From Chromera velia (lineage: Eukaryota > Sar > Chromeraceae): 64,000 bases of DNA. The notes under the pieces were generated by a model, which was not told the origin of the DNA, ran no database searches, and worked only from the letters and a program-made list of their open reading frames with translations. The position numbers and the translations under genes were made by a program. Below, piece by piece: positions 1 through 64,000 of this stretch (the stretch's first letter is position 1; the number at the start of each line of letters is the position of its first letter). The stretch is taken from NCBI GenBank assembly GCA_018398765.1, contig JAHBMJ010000001.1:138909-202908 (forward strand), read 5' to 3'.

Positions 1-18
1 GGGGGGGGGGGGGGGGGG
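1..18. other. Poly-G run at the contig edge
   Basis: The window opens with 18 consecutive G residues directly before sequence that reads as an exon flank. This is probably an assembly or sequencing edge artefact or a homopolymer break. No function is claimed. Confidence 0.6.
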
Positions 19-39
19 TGCTGGCTTCTGTATTCGTAC

Positions 40-1020
40 CTTGCTGGCATGAAGTCGCGCTTGTTGCAGGTTGATCTCTTCAAAATTTTCGTGAAGGGAT
101 CGACAGCGGAGTCGCATCGGTACCGCGCGTAAAATTCCATATGGAACGAGTCGTACTCGCCGCTCTCAGTCAGGGCGTCGCTGGTGAGGTAGTACATAGC
201 ATTGTTTTTAGGGGTCGTGTACTGACTCTCCGGAACGAGCGTCGTGCCTGCATTCACGCACCACATGAAAAAGGAACGTTGCTGCACTGAATACGGAGAA
301 TCTCAAGTGTGTGTGCATACTGAATGATCCAATGAGATCCCAGAAAGGTTCTGCAGCACAGAGAGAGAGAACTTGTGACACCAGCAGTTGCTGAAAGGCG
401 ATCGAGGCAACACTTGTCCACCAGCGCAAAATTTATCTCCGGGTCTCGGAAGCTTTTTTGTGTTTGTTTCGGCATGCGGTTTTCTGCGACATCTCCACGC
501 TCCCTGGCTACAGCAGACTTTCGTGCTTCTCCCACACATCTTCAGATCTGAAGAGTCTGCCCTTCAAGATACTTCTGGCAGCAGAATTCGACTGTTTCGG
601 GCGGGACACACATGCAGGAAAGACCGGGTTGGTTTAGGGAGAGCTGCAAGTGGTGCGCTGAAAGTCTGCGTGTCTTCTCTTTCTCTCTCACGCACCTCTG
701 TCGACACAGAGACCCGTCTCTTCGAACCCCTCGCGTTTCAGACTCCACTGGCACCTGCATCCCTGTTTGTTGCAGCAAGCTGCATCCCCTCCCGGTCTCG
801 TGGGGTCGTCGCAGCAGTTCTTATGGCCGTAGACGGCGCCATCACACGTTGTCAATTTCACAGCGTCTCTTTTACAATTGGCCCATCGGTCCGGATCGGT
901 CCTGTCGCAGACCTTGCGGGAGACTCTGGAGTCGGCTGACGCTCTCTGAAGGAGCATTGCATCAGTTACTGTCGCGAGGGACAAGAGAAGAGGCGTAAGG
1001 GTGAAAACCTTCATTTTCAT
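40..1020 (-). CDS. Secreted cysteine-rich protein, first two exons (3' part outside window)
   Basis: Exon 1 is 1020 down to 696, exon 2 is 247 down to 40. The start ATG at 1020 opens a typical signal peptide (residues 1-21: MKMK, a Leu/Thr/Ser-rich core, ending TDA). The mature part has ten cysteines in exon 1, including CC pairs (NCCDD, ACCNK), and two more in exon 2. The donor reads AGAG|GTGCGTGAG at 695 and the acceptor TGCAG at 248. Exon 1 ends in phase 1 and exon 2 starts with the two missing bases, giving an uninterrupted join ...CVDR-G-TTLVPESQ. Exon 2 ends at a good donor, CAAG|GTACGA, at 39. I do not recognise the family. It is probably a small secreted or surface protein with disulfides; further exons must lie left of the window. 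Exon 2 is read directly from the bases, so an extra small exon in the 248-695 intron cannot be excluded. Confidence 0.6.
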
Positions 1021-3499
1021 CTGACAGCTCAGCGACGGAGAGGAGAAGCTGCTTGGTGGCTCGAAGGGTCAAGTCAAAGAGGTGAATATTTCGAAGCGGG
1101 CTCTTGCTCACCAAGAAAAAGCGTGACCCAAGCTGCTTCCATGTCAGACAGCAAATTAAGTCGAGACGGATCACTTTGATGTGTGTGTATATATATATAT
1201 ATATATGTTCATGCATGCATGCATGCATGAACATTTTTTGTGAAACAAGTGAGTGCGCGCACAAAGCGCGCGCGGAAGTGACCAAGGACGTGTGAGTGTG
1301 TTATATAAACTATGACGGGCTGAAGGAAAACGTTAAAAGACATATAAACATACAGATTACAGTCTGATTCTACGGTCTGATTACTAAATCCTTTCCTGAG
1401 AAACTGATGATATCCAAATGTATCAATCACTCATTCACTCAATCAACCAATCAGTCGATGAATGTATACATTTAATATAGATATACTGTCCGGAGCTCAG
1501 AAAGACGGGCCCCGAAGGGGAATTTGTTTGTTTCTGCCAAAATTAAGGATGCCTGGGGAATGGAATGCATGAAAAGGGGAGACAGGGAAGAAAGGGGCAA
1601 CTTCCCCCTGTCTGCCTCTTTATCAGGACTACAGAGAGCTCTTCCGTCTTCTTTATGTTCTTCTCTATTTCTTTTGTCTTCAAAGAATAGCCCCAAGGTA
1701 CGGATATCCTGTCTGCCAAGAAGTGCCTTATGTGAGAAGATTAAGCCACTCCTAAGGACATTGACACTAAATCGGAAGGGTCTAACGGGGGGGCCCAACT
1801 CTCTAGGAGAGGTGTTTTGTCTGGCAGAGGGTTGTTTAAATGGAAGAAAAATTGATGATCCCTGGCACCAGCTTTCAGTATGCTCTAATTGGGTTGAAGC
1901 AAGAAATAAACTAAACAAAGTGGTAGAGGGAAAGAAAGTAAAGCAAAAGATTCAGAGAGAAGGAATTGAGGGATCGGATACAGCCGAAACAGAAGCGAGG
2001 AAGATACTGCTTTTAGCTTTACAAGTCGATCCGTATGAAACATGCAGAGCCGTTTGCGATCTTTGTTACTCACTGTGCACGCCTGTCTCTGTATGAACGC
2101 GACCTTTTCTTCTTCTGTTCGAGTCTTATATTGCCACCTACAATGCGCATGCACCTCAGAGGATCTTGCGCTTAGCCTTATCTCTAGAATGATTGACGAT
2201 CTCTTGCATGAACATGGGCTGCTGAGAGTACGGCTCCACTCTAGCAAAGCCAACTTCATTCACTAATAAATAACCTGTATACTAAAGTCGCCAAAATTAA
2301 TTAAAGACCGCAACCTGTGGAGATTTTCTTACAGAGATGGCTGCACCTTGGAGTCCTCACGTATAAAGCTGTCCGCTCCACGCAACGAGTTCTCTGTCCA
2401 CACCGACACGGGACAAAGGACACGGTTGAGCTGAAAGTTTTCTTAGTTTATGAAAGATGGAGAGATTGGGTGCTGGAATTTGTAAAACCAGCCTTCCGTC
2501 TCCTCACAGACAAAGATGAATTGATTCGACTTCTGGAGCTGGGAGAACGGAGAACGGAGGAGATCATTTGTCGTTACCTTGTCTCTCCTTTTTTCCTAGC
2601 ATTTCTTTTCTTGCAACTCCTCTTTTCCATCCTTATCACTCCTCTGTATGCTGTCGTTCTGGCAAGGGGGTGGGAAGGCTTAAAGCTTGCACCCATGTCA
2701 CCACACTCAGATGGGTCGTCCTTGCACGAATGTCCATGACTATTGAAGAGGGACTCCAACTATGTCTTGAGGCAGCAACCGGGCATCGGCAGACCCAGAC
2801 AAGTCGAATCACTACACTTTTCCCCAGGCGGAGACCTCGAGAAAAAAGGTCAGTCGCTCGCATCATTGCTTGCACTGCCTTCTTCATTCTCGTTGCGTCT
2901 CCGGCGCTTGCCGCCCATTTGCCCCCTACGGCCCTGTGTACGCAGACGGTGAAAGGAATCCCTTGGAGTGTCCCTCCCCCTACCTTCCTCTACGCACACA
3001 TCCAGAGAGTGAGATGCTCTGGGCACTTAGCCTCCCCCACCTTTACATCCAAGCTCTGGGCAGCCGGCACAGCCCACCACATAGATCCCCCTGCAAGGTT
3101 GATCCACCGTTTTTGCTACCGCTGGCTCCGTCCCACCAACGTCCCCCTCTTAACCTCACAGGACATCTGCCGTCTAGATCTCTAGTCACTTTCCCCCTAG
3201 GATGTTTATCTTCTGGCAGGGCTCGTCGATGAACGTAAGTATACAGGGTTCTTCCACCCCCCACCCACAAAAGCAGACAGAAAGGAAGAAGCCGCAAAGA
3301 GAAGATGCACAGTAGCACCATGCTTTTCAGCACAAAGAGCAGACAGACAGCTGGGTCAAGTAAGGACTAGTTATATCCGAACCCCCTCCTCTATACCCCC
3401 AGCCTCTTCCCCGCCTCACGCACGCCCCAACACCTGCCCGCAGCAAGCAGCCTTCTTTGTCGGTGGACTGCTTCAACTGAACTTCAAGAAGAGTTACCG
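1021..3499. other. Spacer without a supportable gene
   Basis: Open stretches exist on the plus strand (1524-2096, 2317-2739, 2568-3185) but I recognise no domain. They change frame, and their composition (Pro/Ser/Leu-rich at 2570-3230) is that of chance reading. A short segment at 2150-2260 (..EDLALSLISRMIDDLL..) faintly recalls reverse transcriptase and may be old retroelement debris. A TA-rich run at 1185-1206 leads into a perfect 30-bp palindrome at 1205-1234. Confidence 0.4.
1205..1234. repeat. Perfect 30-bp palindrome with GCAT core
   Basis: ATGTTC, a run of alternating ATGC, and GAACAT read identically on both strands. It directly follows a (TA)n run. It lies about 190 bp upstream of the ATG at 1020 of the minus-strand gene, so it could sit in that promoter, but no factor is inferred. 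Confidence 0.6.
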
Positions 3500-6400
3500 C
3501 TGGAGCCAGCGCCCGGCCAGAGCCAAACCAATCTGCCCCTTCTCTCTCTTTTTGTTCCTTGCTGTTCTTGCGATATCACTCCACCCCACACAGCTTGTCC
3601 CCCCACAGCCAGGCCAACAGGCGCATGCAGGAGCATGGTTCCCCCTAGGAGGACAGGGGGGCAACAACCTTGCGGCCCACATTACCAATGGAAACATACC
3701 CGACCCCCTCCCTGACCCGCCTCTCAGACTGACAGGACAGGACAGCCAGCGCGGAGAACAGGAGGATGTTGTGATGGGCGGAAGCGCTGAAAGAGACCAA
3801 CGAACGATGGAAACAGTTGGAGGGACAGTAGCAGCAAACAGACAGCCGCCGCCAAGACCACACCCCACCCAATTCCTAGGCTTTGACGCAAACGGAAGGT
3901 GTCCCATATCAGAAGTAGAGTCTGTTGACGGAGAAGAGTCAGAGAGAGAAGCACCACCGGCAGCCAGGAGCAAAACACCACCCCCCAACAGGGTGACAAG
4001 AGGACTTACTCCAGAAAACCCAGACTCCAGCATGCGGGGGCCACAGGGAAAAAGAAAGAGACCAAGCGGACGGCATGCCGAGGACCACTGGGAGAATCCA
4101 ATCCTCTTAGCAACCGCGCCATCCAACGAAGGGAAGGCGAGGGGGAGGCCCAAGGCCCGATCAGATGGAAGGAGTACAGCGGGGAGGGGGTGGGGGGGGG
4201 CTCCAGCTCAAGCAACAGCAGCAGTAGTAGCAGCAGCAGCTGTAACCCTGCCGCAGCTGTAGCCGTAACAGCAGCAAACTATGGTCAAATGCCTCTGCTT
4301 GGAAGGCCCTAAGGGAGGCCGCTCTCACAGATCTTCCAAATGCTCCATGGAGGGAATTAGGGAAGGTGAGAGAGAGGAGACAGGATGCAGACCGACCATG
4401 ATGCCGAGGAAGAGACGGAAGACGAAGGGGAAGGGAGGGCCGACATAGAAGCAGAAGAGGAAGAAGAAAGAGAGAAAAGAGAAGAAGGGGAAGGAGAGCC
4501 GTCAGATGGAGGGTCAGACATCGACGACCTCACAGATTTGTTGGAGAGACGGGAATGGGGGGAGGAGCCGCCGGAGGGGCAGCAAGGTGTCAGACGCCGG
4601 GCAGGTAGAGGTGCAGGCTCACAGCCCGCAGTGAGGGTTGCTCTGTCAGCAGAGGGAGCCAGAGAGAGAAAGGAAGAAGGGGGGGGGGGAGGAGAAAGAG
4701 AGGGAGGCAGGCCAAATGGGGAGAAAGAAGAGCCAGACATAACCATCGAAGAGTGGGAGGAAAAATGCAAGTTTTGGGACTCCGTAGACCTAGAAGCAGA
4801 AGCCTCCGACGACCTTGACATCCCAACCGACAAATACATCAGTGCGACCCTCCGCCCTGCACTGCTCGCCATCCTAGAAGAATGCACCTAGAGAATCCAG
4901 AGCGATGACCTTGCAGTTGAGGAGCGGGGGTGGAAAGTGCTCTTCTATTTTCTGTCCCTCTTCCTCAGGGTCGACAGGAGAGGGGGGAACGCATCCCTCA
5001 CAGCAAGGAAACGCCGAATCTCAGCCTTCTGGAGGGGAGATTTTGAAGTTCTGGTCTCATCACTAAGATCGGATATTGTTCGAATGAGAGAGAAGCAACT
5101 AGAGAAGAGAAAGGGAAGGAAGCCATCAAAGCAAGCCACAAAAAACAGCATGCGCTGCCATGTTGAGTCCCTCATCAAAGATGGGGCGCTCTTGAAAGCT
5201 GTCTCCTGCCTAGGCTCTCTGGGCATCGCAACACCAACCATGAAAACATACCGCAAGCTGAAAGAACTTCACCCCCCTCGCAGGACCCAATATGAGACCA
5301 AGCCCCTTCCCGCAGACCCCCCCCGGCTAGAGCTCACACTAGACTCCCTCCTCCAAGTAGCCCGCTCAGCCGCCCATGGCTCTACACAGGGCATTTCAGG
5401 GTGGCGCTACGAACATATCTGCTTCTTTCTCCCTGGTGATGGGTCAGGGGGGGGGGCGGGATTATGTGCCCTTCTCACGGTGGCACAGTGCCTTGCAGCG
5501 GGCAATGCCCCTCCGTCTCTCCTCCGCTTACTAGCAAGCGGGAGGTCTTTTGCCCTTAACAAGGATACAAAAGGAGATAAAGTGAGATCGATCACCATCG
5601 AGGATATGCTCCGAAGATGGGTGACCAAGGCTATCTTGATTGAGTATGGGGAGAAGTTTAAGGAGCACCTCGGCGCTCTTCAGTATATAGTCAGAACTAG
5701 CGCAGGGGCAGACAAAATTTTCCGAGCCGTCCAAACCTGCTTGCAGCCCTATCCTAACTCCATCTTCCTTCAGATAGATGCAAACAATGCGTTCAACACG
5801 TGTGATAGACAGAAAGCGATGGATCAATTGCGGGAGCATTTCCCTGAGCTCTATCGTTTCTTTTCCCTCTGGTATGGCATCTCTGTCCCCATCTTCTTTC
5901 GCGATCAGAAAAGCACACTGCGCACGTTCTTGAGTCAAGAAGGGGTACAGTAAGGAGATGTGGCAGGACTGCTTCTTTTTTGTCTTAGCCTAAAACCAGC
6001 ACTAAAAAAGTTGTAAAAGAGGCTGTACGAGAAGCACGGGAGGGTGGGATGCTTTATAGGTGCATATATGGATGACCTCTCCCTCATTTTTCCTTCCAGC
6101 TCTGCTGATTGTCTGACCTCTGCCTGGTCAGATTGTATCAAAATTTTGGGGGAATATGGCCTGACGCTCAATCTGGGCAAAGATAAGAGCGCAGCCTTCT
6201 CTCCTAGTTGGAGGTGGAAAACAGAGAGAAAGATTCCGCAATGACGTCCCCCGGGACTTGAGGTGTCGACAGAGGGCTACAAACTAATGGGGGCAGCAGG
6301 GGGGGGGGACACGTTTGTCAACAGACTGTTTGAAAAGAAGTTGGGGGAGGCCACCAAGCTTGGAAAGCTGGTGGAAGGGTACGGGGACTCCCAGGGCTGC

Positions 6401-7810
6401 AGTCTGCTCTTCAAGTACTGTATCTTCCCTAAACTTGTCTACTTGGCCCGAGTGATGGCAGACAGACTGCACACTGATGTCTGGGAGCGGGTGGATAAGG
6501 AGTTGGGGGACTCTTTTGCCCGCAGTATGCGTCTGGCCCCAGAAGAATAGACCCAAAAGAAGGAGCAGATCTATCTCTTGTTGTGCCAGGGGGGGTTACT
6601 AGGAATCCCTTTCTTCCGTCATATCACGCCGGCAGCGCTAGTAGGCTGCGGTACGCAAACCCTCGCCGCAGTCAGAGGCAGGCTTACCGATCAAGGTTTT
6701 GTAACGCCAACACGATCGGATTTTGCCGGCTTACATTGGGTGAAAAGAGTGGCACAGGCATACACGGACTGCAGAGGGGGGGTGCAGAGGGAACTCGGAT
6801 AGAACCACATTCCCCGGGTGTTGCAAAGTGAGTGGGGGGAGAGAATTAATAATTTCTTAATTTATGAGAGGGGGGAGATGCAGCACTTGATAATTGAAGC
6901 CCTCCACCTTATTTGCAGAGAATAACTTCTGAATGTGCTGTCCCCTCCAGGGAAAGCATGTTTGAAGTCCTGTTTGGGCACAGGGGCCTCAGCCTGGCTC
7001 ACTGCGATGCCATCCTCTGGATGGACAAAAATTTCCCCTATGCTCTTCACCACCGCCGTTTGTCTCCGTCTTAGTCTTCCTATCCTAGAAATCAAACGGA
7101 ACCCAATCTGTGCTTGTGGGGCCACGCTGGACCATGAAGGCCAGCATACATAGACTTGTGGCACGGGGGGGGATGTCTGGTAGAGACATGAACAGATGAA
7201 AGATACATTCTGCTCTCTTTTGCAGGGGCTCCGTCATTGCTATGTAATAAGAGAGCCAACCTTCGGACAGCTAGGCTTGTCCACTTCCACCCATCTCGTC
7301 AATGAGAGACAAAAACGTCCCGATTTCCTTGTAGGTCTCCCATCAGGAGACACCGTACTAGGAGACGTCGCAGTGACCCATCTATTCTCAATTGATCTAA
7401 CCGCCTGTGAAGATTCGTAAAAACAGCAAGGTTGGCAGCAAGGGCGATGGAGAAGGTAAAAAATGATAGGTACGGTGAGATCTGTCATGAAATCGGATTT
7501 CGGTTTGTTCCTCTTATGTTTGAGATATATGGGAGATCAGGAGAGGGGACAATTTGTTTTTTGAAAGAGATGGCGAAGTTGGAGGCTAGAAGAGTGAGAG
7601 GAGGAGAGGGAGACGAGGCAGTGCAGACAAGGCTGATGGACCGGTATTATAAAGTTCTTTCTTACACGCTCCAGCGTTTCGTTGCCGCAAATCTTCTCTG
7701 TTCAATTCATAGTAGGAGGGGAACCAGAGGGCCCTTCCAGCTTGAGTGCCTTCTTGGTAGGGAGGTCGCAGCGTTCTCTGGGTCTTTCAACTCGGAGGAC
7801 ACAAACTAAG
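3500..7810 (+). mobile_element. Broken LINE-like retroelement with YMDD reverse transcriptase
   Basis: Parts in order: a Pro/Arg-rich ORF1-like stretch (3552-4262); a very acidic stretch rich in Glu (4385-4890); an N-terminal reverse transcriptase extension (about 4937-5330, with KLKELHPP); the polymerase (about 5340-6250) with an SGWRYEH segment, a motif-A-like LQIDANNAFN near 5770, an EGVQ segment near 5940 and YMDD at about 6065-6076; a thumb-like region (6263-6800); a CACGAT..DHEGQH zinc-like motif (about 7109-7150); and a C-terminal region with RPDFLV and GDVAVTH (about 7316-7383), then FVPLMFEIYG, which recalls a restriction-like nuclease fold. The order RT, zinc motif, nuclease is that of site-specific LINEs, but the YMDD box and flanks differ, so I do not assign a clade. 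The copy is dead, with about ten breaks. I see no terminal repeats. Age: moderately old, as domains are still easily read. Confidence 0.7.
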
Positions 7811-9298
7811 CGATCTTTTGGTGATTGATTCTTTGTATATAAATAAGATGCAAGCGCATCAGAGGAAAGAAAGAAAAGAAGGTTAAGAAAATAAGGGGCA
7901 AAGTAATGGGGAGGGTCTTTTTGAAGTTGTTTTCCGCCATTAAAGGGTAGCCTTTGTCAAGGGGACAAACTTTTAGAAAGTTTTTGCCCTGCCTCTCCCC
8001 TCTTTTCATTATTCTCCGAGTCCTACTCTATCGCCGCTTCAGAAATAAACCGCAGTAAAAGTAATCAATAAGCAGTGTTCCTAGATTCAGAACAGATGGA
8101 ACAAACCAGAACCTTTTGACAGACTAGGCTAGATCAGCCTCTTATATATAGGGATGTGGCATGCATAACAAAAACTTCAATCATCATACACATCATAAAA
8201 TATTTTAAAAATTCTTAGACTTACGGGTAAAGATATTCTGTAACCTTCTTTACAGGATATTTTTTGATCAATGTTTTGTATACTAATTAATAAACTCATC
8301 AATAATCGGTCAAAAGAGTTTTGCAATCAGATATAAATTTTCTTAAATCTTCTCAAACAGCTTATAATTGTAAAAGAGTTTATATTTTTATGCAATAAGT
8401 GCAATAAGTGCTGATCGATGTTGACGATCAACTTACAAATCAAGTATGATCAAGTTAAGGAAACTTACTATGCAATACTATCATGAAAAACATGTATTAA
8501 AAAGCAATTTAATGTTCAATAAATGCCAGTCAATATTGACAATCGAGTACAATCGAGTCGAGAAAACTTATCATGAAATAACTTTCAGGCGCTGTTATGA
8601 AAAAACAGGTAAGATAAGAGGTACATCCGGAGAGAGAAACGAAAGGGGGGAAGAGAATGAAGAAAACAGTGACAGAAAGAAAGAAGAAACACAGAACAGA
8701 TTCAACAGATAAAGAGGGAAGAAGAGGTGACGCGAGAAAAGATAGAAGAGCGGAAAAGCGAAATGTGGAAGGTTGTCAGACTAACAATTTTTTAAAGGCA
8801 GTGCTTAGAAAGGGCGGTCCAGTCAGAACTTTCCAGTGAATACGAGGAAACAGAAAGATTAAAATTCGGGAGGTAGTCAGGCAGACAGAATGGGCACCTG
8901 GGATGATGAGAAAGCAGTCAAACAGGCAGGGAAGCAGAACTTTGAGCACACTCAGAAAAAAAGACTAAATTAGGAATATGGTCAGGCACACAGGAAAGCA
9001 TACCTTTGTACGACAGCCAACAGGCAGGTAGCCTAAGGTAGGAACATGCTCAGTCGTGCCGGAAGGAAACGTCAAGACGGAAACACAGTCAGATTGCGAC
9101 CTTAGACCCAGTCTAAATCTCACAGTTTATTTGTGAGATGGCATATGGAGATGTATACAGCTGAGAGGTTGGATAAGAGGTTGGAATTGAGAGAAATGGT
9201 ATGAGAGAGGCAAGGTAAGAGAAGCGAAATACAATTAAGTGAAGAAATGAGATGTGAGCAAACAGGGTCACCAAGAGAGTAGCCTGTATGCCTGTCTC

Positions 9299-9330
<32 letters not shown>

Positions 9331-10652
9331 CCTGCCTGCCTGCCTATGTCTGCATCTTTGCATGTCTCTCTGCCTTCCTGCTATTTTGCCAGTGTCATTC
9401 TCTCATTTTGCTGGTCTGCCTATTCTGCTGTTTGGGATATCTGCCTGTTTGCCTGCCTGTCTGCCTGCCAGCCTGCCTAACTATGTATGTCTGCATCTTT
9501 GCATGTCTCTCTGCCTTCCTGCTATTCTGCCAGTGTCATTCTCTCATTTTGCCGGTCTGCCTATTCTATCCTATTCTGCCGTTTAGGATATCTGCCTGTT
9601 TGTCTGCCTGCCTACCTGCCTGCAACGCCATGCCCACCTGTCTGCACCGGGTGATAGCTAGGGTATAAGAGCAATCAAATGATGGCTGTGGGCAGGAAAA
9701 ATCGAGAACCAAACACGGGAAAGTCTTAGAGTAAAGTGGGAAGAGGCCATACATTGAAATCAGAGTACTAAACTAAGAAGACGTTAAGATGATGAGAGAG
9801 TCAGCTGTGGGTACTGAGATTTGATGAGAGCTGACGTAAGCGCAAAAGGCTGGGTGAAGAGGCAACTTAGATGATAGTGGGAGAGATGTGGCATACAAAG
9901 GTGTAATATAAACAGTGAAATGAAATATTAAGCAGGGCAGTGGATTGTCATGCAAATTCAAAGCACGTAATGAAAGCGATCATTATGAGATCGAGCGGTA
10001 ATAAGTATATATATACACGTGGAGTGAACACATGATCGAATGATATCGAATGCAAGCAGCAGACCTGCATGAGTGAACATATCAGCATAGTGGGCTAGCA
10101 CGAACGCACAATTTTGGGCAGTCGGAGAGCTGCAGGATGCATGCAGACAACGAGGATCGCATACAATGATAGAAGCAGGTGGGAAGGAGAGAATGGAGTG
10201 CAGTGGAATAAAGCAAACGAATAAGTCTCTGAGAGGCATTGAGAGCATGCAATGAGATGAAAGCAATTAATGTAAGAATGAGGCCATACAGTGTGAGCAG
10301 TATATATAAGTCACAGGTATGTATGGTACTGGTGGTCGTGGATTGTTTGGCCGAATTTTTTTGTTATAGACAAAAATATATAATCGGCTATATATATGTA
10401 TGCAGGAGTGCATCTCAGAGGGCAGTTCATGGTCTAACATTGCGAAGGGCCCTATATACCATGCGCAGTCATATAAACAATCAAGGTTTGTGCTCCGCAT
10501 GCATGGACGTTTAAATGAACCGTGACACGGCTGGTCGAGGCACTAACCTACTAGGTATTAGGTGTGTTACGCAACAGTGTAGTTACTTTGGCAAAAGTTC
10601 TGCACACACGGGATTATAATATATATACAGTTAGATCGATATATAGGCAGAC
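7811..10652. other. AT-rich spacer, no gene seen
   Basis: No domain-bearing reading frame on either strand. 8100-8600 is strongly AT-rich. 8630-8760 is purine-rich on the plus strand (AGA/GAA). The TCTG microsatellite block is listed separately. Confidence 0.5.
9288..9640. repeat. TCTG/CCTG microsatellite block with internal duplication
   Basis: TCTG and CCTG runs at 9290-9345, 9437-9480 and 9590-9625 flank a unit of about 150 bp (from 'tatgtctgcatctttgcatg' at about 9344, again at about 9484) that occurs twice almost unchanged. The Cys/Leu-rich peptides read from it are an effect of the microsatellite. Confidence 0.75.
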
Positions 10653-11744
10653 ATGCATATGGCGGCTCTCCCCTTAGTGCAGGGATTCTCCTCCTCTCCA
10701 GCAGCAGCAGCCGGAGGATCCCAGGCTGTAGCATCGCGGAGGTCAGGCAGGGGGGGTAAAGCGAAGCCTGGAGCCGCACCTCCGCAGGCCATCGGAGGTA
10801 AACGAGATCGTGGACATCTGATGCCCCCTGACGATATCCAGACTGACGGTCTGACAAATCCCCCCTCGCCCTCAGCACAGAAAGACTCCCCTAAGCGCCC
10901 GAAGTCCGCTGTATTGCCCCCTCCCCCACCCCCTTTTCTGCCTAGTTACTCAAAATCGCTCTCACAGACCCTGACCAACAGTCTCAGAACCTCTCTTCCC
11001 GACCGCCACGTCGCTGCTTCCGCTATGGCGATGGTCCCACCCCCCTTGATCCCAATAGTCGAAAAAGCCCCCGGTCAGCCTCCTGGTAGGTCTAGAGAGA
11101 CGGCTGCAGCGGGCTGTGGTAGTCCCTCCACACTTGGGAAACGGAATTAGGAGAGTGCTACAGCGGCAGCACTGTCTGCTTCAGCAGGAGGGAGGCCCTA
11201 CCTGACCTTTCCGCATTTGACCGCTTCGACGCAGGGTGAATCGGTCTTTTCGACGCCCCCTCGCAGACAGTCCTCAGGACAGACCCTCCCTGAGTTCGGT
11301 CACGACACGCAGCCCCGCCTAGGGCCCAACACTAACGATGATACAGAACCTACAGCCCTCTCTCTGGCAGGGCTGCCCCCACTAGGGGCCCGCACCGAGG
11401 CCCCCACAAAGCAGCAGACGCGTGAAGGCCCTCCCGAAGGCATGCTAATGGATGCGTTTGTAGGGGACCGGGGTTTTTTCACAGGCTCAGCTGTCCCCCA
11501 GACAGCGGAGCCCTCCGTCTCCCTGTCTCCACCCCTCCACCAGCCCCCCCAACCGTCTAAGGTGACAGCTACCCCAGACCCGTTGCCCCCTCCAGGGCCT
11601 AGTCTGCTTTTTTTGCCCCCCGTTTCCTCACGCCCCCCACAGGACTCGGGTGGGGAGGACTTGGGGGCGATGTTGGGTCTCGGCAGGCACAACTGTGAGT
11701 TCCCCCCCTGTGACTTATTTTTCGGATGCTCCCAGACACCTTAG
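10653..11744 (+). CDS. LINE ORF1, proline/serine-rich, one in-frame TAG
   Basis: Starts at ATG 10653 (MHMAALPLVQG). The reading continues in the same frame past a TAG at 11148 to a TAG at 11742. The product is rich in Pro, Ser and Ala with basic patches (KRDRG, KRPK). No zinc knuckle or RRM is visible. By position it is the nucleic-acid-binding ORF1 protein of the LINE. It overlaps the start of the ORF2 frame (from 11650), which is +1 relative to it. Confidence 0.55.
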
Positions 11745-12084
11745 TCGAAGCAGGAGTCTGACTCCCCGACTGTCCATATGGTTGCCTACTGAAGCCTCAA
11801 CTGGGCCCCAGTCTGGTGGCACTGCACAGGTTTGCCCAGAGGGGACTGCTTTGAGTGGTCAGACTCCTGATGCCTTTAGGGGGGAATGTAATAGTGAACT
11901 GACCGCTGGTGGTAGTGGGTGCCCCTCCGTGACTGGGGCCAGCGAGGACCCGACCCCTGACTTTCTCTTACCCCCGCTGAGATCTGATGGTAGCCTAGTA
12001 ACGATGTTGATTGCAGGCCTGGCAATGGGCACAGCCATTGGAGGGTATCGAACGGAGTGGGAAAGCCCTCCTGGGCCACCCTAG

Positions 12085-13710
12085 ATGACGACAGCCACCC
12101 TCCGTCTGACGGCCAGTGAGGCTCGTGAACCCCTAGTAGACCCCCAGGGAGGTTTTCTGGGAGACTCGGCAGGCGGACCATCGGGGTGTGGACTCTCTGT
12201 GTCTTGTTCTGAATTGTCTGATGGCTTCTCTGTATTCGATAGTCAGATGCTGACCATACTGTGTGTGAATGTCTGTGGACTGTCCGACCGCTTGCAGTGT
12301 CCCCGCTTCCGGGATCTCTTGGACTGCACGGACATCCTTGTATGTACAGAGACGCGCATGCTGTCAGAAGAACTCCACTTGGACACGCATTGGTGCCTGA
12401 ATTTCCCGCACTACCATGAAACAGCAGATAATCCCATTAGGTTTACGGGAGGGGTAGCCTTTTTTGTGAATAAACAATTGTGCCCAGAGGTCCCAAGAAG
12501 CAATGCAATTGGCCCTTCTTGCGCCTCAATCAGGTTTCCAGCACCTGCTGAGCTTGCCTAGATCCCCGCAAATCCCCTTTGTGATAAAGCCCCTGTAACC
12601 GAGGCCCGGATGTTTACAATTGTAGGTGCTTACTTTCCCACCTCCTCTGCACAGCGTTACGCGGGTGTCTCCTCAAACGCCCTCTGGGATGGGATCTAAG
12701 GGGTCCTAATGTCCTCGCAAGCTGACTTCAGAGTCTTGTGTGGGGACTTCAATGCACACACGGCCAACCTTTGTACCAAAGTCCCCCTCCCGTCGTTATT
12801 AAACAACGCCCCGATGCCTCATGCCTCTGACCACATAGCTCTAGCTGGTAGAGAGCAGCGTTTGGGTCCTTCTCTCTATATCCAGATCCAAAGGGACAGT
12901 AGAGATCGCAGGAGGCCAGACCCACAGGGGAAAACCCTTATTGACAGGGCGTCAGAGTGTGAACTGACCATATTGAATGGGGCAAGACTCATCCCTGCTG
13001 TTCAGCCCCCCCTCCCATTATGCCTGCCCCCCAACCCTCCTGCTATTGATGGTGCTCCGATCTTAGGACAGAGCTGTGAGCACCCATCTATGACTCAGAG
13101 ATCACCTGAAGAGAGCCGTGAGGACCCTCTCCTGGGGTCGGCCCTGTGGGACCCTTATCCGTCATCTGCCGAGCATACATATTTCCGAGAAGCTAGGGTT
13201 TCGGTTGTAGACTACATGTTCGTCAGTACAAACCTTCTTCCACTCCTTCGCTCCTTCTCCATCAGAAGGGACAGGGAGATAGCGCCGGATCACACTCTCC
13301 TCTGTGCAGGGTTTGGGCAAGCTCAGGTTGCACGGCACAATGAATACCCAGTTGCAGAACCTAGGCGTCCAGGCCCCCCTCAGGGGTCGGACGAGTATGG
13401 TCTAACCCGCGCTGTCCACAGCATGAGCAACGAGTCCCACTTGCCTCCTGGGCCCCCGCCTACCCTGCCTGAGGGGTGGGAATTCGCCTCCTGCCTTCGT
13501 GGCAGCTGGCCAAGGCCCGGTGCCCACTGCTCTATCCCGACTTTCGACTCACCAGGATTTGCCGATGCGTCGAACAAGTTGTGCTCCTACCTAAATACCC
13601 GTAAATCTCCCTGGATGGGCTTAGATGTAGGTGCAGTGCAGCCCTCTCCCCTACCCACTGGCATGGAGCAGGGGGATACGATTGATTCCATTTTCTCCGG
13701 ATAGTTTTAG
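12085..13710 (+). CDS. LINE ORF2, endonuclease region (APE/EEP family)
   Basis: Endonuclease-exonuclease-phosphatase motifs occur in order: TILCVNVCGL near 12250 (Asn motif), ILVCTETRM near 12330 (catalytic Glu region), VLCGDFNAH near 12742 (GDFNAH), VVDYMFVS near 13207, and APDHTLL near 13281, where families usually have SDH. Such enzymes nick target DNA to prime reverse transcription. Stops at 12559, 12697, 13702 and 13708 interrupt the frame, but all five motifs share one frame. Confidence 0.75.
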
Positions 13711-16278
13711 GCAGTGTGTGGTGAGGCAGGTGGCCGTCCCCCCTCGGTTGCTTCCTGCTCTCCTCTTTTGAACTCTGAGAGCCCGTCACCACCTCCCAGA
13801 TGTGTTGCTTCACCTAACGATGGACAAAGGAGGGTATCTGCGGGGGCGACCTGGAGGGCAGGAAGAAGGTCCAATGTGCCCCGAAACAGGCCCCCGATTC
13901 TCCAACCACTCCGATTAGAGGTGCGGTGGTGGGCAACTGAAGTGAAGAAACAAAAGTCGTTGTTGTTCGCTCCCGGACGACTTCCTGTAGGGTCCAGCCG
14001 ACTGTTACACCTTGTCATCGCAGAGACCCACAAAAAGTACAGGGAGGCTAAAACAGCGTACAACCGAGCCTTATCAGCTTATGTGAAGTCGGAAGCAGTG
14101 GAGCGGGAAAGAGTGCTGCAAGCGGAACTGCAGAAAAGTTCATATAGAATCTATGAACTACTTAGAGACCTCCGCAAACGCGCAGCAGCAAGGTTGATGC
14201 CCTCTTGTGCCGACGATGGTACGTCAGCTGCCCCCACAACACGAGTCCCCTCCCCCTGGGCTTTTGCTGAGCACTTTACTCAAGTATTCCGCTGTCCTGA
14301 GGAATCCAGTCCCGGGGGATGCTGTTCAAGGCCCCTTCCGAGTTCTTCCTCTCTCACAGTCCCTGGCATATTGGTCTCAACTGTCTCACAGAATGCCTAT
14401 GCCCCTCCTGTACGAGGCTTGGCGCCCTTGAGCACGGAGATACCCCCACCACTTCAGGGGTCCTCTGCCCCCCTAATGCCACCGCCAAGTTTTCCTCCCC
14501 TCTCCCCCCTCTCAAACCCCCCCCCCCNNNNNNNNNNNNNNNNNNNNNNNNNNNNNNNNNNNNNNNNNNNNNNNNNNNNNNNNNNNNNNNNNNNNNNNNN
14601 NNNNNNNNNNNNNNNNNNNNNNNNNNNNNNNNNNNNNNNNNNNNNNNNNNNNNNNNNNNNNNNNNNNNNNNNNNNNNNNNNNNNNNNNNNNNNNNNNNNN
14701 NNNNNNNNNNNNNNNNNNNNNNNNNNNNNNNNNNNNNNNNNNNNNNNNNNNNNNNNNNNNNNNNNNNNNNNNNNNNNNNNNNNNNNNNNNNNNNNNNNNN
14801 NNNNNNNNNNNNNNNNNNNNNNNNNNNNNNNNNNNNNNNNNNNNNNNNNNNNNNNNCCCCAACCTGAGGCTTCTGACCCTAGAGCCCCGTCTGGTGTATG
14901 GGAAGCTACTGGTAGGGTATCGCCGTTCCTGGATCTCGAATTCTTCTCTCAGGAGGAAGTAAAGTCCTGTCTAAGGGCTGGTAAGAAAAAGAAAGCGGCT
15001 GGCATTGATGGGCTGGTGGTTGAAAACCTGAGGAAATGGTCCCAAAACCCGCTCTTCGTAGCCTTAGTCACAGACGTGTTTAACGTCTGCCTTGTAGAGG
15101 GCAGAATTCCGTCAATCTGGAATAGATGTCTTATCTTGCCGGTGCTGAAGCCCGGAAAGGACCCGGAGGACCTGGCCTCCTACAGACCGATCCACCTGCT
15201 TAGACACCTCTCGAAGATGTTCAGCTCACTCGTTGATCAGCGATTGAGGAAGATTGTTTCGCTTTCCCGGGTGCAGTTTGGATTTTAAAAGGGTAAAGGT
15301 ACCAGGGACGCTCTGTTCGTTTTCAACCACATCCTCAAGAAGTATCACTTCCCGGGTATGCATTATATTTTTATCGACTTGAAGCAAGCATTTGACTCGG
15401 TAAGACATAAGTGTTTATGGGAGCGCTTAAAGGAGGAGTGGGTCCCCCCTCATTGGGTACGGGTTGTTCAAGGTATGTACACTGACGTGTGGGCAACGGT
15501 CTGTCAACCTGCCAGTGAGGGTATGCAGAATCGGTGTGTAGCGGGCTTAGCTCCCACTGCTGGCAAATTTTGGTTTAGAGAGAGCGTTGGGGTCAAGCAG
15601 GGCAATCCACTCTCGCCACTGTTATTTAATCTCTTTATAAATGACCTCCCGTCTTTTATCGCTGACCGACGTCTTACGGCCCTGTCAAATAGGACTGGGC
15701 CATCCGATCAGAATCCCCAACCCCCCCCTTCGTCTTCCGCTCTCCCTCCAGCCTTGCTGGCAGCTGTTTCGTCTGCCTCCTCTTCGTCTTCCAGTCACCC
15801 GACTTCCGCTAAGGTTAGGGTTGGGCCTTCTTCTGACTTCTGTGAGCTTGAGTGCCTCCTTTACGCTGATGATCTCGTTTTGTTCCACCCAGATCCAGGT
15901 GAGCTGACTTGCATGCTTGATCGTTTGTCTGCCTACTGTTAGAAGAACGGATTATCTATGAATGTCTCAAAGTTATACTCGTTGTTTGTGGGGGAGGAAT
16001 GGAGTTTGGGCGAAAGGAAGGTCTTTCTCTTTGGGGGGAAAGTCATACAACGTTGTTCAGAGTTTAAATATCTGGGTGCAATTTTCGACAGGAATGGGGC
16101 AGTCAGTCGCGCTTTTGAAATGCGTCTAAAAAAAGGGAAGAGAAAGGTGTTTGCATTACTTAGGGAACTTGCACTGCTTGCCAAGGTCTCCCCGGGGAGG
16201 TTGATAACAATGTGCAGGACTGCAGCCTCGTCAGTATTCCTCTATTCGGCGGAGACAGCGGGCTTGTCCCCTCGATAA
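13711..16278 (+). CDS. LINE ORF2, reverse transcriptase region (contains N gap)
   Basis: After a linker and the gap (14528-14856) comes a typical LINE reverse transcriptase: KKKAAGIDGLVVENL (fingers), NRCLILPVLKPGKDP, SYRPIHLL, FIDLKQAFDSV (motif A, near 15373), GVKQGNPLSPLLFNLFIND (motif B, near 15592), YADDLVLF (motif C, Tyr-Ala-Asp-Asp at 15861-15872), and FKYLGAIFD. The catalytic Asp residues are present. Stops lie at 15286 (after VQFGF), 15940 (AYC-stop-KNGLSMN) and 16276; flanking family-conserved residues stay in frame. Confidence 0.85.
14528..14856. other. Assembly gap (329 N) inside the LINE
   Basis: The gap is flanked by poly-C on the left and CCCC on the right, so a C homopolymer probably broke the assembly. 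It lies between the endonuclease-RT linker and the RT fingers; its true length is unknown. Confidence 0.95.
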
Positions 16279-16428
16279 CTGCATCTTATTGACGACTTCT
16301 GGTTAAGCCTCTGCCGGTCCCAGGTTGGCCTCCCCCAAACCTCTCCAAGGATTCTTACCCTCCTTGAGTTTGGTATCCTACCCGGAGCCGCAACCCTAGC
16401 AGAAAGAGCGCTCAGGTTCCTGTGGGGA

Positions 16429-18054
16429 GTGGCGCAGAGGCCAGTGAATGACCTAACCAACCTCGTGTACAGAGAACTGTGTGAGAGGCGACAACTGGCC
16501 ATTTTAGACGACTTTGTTTCTTTCGTTTCGTCCTGTTGTCTTGTAGCAAAGCTAGACCCTGCTGATGTACTTCCACAAAGCTCTTTGTCTTCGAGTACGG
16601 TGATGTCATGGGGGGGGGAGCTCTTTTCATCGCCAATGGGTGGTGTGCAGAGAAGAGTCTGGGAGACGGCAACTCAACAGACAAATTGGTCTTCTCCGGG
16701 CATCCCCCCCCCTTTTTTCGTCTTACCTCTGTCTCCGTCCCCTCCTTATGGTTGCACACACCTTTCTGATGCCTTGTCAAGCAGGCTTGCACGTCTGCTG
16801 TGGCGTCACGAGCCGTGGCCGTACTTTGAAAAACCGTTCCCCCGTTCCTACCTCCTGGAACGCTCGCTTCCCTTCCAGTCTCGTCGAGTTATCTCTCTTT
16901 TCCGACTGGGGATCTGCCAGACCTCGGCCAGGACGGCTTTGTTTAGAGGTATGGCGGCTTTTTCCCCCCTCGCTCGCTGTTCATTTTGCAAAGAACGAAA
17001 CCCAACGACCCCACCGCAAGATCTACCCATCGGTGATGAGCTTCACGCTCTTTCTGACTGCCCGGAATTTGACTCTGCTAGAGATCGATTCCAGCAGGTC
17101 TTGCGGGTCTTGCCGAAAGCGAAGTACTTCAGCCTCAGCACACTCGACTGCAGCGAGATATTCTTTGTCAAAGTCCTTGTCCCACTACTTTCTGAACGCC
17201 TTGGATTGGTGGGGTGAACGTTGGTAGGGATCAACGAGTCTTTAGTTCGCAAACAAAGAGACATAACGAGACAGGACACCCCTTTGGATGGAGAAGATGT
17301 GGGCCGACAAGGTTTGCCGAATCGGTCTGCTGGCACAGGGGGGGTAAGGGGCACAATATCTGCTAGACAGTCACATCAAGCCATCGTCATTCAGGGTCAG
17401 AGTCTTCCAATCCTCTCTTCAACGTCTGCAGCCCCCATCTAAGCCAGTCTGCTGCGTAGAGTCGCCGCTAAATCAACTCTTTCTGTAGGCTGGTGTTCCA
17501 CCATGTTGCCTGCTATCCAGTCGTTAGATGCCCACCGTTCAGGCACTTACTCGCTTCCTCTCCTTCTGTCACTCTCATAAGTGTCAGTTATCTACACGGA
17601 TGGCGCCAGCCGCTCTAATGGTACGCCGCACGCGAAGGCAGGTTATGGAACATATTGGGGTCCTGGACATTCATGTAACCTCAGTTGTAGACTCAGAGGT
17701 AAGCAGACAAACAATCGAGCCGAGCTGAGTGCGATCATAGCTGCGCTTGAAACTGGAATTCTCCATGGTCCTCCTCGCACGCTGATAGTCAAATCTGATT
17801 TGTGGTATGCTTGCCGAGCCCTGGAGTCATGGGTTCCGCAATGGGAAAGAAATGGTTAGAGAAGACCTGATGGAAAGCCAGTGTGCAATCAAGATTTGAT
17901 TAGTAAGTTGGTCAGCCTTGTCAATGAATACGAATGGGTACTGGAGGGGACTGTGTCTATCCAATGGGTGAAGGCGCACAATAAAGAGCCTGGTAACGAG
18001 GTAGCAGATGCTCTCGCTGTCAAGGGTGCGTATCTTCCCATCCCTTGTGCGTAA
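16429..18054 (+). CDS. LINE ORF2, C-terminal C-C-H-C motif and RNase H
   Basis: The first part ends in a CSFCKER...DELHALSDCPEF motif (16978-17065), the C-x2-C...H...C signature common after LINE RT domains. RNase H follows with its four catalytic regions: IYTDGAS (Asp, near 17590), NNRAELSAIIAALE (Glu), VKSDLWYA (Asp) and VKAHNKEPGNEVADALA (Asp, near 17970). Stops at 17215, 17440, 17578 and 17857 interrupt it. The one at 17857 lies in NG-stop-RRPDGK, where RNase H proteins normally have Trp, so it fits TGG to TAG. The frame closes at TAA 18052. Confidence 0.8.
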
Positions 18055-18763
18055 TGTTCTTGTCTGTAAAGGAGTAGGGGGTTGGGTGTATTGGTCTGAT
18101 ATACTGGGCCAGAGTGAGAAAGCGTAACTTGAGGTGGAGAGGGAGATTTGGTTCTGGCCTTGGAAGTCGAAGACTATCTGGTGCTGCACCCTACTCTTAG
18201 AGCTAGAGGAGGTTGTGCTGACTGAATTTATCTATTCTTCTTCTCGGTCGTTGATGCAGCGTGCTTGGTAGGAGTCGGTTTTCCACGTTGGCCTGTTTTT
18301 CCTCATTAACTGGTACTGCATGCTGGAGGTTTTTTGTCCAGGACCACTCTAGGGAGCGGGCCGATAGACCGTATGTATGACCAGACACGTAGCGTGCGGC
18401 AGGTAATGCCGAGCAGTTACGTGATGTATGTGTATGGGGTGGAGGTACTACCTGAACGGGCGGATGCTCCCATACCTCCCCTTAATACCTAATACCTAAT
18501 ATGTTTAATTCTATATGCGTACGTATATGTACATATATGGCTTTGTTTTTTTTTTCTGTAAAAAAAAAAATAATGCGTGCATGCATGCATATATTTAATT
18601 TTGGTGTTTTTTTTTTCGGCGTCAGCTAGTGCACAAGGAGGAGGAGGAGGAGGAGGAGAAAGAAGAGATTGTAGTGACCATATAGGTTTGATTTGATAGT
18701 ATGGTAGTATGCCAGTACCGTTTGGTTTTCCAAGGAGGAGTCTAATACAGAGACCCTCAACCA

Positions 18764-19115
18764 GAGTTGAAGTATAGGGTACCAGCCTGCCGCGTATCTA
18801 TACTTGCTTCTGGACCCGGCGGGCCGAGCGTGCAGGCCGTGCCGCACGGTGCCGAAGCGCCGTGCTGGCCAGGATATATATTAGGATTGCCGCGCGTGCA
18901 TTCGATTTTGTACGATTTGTGCCGTGCGCATTCAGCACAAGCCAGTTCAGATTGATCCACTTCGTGCAGTGTTAGCTGATTAAACGTTTTTCGGCTGTTC
19001 GTTCTACTCTGCCTTGATGGACAGACTATTTCATGAAGTAGTTCCACCGTCATGGAGATCTAGCTCTGTATTCCGTTTGACCATCTCTTTGATCATTCTC
19101 TTTTATGGTTGACAG
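18764..19115 (+). repeat. Dispersed repeat, copy 1 (about 350 bp)
   Basis: Begins AGAGTTGAAGTATAGGGTAC, includes GGACCCGGCGGGCCGAG, and ends near CTCTTTGATCATTCTC. It matches 20791-21155 in the same orientation with few differences. GC-rich first half, no protein reading, no clear tRNA A or B box. Orientation is arbitrary. Confidence 0.8.
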
Positions 19116-20342
19116 CGCTCTATTGTGTCCCGTTTCGGTCAGTCAACGACCGCAATGATTTCCGTCTCCTCATCTCTCCAGCTATCTTTTGCTCCACCTT
19201 TCCACTGCTTGGAAGCCATCCGTTCCAGTTAGAGGTAGAATGAGAGAAAGTTTTCAGGAAGCTTTCTCCTTCCAATCTGGAAGCTGTGGAGGAAGGATAA
19301 ACCTGCAGCCACTGCTGCGCCTGTAGGTCTCTGCTGGGAGACGTCATGTTGCTAGTCATGTTGCACGATGATGTTCGTTTATTAAAGACTCCAACGTGGA
19401 CGCCAGATGAAAAACTAAGTCTCCACTGTTCCCCCAAGCTCTTTCGGCTTCTCTCCTCAACAACATCACCCAGATCGAGCACGTGGACAAGGACCGCCAG
19501 TAGCATGATTGCTGCTATTTCTGCCGAGAGCCGCCCTCACCTCAGCTGCCACTAGCTGCTGTCTGGACCGCACTGAGCCATCAGTGCACCATCTGCTCGT
19601 AGCTGTTTTCTGGACCGCCAAGAGCTGAGAGTGCTGCAGCTTTTCTACTATGACTTCGCTTATCTGCTCGCCAAGGATCATAAAGGAAGGCAAGGTTTCG
19701 GAAGCACCTCTTTGGGGGGGGGGATTCTTGATGACTTTTTTATCCGTGCTTGGCTGTCTCCGTGTCTTCTGCCAGTCAACATCCATCCGTGTGTACACTG
19801 GAGTGAGAGAGGATACAAGGACGCTCCGCTGAGTTGCGAATGCAAGGTTTGCAGTGTTTGTTTTCTCTTGTTAGGCAGTGAGTGCAAACTGTGCATGTGA
19901 TTGAACTCTTTGATGGAGAAGCATACAAGGCACGATTTGTTCTATCTTTCTGCACAGCCACTGCATGGATTCTTTCTTTCCCTGTTGCTTTTCCAGTGTT
20001 GTGAAGCGCTCATCTTTTGAAAGGCAACAGACAGCCAGACCTAAGAGGCAGGCCAAAGAAAGGCAGACTTAAGAGGCACTGCCAGGCCGGAGATAAACAG
20101 TCTTATGATGCTTAGCCCTCTGACCTTGTTCTTGTGATGCCTAGCCCTCTGTCTCTCTATTATCCTTTCATGTGTGCTTTTCAATCTTCAACACTGGCAG
20201 GCAAGTGAAAGCAAGAAAAGATTTCATTGACTCTCAGGCAGTCAGACCAAAATGCTGTTTCATTCCCTTTGTCTTTATCTTTCTCTAGTGTTTCGCTTCC
20301 GTTTCTTTCACTTTGCAAAGCTTGCTAGGATATGACCTAGGG
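19116..20342. other. Repeat-zone spacer, nothing recognised
   Basis: Minus-strand open stretches (19120-19506, 19466-19798) show no domain. Short TCTGGACCGC motifs recur at about 19560 and 19610. I see no gene. Confidence 0.4.
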
Positions 20343-20770
20343 TATGACACTTAAAAAATAAATAAATATAATTTAATTACAAACCCTAAGGGCATGTATC
20401 CCTCTGATTAGCTATAACTCTAAAAAGTAGTTTTTTAAGGTTTTTAGGATACACTGACCTTATTTCTACGATAACACAACCTTTTAAATTAAATCTTATA
20501 ACCTTTTATATATAGGATCAATCAATCAATAGGAAAGTCAATTCGCCCTCGGAGGTTTGCAAATGCTCATGACGTCGCTTTGCAAACCTAATCCCCCAAC
20601 CTGACCAAACATGTCTAAACTTATCTAAACCTGGTTCCAAATGGCTTTTGCTATAAGTTTTGCATAAATACAGAGAAGATGTAAAGCAAACACAGCCTGG
20701 TATTTTACCATAAAACATCAGACAAACCGATTATTCAACGAATGTAGGATAAACTTAAGAACATAAAAGA
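20343..20770. repeat. Left arm of a long inverted repeat pair
   Basis: Starts TA-TGACAC and reads inward through TAACTCTAAAAAGTAGTTTT, CAACCTGACCAAACATG and CCTGGTATTTTACCA. Its reverse complement lies at 24449-24845. By eye the arms are roughly 85-90% alike; the left arm has a small extra ATCAATCAATCAAT-type insertion near 20518-20530. The outer ends give TA flanking TGACA on both sides, as in DNA transposons that duplicate a TA target. Confidence 0.75.
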
Positions 20771-20790
20771 TAGAAATGTAATTGAGGGGG

Positions 20791-21155
20791 GGAGTTAAAG
20801 TATAGGGTACCAGCCTGCCGCGTATCCATGCTTGCTTCTGGACCCGGCGGGCCGAGTGTACAGGCCGTGCCGCGCAGTGCTGAAGCGCCGTGCTGGCCGG
20901 GATATTAGGATTGCCGCGCGCATTCGATTTTGTACGATTTGTGCCGTGCGTATTCAGCACGAGCCAGTTCAGATCGATCCACTTCATGCAGTATTAGCTG
21001 ATCAAATGCCTTTCGGCTGTTCGTTCTACTCTGCCTTGACAGACAGACTATTTCATGAAGTAGTTCCACCATCATGAAAATTTAGCTCTGCATTCCGTTT
21101 GACTCTAGCGTTTGACTGTCTCTTTGGTTATTCTTTTTTACTAGTGAGACACACA
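20791..21155 (+). repeat. Dispersed repeat, copy 2, lying between the inverted arms
   Basis: Begins GGAGTTAAAGTATAGGGTAC and follows copy 1 base for base with scattered substitutions and a short extension near 21100. It lies just inside the left inverted arm, whereas copy 1 lies 1.2 kb outside it, so it spread or was duplicated independently of the arm. Confidence 0.8.
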
Positions 21156-21529
21156 TCAAGTGAGTCAAGGCCTTCGTTTGCTCTTTGTAAACTTCTAGCT
21201 TTCTTTGATTCTTTATTCTGTCTGCCTTCTTTCTGCTTTCGTTGTTTGTTCTTCCTCTTTCTTCTGATGGGGTGCTGCTAATCGAAGGCAACTGGCAGTG
21301 GGATGACCGCCCTGCAGGCCCTGCAGGGCCTGGTTATTACTGGTTGTTCCTTCAGTGGGGAGGGGCACGAGGACCACCATGGTCATCTGCCAGTACCGCT
21401 TGGCTGGCTGTGCAGATTTCCACCACCAGTCTGTCTTCTGCGTGGCCTCGGGCCCAGGGGGGCAGAGAGGCTGGGAGGCGGAATACCGCAGGGGCATCGG
21501 AGCGACCATCAAGCAGACATCTATCAATG

Positions 21530-21815
21530 TAATGGCGGCAGTCCCCAACATAGATGGGGACCGCTGCTATCATGTGGTGGTGTTCGAGATCGGTGCACCT
21601 GCTACTTAGCGGGCCTGACAACGTGGGAATACCGGTGGAGAATCGGGGCCGCCGTCTAGCTGACCACCTGCGATAACTTGCAAGGCAGTGGCGGCTACCG
21701 AAAACATCGATGGGACACGGATCTACCGTGTCGTCGTGTTCGATGGAGATCGGCTGGCCGATTTCCATTAGTGCGCCGTCTACTTGGCGAGCCTGAGGAC
21801 ATAGGATGGCCAGCA
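21530..21815 (+). repeat. Imperfect tandem duplication with shared reading frame
   Basis: Two units of about 150 bp (from 21531 and from 21683) both read, on the plus strand, an alanine-rich start, then NIDG(D/T)R.Y..VVVF and an acidic or hydrophobic end. The peptide is better conserved than the bases, which suggests a former repeat protein. No start, stop or family can be assigned. Confidence 0.45.
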
Positions 21816-22065
21816 GTACCGTCGTCTCTACCACAACTGCTGGGACTTTACCAGGGCTAGCCAGGGCTCTATGCACCCTGATGGGTGCAAACTACTACAA
21901 CACCTGGGAGCATGAGCTCCCAACTGCCATCGCGGGTCAACCCTGTGTAAAGTAAGTGGTTCTTTCTTTTCAGACTCGCGCTGACTTTGCATCATACAAA
22001 AATCTTTTCTTCGTTCTCTACGATGCAAAGTTTAACTTTGGACCAGCTTTTTTTACTCATTTCCC

Positions 22066-22210
22066 TTGCTTTCTTTCTTTCTTTCTTTCTTCCTTCTTTC
22101 CTTTCCATTTTTCGTTCCATCTTTCTTTCTTTTTTTCTTTGTTTCTTTCTTTCTTTTGTTTCTTTCTTTCTTTCTTTCTTTTTTTCTTTCTTTTTTTCTA
22201 AGACTAAGAC

Positions 22211-22242
<32 letters not shown>

Positions 22243-22805
22243 TTTTTTATTTTTTTCTTTCTTTGTTTTTTTTTTTCATTCTTTCTTTGCTTTCTTTCTT
22301 TCTTTCGTTCGTCTGTTCGTTTGTTTATTCTTTCGTTCTTTCTTTCTTTCGTTCTTTTATTCTTTTGTTCTTTCATTCTTTTGTTCTTTCTTTTCTTTCT
22401 TTCTTTCTTTGCTTTCTTGCTTTCTTTCTTTCTTTTTTTTTTTCTTTCTTTCTTTCTTTTTTTTCTTTCTTTCTTTATTTTTTTACTTTGCTTTCTTGCT
22501 TTCTTTCTTTCTTGCTTTCTTGCTTTCTTGCTTTCTTTCTTTCTTTCTTGCTTTCTTGCTTTCTTGCTTTCTTTCTTTCTTTCTTTCTGTCTTTCTTTCT
22601 TTCTTTCATTCTTTCATTCTTTTATTCTTTCATTCTTTCATTCTTTTTTTTTACCTTCGTTCTTTCGTTCTTTTGTTCTTTCTTTCTTTCTTTCTTTCTT
22701 CTTTCTTTCTCTCTTTTGTTCTTTTTTTTTTTTTCTTGCTTTCTTTTTTTCTTTCTTTCTTTCGTTTGTTTGTTCGTCTGTTCATTCATTCATTCATTCT
22801 TTTCT
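22066..22805 (+). repeat. TTTC-dominated homopyrimidine tract, about 740 bp
   Basis: The plus strand is almost pure T and C (TTTC/TTCT/CTTG units) with rare purines. Unit types are blocked: GCTTTCTT near 22490-22570, CATTCTTT near 22605-22645, CATT near 22780. The long Phe/Leu/Ser frames here are artefacts of the repeat. Homopyrimidine runs of this size can adopt triplex structure, which is known behaviour and not shown here. Confidence 0.9.
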
Positions 22806-24448
22806 GTTTGTTTTTTAGTCTGGTACCTTCTCATTGTGGTTGGTCTTTTCTTCCTTCCTGTCGGGGGCCTGTCTGCCCTCTATTATTCTCTCCTGCCAAG
22901 CTCCCTTAATTGTCTTTATACGTTAATCTTTGATGCCTTTCCATTCTGTTTGTCTCACCTTTTTGCAACCGAGGCCTTCCTGTTATACGTCAAGCATCTA
23001 GGTCAAGCGCCTTTATCGTTTTTGCTTCCGTCGCCAACTATATGATATCTCCTTACCTTTTCTCTGCAACTGTGTATGTTGTATGTCGGAAAGTATTCGG
23101 TTCTGTTGATTTCTGTGGGATCTCGTTTTTGTTTCATTCTCTGCCACCTTTCATTTGGCGACTCTGTGTTCTTACTGCTTGCCCAAAGCTTTTCTCGAAA
23201 ATTCTGGTCAGACTTTGAGTCTTTAATCTAAGAACAGCTTTTAAAGGAGTATTAGCATACTCTTAGATCTTTTTTGCCGTGTTGTTTTCGTCTCATCTGC
23301 TCTTGTTTCTGCATCTGCAGGCTCTGTTGCTACGGTGACGGAACAACCTGAGGGGCCGGAAGAATAAAAGAAGGAAGGAAAGAAGGAAGGATGAAAGGAA
23401 GGAAGAAAAGAAAGAAAGAGGCAGCTGTTGCTGAAGAAGGGCGCTCTCATAGGGACTGAGTGACTGACCGATTGACTAAACTAAGTGATTGATGAAATTA
23501 ATTAATCAATAGATTTTTTTTTGGTCTTTCTAGTAACACACACGGACAGGCTAGCAGGTTGGAGGTCAGAAGTCTTAGATGAAGGCCGGGGAAGTAGAAA
23601 GAAGAAGGAGTGCCTTGGGGGGCATAAAGGTGCATGGTTATGCACATATAAATTAAACATATTGCTCGGCAAAGTTCCGGGCAAACTGAGAAGTGCTGCT
23701 TATATATTGCTTTAATATGTATACATAGCCACAGTTCTAGCTACAGTTATTAGTAGCTAGGGTTTGACACTTTGTGAGGGTACCCTAGGTTTGAAGTTAG
23801 GTTTTTCAATAAAAACTTAAATTTTTGATGTTTTAAAAGAAATTTCTGGAGCTTAATTTTCTAGAAAAGCTTAAAAAATGCTAAAATAGGGTCAAGTGGC
23901 TAAGGTTAGGGTAAGTTAGGGTAGGTTTTGATGAATTTAAAACCCATTCGCTACGTCTAGTTTAGAATTGATTTAAAAACCATGGTCACACCAGATTTAA
24001 ACCTTCCAAACCTCTTCAAACCTATCCAGACCTGGTCAAACTTCTGAAATCTATATGTGAATGATCTGTTAAAAGCATATTTTATATGTTTTCGCCAGTA
24101 AGACCACGTTTGTGACACTCTGTGTATAAGCATTTCAGAAAGGGGATATAGCCTCGCTTGCATCAGCATTCACAGTAACCGCTGCATTCTCTTTGTCCTG
24201 CCTCCCTCCCTTTTCCCCTCTCTTCTTTCCTGGTACGATATGGTACGATCTTTGTTTACTTGATCGCCTCTCCGTGGAAACCACACATATGAATAAGGAA
24301 TTTGGAAACCTACTGCACTAAACATTGATGGCGGCTTACAAATTGAAGATAGAGAATTGGAGCAAGTTGATCGGGCATTTGAAAAGGAAATTACACCTCT
24401 GGAGAAGTGACTCAGAAGTTTGTTGAAGTGTGAAAGAATGAAAGCAGC
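22806..24448. other. Interior of the inverted-repeat interval, no transposase seen
   Basis: No transposase-like frame on either strand. Short A/G-rich run at 23365-23430. TAGGGT/TAAGGT-rich stretch at 23895-23925. A pattern of AAACCT near 23990-24035 weakly resembles part of the inverted arms. Confidence 0.4.
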
Positions 24449-24845
24449 TTTTGTGTTCTTGACTTTATCCTACATTTGTTGAATGATCGGTTTGTTTGAT
24501 GTTTCCTGGTAAAATACCAGGTTGTGTTTGCTTTATATCTTCTCTATATTCATACAAAAGCCATTTGGAACCAGGTTTAGACAGGTTTAGACAGGTTTGG
24601 TCAAGTTGGGGGATTAGGTTTGCAAACCGACGTCATGAGCGTTTGTGAACCTCAGAGGGCAAATTGACTTTCCTATATATAAAAGGTCATAAGATTTAAT
24701 TTGAAAAGTTGTGTTATCGTAGGAATAAGGTCAGTTCATCCTAAAAACCTTAAAAAACCACTTTTTAGAGTTATAGCTAATCAGAGTGACACATACCCCT
24801 AGGGTTTGTAATTAAATTATATTTATTTCTTTTTTAGATGTCATA
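24449..24845. repeat. Right arm of the long inverted repeat pair
   Basis: Reverse complement of 20343-20770. It ends TGTCA-TA at 24841-24845, mirroring TA-TGACA on the left. It lacks the small insertions of the left arm. Arms span 4.5 kb with the dispersed repeat, the 21.5-kb duplication and the TTTC tract between them. Confidence 0.75.
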
Positions 24846-26295
24846 CGTTAGATTAGTAGTTAGTATACAGTCTAGACGTTATTTTAAGTGACTATGACTA
24901 TGACGCGCCATCGTTATCTATATCCAGAGCTAGCTGAATACCTCTAACGTTAGGCAGGAAAAAGTTGTTATTTTCTAGGACGCCATGCTATACTGCCTTA
25001 ATCAATATATTTTAGATCAAAAGTTTCAACTAGAGCTTCAATCTCTCAAGAGGTATGCTTTTTCATCACTAGCTTCATCAAAGCTGCTGGCTCCTAGGTG
25101 AGGGTCTTCCACCCACCCCACTTTATGTGATAGCGGTGCCCTCTTCCACCGACAACTCGGTCCAAAATTTTTCCACTTCATATGCCAATACCTAGGCCAA
25201 CACCATTCTGCCCCTCACTTCTCTTCTTTTCTTCCTCTTGAGTGTGGGTTGGTGAATTGGGTTGTCTTTATGTGCTTTCTATTAATGCACTCCGGCAGCA
25301 CCCGGCATTCCCACCCACTTGTAAAGGTTCGTGCATCTGCAGAGAAGGCCTTAAAACGCCCCCGTATGCCTCCGTCACCTTCTTTTTCCTCACCGTCTTT
25401 CTCTCTTGCTTCCTCTCTGCCTCTTCTCTAGCCCCCTCTCCCTCTGTCTCCTTCACCCCTTCTAACCCCTTCCCTCATTATCCTCCTCCATCCTTTTTTA
25501 ATCATTGATGATCATCGTACAAAAATTTAGAATGGCTATACTACTACTATACTAATAGTATATAGACTAGTACTACTGAGTAGTAATTATGAACAACTAT
25601 TATTATCATTTAAACTGAATAAGTTAAGTTACATTAAGTGTTTAGACACATTTTTAATATACAAATTTTTGTTATACTAGAATCTATTATCTAGTCTATT
25701 ATAATGCATCATTCAAATTTTTGGTCATATTCAACGTTCTTCACTTGCCAGCCTAAGTCGCCAGCATCATATGTAGTACCGTGACATTCAAATTGTGATC
25801 AATCATTCATGAAAGGCGCCAACAATAACGCATGCAGGACCCTGCTCTAACACTCGGTTGACTGCTTTGTCATGTTCACGGCTTGCTACCTGCGTGTATA
25901 GCAGCGTGAGATGGCTCTAAGTTTGAGGGCGTGCTAATAGCCTGAGTTTTGGGCAAGCGGGCAGCATACGGAAAATTCAAGGATCAGACAATCAATTTCT
26001 GGATATAGTTGATCAAAGTTGTCAAATGGTTCAGCAGACGTGCAGACAAACAGACAGACAGACAGACAGACAAACAGACTGTCTCAGACAGTCAAAAAAC
26101 CGAACCGTGCAAGTAAGAGACTTTCAAGAAGAACTTCACTGCAGCATTTGAATTCTTTTCTGCCCTGTTCCTTTCCCTCCCGAGCTTCATTTACTTTTCC
26201 CTCAATTGTCCACATCTCCCTTCCCATTCCCCCCCCAATCAGTCGATTCTCTTTCGTTCCCTTCAATGTTTTTTCGAAGGATTCTGCTTCAAAAA
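24846..26295. other. Spacer downstream of the giant gene; probable 3' UTR at its right end
   Basis: 24850-25250 and 25500-25860 are AT-rich without frames. 25350-25500 is pyrimidine-rich. An AGAC run lies at 26045-26075. The bases just below 26296 are the expected 3' UTR of the minus-strand receptor gene; I cannot place its polyadenylation site. Confidence 0.4.
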
Positions 26296-29200
26296 TTATC
26301 CTCCCCGCCGATCAGTTGATCCTCCCAAACCGCGACGACTGGTCCCCGGGGGGCGCTTTGCCGCCTGATGCTCTCCCTCGGCCTGTGGCTCCATCTCGAA
26401 CTCCCCTCCCCCGATCTCTCTCTCACTTCCACCTTCTCCCTCTATCTCGGTTTCAAATGGGGCACCGATCATGCGGTTAATTGAGACCGCACTCGAGAGG
26501 GCACTGGGGGCGGGACTCCGGTTGCCCCCGCGGTCGCTGCTTCCCCCCTCGCTCCGGGGGGCGGCAGGCACAGGCAGACGGACCTGGACGCTGCTCCCAC
26601 TCCCTGCAGCGACCCACCCACTGGCGTTCAAGTTCGAGTTCGAGTAACTGTTCTGTGCGGACAGCCCCCCAGCTCTCGAGCCAGTGTGCTCAGCCCGAGA
26701 CGGCATGATGACTCCACGAGACGAGGTCCAAACGATCTCATCTGTCGCCCTCACAGCCACCACAATCTCAGGTTCCTCCTCCCCCATGCTGTTGTTGCTG
26801 CTGTCGGTCTGAGGGCTCCCCCCGTTGAGACGCCGGGACCCTTGGCGACTCGCTGCACGCTTCGGCTGCTTCCGTCCACTCTTTGTGGGACTCTGCTGAG
26901 GGCTCTGCTGGATGTACGCATAGAAGGGGCCCTGCACCGGCGCCCCCCGGAACTCCGAAGGGTCGGGGCCCTGCCACACGTAGGAGGCCCCAGTCGAAAT
27001 CGCGGCAGCTCTTCGCGTTTGGGGACTTCCGGCGATTCCTCCCATTTCGTCATCATAGGACGCTCTCCTATTCGAACGTTGACCCGAAGAGGAAGAGGAA
27101 GAGGAGGTTCCTACCCACCCACCACTTCCCCCTCCTCCTGCTGCTGCTCCCGCCGCTTCACCACCAACCGCTTGAGCGAGACGGTTGGATGCCTCACTCC
27201 CTCCTCCACCCTTGCTGGAGTTTGCAGAGGGGATAAACATGACAGCGAGACGCCCCTCAGGTGTGAGGCAGAGCTCAAACTTCCCCTGCTGACGCCTTCG
27301 AGACGATCGGCCAGTCATGGCAGCCAGAGAGCGAACTGTGAAGTCCCCAACCGCTGCGGCCATGTCTCTCAGACGAGACCTCACTGTCTCCCCCCCGCTT
27401 CTCTGCCCTCTGCTCGATCCTCTACTGCTGTTACTTCCTCCTCCTCCTCTCTTGTTTCGTCTGCTTCCAGAAGCACCCCCCCCGTCTCTCTCTCTCTCTC
27501 CGTCTGCACCACCACCAAAAAGCGCAAACCGCAGAGACCTGCCGGTCTTCCCCCCCCCATGATTGCGTGTCGTCATCGGTTGCCTCTCATCAGTCACCTC
27601 AGGGTCGTCTGCATCGTCCCGCACACCCGCACCCGCCCCCGAGACCGCCCCCCCGCTGGCAGAATTTGTTTCCCCCCCCGCGTCTTTTAATGCTACTTTG
27701 ATCTGGGGAATGTCAAGCTCCTCGGACACCGCGGTCATCTCCGAGTCGCTGCCTCCGCGCCGCACAGGGGACGGGAGACCAGCAGCCACAGGGGTTGCAG
27801 GTTCTGCCTCCATCCTCATCTCCTCCTCCGTCGCCGCCACTGTAGGCGTGCACCACACAAGCCTTTCCCCCCCATCTGCCCAAAGCTGTGCCTGGCCCGT
27901 GGAGGCATCAAGCGAGAGGTACGCATTCGAGTCTCGTGCGTGCATCCACTCGCCCCCTCCCTCCAGGAAGCACCGTGTGTCGAGAGGGAGACGGGAGCCC
28001 AGATGGGTACGCGAGTCGAGAAACACAATTTGGGAGGACGTCAGGGGTGATTTCTCTTCGGCAGCCGCAGCTCCCGCAGCAACCACCGTCTTATTCCGAC
28101 AGCAACAGCACCAGACGAGGAACAGGACAGCTAGAAGGATGCACAGAGGAACTGCGACAACCACCGGGATGAACCAGGGACAGTTCACCACAGACGCGGC
28201 ACATGCATCCCCCCCCTCCCCTGAGGTCTGTTCTTCTTCGGTCGGGCTCTCTGGAGGAAGTTCTTGGACAGGACGCTGCTGCAGTGGGTCCTCAGCTGAG
28301 GGTGTTGCCGCGTCTCCTCCTTCATCTTCAGGAGAAGGGGGGACTGTCTCACTGCCGTCGGAGATCTCCACGGCTGTGGACGCGGAGAGAGAGAAGTCCG
28401 TCAGGTGGGAGCACGCGCACGTGACTGTGGGCCGCTCACTGCTGCTGCTACTGCTTGCCCACCCGGAAGGCCACGTGACACCCCTGACTGTGCAGCCCTC
28501 CGAGGCCCACGCACTCGCAGTCTCGTCAAGGAATCGACAAAAGACCGGCTGCTCCACGCGTCTGACGGCAGAAACCCTCCATCGGAGAGTTACCCCCCCG
28601 TCTCCTCGGAGCTCCCACTCAGGCGGTGCCCCCTGTCTGAAGGCGGTTGCAATCACCTGATCTTGGACCGGCATTGATACCTCTATGGGGGGTCCGTGCA
28701 CGTTGTTCAGACTCACCGAGTCACCGCACCGTCGGAAATTCACCGACACAACCGGACCCACGATCCCCCCCTCTCCATCTGCGCTCCCGAAGGTCTCCTC
28801 TGTCCAGGGGTTCAAAGGATTCTCCGACACTTCCAGGGTGATGGTAGGAGCGTTGATCCTTCCCCCGCAACGGGCAGCAGGCATCGAGGTGTCCTCGTCC
28901 AGCGCCATCGACTCAGAGGCACTCCAGAAGGTGTGCAGGGTCTCACCATGCCAGAGAACGGACACACCAGAGGAAGTGTCGACTGCAATCTGCGTGTCAT
29001 TTGTCATCGACGATGGGGGAAAGGCGACTGTGCTGATTCGCATAACGGGATTCCCATCTGTGCTGCCAATCTGTTGTTCCCGCACCCCCGCCGTGGCACC
29101 CACCATGCCTTCAATCGATCCAGCCTCGCCTCCACCCCCTTGCAAGAGACGGATGCGCACCGAGCCGCCGACCCCGCCTCCCGAGGTCGGAGCCGTGGAT

Positions 29201-29583
29201 GACAAGACAGTGAGGCGCTTCATGGCCACATTGAAAAGCTCTTCAATCACCTGAGCCCGGGGGGCACCTGGGATCTCCAAATCGTCCCGAATTCTCAACA
29301 CAGGACCCGCCCCCCGCCCCTCTGCCAAAGAGGAGCTTTCATCATCGCTCTCCCCCATTGTGTGTCTTGTGGTTACTGCATCTACAGCCTCAGCAAGAAG
29401 CTTCATGGCCCCACTCATAGCAGTCTGCAGTGCTGAGCGGACTTCGTTAGGCAGGCTCTCGTCCTCCGCGTTCGCCCTTGCATTCAGCAGATGCTTCCCC
29501 CTCTGGAACGCCCTCTCTCCTGCCACCAGAGTCCGGAAGGTGAGATCGAGGTCGATGATGTCAAGACGACGCCCTAGGGACAA
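26296..29583 (-). CDS. Receptor terminal exon: GAIN-like region, GPS, transmembrane helix, cytoplasmic tail
   Basis: A single 3,288-bp exon begins in phase 0 at [11 protein letters not shown] and ends at TAA 26296. Residues 1-120 are helical and charged, as in the upstream half of GAIN/REJ-type regions. A GPS motif (about residues 349-400) has CRFLDE, a GC pair, a Trp, and CACSHLTDF; the HL-T cleavage triad is at about 28399-28407. A Pro/Glu-rich spacer of about 70 residues follows, then a transmembrane segment WFIPVVV...FLVW (about 28111-28176) capped by CCCCRNK. The tail of about 600 residues is low-complexity (Gly, Ser, Arg) with no kinase or other enzyme fold that I recognise. Adhesion GPCRs have seven helices after GPS; here only one is seen. 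Confidence 0.85.
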   Translation of the reverse strand: MSLGRRLDIIDLDLTFRTLVAGERAFQRGKHLLNARANAEDESLPNEVRSALQTAMSGAMKLLAEAVDAVTTRHTMGESDDESSSLAEGRGAGPVLRIRDDLEIPGAPRAQVIEELFNVAMKRLTVLSSTAPTSGGGVGGSVRIRLLQGGGGEAGSIEGMVGATAGVREQQIGSTDGNPVMRISTVAFPPSSMTNDTQIAVDTSSGVSVLWHGETLHTFWSASESMALDEDTSMPAARCGGRINAPTITLEVSENPLNPWTEETFGSADGEGGIVGPVVSVNFRRCGDSVSLNNVHGPPIEVSMPVQDQVIATAFRQGAPPEWELRGDGGVTLRWRVSAVRRVEQPVFCRFLDETASAWASEGCTVRGVTWPSGWASSSSSSERPTVTCACSHLTDFSLSASTAVEISDGSETVPPSPEDEGGDAATPSAEDPLQQRPVQELPPESPTEEEQTSGEGGDACAASVVNCPWFIPVVVAVPLCILLAVLFLVWCCCCRNKTVVAAGAAAAEEKSPLTSSQIVFLDSRTHLGSRLPLDTRCFLEGGGEWMHARDSNAYLSLDASTGQAQLWADGGERLVWCTPTVAATEEEMRMEAEPATPVAAGLPSPVRRGGSDSEMTAVSEELDIPQIKVALKDAGGETNSASGGAVSGAGAGVRDDADDPEVTDERQPMTTRNHGGGKTGRSLRFALFGGGADGERERDGGGASGSRRNKRGGGGSNSSRGSSRGQRSGGETVRSRLRDMAAAVGDFTVRSLAAMTGRSSRRRQQGKFELCLTPEGRLAVMFIPSANSSKGGGGSEASNRLAQAVGGEAAGAAAGGGGSGGWVGTSSSSSSSGQRSNRRASYDDEMGGIAGSPQTRRAAAISTGASYVWQGPDPSEFRGAPVQGPFYAYIQQSPQQSPTKSGRKQPKRAASRQGSRRLNGGSPQTDSSNNSMGEEEPEIVVAVRATDEIVWTSSRGVIMPSRAEHTGSRAGGLSAQNSYSNSNLNASGWVAAGSGSSVQVRLPVPAAPRSEGGSSDRGGNRSPAPSALSSAVSINRMIGAPFETEIEGEGGSEREIGGGEFEMEPQAEGEHQAAKRPPGTSRRGLGGSTDRRGG

Positions 29584-32500
29584 CTGCAATCAATCAACCA
29601 ACCAATCCATCAGTTGATCAATTCATGAACCAACCAACCAACCAACCAATCAATCAATCAGTTTATTCGGATCAAACACCCGAGGAGGACCTGATCGGTC
29701 GAAAGAGAAAAAAAACTGGACAGAGGGAGAGAGAGACGGAGGCTGACCATTGAATTTGCTCCCTCAAGGAGCATGTCCAGAGTGTTCACTGTTCTGTCAA
29801 GGACTCCCGTCGGAAGATCAGTCACCGCACTCGCCAGACCGAAGATATTCCCTGCCACTTCCTGGTTGACGATGTCAATGGCAGACAATGCAACGTTCTT
29901 CGCAGACTGCCGGGCCGACTGCTGCGTGGAGTTTTGGGCTTCAGGCATGTCAAGAATCCCGGCAGTCCGGGCAGTCTCCAGCGTCCATGCCCTCAGAAGG
30001 TTCACCTCGTTCATCGACTGCGTTCATAAACGAATCATTTTAATGATTGAATGAATCAATCGGACAATCAATGATCGGTCACTTGATTGTTGCCTTTCTC
30101 TCACGCTCATTTTCTCTCTGCGGTTCTAGCTGTCTTGAGAAAACCGAAAAACGGATAATGACACAGAGTAGATGTACGATACACGGGGACCTGCCTCAAT
30201 GTATGGGGGATACCCTGGGGGTCTATCTTGCACTCCCCTACCTCATCAGCGGTGGATCGGGACCCTGACGTTGACGTTTGCAGTCGGCGGCGTCGTGTTC
30301 CTCCCTCTCCTTGTCCGACCCCCACGGAGACGCTGTCCTCTCCCCCAAACCACCCCTTTCGCCTCTCAGCCAGAACGTGGACGTCCGAGAGCTGCAGGCG
30401 GGTCCGCAGAGAGACCTCTCCCACCCGGGTGCCATACGCCTCCACGCTGACAGAGCACGCGGGGTCAGTCGATACAGAGCAGTCGAGAGACGCGTCGGGG
30501 GCCTGGGGGATCGTCAGGCCGACGGGGGCGCTGTCGACGGGATGCGACCGCCGCCCCCACCGGTCGATCGCTTGGAGGCTGAACACGTACCAGCCGTCGT
30601 GACCTTGGAGCGGCTGAATGTATGGTGGCAGGCAGGCAGGCAGGCAAGAGAACACAAGTGCAAGTAGACAATGAGAAAGAAATCGAAGGAATTGATCGAG
30701 AAGCCGATCATGCAGAGGAACCGAGAAAGAGGGGAACAAAGGGGATTCGGCATGCAACACTGAATGAAACAGATGACTGCATGCAACGTCAGCAGATATC
30801 TCTCTGCCTACAATTAAGGGAGAATTGAATTGAAGGATCGACGATTGAATGAGTATTCCCCGAGACAAATTGAGGCTGACCAGGATGGGCAGAATCCTCA
30901 AAGACTGCCCCTGCAGAACCCTACCCAGATAGACTACAGGGGGCGCGTCCACCCCCAGCACCGGATTGCCTTGAGAGTCTGCCACTTCCTTGACCCAAAG
31001 AGCGAAGGACAAAGGCAGGAACTCAGCAGGGGCCACCCAGTCGACATTCACGATGGCCACAAGGGAGGGCACCCCAGGAGGGACATTCCTCCAGTCCCCG
31101 TTCTGGATCGAGAACGGGGCTCCGTTTGAAGAGGGGGGCACAAGGAGCTCGACGTCATCTGCATGCAGAAAGACAGAAAGAATGAAAGGAAGCAAAATGG
31201 AAAAGGAGCGCACACAGCAAAGCAACACGGCCGACTCGGAGACATCCAAACGCGCACAGAAAAGGACTGCCGAAGCGCTGTAAATTGAGCAGTTTGGCAT
31301 CGCAGTAGAAAGATGCTCTAATCTGTCTGTACAAGAGGCGAAAAACCGAAGCTGCTGCCTTTCTGCCTTGATTGATTGATTGCCCCCTGCAGGATGACTG
31401 CTGACCGAAGCACCGGACCCCAGGTCCAAATTTCCCCTCAGGGCACTGGCAGGTGAACGATCCGAAGGCCTCTGTGCAGGTGGCCTCGGCATCACAGTTG
31501 TGGAGGCCCTCTGTGCATTCGTCGACGTCTGCACGTGAAATGGATGGACTGAATCAAGGCGGTAGAATTGCATGAATTCAGACCAACAGCAGTAAAAATC
31601 AGGAAAGACGAAGAAAGCGGGTCATTTAAATGCAGGGAGAAGAAAAGAAACAAACAAGTCAATGCAAAATGGTTAAACTAGTGCAGACTGACTTTCACAC
31701 TGCGCCCCGTCTCCTCTGAATCCATCCCTGCATCTGCACGTCTGCTCAGAGAGGTACCCGATGACTGTCGCGTGGGGGGAACACCAGTCGTACTGAACGA
31801 TCGGCGGCTCCCCTGCATACACATATATTCATATATACGCATATGCACAAACGATTTCGATTTACTTATCCCGGCCCGCTTTTTAGATTTTCGTCGTCGT
31901 CTCAAAGGACAAACCGTATTGAATGCCTGTGAAATTTTGGATTCGCCAAAACACATCAGAAAGCGAGAGCAACAACAAAAACAATACGGCCTCAAGCAGA
32001 CAGCACGTACGCACCGACCTGTGGTGCACGTGCGACCGTCCCCGAAGTACCCCTGTTTGCACTTGCAGAAGAACTTGAAGAAGGAGCCCTGAGAGTCGTC
32101 CCAGTCCACGCACTCTGCATTGCTCGGACAGTCGTGGACGCCCTCAGCACACTCGTCGATGTCTGCAGACATGCATATGAACATGGGCAGACAGGCAGGC
32201 AGGCAGACATATCGATCGGAAGAAGTCACGAACAGTTCCGGCGGGCAAACATCACTGATACAGACAACATCTGTCCACCTTGCAGAGACCAAAATATCCA
32301 AAAATGCGAACAAAGCTCCATTTCGAACAAGCGTTCGAGCCTTCCAACTGAGTCGCGAACGAAGCTGAATGTCCAACCAGAAAGAGACAAAAGCTACTTC
32401 ATTCCGACTCCCTCCCTCCCTCCCTCCCTCCCTCCCTCCCTTCCTCACTCACTCACTCACTCGAGCAGGGCACTCCAGGGTCAGGGCATCTAAATCCGTC

Positions 32501-35500
32501 CTCCAATCTCCCTATCAGATCGCAGCCGTCTCCGGACTCTTCGTTCCCGTCGTCGCACTCCTCGGGGCCTGTCAGGAGACCGTCTCCGATGTTCACTGCA
32601 CGCGAATACTCAGTCAGGTGTGTGCGTGCATGCGTGTCAGTGCGACCTTGTGATTCACTGTCCATGTCGATAAAGGAGAGAGCAGAGGAAACGATGCACA
32701 AGTGTGGAGAAAGATCCGCAAATTTTATATCCGCTTGACAACTGCCTCTAGACTTCCGCACAAATAGACCCGCCCAAAGAAAAAAGAACACTCGTAAGTC
32801 GACATACCTTCGCAGACCTGCCCGTCCCCCTCATACCCAAGGTTGCACGTGCAGGTGTAGCTGCCGATCGTGTCCAGACAGGTCGCCAGAGTGTTGCACA
32901 ACGGACTCTGTGCAGACGAACACTCGTTGATGTCTGCATGCAGTCGCGGAGAGAAAATGGACATTTGTTTCCCGCAGACTGTAGACACGTTTTGTGATGA
33001 TCTGTACATCATCGGGGCATTCAGCACGTCAACGTTCTTCTACGCCGTTCAAAAGAACCCATTCTGGGGCGAAAGGGCCTCTGAGAGAAAGACCCACACA
33101 ACCACGTGCCCCTCCTTTCCCGAAAGGCGCAATCGCACACTCACTCACTCACTCTCGCACAGGGCGCCTTCCACCAGACAGGCAAATCCAGGTTCAGGAA
33201 TCCCGATGGCAGAGCACCCGTCGAAGCTGTCACCGTTCCCGTCGTCGCACAACTCCACACCGGGGGCGATGATGCCGTCTCCCACGAGGGCTGCATGGAC
33301 GCATTTGTTTTCATACAGAATTCTTTATTTATTCATACAGAATAAATGCATTCATACAGTATGAATGCACACACAAGGGGCGATGATGCCGTCTCCTACA
33401 AGGGCTGCATGCTCAGACACGCCATGCAGTCCGGCAGGGAGGTAATCATGAGGCAGGAAGGAAACTCGGCGATCGACGGACAAGGAAAGAAGAAGAACAA
33501 GTCAAAAGGCAAAAGCAAGAAAGAAATATGGAACATCTAAAGCTATCCCTCCTCCATTCAGCCTCTCTCTGTGAAGCGACCCCCCTGCACAGGAACCCTC
33601 CTCTGCATTTCTACCGCGCCACCTTGGTTCGTTCATTTTTGTCTTTCTTGCCTGTCTGTCTGCCTGGCTCACCCACTCACTTCCTACATGTCAAGTTTCC
33701 CCCTGCCTTCCTCTCTGCCTGCCTGACTGACTTGAGCATGTGGTTCCCGGAGGGGCGGCTGGGTCCTCCCAGTGCCACCCGAGGCGGCAGTCACAGGAGA
33801 AGCTGCCCTGGGTGTTGGTGCACGAGGCAAAGTCTGAGCAGTCGTCGGTGCCCCTGGCGCACTCGTCGATCTCTGCATGCAATGAGAAGAGAAGATGTGC
33901 ATGTCCGTCCAAAGATTTCCTTCCACACAGACTCACACAAACACACAAAATCCATGGAAGAAGAGAATTGACAGCGGGACGAATCACCGTGGAAGGACAA
34001 GAAATTGATATTGACAAACAGCTTCATGCAATTACGGCTCAGGCTCTATTGATAGAAAAGGCATCGCCTGCCCCCCCACACAAATAAATAGCCACGCACC
34101 AGAGCAGGAGACGCCATCCCCCTCGAATCCCAAATTGCACGCGCAGGTGAATCTTCCCTCCAGGGCCCCCTTATTTTCGCAGCTCGCTTGGGAATTGCAG
34201 TTGTGGACCCCCAGCAGGCACTCGTTCTTGTCTGCATGCATGCACAGATTCGTTCAAGTTGGGTGCGTGCAGAGGGGGGTTCATGTTTGGAGAGAGAGAA
34301 TTAAGCAAGAGGAGGAAGATGCAATGAGATGATTGAAGGTCAAACTCCCAAATCAGTGGAGCACTAATTTGAATTGTTCCCGCGAACTGCCGCCAGACGC
34401 ATTTTGTTTGAGAAGAATTTTCTTCTGCAAGATTTGATTGATTTGCAGACCTGCCGGATACACTCAAATGAAATCACGGCAAGACAGAGGTGAAATGCCG
34501 ACACAACTGCATGCCGACAGACCTTGACACACAGAGGGGGCGTTGTCGAAGTTCTGGCACTCCCAGCCTTCCTCCACACGGCCCTCGAAACAACCGTCGT
34601 TTGCGTCCGTGTCCCCGTCGTCGCACTCCTCCCATCCGACTCGGGTGCCGTCTCCAAACGTCGCTGTGTGGATGCATTGACGTGCAGGAGAATCATCAAC
34701 TACGATGTTTCTTTTTGACTCTCTACTCAAATATCAATGGGGTGACAAGCGCTTCAGAGTGTTCATGCTGTGAAACCTCATAGAGACTCCTTTTGAATCT
34801 TTCACTCAGACGAACGAGCTAGCGTGCTGAACACGCGTGTGTCAAAGAGATCCTTTCTAAAGTCCAAAAAAATGCCGATCAGATGGACAGAATCCGATGC
34901 ACCCTGACAGTCACACTGAGGAAAAAGAAGACTGACGAATGCAGTCGCTGCAGAGCGTCGGACATTCCCACCCGTCCTCGATGAGGGAAGTGGAGGAGCA
35001 CCCGTCTCCACTCCTAGAGTTGCCATCGGCACACTCTTCGCCCCCAACAAGCACGCAGTCCCACACGTTGGCTGCATGCATGCAGGTTTGTGTGCGGGCA
35101 GGGGGAGACAAGATGAAACAAATCAATCACTGATGAAGAGATAAAGACCGATGAAGAAGTAAGAGTCAGCGATTAAGCATAGGAACGAAACTAGCGAGGA
35201 ATGTGATAATGGAAGCAAGCAACTTGGACTGCAGCACAAAACAAGTTCCATACACAATCCATCCGTTTACAAGAGGCATTTCTGACGTGCCACTGACGTC
35301 CGCAGTGTTCAGTCGAGGCAGAGCAGATGAACCCTTCTTCCACGCGGCCATCCGGAGAGCAGCCGTCCCCTCCCGCACTGTTGTTGTCGATGCACCCGTC
35401 CCCCTCATTCAACACGTCTGCAACCAACCAAGCAAACAGCAGGCAAAGGGACACAAGGGACGCATTTTAGATGAATTCAGGCTCAAGGTGTAGGGAGGGA

Positions 35501-38500
35501 ACTGTGTGAAACCTCTGTAGGCAGAAAATACAGCGGGCCGTCAGAAAGCACAGCAACGTCGAGCAACAAGCGTACCGGTCTCCTGTTCGCATGGCTCGCC
35601 CTCGGCAAGGCACGTGTAGCCGTCCTCCACGTTGCCGTTCGAGTCGCACCCGTCTCCGCTCTGCGCGTTCCCATCGTCGCATTTCTCGTCTCCGGCCATG
35701 ATTCCGTCGCCAACAACAGCTGCACGCACACACAGGGAGGGACCCAGAGACCGTACACGTGAAGGCTTGATGTGAGCGTCTGCTTTCTCTATTGCCCTGA
35801 AACTTGGAAAATTCGGTGAAGAATTTGCAAATTCAAATGAAAACATCAACTCATTTCGTTTGCCTTCTTTCTGGGATGACGGCCCAAACAGTGTTTCATT
35901 TTGCAACGTGTATGGCTTTTTCTCGTTCAGTCTTCCGATGTTTTGAATTCCAAGCGACAAAGACTCACTTTGACATTCTGTGCCTGTCGCCTTCGAGCCG
36001 TCGCTGGTGGTGTTGCTCCACCCATTCTTGCACGCGCACGAGAAAGAGCCGGCAGAGTTTGTGCAAAGCGCGTGATCGGAGTCGCAATCGTGTGCACCGT
36101 TGCACTCGTTGACATCTGCAGACCACACAAACAGAGACAAAGTGAGTGTTGCTTAGACTTTCGGAGTTTGATGACCCGGATGAAGACGCAAAAGCAGTAG
36201 AGACTTGCAACATGCAAACTGCTTGAGAAAGGAAGGAAGAGGGAAAACACATATGAGTGAAGAGGCACTTCATTGCTTCTGACCAGTGCAAGTGTGGCCG
36301 TCCCCACTCCAGCCCTCATTGCACGCGCACTCGTAGCGTCCTCCCGACGGTGACAGATTTGTGCAGGTGGCCTTTGTAGAGCACGTGTGCTTCGGGTCGT
36401 TTTCGTCGCATTCGTTCAGGTCTGCAGCCAGCAATTGAGACACAGCGACAAACAGATGAAAACAACGAGAACGGCTGTAAGCGTAAGCCCATTGAAGTAT
36501 GCGTGGCAGAAAAGAATTTGCTGCGTTCAAGAATGGAGCAGAGAACTAGAGGCTGCCAGGCAATTAACGAAGACACATCACCGCTCGCTTTGGAATGTCC
36601 TTCTTGACTCACCCGTGCACACAGAAAGCTCCCCCGTACAGGTCCACCCCTCTTCTATTTGACCATTGTGGCACCCGTCTCCGGCATCTGTGTCTCCGTC
36701 GTCGCAGTTTTCATCTCCGACGATCTTGCCGTCTCCGTGAATTTCTGCACGATTTCAATTAATTGAGCTCAACCACGGCTTCACTATTTGCATGGACGAC
36801 ATTTATCAATCCTTTGGCTTCCGGAGGTCCGGCCTCGGGTACTGACGAAGTGTTTTGGGAGACGCACGCAAGAGTGCCTGCCGAAGCGACTAAGTGAAAA
36901 ATATCTTGCATGATGTGGAACGAGAGTAGGATCCGAAAGGGGAGAAAAGCAGGTGAGCATAGGTGAAAAACGAAAATTGTATGCAGCCTAAAAGAATGGA
37001 GGGCTGCCGTACCGCTCGGTCCCTTTCCTCACTTGCACATGAGCTGCATGCTGACGTACCGTTGCAATCCTCGCAGACGACTGGACATTCCCACCCGTCT
37101 TCAATCAGTCCGTCTTGAGAGCAGCCGTCTCTGTTCACTCTGTTCCTGTCGGCACACTCCTCCCCTCCCACCAACAGACAGTCGTCCAGGTTGGCTGATG
37201 GACAGACAGAAGGACCGACAGACGGACAGTGAGATTGCATGAAAAATGGTGAACAGACATCAAAAGGGGATGCGGGGATGGGGAAGAGGGGAATCATTTC
37301 ATTTACTTCTCAACTCGATCCAAAAGGCTGAGTGGTGGAAAATTAATCTGAAACGAAAGACCTGAAAAAAAAGCAAGCAAGAAAGAAAGAGAGACAGACA
37401 GACAGACAGAAAGAGAGAGAGAGAGAACGAAAGAAAGGCCGGATTAGAATGTCCGGTAAAAAAGCACACTCAAAAACGAAGGAAGCAAGCAAGCACGGAG
37501 GGAAGGAAAACTCACGAGTGCATTTGCCTCCCGCTGGAGGGCAAATCCATGCTGTGTCGTGTTCCTTCTGGCACACAGCGTCGCACCCGTCGTTAGGCTC
37601 TGTCCCTCCGTCGTCGCATGTTTCGTCGCCTCTAATCAGGAGATCGCCACAAACGGCTGCATACACGACAGTGGGAGTGGCAAAAAAATTTCCATGGGAT
37701 AGAAATTTCAGTCTCTCGTTTGCTTGTCAAGGTCAGCACGACATGCCCCCGTCTGAAGATGCAACGGATAGCTGTGGACGGGATCCATTCTTCGCATGCT
37801 TACACCGTCAATCCATGCACATAGGGAAGAAGAGAAAGCTGTGACCAGCACGGAAAGTTTCCCGGGTGTCAAGAAATCGACTTCACACGAACATGCGAAA
37901 AACAGGTTTCTGCTTCTATAATCATTGCATACATCATGCAGTGACTAACGTGTACAGTCACTCCCTGGAGTCGGACAGTCCCATCCTGTTTCCGTTTTCC
38001 CCTCAGAGCTGCACCCGTCTCCGTTTTGTGCGTTCCCGTCGTCGCATTCCTCGTCTCCCCGAACCAAACCATCACCGATGATCTCTGCGCACAGATGGAA
38101 AAAGACGAAGACAGAGACCGATCAAAAAAGAAAAAGACAGAGACAGATCAAAAAAGACAAAGACAGAGACAGATCAAAAGAGCTAGACAGGGACAGAGCC
38201 AGATCGAGACAGCATGCATGTACGGAGAGCTGGTATGTTCATCGAAGGGATTCATCTCTTCAAGCATGTGGAACTGCCTAGCTGCCTTGAGCGAAGAGTC
38301 CGCATGTCCTCGTCAACTCATGCATGCATGCCGTGACTGACCTTCACACTCTGTCCCTGGATCTGTGGGTGAGTGGAAGCCCTCGGGGCATTCGCAGAGG
38401 AACGCCGCGTCCGTGTTGGTGCACGTCGCCAGTCCGACACATCCGTGGGTTCCCTCTGTGCACTCGTTGATGTCTGCAGGGAATTAAGCAGGCGGACACA

Positions 38501-41500
38501 TTAATGCAAGCGCGTGCAGTGCTAGGGTCTCTCTTTCCTTGTCCTTTCTGCCTAGACAGAATAAACAGCAATGTCGACACTCTTCTGAAGAAAGAACTCG
38601 GGATGACCCTGGAGAGAAGCTGCTTACTTGAAGTCAGAGCTAAGTGAGAGATGGATAGAGCGATTCAGGACCGACCATTGCAATCCCCAGGTCCACTCGG
38701 ACAGGTGTACCCGTCCTCCACCTTCCCGTCCGAACTGCAGCCATCACCATTCTCTGTGTTGCTGTCGTCGCATTCCTCGTCTCCCACAACTTTGCCGTCT
38801 CCGATGATCTCTGCATGATAGGCAAAAAAAGGGCCAATTTAAGAAGGAAGAAAACGTCGCTTCAGGCAACAACGACACTTGCCTTCAGAAGAGCCATGGT
38901 GTCAGCCAAAGCAATGTCGAAACGTGAACCGGAATTAACGCATTTGACATCCTCAACTACCCAACAAGTAAGTCGGTTGACTGACCTTCACAAGGCTCGC
39001 AGACAGTCGGGCACTCCCACCCATCCTCGATCTGGTTCGTCGAGCTGCACCCGTCCCCGTCCTGTCTGTTCTCGTCTTCGCATTTTTCCTCTCCGACAAG
39101 GAGACAGTCATCCCACACAGCTGAAATGATCATCGATAAGCAGAGACATGCATGCGAGGGGAGAGAATTAGTTTTGAGCCATACACAAACAAGACAATGG
39201 GTTTGGGGTTCCAATCGACCAAAAAGTAAAATGGGCCCAGAAAATGGGAAGGAATAGGTACCTTGAAAGAGCAACAGACACAGACAGAAGATCAAGCTCA
39301 CGTTCGCACTGGCCCCCTCCTTGAGGGCAGGTCCATCCCGTCTCTTTCTGACAGGAGCTGGAGCACCCGTCGCCACTCTCCAAGTCTCCGTCATCGCATC
39401 CCTCTGCTCCCAGCTGCACTCCGTCTCCGCAGATTTCTGCAGTCAGTCGGTGGTTTCGAAAACGAAAAAAAAGTATATGGAGGCGTGCATGCACGGTGAC
39501 CCATGACACAATGGTTTTTAGAAGGTAATCCGTTCTCACTTGGACTGAGGAATTGGGAAGACAAAGCAGCACACAATTAAGAGAACACACAAAAGAACAC
39601 ACATACAGAAAGACGGACCCGAACAGGGGGTGTTTGCCTGGTTGCATTCCCACCCGTCTTCGATGTTTCCCTCAGAGTCGCACCCATCGCCGCTCTGAGA
39701 GTTCCCATCGTCGCACTCTTCGTCTCCGACGATCTCACCGTCCCCGTGGATTTCTGCACAACAAGTAACGGGTGGGGGCGCGGGAGTGGAGTTCGAGTAC
39801 ATAAGTCACCATCTGGCAGTGCCGAAAACGCAGCAAAAGTCAGCGGGAGAAAAATAAATGCAACGCCCTCCAAGAAAAGAAAAAGCCGTAAGAATCCATT
39901 GAGACAAGTCAAACCGACCAGTGCAAGGGGAGCAAATAGTCGGGCACTCCCATCCGTCCTCGATGGTGTTCAGAGCGCTGCACCCGTCTCCGTCGTCGCT
40001 GTTCCTGTCGGCGCACCTCTCTGTACCCACCAGCAGGCAGTCGTCCCAGGTGGCTGCATGACAGAAAGAAATGCATACAGTGAAAAGAACACAATGAATG
40101 ATTCCTCACAGGATTCGATTCGATGAATAGTGTAGGTGCGGGCGCATGGAAAGACAGCTTCATGTCCGCAGTTGCTGTGTGCCTCTCTGTTTCTGCGACT
40201 CGCACGCTTCCCTTTTTCCAACTCGGCCTTCAAGGCTTCGGTAGAAGAAATTGAAAAGTGGGTTCCACATGCAACAGACAGAAGAAAGGTACTCACGTGA
40301 GCACCCTCCTCCGTCCTGAGGACACGTCCATCCTGTCTCTGTCTGACAGGTACTGGAGCACCCGTCTCCGCTTTCTGTGTCCCCGTCGTCGCACGTTTCT
40401 GTTCTAAGACGATCCCCGTCACCACAGACCGCTGCAGAGATATTTCAAGCATCAGATCCTTGAAACTCAGCACGCAATCACAAAACAAGGACAATAACAC
40501 TAAGTGGGAAAGAAAGAGAGAACAAGTGCGGAGTCGTAGATGGTCTCCCTCAAGACCTTCTTCAAAGACATCAGATGATTCTCACGCACGCACCTGTGCA
40601 GACAGACACTCCGGCACTTGGAGAGAAGGTGCACTCCCATCCGTCCTCCACCTTTCCGTTCGAATCGCACCCGTCTCCACTCTCACTGTCCCCGTCATCG
40701 CACTCTTCGTCTCCAACCACCGCGCCGTCTCCGATAATCTCTGCATGCATTCAGCACTCAGGCAAGACAATTAAAGAAATTTGGAACCGAAAACCTCAAA
40801 ATGACGGCCCACAACCTACAGCTCGAAAACCACATAACATTAGAAAAGAAACAAACAATCACGCCTTAAAAGCAGACAAGTCATCCGACGAACTAACCTT
40901 GACAGTCCTCGCACACGGTCGGGCACTCCCACCCAGATTCGATTTGGTGTGTGGAGCTGCACCCGTCTCCGTTGGCGCTGTTTCCGTCGGTGCATCTCTC
41001 AGAGCCCACCAGGAGACAATCGTTCATCAAAGCTGCAAATTAGCACAAAGACGCGCAGCTCTCTCAATTGAATGGCAATACTTATGACATAAAACACCTC
41101 GTCTACACTCTTGTTTTGTACCCGTATGAAGCTCTTTTGGAGAGGGCCGGAGAGAGGGAGAGGGAGGGGGGAGAAAGAAAATTTTACAAAAGAAAAGGAG
41201 ACGTCATCCAGCGTGATTGCCTCAGACCCACATCTCCCCTCTTATCAGACAGAAGGTAGACAGAGACAGCAGCCGAGAAAAGAAAACAGCAGAGGCGACT
41301 CACGTTGGCACGGAAGTCCTTCTTGAGGGCACGTCCATCCCGTCTCCGTCTGACAGGAACTGGAGCACCCGTCTCCGCTTTCTGTGTCCCCGTCGTCGCA
41401 GGTTTCAAGGCCCAGCTTCTTCCCATCGCCACACACGGCTGCAAACAAAGCACAGAGGATTCAAGCAGGTCGCAGAACCGCGCGTACATCTAGAGAAACG

Positions 41501-44500
41501 TTCTTGGAGGGAGAAAGAGGGCGGCAGAGACGTGGATAAATGCATGAATGAACCAAGCAGAAGAAACAAAAGACACCTCCAGAAATGGTCTCAGGGGCCC
41601 CGAGAGGGAAAGGGTCAACGCAAATTGTATAACGAGGAGCCTTTACGCACTTACCTGTACAGGGGGTGTTTGCCTGGTTGCACTCCCAGCCGTCCTCGAT
41701 GTTTCCCTCAGAGTCGCACCCGTCGCCGCTCTGAGAGTTCCCGTCGTCGCACTCTTCGTCTCCGGCAATCTTTCCGTCTCCGTGGATTTCTGCGAAACAA
41801 AGAAATGGAAAGCCACACGAAGGAAAAAATGCAAAGACCGAATGCCTCAATGATTTGCAAAAAAAGTGATGCATGGATCAATTAAAAGAACCGGCAGAAG
41901 GAAGCCATGCATGCGAAGGATTTACATTCTTAAAGTTTCAAGTCACTCAACCCTTCTTACAGACGATCGTCAGGCATCACTGGAAGAGCTCGTGAACAAC
42001 AACCACATACGGGCGTACCTTCACACAGTTGACAGTGGGTTGAGCAGCTCCATCCCGTCTCGACTCTGTTTGTTGTACTGCACCCGTCTCCGTTCTCTCT
42101 GTTCCCGTCTGTGCACTCCTCTTCTCCCACCACCAGGCAGTCATCCCAAACGGCTGCATGCGTTGGTGAATGGAATGGAGAGAGCCGACATGCATCATTG
42201 AGATCGCTAGAGAATGAAAAACAGCTTCGGCCAGGACACAAAAAGATGCAGCTAGGGCACTTTCATCGCTTTTTTACAGGAGACAAAGATGAAAGAGGTC
42301 GAGCAAAAGGGGAGGCCAGAAGAGAACAGAAACAGCTGACGTTCGCATACGCCCCCTTGAGGCATGGGAAACAAACCCTAGTTTCGGATGTTTGATGGCA
42401 TTGCTGCCTGGCGATTATGATTATTTGCATGCATGGGCACGGATTGACCCATACACGTGGTGCAAGAGAAAAATCTACTCACGTGAGCACTCGCCGCCGT
42501 CCTGAGGACACGTCCATCCCGTCTCCGTCTGACAGGTACTGGAGCACCCGTCTCCACTTTCGGAGTCCCCGTCGTCGCAGGTTTCCGTTCCGTGTCGCTC
42601 CCCGTTTCCGCAAATGGCTGCAGTCAAAGACAGAAATGGGGAGAGCTCAAGACACGAGAGTCGCGAACAATAGAACAAAACAACAAACTCCAAATGTTCG
42701 AATCCAATCCGCGAAGGTCGCCATTGCAGTGCACCACGACCAGCCCCCGAAATGACGCCCCCCATTCAATCCAGATCACTGCACTGTTCGTCTTGATCCT
42801 CACCTGAGCACGAGATGCCGTCTCCCTGCCACCCGTCATTGCAGGTGCAACTGAAGCCTCCGTCTGAGTTGGTGCATGTCGCTTGAGCGTTGCAGTTGTG
42901 AGTACTGTCCGAGCACTCGTCAATGTCTGCGCGAAAGGAGAGGAGCATATAGGCCGACAGTTGAGGTTCACCTATGCACTCCTTGCCTGTATCCATGCGT
43001 GTCTTGTCTCAACAGGAAAAACATTCCATCCAGACAGGACTTCATCCCGGAGAGAAAGACCCACATCCAAGATCATGTGCGGAATGTGTATAGTCGGAAT
43101 TTGTAAATCACCAATGTATCCTATCCTAAGAAGCCTCCAATGACAAAGGAACTTTTCGACTCCCCAAACACAAACTTACCACTGCATGCCCCCCCGCCGA
43201 CAGGACAGGTGTAGCCGTCCTCCACCTGCCCATCAGAATCGCAGCCGTCTCCGCTCTGAGTGTTGCTGTCGTCGCACTCTTCGTCTCCGGCCACGTCGCC
43301 GTCACCGACAACGGCTGCATTCTCACAAACAGAACTCAAGTTTGTGCATAATAAGGTCACAGGTTTGTTCAATCGGTCACAGGATTCTCGTACAGAGAAA
43401 GGGGGAACATTAGTGGTAAAAAGAAATCAACAAACAGGGATAGACACTCGTTATCAAAGGGAGACTGCTTCGATGCGTATTGGAACAAGCCACTGAAGTG
43501 ACAGTTCCCCCGTGTACTGACTTTGACATTCTGTGCCTGTCGCCTTCGAGCCGTCGGTGGTGGTGTCGCTCCACCCATTCTTGCACGCGCACGAGAACGA
43601 CCCCATGGAGTTCGTGCACACGGCATTCGGGACGTCGCAGTTGTGACCGCCCCCTTGGCATTCGTTGATGTCTGCACATGCAACCATGCAAATAGATACA
43701 CCCACATACAAAGACGCACACACGCCGACATGATAAGAAATCCAACGAGATGGAGAACATTCATCCTGGATCTGCAATCGGGGATCGCCGCAACATTTGA
43801 TCGGCTAGCGAAACGGAAATACACACTAATGCGCTAATGCGCTTAAGAACGGGAGGCCCTCCTCACTGCACCCGACTACACTACCCACCAGTGCACGTGT
43901 AGCCATCCCCTGAGTACCCTCTATTGCAGTTGCAGTCGTAGCGTCCTCCTAACGGAGGGAGATTTGTGCAGGTGGCCTGGGCAGAGCACGTGTGCTTCGG
44001 GTCGTTTTCGTCGCACTCGTTCAGGTCTGCAGGCAGACAAGAAGGTAGGCATGAAGTGGACATCAAGATTCTTTTGCATCCACATACACGGGGGGGTGAA
44101 GAAGGGGACTCCAGGCAGAAAGGAGACGAGAAGACTCCAAGCCATAGACCAACAACGCTCTCGATTGCAATGAATCCACCACCCCAGCTACCTGTGCACA
44201 CAGAAGGCTCCCCCGTGCACGTCCACCCATCCTCCACTCGGCCACCAGAGCACCCGTCTCCAGCATCTGTGTCTCCGTCGTCGCACTCTTCGTCGCCTTG
44301 CAGATCGCCGTCTCCGTGCACTACTGCAAAAGCAAAGGCAGGCAGATGAGTTTCTCATCTTTCATAGTGGAGTCTGCCTAGACTCAGACAGACACTCCAT
44401 AAGAATGCAGTTTTCATACAACAGGTGCACACTAAGATGCCAAGAACGCAGGAGGAGAACCCCCCAGGAAGGCAGGCAACGCAGCTGCTCCCATATGAAC

Positions 44501-47500
44501 CTTTGCAGTCGTCTCCTGACCTGAGCACGAGATGCCATCTCCCTGCCAGCCCTGGTTGCAGGCGCAACTGAAGCCTCCGTCTGAGTTGGTGCACGTCGCT
44601 TGAGCGTTGCAGTTGTGGGAATTGTCGGCGCACTCGTCGACATCTGCAAGCATGCACAGCCGAAAATCTCACGAACGTGTAGACACACAACACCAAGGTG
44701 GCGTTGATCTCATATTAACCACCGATAAAAAATAGGAAGATGAAGCTCAATAGCCGGCACACTTATGCACAGTCACCCCTCACCTGTGCAAGCCCCAGCG
44801 GTCACCGGGCACACCCATCCGTCTTCTTCCTTTCCGTCAGAATCGCATCCGTCTCCGCTCTGAGTGTTGCCGTCGTCGCACTCTTCGTCTCCGGCCACCA
44901 CATCGTCTCCCACAACAGCTGCATTGTTGTAAAGAGGCAGGAAAAGAGGGCAAATGCTGTGTGGTTGGCAGGGAGACAGAAACTCGGAAAAAGAAGAGAC
45001 GGGCTTTTTTCTTTTCTGTTGTTGTACCATGGACCCACTTTGACATTCTGTGCCCGTCGCCTTCGAGCCGTCGCTTGTGGTGTCGCTCCACCCGTTCTTG
45101 CATGCGCACGAGAACGACCCCATGGAGTTTGTGCACACGGCATTCCGGACGTCGCAGTTGTGACCGCCCCCTTGGCACTCGTTGACGTCTGCAGGGAAGC
45201 GAATGTGCCAAAAGAATTCAAAAGAGACGGTCGATGCACTTTTGAGAAGATGCCACAAGGACGCCTGCACGAGTTGATACTGTCTCTTTGCGCATGCATT
45301 GAACTGGAAGCAAGGAACGTGACACACAGAGGAAGAATGGAACGCCAACTCGGACAAGCAACCCTGCTACACAGCGTTCGTTTATCAGCCGCACTCACCT
45401 GTGCAGACATGGCCGTCTCCACTCCAACCCTCATTGCACGCGCACTCGTAGCGTCCTCCCGACGGTGACAGATTTGTGCAGGTAGCCTGGGCAGAACACG
45501 TGTGCTTCGGGTCGTTTTCGTCGCACTCGTTCAGGTCTGCAGGCAGACAAGCACACAACAAAAGACAATCAAGATTCCTATGCATCCACATAAACTGACT
45601 GCAGCCGATAAAGGAGAAGTCAGTATGGCCCAAAACGGAGTCTTTGGGCGAGAAAGAAAAGACAGAGACAGAAAATGCAGGTTCAGGTCTCACGGAGAGA
45701 TACGCTTGTACAAAGTGACAGAAGCAAGAGTCCAGCGGGCATGCAGGCGGGGGCAATCGACTCATGAGGAGAAAGATATTGCAGGAAAGAGCGCAGATTC
45801 ACGAGAATGCACAAAAGAGAAAATCTTCACATGCTCACCCGTGCACACAGAAGGCTCCCCCGTGCACGTCCACCCCTCTTCTATTTGACCGTTGTTGCAC
45901 CCGTCTCCGGCATCTGTGTCTCCGTCGTCGCAATTTTCGTCTCCGACGATATTTCCGTCTCCATTTACCTCTGCAAGTCCATACACAGAGAGGCAGATGT
46001 CACACACCTGTTACATACATCCACACACAGACTGAGGGACGAATGCACAAACACACACACACGTATACACACATTTCTACAAATGCACTTACGTACAGAC
46101 AGTCGACGTTGCCTAAACAATCGAATCTTCAAACCGGCAGTCACAGGCCATTTACAAGCTTGAAACATCCATAAGTGATCTGAACGTGGTGTCCTCTCCT
46201 CTGACCATTGCAAGGAGAGCAAATCTGCGGACAGGCCCATCCAGTTTCGATCTGATTTGTCGCACTGCACCCGTCCGAGTTCTGTCTGTTCGCGTCTTCG
46301 CATTCCTCCGGGGGCACGAGCATGCAGTCGTCCAAAATCGCTGCACACACAGATCGAGGGGAGCAATGTGACAAGAGAAAAAATCAAATTCTACATGTGT
46401 CAGTGGATGTAATGCGGAAATGTACTAATTTCAGAGGAACCAAGAAATGGAAGAGAGCCAGATCATTCTGAGTTCTGTGCTTCAGACTGACGGCTGCATT
46501 CGCCCCCACTTTGAGGGCAAGAGTATCCCGTCTCCGTCTGACAGGTACTGGAGCACCCGTCTCCGCTTTCTGCGTCCCCGTCGTCGCAGGTCTCTGTGCC
46601 GTGTCGCGCTCTGTCTCCACACACAGCTGCAAACAGAGACGCGAATCCAAAGTTGTGGAAGGGTCACCCACGTAGTACCTCTGCTCTGTAACAACAAGGA
46701 ATCCGTCAGAATTCAATTCCTACCTAACTGTTTGTCTGCCTGTCGGTCTATCTGTCACTCTGTCTACGACAAAAGTTCGCCGCAAAAACCATAATTAAAA
46801 ATGTCTGAGCGCCTGATTTTCTTCATGACTTCTCTGCATGGCCCGAAAAAAGAAAAACAGTTTCAGAGACACTGCGTGTGCTACAGCAAAGAGCGAAAGA
46901 TGACCAGCATAGGAGTGATTGTTTTACGTGTGCAAAAGATGTGTGACATAAAAGAGGCAGGCTCTGCATTTAAAGCACGAACTCAGTAAATTGAAACGGA
47001 GAGTAATCAATCACATGCTGCATACGAACACAGAAAAGCATAGCAATCAATAATCAGGAAAAGGGTCGTCCTTTATCGAGCACCTTCAAGTGCCCAACAC
47101 CACCCGAAGAAAGGGTGCGGAAGACTCACGTTCGCACGGGGCGCCTTCCTGAGCACACGACCACCCAGGCTCTGTCTGACAGGAACTTGAGCATCCGTCG
47201 CCACTCTCGGTGTCCCCGTCGTCGCAGGTCTCGAGACCCAAACGTTTCCCGTCACCACATATAGCTGCAATAGAGAAAGGGCGTCTGTCTCATTCAGCAA
47301 CTCATCAAACTTGCATGCATAGACAAGCAAAACCTGCATGGTGACGAGCAAAAAATCAGCAGAGAATAAATATTCTTACCAATCCAAATATCCTTTCCCC
47401 CCATTCTATCGAGGAACATCCATGCGAAGTCCAAAATTGAATTTTGTACGTGTCCTCTGACCTGTGCAAGAAGCCCCGACAACGTTGCACTCCCAGCCGT

Positions 47501-50500
47501 CCTCGATGTTTCCCTCAGAGTCGCACCCGTCGCCGCTCTGAGAGTTCCCATCGTCGCACTCTTCGTCTCCGACAATCTCACCGTCTCCGATGATTTCTGC
47601 AACAGACAACGAGGAGAAGGAGGGAGCGGAATACGAGCATGGGACTCACAACTCGGCAGAAGCGCAAATATAGCCAAAGCCAGAGGAAGTAACATAAGGG
47701 CAACGCCCATCCACCACCCCCCAATAAAACACCAGAGAAGCCCACAGATGAATTCATTATTTGTGGATTCTCACATCTATTCAGACAAATGTAACACACC
47801 GGTGCAAGGGGTCCCTCTGGTAACCCACCCATGGGCGAAAAACTCTGATTGACTTACCTTGACAGGGATCGCAAATAGTCGGGCACTCCCATCCGTCTTC
47901 GATGGTGTTCAGAGCGCTGCACCCGTCTCCGTCGTCGCTGTTTCTGTCGGCGCACCTCTCTGTACCCACCAGCAGGCAATCGTCCCAGGTCGCTGCAAGA
48001 GGGTGCACAGAAAAGCGATGTAAATTCTACAATCTCCAGGGGGCTCTGCGACTGCGTCTCGCTAGTCGCTAAAGACAGCACCGGCGACTGGCGGAAAGAT
48101 AGCGAGAGGGAGGGGGAGCGGTGAGGGAAGTGAAGTTCAAATGTGAGAGAAGCAAACTCACGTGAACACTCTCCACCGTCCTGAGGACACGTCCATCCCG
48201 TCTCCGTCTGACAGGAGGATGAGCACCCGTCTCCGCCTTCTGTATCGCCGTCATCGCAGGTTTCTGTTCCGAGACGATCCCCGTCACCACAGACGGCTGC
48301 AGGGGGTTGATCAAAACAACACAATAGGAGAGGTCAAGTGCCTTCAAGACACACCTGGAAATGAATACATGAAGCGATACACAAGCGTGCATTGCGAATC
48401 CTGCATCACGGCATAGTCGTTCTCAGGGGATAATAGAAATCAGGGACACCTGTCAGATGCATAATTCTGAGTCTCGATTTCTTGGCCGAGTCACTCATCG
48501 AACGACGAGCTGGCCTCCACAGAGTTTCTCCCTTTCGGCTGACCTGTACAGACTACTCCGTCTCCCTGCCAGCCCTGGAAGCAGAGACAGCCGAAGGTGC
48601 CGTCAGAATTCAAACAGACAGCCTTGCTGTCACAGTTGTGAGCGTCCGTCGCGCATTCATCGATATCTGCACTCACTCACCCACTCACATGAGGAGGGGT
48701 CAAGGGGTATCGATTCAATATATCAAAGCCAACAAAGACATTCATGAATTTTGAAAAGAGAGGACTTGAAGAACCGAGATCTCATCGCTGACCCGAGCAG
48801 GCACCGCCATCCACAGGACAGTCCCAGCCATCTTCCACGTTGCCGTCGGAGTCGCAGCCATCTCCGCTCTGAGTGTTGCCGTCGTCGCACTCTTCGTCTC
48901 CGGCCACGTCTCCGTCACCAACCACGGCTGCACTCAGACCACACAAGACAGAAGCGGAAAGATCATTCAAACCAGACAGAAGCGGAAAGATCATTCAAAC
49001 CAGACAGAAGCGGAAAGATCATTCAAACCAGACAGAAGCGGAAATGGAATGCTGCTTGGAGGCAAGAGTAAAACCAAAAAGTCAGTTGGGAATTTAGCTT
49101 CTTAGTCTGTCAGTTGTTTCATGAAACGGCGTTTCCTTCTTGTTCTGCCCACATGCCGCTCGATAGCGAGACCCAGTGGCCGTTGACGCTCAAAACGTGT
49201 CTGCGTGGTGTCAAATCTTGCAGTCTCGATGGTGGACTGACTCACTTTGACATTCTGTGCCCGTCGCCTTCGAGCCGCCGCTTGTGGTGTCGCTCCACCC
49301 GTTCTTGCACGCGCACGAGAACGACCCCATGGAGTTTGTGCACACGGCATTCGGGACGTCGCAGTTGTGACCGCCCCCTTGGCACTCGTTGACGTCTGCA
49401 GGAAAGCGAATGTGCCAAAAGAGTTAAAAAGAGACAGTGAAAGGCAAAGGGGCGCAGGATACATGAGTGAAACAAAAACAACGGGAGCCATTCTCTGCCT
49501 CTCCCTGAGAGCAGCTGTGCTTGCAACCATATTGTCCCCATCCCGCACTTACCTGTACAGACATGACCATCTCCACTCCAGCCCTCATTGCACGCGCACT
49601 CGTAGCGGCCTCCCGTCGGTGACAGATTTGTACAGGTGGCCTTCGTTGAGCACGTGTGCTTTGGGTCTTTTTCATCGCATTCGTTCAGGTCTGCAGGGAG
49701 AAACATTTTTAGATAGAGAAGAAGACAGTTGAAGCCTTGAAGGTGTGTCTTTTCATCAAGGATTCCTTCCACGACGCGTACTGTCAGATTGTCAGATTAC
49801 CGTTTCTGTCCTTGCTTACCTCCCTTCTCCTCTGTCCTTGCTTACTTCATCTGTTTCTTGTCTCTTCGATCACTCCAATAACCTGTCCGGCACCTGCAGT
49901 CCACCCACTTGCTCGTGAAATCAATGCCTTCTCCTTTCCTCCTCTCCTTCCCCATTCGCTCTCCCACTCACCTGTGCACACGGAGGCCGTCTCTCCAGGC
50001 GGCACTGTGCACGTCCACCCGTCCTCCACCTGACCCCCATAGCACCCGTCTCCCGGATTTGTGTTGCCGTCGTCGCACTCTTCGTCTCCCAACACGTGAC
50101 CGTCATCGGGAGTCGCTGCACTCGTTCATTCAACCAAGCAGCACACACAGACAGAAAGATGGATACATGGACAGACACGCAGGCAGACGAAGAGAGCTAC
50201 TTGGAAACAATAGACTCTTATTGAGTGCCGAAAGGCAAAAGGAGAGATGAGTCACCAGCCTCTCACAGAGACCCCACACACGAAGAGACCCCCACCCACT
50301 GACTCACGCGAGCAATCGCCGCCATTCTGAGGGCAGGTCCATCCAGGTTCAGTCCTGCAGCTGCTGGAGCACCCGTCTCCGTTGTCGGTGTTGCCATCGT
50401 CGCAGGTCTCTTCGCCCAGTCTCTCTTCGTCTCCACAGACAGCTGCAAACTCATACAGAGGCAGCAACAGCGCCATACCGATTTTTCCATCAGGAGCCAT

Positions 50501-53500
50501 CAGAGCGAAGGAACGCGTGCAAACCTGACAGCAGACCTGAAGAACATCCAGACAATCCAAAAACCACATCAAGGCAAGAATAGCCCAGAGAAACATCAGA
50601 ATCCAGCGGAAATCTGTCAGCCAAATTCCTCCCTCATGAATCTAGCTCAGCAGAAAGCACCCGTACCTGTGCAGGAGAGGCCGTCCCCCTGCCACCCCAT
50701 AGAGCAGGCACAGGTGAAGCCTCCGTCGAAATTTGCACATACCGCGTGGGCATTGCAGTTGTGGCTGTCGCTTGTGCACTCATTCACATCTGCATTCATT
50801 CATTCATTCATTCATTCATTCATTCATTCCTTCATTCCTTGATTCATTCATTCATTCATTCGTTCACTCTCATGCATGGTGTGCTCGTGCACTCATTCAC
50901 ATCTGCATACGATCATTCATTCATTCTCGTGGTGTATCGATCCACAGACATGCAGACATCCACAGACGGCCAGTCGCAATCAGTCACACATCCACAGACA
51001 CGAATGCAGACGGCCAGTCGCAATCAATGGAATGTTTTCATCTTCCGCACGCATTGTGGGGTGTGTTTCCAGGAGTACAAATGATGGAATTGAATCTTCG
51101 TCTCATCCATTGACTTTATAGACCGACGGAAAAACCAAATACTTACAAAATAAAAAAAAAGAAAGAAGAATGAGATAAACTAACAGACAGAGAGACAGAC
51201 AGGTGAGAGTCACAAAAGACTAAATGCAACTGTGTCTAAATTGAGAAATTGGCATCCTGACACACAAGCATGCAGAGCTTGACCAGAATGGGAAAAGAAT
51301 TTCCTACTCCGGAAGTAGCGCGGGGAACCTAACCGTACTACCTTATCCAAAACGGACCTGAGCAAGCACCGCCATCCACAGGACAGTCCCATCCGTCCTC
51401 CACCTGCCCGTCGGAGTCGCACCCGTCTCCGCTTTGAGTGTTGCTGTCGTCGCACTCTTCGTCTCCGGCCACGTCCCCGTCACCGACAACGGCTGCACTC
51501 AGACCACCCCGTGATGAAAGCAAAACAAAGACAAAAGCTCATTGACACAAGAAAGAAGCGAAACTGCAAGAAAGTCTGAGGATGAAGTCCAACAGCACGG
51601 AAGGAGTTCCGCCTCCTGAAATATCTGCTGTTCCAAGATGATCCCTCCACCCGCCATCTCCACATGCACTTTCTGGTCTCCCTTTCCGAATTTTTCTAGA
51701 AGGTTGACTGACTTTGACACTTTGTGCCTGTCGCCTTCGAGCCGTCGGTGGTGGTGTCGCTCCACCCGTTCTTGCACGCGCACGAGAACGACCCCATGGA
51801 GTTTGTGCACACGGCATTCGNNNNNNNNNNNNNNNNNNNNNNNNNNNNNNNNNNNNNNNNNNNNNNNNNNNNNNNNNNNNNNNNNNNNNNNNNNNNNNNN
51901 NNNNNNNNNNNNNNNNNNNNNNNNNNNNNNNNNNNNNNNNNNNNNNNNNNNNNNNNNNNNNNNNNNNNNNNNNNNNNNNNNNNNNNNNNNNNNNNNNNNN
52001 NTGGTGGTGTCGCTCCACCCGTTCTTGCACGCGCACGAGAACGACCCCATGGAGTTTGTGCACACGGCATTCGAAACGTCGCAGTTGTGGCTGCCCCCTT
52101 GGCACTCGTTGACGTCTGCAGGCGAATATGCAACAGAAATTTGAGAAAGTCGAGACTTCGTTTTGAAAGAAAGAAAGGAAGGAAAGAAAGAAAGAGACAG
52201 GTTCACTCTTTGAATGCACTTCGGCTTGGAAATGGTGAAAGGCAATGCGGCGGGGGATACAAGAATGGAATACCGCGCTCTGCCTCTCCCTAGGTGCCTC
52301 CAGCCTGAACTCGTCTGAAACGTGAAAGAGGAAGAATAAAACGGACAAGCAGCCCTGCTGCGAAACGTTCATCAGCCGCACTCACCTGTGCAGACATGGC
52401 CGTCTCCACTCCAGCCCTCATTGCACGCGCACTCGTAGCGTCCTCCCGACGGTGACAGATTTGTGCAGGTGGCCTTTGTAGAGCATGTGTGCTTTGGGTC
52501 GTTTTCGTCGCACTCATTCAGGTCTGCAGGGAGACACATTTTTAGAAAGAGAGGAAGACAACTGAAGCCTTGAATGTGTTTTTTGTCATCAAGGATTCGC
52601 TCCACGACATTGTCAGACTACATCCTTTTTCCTTGCTCATTCACCCGTTCGCTCCCTTCTTCTTTCCCCCGATGGCTCCCTACTCACCTGAGCACACCGA
52701 CGCAGTCTCTCCAGGCGGCACTGTGCACGTCCACCCGTCCTCCACCTGACCCCCATAGCACCCGTCTCCCGGATTTGTGTTGCCGTCGTCGCACTCTTCG
52801 TCTCCCAACACGTGACCGTCATCGGGAGTAGCTGCACTCATTCATTCAACCCAGCAGCACACACAGAGAGAAAGATGGACAGATGGAGAGACACACAAGT
52901 GGACAGGCACAGATACGTGGAAGCAATACACTCTCTTTGAGTGCTGAAAGGCAAAAGATAGGACGACTCCCAGAGACCCCCCACACGAAGAGACCCCCAC
53001 CCACTGACTCACGCGAGCACTCGCCGCCATTCTGAGGGCAGGTCCATCCAGGTTCAGTCCTGCAGCTGCTGGAGCACCCGTCTCCGTTGTTGCTGTTGCC
53101 ATCGTCGCAGGTCTCTTCGCCCAGTCTCTCTTCGTCTCCACAGACAGCTGCAAGCTCAAACATATGCGGCATCAGTGTCATACCGATAGTTCTATTAGAA
53201 GCCATCACAGCGAAGTAAAGCGTGCAAACCTGACAACAGACCTGAAGAACATCCTGCTACAGAGAATCTAACTACCAAATCGAAACTAAAAATAGCGCAG
53301 AGAACCATCGGAATCCCGGCAGAAGAAAATCTGTCATGCAGCCAAATTGCTGATGATCCTGAGCAGGAAGGAAGCCAAATTGAATGCGTACCTGTGCAAG
53401 AGAGGCCGTCTCCCTGCCACCCCACAGAGCAGGCGCAGGTGAAACCTCCGTCGAAATTCGCACACACCGCGTTGGGATTGCAGTTGTGGCTGTTGCTCGT

Positions 53501-56500
53501 GCACTCGTTCACATCTGCACTCTCATACACTCACGTACAGAAACACACAGATCCACACATGCAGACAGCCAGGTCTAGTCACAATCAATGGAATCTTTTC
53601 ATCTTTTGGATGCATTCCGGGATCTCCATGAGTGCAAATAATGAAGATGAATCTTGTTCTCATCCGTTGACTTCATAGATTGACGCAAAAAGCAAAGATG
53701 TAGAAATGAAGAAGAAAATAAATGGAAGCAGGGATGAAATTATTTAACAGACAGAGAGAAAGACAGGTCAGACTCACATTGTCAAGCAAACCAAATGCAA
53801 CGGTGTCTTAAGTCTGAGACTCGCACCCTGACACACAAGCATGAATTGGAAAAGACTCCCCTAGCTCATCCTGAAGAAGAGCGGATAACCGCTCTGCATG
53901 CCTCGTCAGAAACAATGCAAAGCTTTACACGACTTTTGAAGAGGACTTGAAGGTGCGAGCCTTTATCGCTGACCCGAGCAGGCACCGCCATCCACAGGAC
54001 AGTCCCAGCCATCTTCCACGTTGCCGTCGGAGTCGCAGCCATCTCCGCTCTGAGTGTTGCCGTCGTCGCACTCTTCGTCTCCGGCCACGTCTCCGTCACC
54101 AACCACGGCTGCACTCAGACCGGGCCATGATAAACGCAATAGAAGCAAAAACTTCATTCACACCCCCAAAGAAGCAAAAACGCAATTTAGAAGGTGGAAT
54201 CAAACAAGTAGGCATTCCGCCTCCTGATCTGTTGTTACAAGAGGTCTCCTCCACGTGCCATCTCCACATGAACTTTCTCATTTCCCTTTCCAAATGGACT
54301 CAGCGGGGTGACTCACTTTGACACTCTGTGCCTGTCGCCTTGGAGCCGTCGCTGGTGGTGTCGCTCCACCCGTTCTTGCACGCGCACGAGAACGACCCCA
54401 TGGAGTTTGTGCACACGGCATTCGGGACGTCGCAGTTGTGGCTGCCCTCTTGGCACTCGTTGACGTCTGCAGGCGAACAGGTAGCTCGAAAAAACAAAGT
54501 AAAACAGAGGATAAAAGGAAGGAGAGAAGGTAGACTGAGGAAATCAGGAAAGAGCGGCTCGAGGTTGAATACAGACTCTCCTGACACAAAAAAAACACAG
54601 CGTTTAAAAAACAATAACAGTATTGAACATGCCAAGCAGCTCACCCGTGCAAGTATGGCCATCTCCAGAATAGCCGGTGTTGCACGCGCACTCGTAGCGT
54701 CCTCCCGATGGCGGCAGATTTGTGCAGGTGGCCTTTGTAGAGCACGTGTGCTTCGGGTCGTTGTCGTCACACTCATTCAGGTCTGCAGCAATTAATTGAA
54801 ACACAGCGACAAACAGATGAAAACAATGAACACGGCTGTCAGCGTAAGCCCATTATGTATGTATGGCAGAAACAAACCATGGAAGGGGAGGTTTCGCTGC
54901 ATTCAAGAATGGAGCAGAGAGCTACAGGCTGCCTGGTAATTGATGCAGACAAATCATCGCTCGCTCTTGAATGTCCTTCCGGACTCACCTGTGCACACAG
55001 AAGGCTCCCCCGTGCACGTCCACCCCTCTTCTATTTGACCGTTGTGGCACCCGTCTCCTGCATCTGTGTCTCCGTCGTCGCAGTTTTCGTCTCCGACAAT
55101 CTTGCCATCGCCATGAGTTTCTGCAGACAGGGAACGGGTCGACAAGAAGCCTCGAAAATTCTTTTTGCAGAGAGAACGGGTGGTGTCCTGCCTCTGATTG
55201 ATGTGTGATTGTTCAGTCTGAGCCAGGAGGGTGACGTGACAAATGTGTAGTTACCTGGGGGGTCGGCCTATCTTTTGTAATCAGGGTGCTTTCACAGATG
55301 AGCACACACAAGTCTCGAGGAGGCCAGTTGTGCCATATTGCTTCTTTTTCTACTGCCGTGACTCACAAACCAGGAGAATGCATTCTACGCTCTTCTTGCT
55401 CGACAGGAATTAAGAGATTCGCAACGTGGAGGTGTCTGCATGCCGTCTCAACGTTTCCTACTACTCACGGTTTTCCTAATTGTGACTCACCTTGACACGC
55501 CTCGCACACGGTCGGGCATTCCCACCCAGATTCAATTTGGTGTGTGAAGCTGCACCCGTCTCCGTTGTTGCTGTTGCCATCGGTGCATCTCTCGGAGCCC
55601 ACCAAGAGACAATCGTTCATCAAAGCTGCAAATTGGCACAAAGACGCGCACCTCTCTCAACTTAATTGCAATACTCAGAACATAAAGCACCCCTCGAAGA
55701 TTCCCTCTTCTGTACCCTTAACTGTTGTCGGAAACAAACCTAGAGCTTATCTTCTAGGGATGAAGCACTGAAAGCTCTTTGGTGGCTCAGAAAGGAGCCC
55801 ACATGGAGCCCGTCAGTGAGTTTGGCTATACACACTCACACGCAATCAAGTGTGTCATGAATTCTGATATGTGTGGATGCGAACACGGTGCATGAGGCAT
55901 CCGGTGGCATCAGGCCGCCTACACGGAAAACAGACCCTAGTCATTCGATGACAATCGTTGTCTGCATAGGCACTGATGAACGTGGTCTAAGAGAAAAAGT
56001 CTACTCACGTGAGCAATTGCCGCCATTCTGAGGGCAGGTCCATCCAGGTTCAGTCCTGCAGCTGCTGGAGCACCCGTCTCCGTTGTTGCTGTTGCCATCG
56101 TCGCAGGTCTCCGAGCCCCGAACCGCGCTGTCTCCACAAATAGCTGCAAGAGGATGAAAGAGCGGATCAAAAGTCCAAAACATACGTACAATGTGAGTCA
56201 CGTGAGGGCATGTACAAGCATGTGCGCGTGCATGTCACGGACAGATCCTGAGAGTGACCTCATAGACAGCGAAAGGCAAAATAATTAGAAATCACCACGT
56301 TTCTTTTTGGATTGACTGTTAAGATGACAGTTCCTCATGTTCTTGTCGGACAGCTTGAGAGCTACTATGCATCCACACACCCACCGGTACAAGGGCCACC
56401 ACCGGGCAGACAGGTGTAGCCGTCCTCCACTTGGCCGTCAGAGTCACACCCGTCTCCGCTCTGAGTGTTGCCGTCGTCACATTTTTCGTCTCCGACGACC

Positions 56501-59500
56501 TTTCCATCCCCGATGATTTCTGAGAGACGAGGGCACAAAAGTAATTGAACGAAAGGAAAAGGAAGGAAAGAAGTTTGCAAACGTTTGTGTTTCTCTCGGA
56601 CGTCAGCAAAGCGAACATTTATGTCAAAGTCAGGAGAATCAGATTCCAGACGTAAAAAAGCCGTGATGCGTTTCCAATCTGTCACTTCACTCAAAATCTG
56701 ATGCACAAACCAGATCCCCAAAAGAGTCACGGAAAGAAACTCCAGTCGAGCGCAACTGACCGTCGCAAGGTTGACAGACGACAGGACAGTCCCATCCATC
56801 CTCGATGACATGCGTCCCTGTGCAACCGTCTCCGTTCAGTTTGTTCGTGTCCGTGCATTCTTCGTCTCCCACCAGGCGGCAGTCGTCCCGGTCGGCTGCA
56901 AAAATGCATCCATGGGTGTCAAGAATCAAAAAGGGATGCTTGAATCACGGAAACTTAAACGGATAATCAGGGGTGCGAGCTAAATTGAGCGAAAGGAACG
57001 TTCACTGAATTGAGAAAGGAAGACCGACAAATTCAAACATAGACAAAAATGGATACAATATTGAACTTCGATCTACTGACGGCTGCACTCCCCTCCGTCC
57101 TGAGGGCACGTCCATCCCGTCTCCGTCTGGCAGGTACTGGAGCACCCGTCTCCGCTTTCGGTGTCCCCGTCGTCGCAGGTTTCTGTTCCGTGTCGCTCCC
57201 CGTTTCCGCAAATGGCTGCGTCAGGGACACACACACAAGATCGCAAAACAAGGGAATCGCTCCAAAATCCACGGAGGCAACACATTCGAGATGCGACTGT
57301 AGGTGTTCACAAGCTGATGTAAATCAGGAACACAAAAGGATCGAGAATAATTTGAAAAGAAACCACGCGCACATATTTATACACCCCCAACACACTTTCC
57401 TGGGGCTTCCTGTCTTTCCTTTTGCGGGGCTCTGTCCCCTAGAGACTCCGCTGCACCCACATTACCCCCCTTCCTCCCTTTAGACACACAGACATCAAGC
57501 TCACCTGTACAGCCGAGGCCGTCTCCCTGCCAACCGTGGTTGCAAGCACACGAAAACCCCCCGTTGGCGTTTGTGCACGTGGCGTGTGCATCGCAATTGT
57601 GCGTGGCGTCGCTGCACTCGTCAATGTCTGCAGGGATACACAGTCACAGAAGGCTTATTTCAACACTTCACAAAATCCTCGGAGCAGTGCATCAAAACAG
57701 GCAAGCAGACAGGGTACATTTTCCCTTCCTCCCTCACCTGTGCAAGGCCCCGCAATCCCCGGACAGGTGTAACCGTCCTCCACCTGCCCATCAGAATCGC
57801 ATCCGTCCCCGCTCTGAGAGTTCCCGTCGTCGCACTCTTCGTCTCCGGCCACCACACCATCGCCGACCACGGCTGCAGTGACACACAGAACAAACGAACC
57901 CACCGCAAGCACACATACACACCAACTCACTCACTCCCTCACTTACTCACTGACACATTCATGGAAGATTATCTTTGCAACCTCACAGAGTAACAAGCCC
58001 CGACATCGTTCACAGTCCACACCTGCTCCTCGCTTGACCCCTCTTCTCTTCTCAGTTCGCCGTCCAGTCCAACGTTTTGACTTCATCTTGATCGTGTTTT
58101 CGAATCTTCTAGACTCACGCGGATTCCCTCAGACACCTCGGCTCACTAACGTCACCCCATACAGACTCACTTTGACATTCTGTGCCTGTCGCCTTGGAGC
58201 CGTCGCTGGTGGTGTCGCTCCACCCGTTCTTGCACGCGCACAAGAATGACCCCATAGAGTTTGTGCACACGGCATTCGGGACGTCGCAGTTGTGGCTGCT
58301 CCCTTGGCACTCGTTGACGTCTGCAGGCGAATATGCAACAGAAATTTGAGAAAGTCGAGACTCCTTTTTGAAAGGAAGAAAGAGACAGGTTCACTCTTTG
58401 AATGCACGTCGGCCTGGAAATGGTGAAAGGCAAAGGGGCGGGGGATACACAAAAAATGGGAACCGCGCCGTGGATCTCCCCAGGTGCAGCCATAATGTTC
58501 CCAGCCCGAACTCGCCTGTGCAGACATGGCCGTCTCCACTCCAGCCCAAATTGCATGCGCACTCGTAGCGTCCTCCCGACGGCGACAGATTTGTGCAGGT
58601 GGCCTTTGTAGAGCATGTGTGCTTCGGATTGTTTTCGTCGCACTCATTCAGGTCTGCAGGCAGATGCAGGTCCATTTTGAAAGAGAAGCAAGGATCGAAA
58701 GAAAGCATTGTTGATCCTTCCTTTGCGTCGGAAGGAAATTTGTTCCAAGACGCTGTCACAGAAAGGATCCTTCCAGCAAGTACCCATTCCTAACTACCGA
58801 TGCGAAGCACTTTTCACTCGTTTTCATCTCTTCTCTCACTCACCTGAGCACACCGACGCAGTCTCTCCAGGCGGCACTGTGCACGTCCACCCGTCCTCCA
58901 CCTGACCCCCATAGCACCCGTCTCCCGGATCTGTGTTGCCGTCGTCGCACTCTTCGTCTCCCAACACGTGACCGTCATCGGGAGTCGCTGCACTCGTTCA
59001 TTCAACCAAGCAGCACACACAGACAGAAAGGTGGATAGATGGAAAGACACGCAGGCAGACGAAGAGAGCTACTTGAAAACAATAGACTCTTATTGAGTGC
59101 TGAAAGGCAAAAGCAAAGATGAGTCACTATCCTCTCACAGAGACGCCCCACACGAAAAGATTCTCGCCCACTGACTGACGCGAGCACTCGCCGCCATTCT
59201 GAGGGCAGGTCCATCCAGGTTCAGTCCTGCAGCTGCTGGAGCACCCGTCTCCGTCGTCGGTGTTGCCATCGTCGCAGGTCTCAGGGCCTTTTGTCTCTCG
59301 GTCTCCACAGACAGCTGTGGGAAAGGAAGAGGGAAAGATGGTGTAGGTAATCTAACAGACAGGATGCACAATAAATTGCAAGAAGCAGCAGAGGCATTGA
59401 CAAACAAAAACTGTTCCGCATCTGCTTTCTTCGACCAGCAATCATACGTTCCTTCCAACCCACCATTGCAAGAGAGGCCGTCCCCTTGCCACCCATGGTT

Positions 59501-62500
59501 GCACGCACAAGAGAACCCTCCATCGGAATTCGTGCAGGTGGCGTGCATGTTGCAGTTGTGGGAGTTGTCGGAGCACTCGTCAATATCTGCAGCTAGTATG
59601 CACGATCGAGCTTCCTTCCATGCATGTTAGCTGAGTCGCCGAACATCTCCCAGTGCCACTTTTTCCTAAAGGATTGGAAATATGTGGAAAAACTCAGACA
59701 TGGTGCGCATGAAGTCTTTGATGTGCTGAAAATCCACGAAGACTACCTGTACAAACTTTTGCCCTGTAAAACAATAAGCCATAACCACAGTCTGCCCACC
59801 ACAAGCCTTCTGCTGAGTTTCTCTTTGTATGACAAAATCCCCCCCTCATCAATCGGCTCTGTTTTTCAGGCATTCCTGCCGTCTGTCTCACGTCAGTGCC
59901 TGAATGTTTATCCATTCGCTTACCGTCGCGTCTCCATCCACAGACGCAAAGAATGCCTGTCTGATGAAAGGATTGCTGGCGACCCAACGCATTTTGTATA
60001 TATATTGTGCAACGAGCACTCACCGACCTGAGCACGCTCCCCCGTCCACTGGGCATGTGTACCCAGGCTCCTCCTGTCCGTTGGAGTCACACCCGTCTCC
60101 ACTCTGGGCGTTCCCGTCGTCGCACTCCTCGTCTCCGGCCACGTGCCCGTCTCCCACCACGGCTGCAGGTAGTTGCAGAGACAGACAGAGAGAAAGAGTA
60201 TTCATAGCGAGTAAGGGTGATCAGTGAAGGAACACTTTAATTTCTGTCGGGAAGGAGAGCATCAGATTGGTAGGGAGACGAGGCTTTTGTCTTACCGGGG
60301 CCTTCTTTCACTTGACCTCTGTACATGCACTTCTTTGTATTCCTCCCAAATAGACCCAGGAGGCTGACTCACTTTGACATTCTGTGCCTGTCGCCTTGGA
60401 GCCGTCGCTGGTGGTGTCGCTCCACCCGTTCTTGCACGCGCACGAGAACGACCCCATGGAGCTTGTGCACACGGAATTCGGGACGTCGCAGTTGTGGCTG
60501 CCCCCTTGGCACTCGTTGATGTCTGCAAACAAGTAGCTCGAAAAAACAAAGTAAAACAGAGGATAAAAGGAAGGAGAGAAAGAGACTGGGGAAATCAGGA
60601 ATGAGCGGCTCGAGGTTGAAGACAGACTGACCTCACACGAAAAAATCACAGCGTTTAAAAAACAACAACAGTATTGAACATGCCAAGCAGCTCACCCGTG
60701 CAAGTATGGCCATCTCCAGAATAGCCGGTGTTGCACGCGCACTCGTAGCGTCCTCCCGATGGCGGCAGATTTGTGCAGGTGGCCTTTGTAGAGCACGTGT
60801 GCTTCGGGTCGTTGTCGTCACACTCATTCAGGTCTGCACAGGGCGAGAAACAGAAAAAAACAATGAACACGGCTGCAAGCATTATCCGATGGTAGTACCA
60901 ATATGTGTAGAAGAAAAAGACATGCAAGGGAACAGATGTGTTCCCGATGTTCAAAAGTGGAGCAGAAAGTTGCAGCCTGCCTGTCTGCACACTCACCCGT
61001 GCACACAGAAGGCTCCCCCGTGCACGTCCACCCCTCTTCTATTTGACCGTTGTGGCAACCGTCTTCTGCATCTGTGTCTCCGTCGTCGCAGTTTTCGTCT
61101 CCAACAATCTTGCCGTCTCCGTGGATTTCTGCAAGCAGACAGCCACATCTCGAATGCATCTGAGCGCTCCACTACAATTGAACATCTGGAACCACTTTTC
61201 ATTCATTCATGCAACGCTGAGTTTCGAGTCCTGTCTCTCAGTGGAAGGATGATTGAGGAAGTTGTTTCTGCTGTGCCGCTTCTTTGGTGCATGAGAGACA
61301 GAGCTGAGACTGGGCAAGACTGCCGACTGACCAGTGCACGGTTCACAGACAGTAGGACAGGTCCACCCAGACTCGATCTTGTGGGCAGCGCTGCAGCCGT
61401 CTCCGTTTTGGCTGCTTCTGTCGGTGCACTTTTCGGGACCCACCAGCAGGCAGTCGTCGAGGATCGCTGCGAGAATGCATGAAGGAGGATCTCCGGGAGT
61501 TTTCCGAACAAGAACAGAGGAGATTCAGACAGAGACAGAAAGGTCGGAAGGAAGAAGCAAAGAGAGACATACACAAACAGACAAGCAGAATGAATTAAGC
61601 ACAGTAAGAGGAAGAAAGCGGAAGACAGAAAGAATGAAGAAAAGGAAGAACAACCGCGAGAGGCAACGACCGGACAACGCAACAGAAGGAGTGAGACAGA
61701 GAGACAGGTACTAGGGGAAACCAGACAGCAGCCATGCTAAGCCTGTATCTAAGAAAGGGCAAACTCACGATGACACTCCCCGCCGTTCTGAGGACACGTC
61801 CATCCCGTCTCCGTCTGACAGGTACTGGAGCACCCGTCTCCGCTTTCGGTGTCGCCATCGTCGCAGGTCTCGTCCCCGTGTAGCTCGCTGTCTCCGCATA
61901 CCTCTGCAAGGAGATCCAAAAAAAGTATCCTTCCTGAGTTTACTCTCTTCTTTTTCTGTTCTTCACGTATACATGCGATTTGTGTGTCGGTACTCCTCTG
62001 ACAATCAATGCCAAGAAGCCCACAATGAAATAAAATGCTGTTACATCCGAAAACACCGCATTAGCTGTGAAGACAGCTTGGCCCGAACGAACGAATATCG
62101 ATGCTCTAGCTCTCACATACGCACGCACCTGTACAGGGTGATCCCGCGTTCAGGCACTCCCACCCGTCTTCCGGCTGTCCCTCAGAATCACATCCGTCTC
62201 CACTCACAGCGTTACCGTCATCGCACTTTTCGTCTCCGACAATCTCCCCGTCTCCGATGATCTCTGCAAGGAGTAGGCAATGAGGTCACGGCCGTATGAA
62301 TTTCTTTCACAAATTCTGAATGAGAAAGCTCTCAAACTCCTCACGACTTTACAGCAACACTAAATGAAATGGAAAGGCTGGAGAAGTTTCATGAAGCCTT
62401 TGAGGACCGTACGCCAACAGATCTGCAGATAATCTCGTGACTCACATCCACGAAACGTCCACTCACTCACGTACCTTCACAAGGCCCGCACACAGTGGGG

Positions 62501-64000
62501 CAGTCCCACCCTGTCTCGATAGAGTGCGTACTGCTGCACCCGTCTCCGTCCATCCGGTTACCGTCAGTGCATCTCTCTGAGCCCACAAGGAGACAATCGT
62601 CCCATTTGGCTGCAGAGAAGCACGTACAGCAAAGCAAAAAACAATTTGCTCACTTACAGACAGATCATCCGAGGACCCACATTCAAATGAACACCCCCAG
62701 CACAATACATGCATATATTTTCATACAGAATAAAATAAATAAATAGAATAAATAAATGAATGCATTCAAATCGACTCCCTGAGCACAAACAGGGAAATTG
62801 TGAGAAGACTTTGGGTTCAATTTATGTGCACGGAAACATCTTTCCAATCCCTCTAGTTCGAGTTCAAGTCGCGCATGCATCAGATGCCCTCCCTGCATGC
62901 CTGCGGGTCCGTCTATGTGACTCACGTGAGCACTCTCCTCCCCTCGGCAGGCAGGGAGAGCAGCGGTAGTCAACCACCCCGTACTTGTACGTGTACCGAC
63001 AGGGATCCCCTCCGATCGTGTTGGCCATCGGCAGAATACACTGGTTCTTCCCATTGCAAGAAGACCGCGCGTACTCAGTCACATCCAGGTGGCAGGTGAT
63101 GTCTGTGAGGTGTCCCCCCCGGTAGAAGGGGCACGTGACTCTGTCGTTGCGGCCGTACCACGCCTCTGTCACAGCGATCACCTGGCCAGGGGGACACGTG
63201 AGGGGGTTCCAGCAATCGCCAACTGCAGCCCCGCACTGATTCCGGTGGGCGGGGTGGGTCTCGCAGATGATCGTCTCCTTCTCCGTGACTGCAGGAATGC
63301 AAAGATCCACACAAACAGACGCAGACAGTCCAAACGTACCCAAACGCTCAACCATAGAGATGCCTACAGAGAGATGAGTCAGAAAACTACACTGCTCGAA
63401 AAGATCCGACAGTCATCGACTCACATGAACAGTCGCCAGCTGTCACGGGACAGTTCCATCCTTCCTCAAGCGCACACGTGTTTGAGCATCCGTCGCCACT
63501 CTGTGTGTCCCCGTCGTCGCATGACTCGGATCCTGCCATCCACCCGTCTCCACAGGTTGCTGCGCTCAAATGAAATTGGGAAAGGAGGTGGAAGGATTCG
63601 AATGCCAAAAACTGCCTATCGGGGCACAAACTTCATGCGCACACCCCATTCTGACAATCTTCCATGAAGACCCTGCAGCGACTGGACCTTTTTTCAAGAA
63701 GATGATCGATTTCAGACTGATAAGGAGATGCCTTCGCAGAGGGAAATCGGAAAGAAGCACGACCCTCGATCCTTTGACCGATACCAGCGCACGAATCAAA
63801 AGAGCCAGCGGACCTGCACAGGACAACCCGTTTCCCTGCCATCCCAGCTGGCAGGCACAGCTGAAACTTCCATCTGAGTTCGTGCACGTCGCCTGAGCGT
63901 CACAAGTGTGCGCATTGGAGGTACACTCGTCGATGTCTGCAGAGACGATTCGCGTCATGAACAAGTAGACGGACAAAACGCATTACCTGTACATTGCAAA
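26296..64000 (-). CDS. Giant modular surface receptor: EGF / DUF4215 / SUEL lectin / GPS / single TM (5' end outside window)
   Basis: At least 92 exons on the minus strand encode about 5,430 residues in this window, and a partial exon at 63987-64000 shows the gene continues upstream. Each module exon (120-150 bp, phase 1-1, length divisible by three) encodes one calcium-binding-type EGF (D-I/V/L-N/D-E-C starts) or one DUF4215 repeat (GDG..xGDE.CDDGN..xGDGC..xG..EDGW.C). One 363-bp exon encodes a SUEL-type lectin. The four last exons carry a membrane-proximal region, the GPS motif, one transmembrane helix and the tail. Nearly all introns end TGCAG. No premature stop or frame break was found, so the gene looks functional. 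The architecture suggests a type I membrane adhesin or receptor with a calcium-dependent, disulfide-rich ectodomain. That all exons belong to one transcript is inferred from uninterrupted phase, order and spacing; two adjacent genes cannot be excluded without RNA data. Confidence 0.85.
29748..30017 (-). CDS. Receptor exon: membrane-proximal helical segment
   Basis: 270 bp, phase 0-0: [20 protein letters not shown]...[19 protein letters not shown]. Probably alpha-helical, like the segment upstream of GPS in GAIN- or REJ-containing receptors. Acceptor CGCAG at 30018-30022, donor ATG|GTCAGC at 29747. Confidence 0.75.
30191..30613 (-). CDS. Receptor exon: extracellular beta-rich segment
   Basis: 423 bp, phase 0-0: [23 protein letters not shown]..., then two cysteines in a [13 protein letters not shown] stretch and a basic patch [18 protein letters not shown] resembles a strand of a fibronectin-III-like or REJ-like fold, but no family is called. 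Donor AGGCAG|GTCCCC at 30190. Confidence 0.7.
30881..31158 (-). CDS. Receptor exon: start of membrane-proximal region, phase switch 1 to 0
   Basis: 278 bp. It enters in phase 1 ([13 protein letters not shown]) and leaves in phase 0 (RILPIL|GTCAGC), so this is the exon where the cassette phase ends. No cysteines and no EGF or DUF4215 features; [21 protein letters not shown] suggests a beta-sandwich. It cannot be shuffled without a frame change, unlike the upstream cassettes. Confidence 0.7.
31406..33290 (-). CDS. Receptor exon block A (6 divergent EGF and DUF4215 cassettes)
   Basis: Exons, low to high coordinate: 31406-31528 EGF ([13 protein letters not shown]); 31693-31812 EGF-like without the DxxEC start ([23 protein letters not shown]); 32019-32162 EGF with a longer middle loop ([15 protein letters not shown]); 32461-32595 DUF4215 ([24 protein letters not shown]); 32808-32933 EGF ([14 protein letters not shown]); 33153-33290 DUF4215 ([26 protein letters not shown]). 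These membrane-proximal cassettes are the most divergent, so they are probably the oldest part of the array. Confidence 0.8.
33376..33414 (-). pseudogene. Partial copy of the 5' edge of DUF4215 exon 33153-33290
   Basis: The bases GGGGCGATGATGCCGTCTCC and the following acceptor are repeated from 33264-33296 with two changes. In gene sense it reads [10 protein letters not shown] after a TGCAG acceptor and then stops matching. It lies in the intron upstream of the intact exon and has no donor, so it is an exon fragment. Confidence 0.7.
33732..35719 (-). CDS. Receptor exon block B (6 cassettes, one shortened)
   Basis: 33732-33872 EGF ([14 protein letters not shown]); 34100-34231 EGF ([13 protein letters not shown]); 34523-34663 DUF4215 ([24 protein letters not shown]); 34937-35071 DUF4215 W-type ([23 protein letters not shown]); 35298-35417 shortened DUF4215 (120 bp) that starts DVLNEGDGC and lacks the first CGDG..G.E.CDDG half; 35576-35719 DUF4215 V-type ([18 protein letters not shown]). 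All keep phase 1. Confidence 0.8.
35969..37656 (-). CDS. Receptor exon block C (5 cassettes; partial H-L-Q-V block)
   Basis: 35969-36115 EGF Q-type ([12 protein letters not shown], long C5-C6 loop ending GTECQ); 36284-36421 EGF L-type ([15 protein letters not shown]); 36613-36744 DUF4215 H-type ([25 protein letters not shown]); 37060-37194 DUF4215 W-type ([17 protein letters not shown]); 37516-37656 DUF4215 C-type with an insert ([10 protein letters not shown]). In protein order 36744 down to 35576 (the last in block B) reads H-L-Q-V, a truncated copy of the six-exon block. Confidence 0.85.
37950..42153 (-). CDS. Receptor exon block D (13 cassettes, W-I-C triplet array)
   Basis: 37950-38084 (I-like), 38342-38473 EGF, 38676-38810 I, 38986-39120 W, 39302-39436 C, 39619-39753 I, 39919-40053 W, 40297-40431 C, 40594-40740 I, 40898-41032 W, 41304-41438 C, 41655-41789 I, 42019-42153 W. 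All but 38342 are DUF4215. W starts .DDCLLVG, I starts EI.GDG.I.GDEECDD, C starts VCGDG..LG.ETCDDGD and ends SRE. In protein order this is W-I-C three times, then W-I. The I exon 40594-40740 is 147 bp, with extra residues [10 protein letters not shown] before the last cysteine. Confidence 0.85.
38095..38190. repeat. Imperfect intronic tandem repeat (about 24 bp)
   Basis: AAAGACAGAGACAGATCAAA-type units repeat about four times in the intron upstream (gene sense) of exon 37950-38084. Confidence 0.7.
42483..47992 (-). CDS. Receptor exon block E (16 cassettes)
   Basis: 42483-42617 C, 42804-42926 S (EGF), 43180-43314 V, 43522-43671 Q, 43889-44026 L, 44192-44323 H, 44521-44643 S, 44784-44918 V, 45039-45188 Q, 45399-45536 L, 45839-45970 H, 46206-46340 W, 46492-46626 C, 47130-47264 C, 47462-47596 I, 47858-47992 W. 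In protein order: W-I-C-C-W, then H-L-Q-V-S (lacking its C exon), then H-L-Q-V-S-C. The 503-bp intron 46627-47129 lies between the two adjacent C exons and is where an I or W exon may have been lost. Confidence 0.85.
48162..55120 (-). CDS. Receptor exon block F (18 cassettes, three six-exon blocks)
   Basis: 48162-48296 C, 48544-48666 S, 48793-48927 V, 49246-49395 Q, 49553-49690 L, 49972-50115 T, 50308-50442 C, 50667-50789 S, 51358-51492 V, 51713-52115 Q (interrupted by the N gap; 150 bp once the duplicated overlap is discounted), 52386-52523 L, 52688-52831 T, 53013-53147 C, 53392-53514 S, 53974-54108 V, 54317-54466 Q, 54645-54782 L, 54989-55120 H. In protein order: H-L-Q-V-S-C, T-L-Q-V-S-C, T-L-Q-V-S-C. 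The V exons at 48793 and 53974 encode the same peptide. Confidence 0.88.
48947..49045. repeat. 28-bp intronic minisatellite, three units and a partial fourth
   Basis: The unit starts AGACAGAAGCGGAAAGATCA and is 28 bp long. It lies in the intron just upstream (in gene sense) of a V-type exon. The paralogous intron near 54120-54160 has a single, diverged AGAAGCAAAAACTTCATT copy. Confidence 0.85.
50788..50930. repeat. ATTC microsatellite with a partial copy of an exon edge
   Basis: (CATT)n runs at 50793-50830 and 50843-50860 abut the acceptor of the S exon 50667-50789. At about 50885-50908 a second copy of the first exon bases plus acceptor (GTGCACTCATTCACATCTGC on the plus strand) occurs inside the intron. 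Confidence 0.7.
51821..52001. other. Assembly gap (181 N), probably an unmerged contig overlap
   Basis: The 72 bases before the gap (51749-51820) are repeated exactly right after it (52002-52073). Removing gap and repeat leaves one Q-type EGF exon of exactly 150 bp (108 + 42), the length of all its paralogues but one. The gap is therefore likely artificial and the true sequence shorter by 253 bp. Confidence 0.85.
55491..62609 (-). CDS. Receptor exon block G (20 cassettes)
   Basis: 55491-55625 W, 56009-56143 C, 56385-56519 I, 56761-56895 W, 57081-57215 C, 57505-57627 S, 57738-57872 V, 58171-58320 Q, 58516-58653 L (GC donor), 58844-58987 T, 59180-59314 C, 59464-59586 S, 60028-60162 V, 60373-60522 Q, 60696-60833 L, 60997-61128 H, 61332-61466 W, 61769-61903 C, 62129-62263 I, 62475-62609 W. 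In protein order: W-I-C-W, H-L-Q-V-S-C, T-L-Q-V-S-C, W-I-C-W. Introns 55121-55490, 55626-56008 and 59587-60027 exceed 300 bp and hold nothing recognisable. Confidence 0.88.
62926..63288 (-). CDS. Receptor exon: SUEL-type (galactose-binding) lectin domain
   Basis: The 363-bp exon (phase 1-1) reads [19 protein letters not shown]..., then [21 protein letters not shown], then [19 protein letters not shown]. The pattern ..A.YGR.D...C......C and D.C....KYL..Y.C is that of SUEL/rhamnose-binding lectins, which bind terminal galactose or rhamnose. Eight or more cysteines. It ends with GGECSRE, the same tail as the C-type DUF4215 cassettes, so the exon end was built on that cassette's splice border. 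It is the only lectin in the window. Confidence 0.85.
63425..64000 (-). CDS. Receptor exons at the right edge: DUF4215, EGF, partial exon
   Basis: 63425-63559 is DUF4215 ([28 protein letters not shown]). 63814-63936 is a calcium-binding-type EGF ([15 protein letters not shown]). 63987-64000 is the 3' end of another exon (..CTG with donor CAG|GTAATG), showing that the gene continues upstream. Confidence 0.85.

Follow-up and report, generated by a model that had tools for sequence, protein, structure and literature searches.

A single minus-strand gene of Chromera velia, the greater part of which lies in a 64,000-nucleotide stretch of contig C1 (C1:138,909-202,908; hereafter the window), probably encodes a giant type I surface receptor that binds glycans, serves adhesion and is held together after predicted self-cleavage at a GPS. 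Read from the sequence, the locus has a single open spliced frame, a set order of modules, domains of the lectin and GPS families, one helix, a conserved tail and a paralogue; expression, cleavage, ligand, spacer role and signalling we infer. The first-pass annotation had placed a giant receptor at 26-64 kb. The modules, a lectin, the GPS and the transmembrane (TM) helix are indeed there, but the gene starts 14.7 kb past the right end of the window. Our continuous gene model runs from a start at C1:217,608 to a stop at window position 26,296 and comprises 123 exons, 23,622 bases and 7,873 codons, its sole stop being the terminal one. L009 and L010 denote stretches of contig C1 beyond the right end of the window, and full coordinates are window numbers continued past 64,000. 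The features referred to below are as follows:

L010:3491-4700, first coding exon, with the start codon at C1:217,608
L010:2108-3229, second coding exon
L009:9081-9428, first SUEL lectin exon, outside the window (Pfam PF02140, 61.4 bits)
63937..64000, minus strand, intron at the window edge, from which the upstream part of the gene runs on into L009 and L010
62926..63288, minus strand, second SUEL lectin exon, galactose/rhamnose-binding type (Pfam PF02140, 59.4 bits, E 4.7e-16)
31406..63936, minus strand, in-window array, for which the model has 54 DUF4215-like and 29 EGF exons of one module each (exon tables)
31693..31812, minus strand, partial EGF-like exon lacking the first cysteine (three-frame reading, splice signals, spliced model)
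30881..31158, minus strand, exon C1, pre-GPS (spliced model; no Pfam match)
30242..30613, minus strand, exon C2, pre-GPS, kept in the paralogue (spliced model; no Pfam match)
29748..30017, minus strand, exon C3, pre-GPS, with phase 0 borders, kept in the paralogue (spliced model; no Pfam match)
26296..29583, minus strand, last exon C4, with pre-GPS region, GPS, TM, tail and stop (open frame; 1,095 codons plus stop)
28387..28539, minus strand, GPS motif ending CACSHLTDF, that is C-x-C-x-H-L-T (Pfam PF01825, 25.6 bits, E 1.8e-5)
28114..28170, minus strand, core of the TM helix, 19 residues (hydrophobicity)
26299..28113, minus strand, predicted cytoplasmic tail of about 600 residues (conserved blocks with low-complexity stretches between them)
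C3172, 30.95-62.41 kb, plus strand, paralogue sharing the design of the window gene from N-terminus to tail

Module exons were built around motifs with phase-1 borders required, and the N-terminal, lectin and C-terminal exons were added by eye from three-frame views and then joined. The 122 introns of the model have 121 GT donors and one GC donor, the latter at window 58,515-58,514. When no phase was demanded, [TC]GCAG acceptor sites at most 65 bases upstream of 115 motifs fell in phase 1 in 109 of 110 cases and in phase 0 in the remaining one, and the first GTNNGT donor downstream of 90 motifs was in phase 1 for 76 and in other phases for 14. Exons C2, C3 and C4 are each entered in phase 0. 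Two modules stand outside the model, an EGF exon broken by a stretch of N in the assembly, which lies within the array, and a DUF exon at 35,417-35,298, so the true protein should be somewhat longer than 7,873 residues. Gaps between exons have a median of 213.5 bases (range 96-893); those of 893 and 504 bases span the two left-out modules (the former the EGF exon), and among the gaps with no known module in them the largest is 568 bases. The N-terminal region comprises 776 residues over two exons, including an apparent signal peptide read by eye, and these exons gave no Pfam match up to E 1. Pfam searches of the spliced product recovered SUEL, GPS, EGF and DUF4215, the families that had earlier been named from motifs. 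An automatic gene model for the locus may be present in databases. Adjoining the gene, at window 10,647-17,217 on the plus strand, is a LINE-type retrotransposon remnant, in which 15,289-15,942 matches reverse transcriptase (PF00078, 58.5 bits) and an endonuclease match stays below the cut-off. About 700 bases of CTTT repeat (window 22,065-22,763) lie just downstream of the gene and have the strongest strand skew in the window.

Over the whole model, 73 exons are DUF4215-like and 40 are EGF exons, and a motif count on the coding strand of full coordinates 31,001-76,000 gave 74 and 41, respectively. Module motifs were absent from the antisense strand of the same interval, from both strands of window 1-26,000 and from 20 dinucleotide shuffles. 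Within the window the modules add up to 86 (54 DUF4215-like, 29 EGF, one partial EGF and the two left-out exons), and the earlier estimate of about 80 was a fair one. The plain alternation of EGF and DUF4215 described at the same time does not hold; the order is instead one of two higher-order cassettes, A-B-C and 1-2-C-3(-A-D), and every module occupies a phase-1 exon of its own. Labels were assigned with our own simple patterns, A-D standing for DUF4215-like modules, 1-3 for EGF modules, L for a SUEL exon, X for a long exon starting with a DUF-like half and e for the partial EGF. The 117 labels read:

CXABALBAABC12C3AD12C3AD12C3AD12C3ALBCABC12C3AD12C3ABCABC12C3AD1C3AD12C3ABCAABC12C3C12C3ABCABCABCABC3CABC12CBC33C3C3e3

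Alignments of cassette to cassette within the array (31 alignments over 350 bases) are 74-97% identical, introns included, and since copies reach 97% identity across introns, the expansion of cassettes is recent. One DUF4215 exon (L009 3,484-3,657, corresponding to full coordinates 67,657-67,484) carries an in-frame internal duplication, a fresh expansion within an exon.

We use the term DUF4215-like for a call made by motif and alignment, the Pfam cut-off being 27 bits. When two single DUF exons were scanned alone, one of type A scored 20.0 bits and one of type B gave nothing, and a spliced stretch of 470 residues scored 57.5 bits for DUF4215, over the cut-off, with Pfam marking four stretches of DUF4215, six of EGF_3 and five of EGF_CA. 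A six-frame search of the genome assembly (177.8 Mb in 4,040 contigs, as in all genome searches here) placed DUF4215 over the cut-off in at least 15 places on contig C1, among 45 matches. An alignment of 39 of the 54 in-window DUF4215-like model exons, near-identical copies being omitted, has nine invariant positions, among them four cysteines. The exon-sized DUF4215 unit aligns end to end with one solved module of pappalysin-2 (E 4.6e-9), and a pappalysin-1 module gave E 6e-6. As for the EGF modules, a calcium-binding-like pattern is found in 37 of the 40 model exons, in keeping with the calcium-stiffened ectodomain put forward by the first-pass annotation, but the EGF runs are short and the stiffening itself is presumed. 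Of the 40, 26 have another EGF beside them, in pairs apart from a single triplet at the end, and because DUF4215 modules come between these groups, any calcium stiffening would be broken up.

The SUEL lectin reported earlier is confirmed by Pfam, but there are two such domains and not one, the other lying beyond the window. Both score over the PF02140 cut-off of 31.4 bits, their exons start near residues 1,226 and 2,631 of the protein, and a genome profile search also found SUEL. The GPS with HL-T was likewise borne out, its score being over the PF01825 cut-off (22.5 bits) and reaching 25.9 bits on the spliced piece. A whole-genome Pfam GPS search (14 matches) listed neither this gene nor the C3172 paralogue; a direct scan found the GPS. 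On the strength of GPS family membership, self-cleavage is predicted between L394 and T395 of the last exon (codons 28,404-28,399). The GPS is upstream of the TM helix, and the predicted cut lies about 77 residues from the membrane. This helix contains the only hydrophobic 19-mer above 1.5 in all 7,873 residues, the presumed signal peptide staying below that threshold, which agrees with the single TM segment first proposed. A reading with several helices was rejected: comparison of the regions beyond both stop codons gave 52 short pieces (E up to 1), the best at E 2.75e-4 and of low complexity, whereas a control region gave E 5e-46. Since there is no sign of conserved exons past either stop codon, the single helix is supported.

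The pre-GPS exons gave no Pfam match to GAIN, REJ (PF02010) or other families up to E 10, in a search whose HMMER filters drop most weak matches. The best match of a last-exon profile to solved structures was at E 1.9, PLAT was found neither in the last exon (up to E 1) nor in the tail (up to E 10), and the tail had no Pfam match over the cut-off. Single-sequence AlphaFold2 models had a mean pLDDT of 39.1 for the piece with pre-GPS region, GPS and TM, in which helix 471-503 alone was confident, and of 40.6 for the tail. By eye, blocks of the tail (window 28,041-26,698, and also in the paralogue) have a loose three-fold pattern like that of bulb-type lectins. A bulb-type (B-) lectin tail was considered and rejected, as Pfam gave no match and nothing in the PDB matched at an E below 0.55, not even when the core was artificially shortened; a genome search for B-lectin gave no match, and its control likewise matched nowhere.

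The existence in the genome of a paralogue of identical design argues that the window gene is real. The first and second N-terminal exons are 68% and 59% identical between the two genes, exon C1 is 60% identical (56/94), the stretch of C2 and C3 is 49% identical in an alignment that crosses an intron, and the last exon is 54% identical by local and 60% by global alignment. HLT, helix and tail are all kept. The paralogue has 50 module motifs and two SUEL domains side by side. Although the two genes were labelled with pattern sets that differ slightly, 36 consecutive module labels stand in identical order in both, and the window gene has an extra large block of 12C3AD cassettes. Reciprocal matching against the 50 modules of the paralogue yielded 27 pairs, which agree at the ends of the array and are scrambled in the middle, as expected from cassette turnover; the longest collinear chain is 15, whereas 1,000 shuffles averaged 7.9 and reached 12 at most. 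The GPS of the paralogue scores 15.4 bits, below the cut-off, and lacks the second of four GPS cysteines. Given this loss and the modest score of the window gene itself (25.6 bits), cleavage may not be conserved.

Substitution rates against the paralogue cover the two gene ends. For the pre-GPS region plus GPS, dS was 2.3 and dN 0.26; the second exon gave 1.9 and 0.29, and the post-GPS linker 1.9 and 0.40, while in the first exon, helix and tail dS was saturated and dN was 0.19-0.55. With dN at 0.19-0.55 while dS is near or at saturation, purifying selection is indicated at both ends of the gene, the tail included. Among eight pairs within the array, a sample too small to judge, the ratio was below 0.2 in four, 1.0 and 2.0 in one each, and undefined in two. 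A third, more distant gene (C433) is 29% and 36% identical in two pieces. Read by eye, it has a GPS, apparently split by an intron (C-R-C / N-H-L-T), together with a single helix and a tail that is very acidic. At another locus, C3795, each frame holds several DUF4215 modules and the acceptor-like upstream sites have no phase preference; the phase-1 exon style is thus not shared by every DUF4215 gene in the genome. In the same assembly, light-harvesting (Chloroa_b-bind) matches, counted by exon, number 58 and alveolin/IMCp matches 11, which indicates a photosynthetic alveolate; the alveolin model also matched in one bacterial control, and the light-harvesting model in one cyanobacterium. Comparison with solved light-harvesting structures yielded no decisive match.

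We consider it unlikely that the gene is a divergent PKD1/REJ family member with one helix, comparable to sea urchin REJ1 (SpREJ1), and that its product serves as a receptor for glycans where gametes or cells meet, even though its parts come in the same order as in SpREJ1 (EGF, lectins, REJ, GPS, one TM). SpREJ1 is about five times smaller than the product of the window gene. Elsewhere in the genome, C3608, C612 and C3495 each have EGF, DUF4215 and a GPS followed by several hydrophobic segments, and C1987 has a GPS, a DUF4215 match and several such segments; in this rough scan of unspliced frames, the arrangement of the four loci is reminiscent of PKD1 proteins. C859 combines eleven EGFs with a GPS and several hydrophobic segments. 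C3801 has one EGF motif, DUF4215 and a GPS, but in the stretch covered a single hydrophobic segment near that GPS is clear. Some of these EGF/DUF4215/GPS loci are possible alveolate PKD1-like receptors. Against membership of the window gene, the pieces scanned gave no REJ, PLAT or PKD repeat match, and at C3608, the only locus scanned for PLAT, none was found in the frames. Genome-wide, the PKD channel matches are seven and weak. We did not file the gene in the PKD1/REJ family because, although its GPS is upstream of TM1, REJ before the GPS and PLAT after TM1 were not detectable.

It is also doubtful that the product is a shed component of matrix or wall, in which the GPS would set free an enormous secreted rod, the membrane stub being there for delivery only. 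Such a role would suit the huge cysteine-rich array, the stub of about 77 residues between cut and membrane, and a tail in which Pfam finds no known domain. However, a tail of 600 residues conserved between paralogues at saturated dS would be needless for a delivery stub.

That two or more adjacent genes, or an array whose exons never come together in a single message, have been read as one is quite improbable. The run of N in the array and the longest gaps, 893 bases (across the left-out EGF) and 568 bases, leave some room for it, but the frame stays free of stops across 123 exons, phase-1 acceptors were found unforced, the model contains no second hydrophobic helix, and the N-terminal exons and the GPS exon of the paralogue sit at opposite ends of one contig. 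Separate genes, which the first reading had named as the finding that would overturn it, therefore appear unlikely given one open spliced frame and a paralogue with matching N-terminus, array and C-terminus; the status of the locus as one gene, with its single helix and tail, is well supported by these comparisons. A decaying or neutrally expanding repeat locus, to which the recent duplications implied by cassettes 74-97% identical including introns might point, is very improbable, as the exons used have no stop or frame break and dN is far below dS at both gene ends.

We return to the glycan-binding adhesion receptor as the preferred reading and propose how it might work. One gene would give a type I membrane protein of about 7,900-8,000 residues, which the signal peptide would send into the secretory pathway and which would fold as a long row of disulfide-rich modules. 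Self-cleavage at the GPS (H-L|T) would produce an N-terminal fragment of about 7,170 residues and a C-terminal piece of about 700, the latter including one helix and the 600-residue tail, and the two would stay attached non-covalently. The two SUEL lectins would attach to glycans carrying galactose or rhamnose, whether on another cell or on a substrate; this ligand class is a guess taken from the SUEL family. The EGF/DUF4215 cassettes would act as a long spacer whose length shifts by cassette duplication, and force or binding could strip off the N-terminal fragment. Because there is no 7TM or channel and about 77 residues separate the cut from the membrane, adhesion, shedding or mechanical sensing through the tail would be expected rather than a tethered agonist.

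GPS-cleaved modular receptors have been studied mostly in animals and their near relatives, and the "modular exon" style is usually linked with animals. Two giant GPS receptors conserved in an alveolate alga would supply an independent case of that style. They would also offer a natural example of a receptor whose length changes as cassettes duplicate, and would allow the role of a GPS to be tested in a protein with neither a 7TM nor a channel for it to activate. Should the alga be Chromera, the pair would further bear on the surface repertoire that gave rise to the apicomplexan invasion proteins. More tentatively, and with the balance of our judgement somewhat against it, the genes could represent a class of giant self-cleaving single-pass adhesion receptors that arose independently of animals in photosynthetic alveolates from shuffled symmetrical phase-1 module exons. 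In such a class, cassette turnover in mid-array, with stable ends, might tune ectodomain length and surface identity, for example in mating, cell contact or the recognition of coral or bacterial glycans.

We know of no precedent for a protein of such size with an EGF/DUF4215 cassette array. The product carries the SUEL domain of the SUEL/rhamnose-binding lectins and the paired cysteines and HL[T/S] of the GPS-receptor motif. Long calcium-type EGF arrays on phase-1 exons are known from animal proteins of the fibrillin and Notch type, whereas the window gene is algal, interleaves its EGFs with DUF4215 and ends in a GPS and one TM. The pappalysins (PAPP-A and PAPP-A2) are secreted metalloproteases; they share one significant module match, against about 74 modules here, and no protease is seen here. 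The term DUF4215 was not found in the literature searched. Adhesion GPCRs such as the latrophilins resemble the window gene in having a GPS with HLT, lectin or EGF modules and a large cleavable ectodomain, and latrophilin carries a SUEL lectin. They have seven helices and a short tethered agonist after the cut, whereas here there is one helix, no Pfam match to GAIN and a long stub; assignment to this group was rejected because a single TM, and no 7TM, follows the GPS. A 1TM isoform is described for fly Cirl in the accessible part of one report (PMC13197933). The CRMPs of apicomplexans and chromerids are also large, cysteine-rich, EGF-bearing surface proteins, and the available text on them mentions no GPS (PMC9815656). 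As defined there, their core is multi-pass with two EGF-like domains; they are many in Chromera velia and have nine TM helices in T. gondii (PMC9815656, same portions). The window gene, with one helix only, was not placed among them. The main text of the Chromera genome paper, as far as it was available, refers to EGF expansions as data not shown and to neither GPS nor lectin (PMC4501334).

The nearest known arrangement is that of SpREJ1, which, according to the portions of PMC1934368 at hand, has one EGF, C-type lectins, REJ, a GPS and one TM. With it the PKD1/REJ family already includes a single-helix GPS protein with EGF and lectins, and the first-pass statement that no standard receptor class of this build was known has to be given up to that extent. 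The two share an ectodomain of EGF and lectin, a GPS just outside the membrane and one TM. They differ in that SpREJ1 has one EGF against about 41 here, C-type lectins against SUEL here, a REJ of which none was found in the window gene, and no DUF4215 array. The same portions of that paper place SUEL in SpREJ3 and hPKD1L2, state that PLAT is not universal in the PKD1 family and describe the GPS-cut halves of two PKD1 proteins as remaining together (PMC1934368). A 2025 choanoflagellate survey, in the part available, assigns the combination of GAIN with 7TM to holozoans and regards the GAIN domain as older (PMC12716839). Since GAIN would thus predate its joining with 7TM, a GPS without 7TM in an alveolate fits this order of events.
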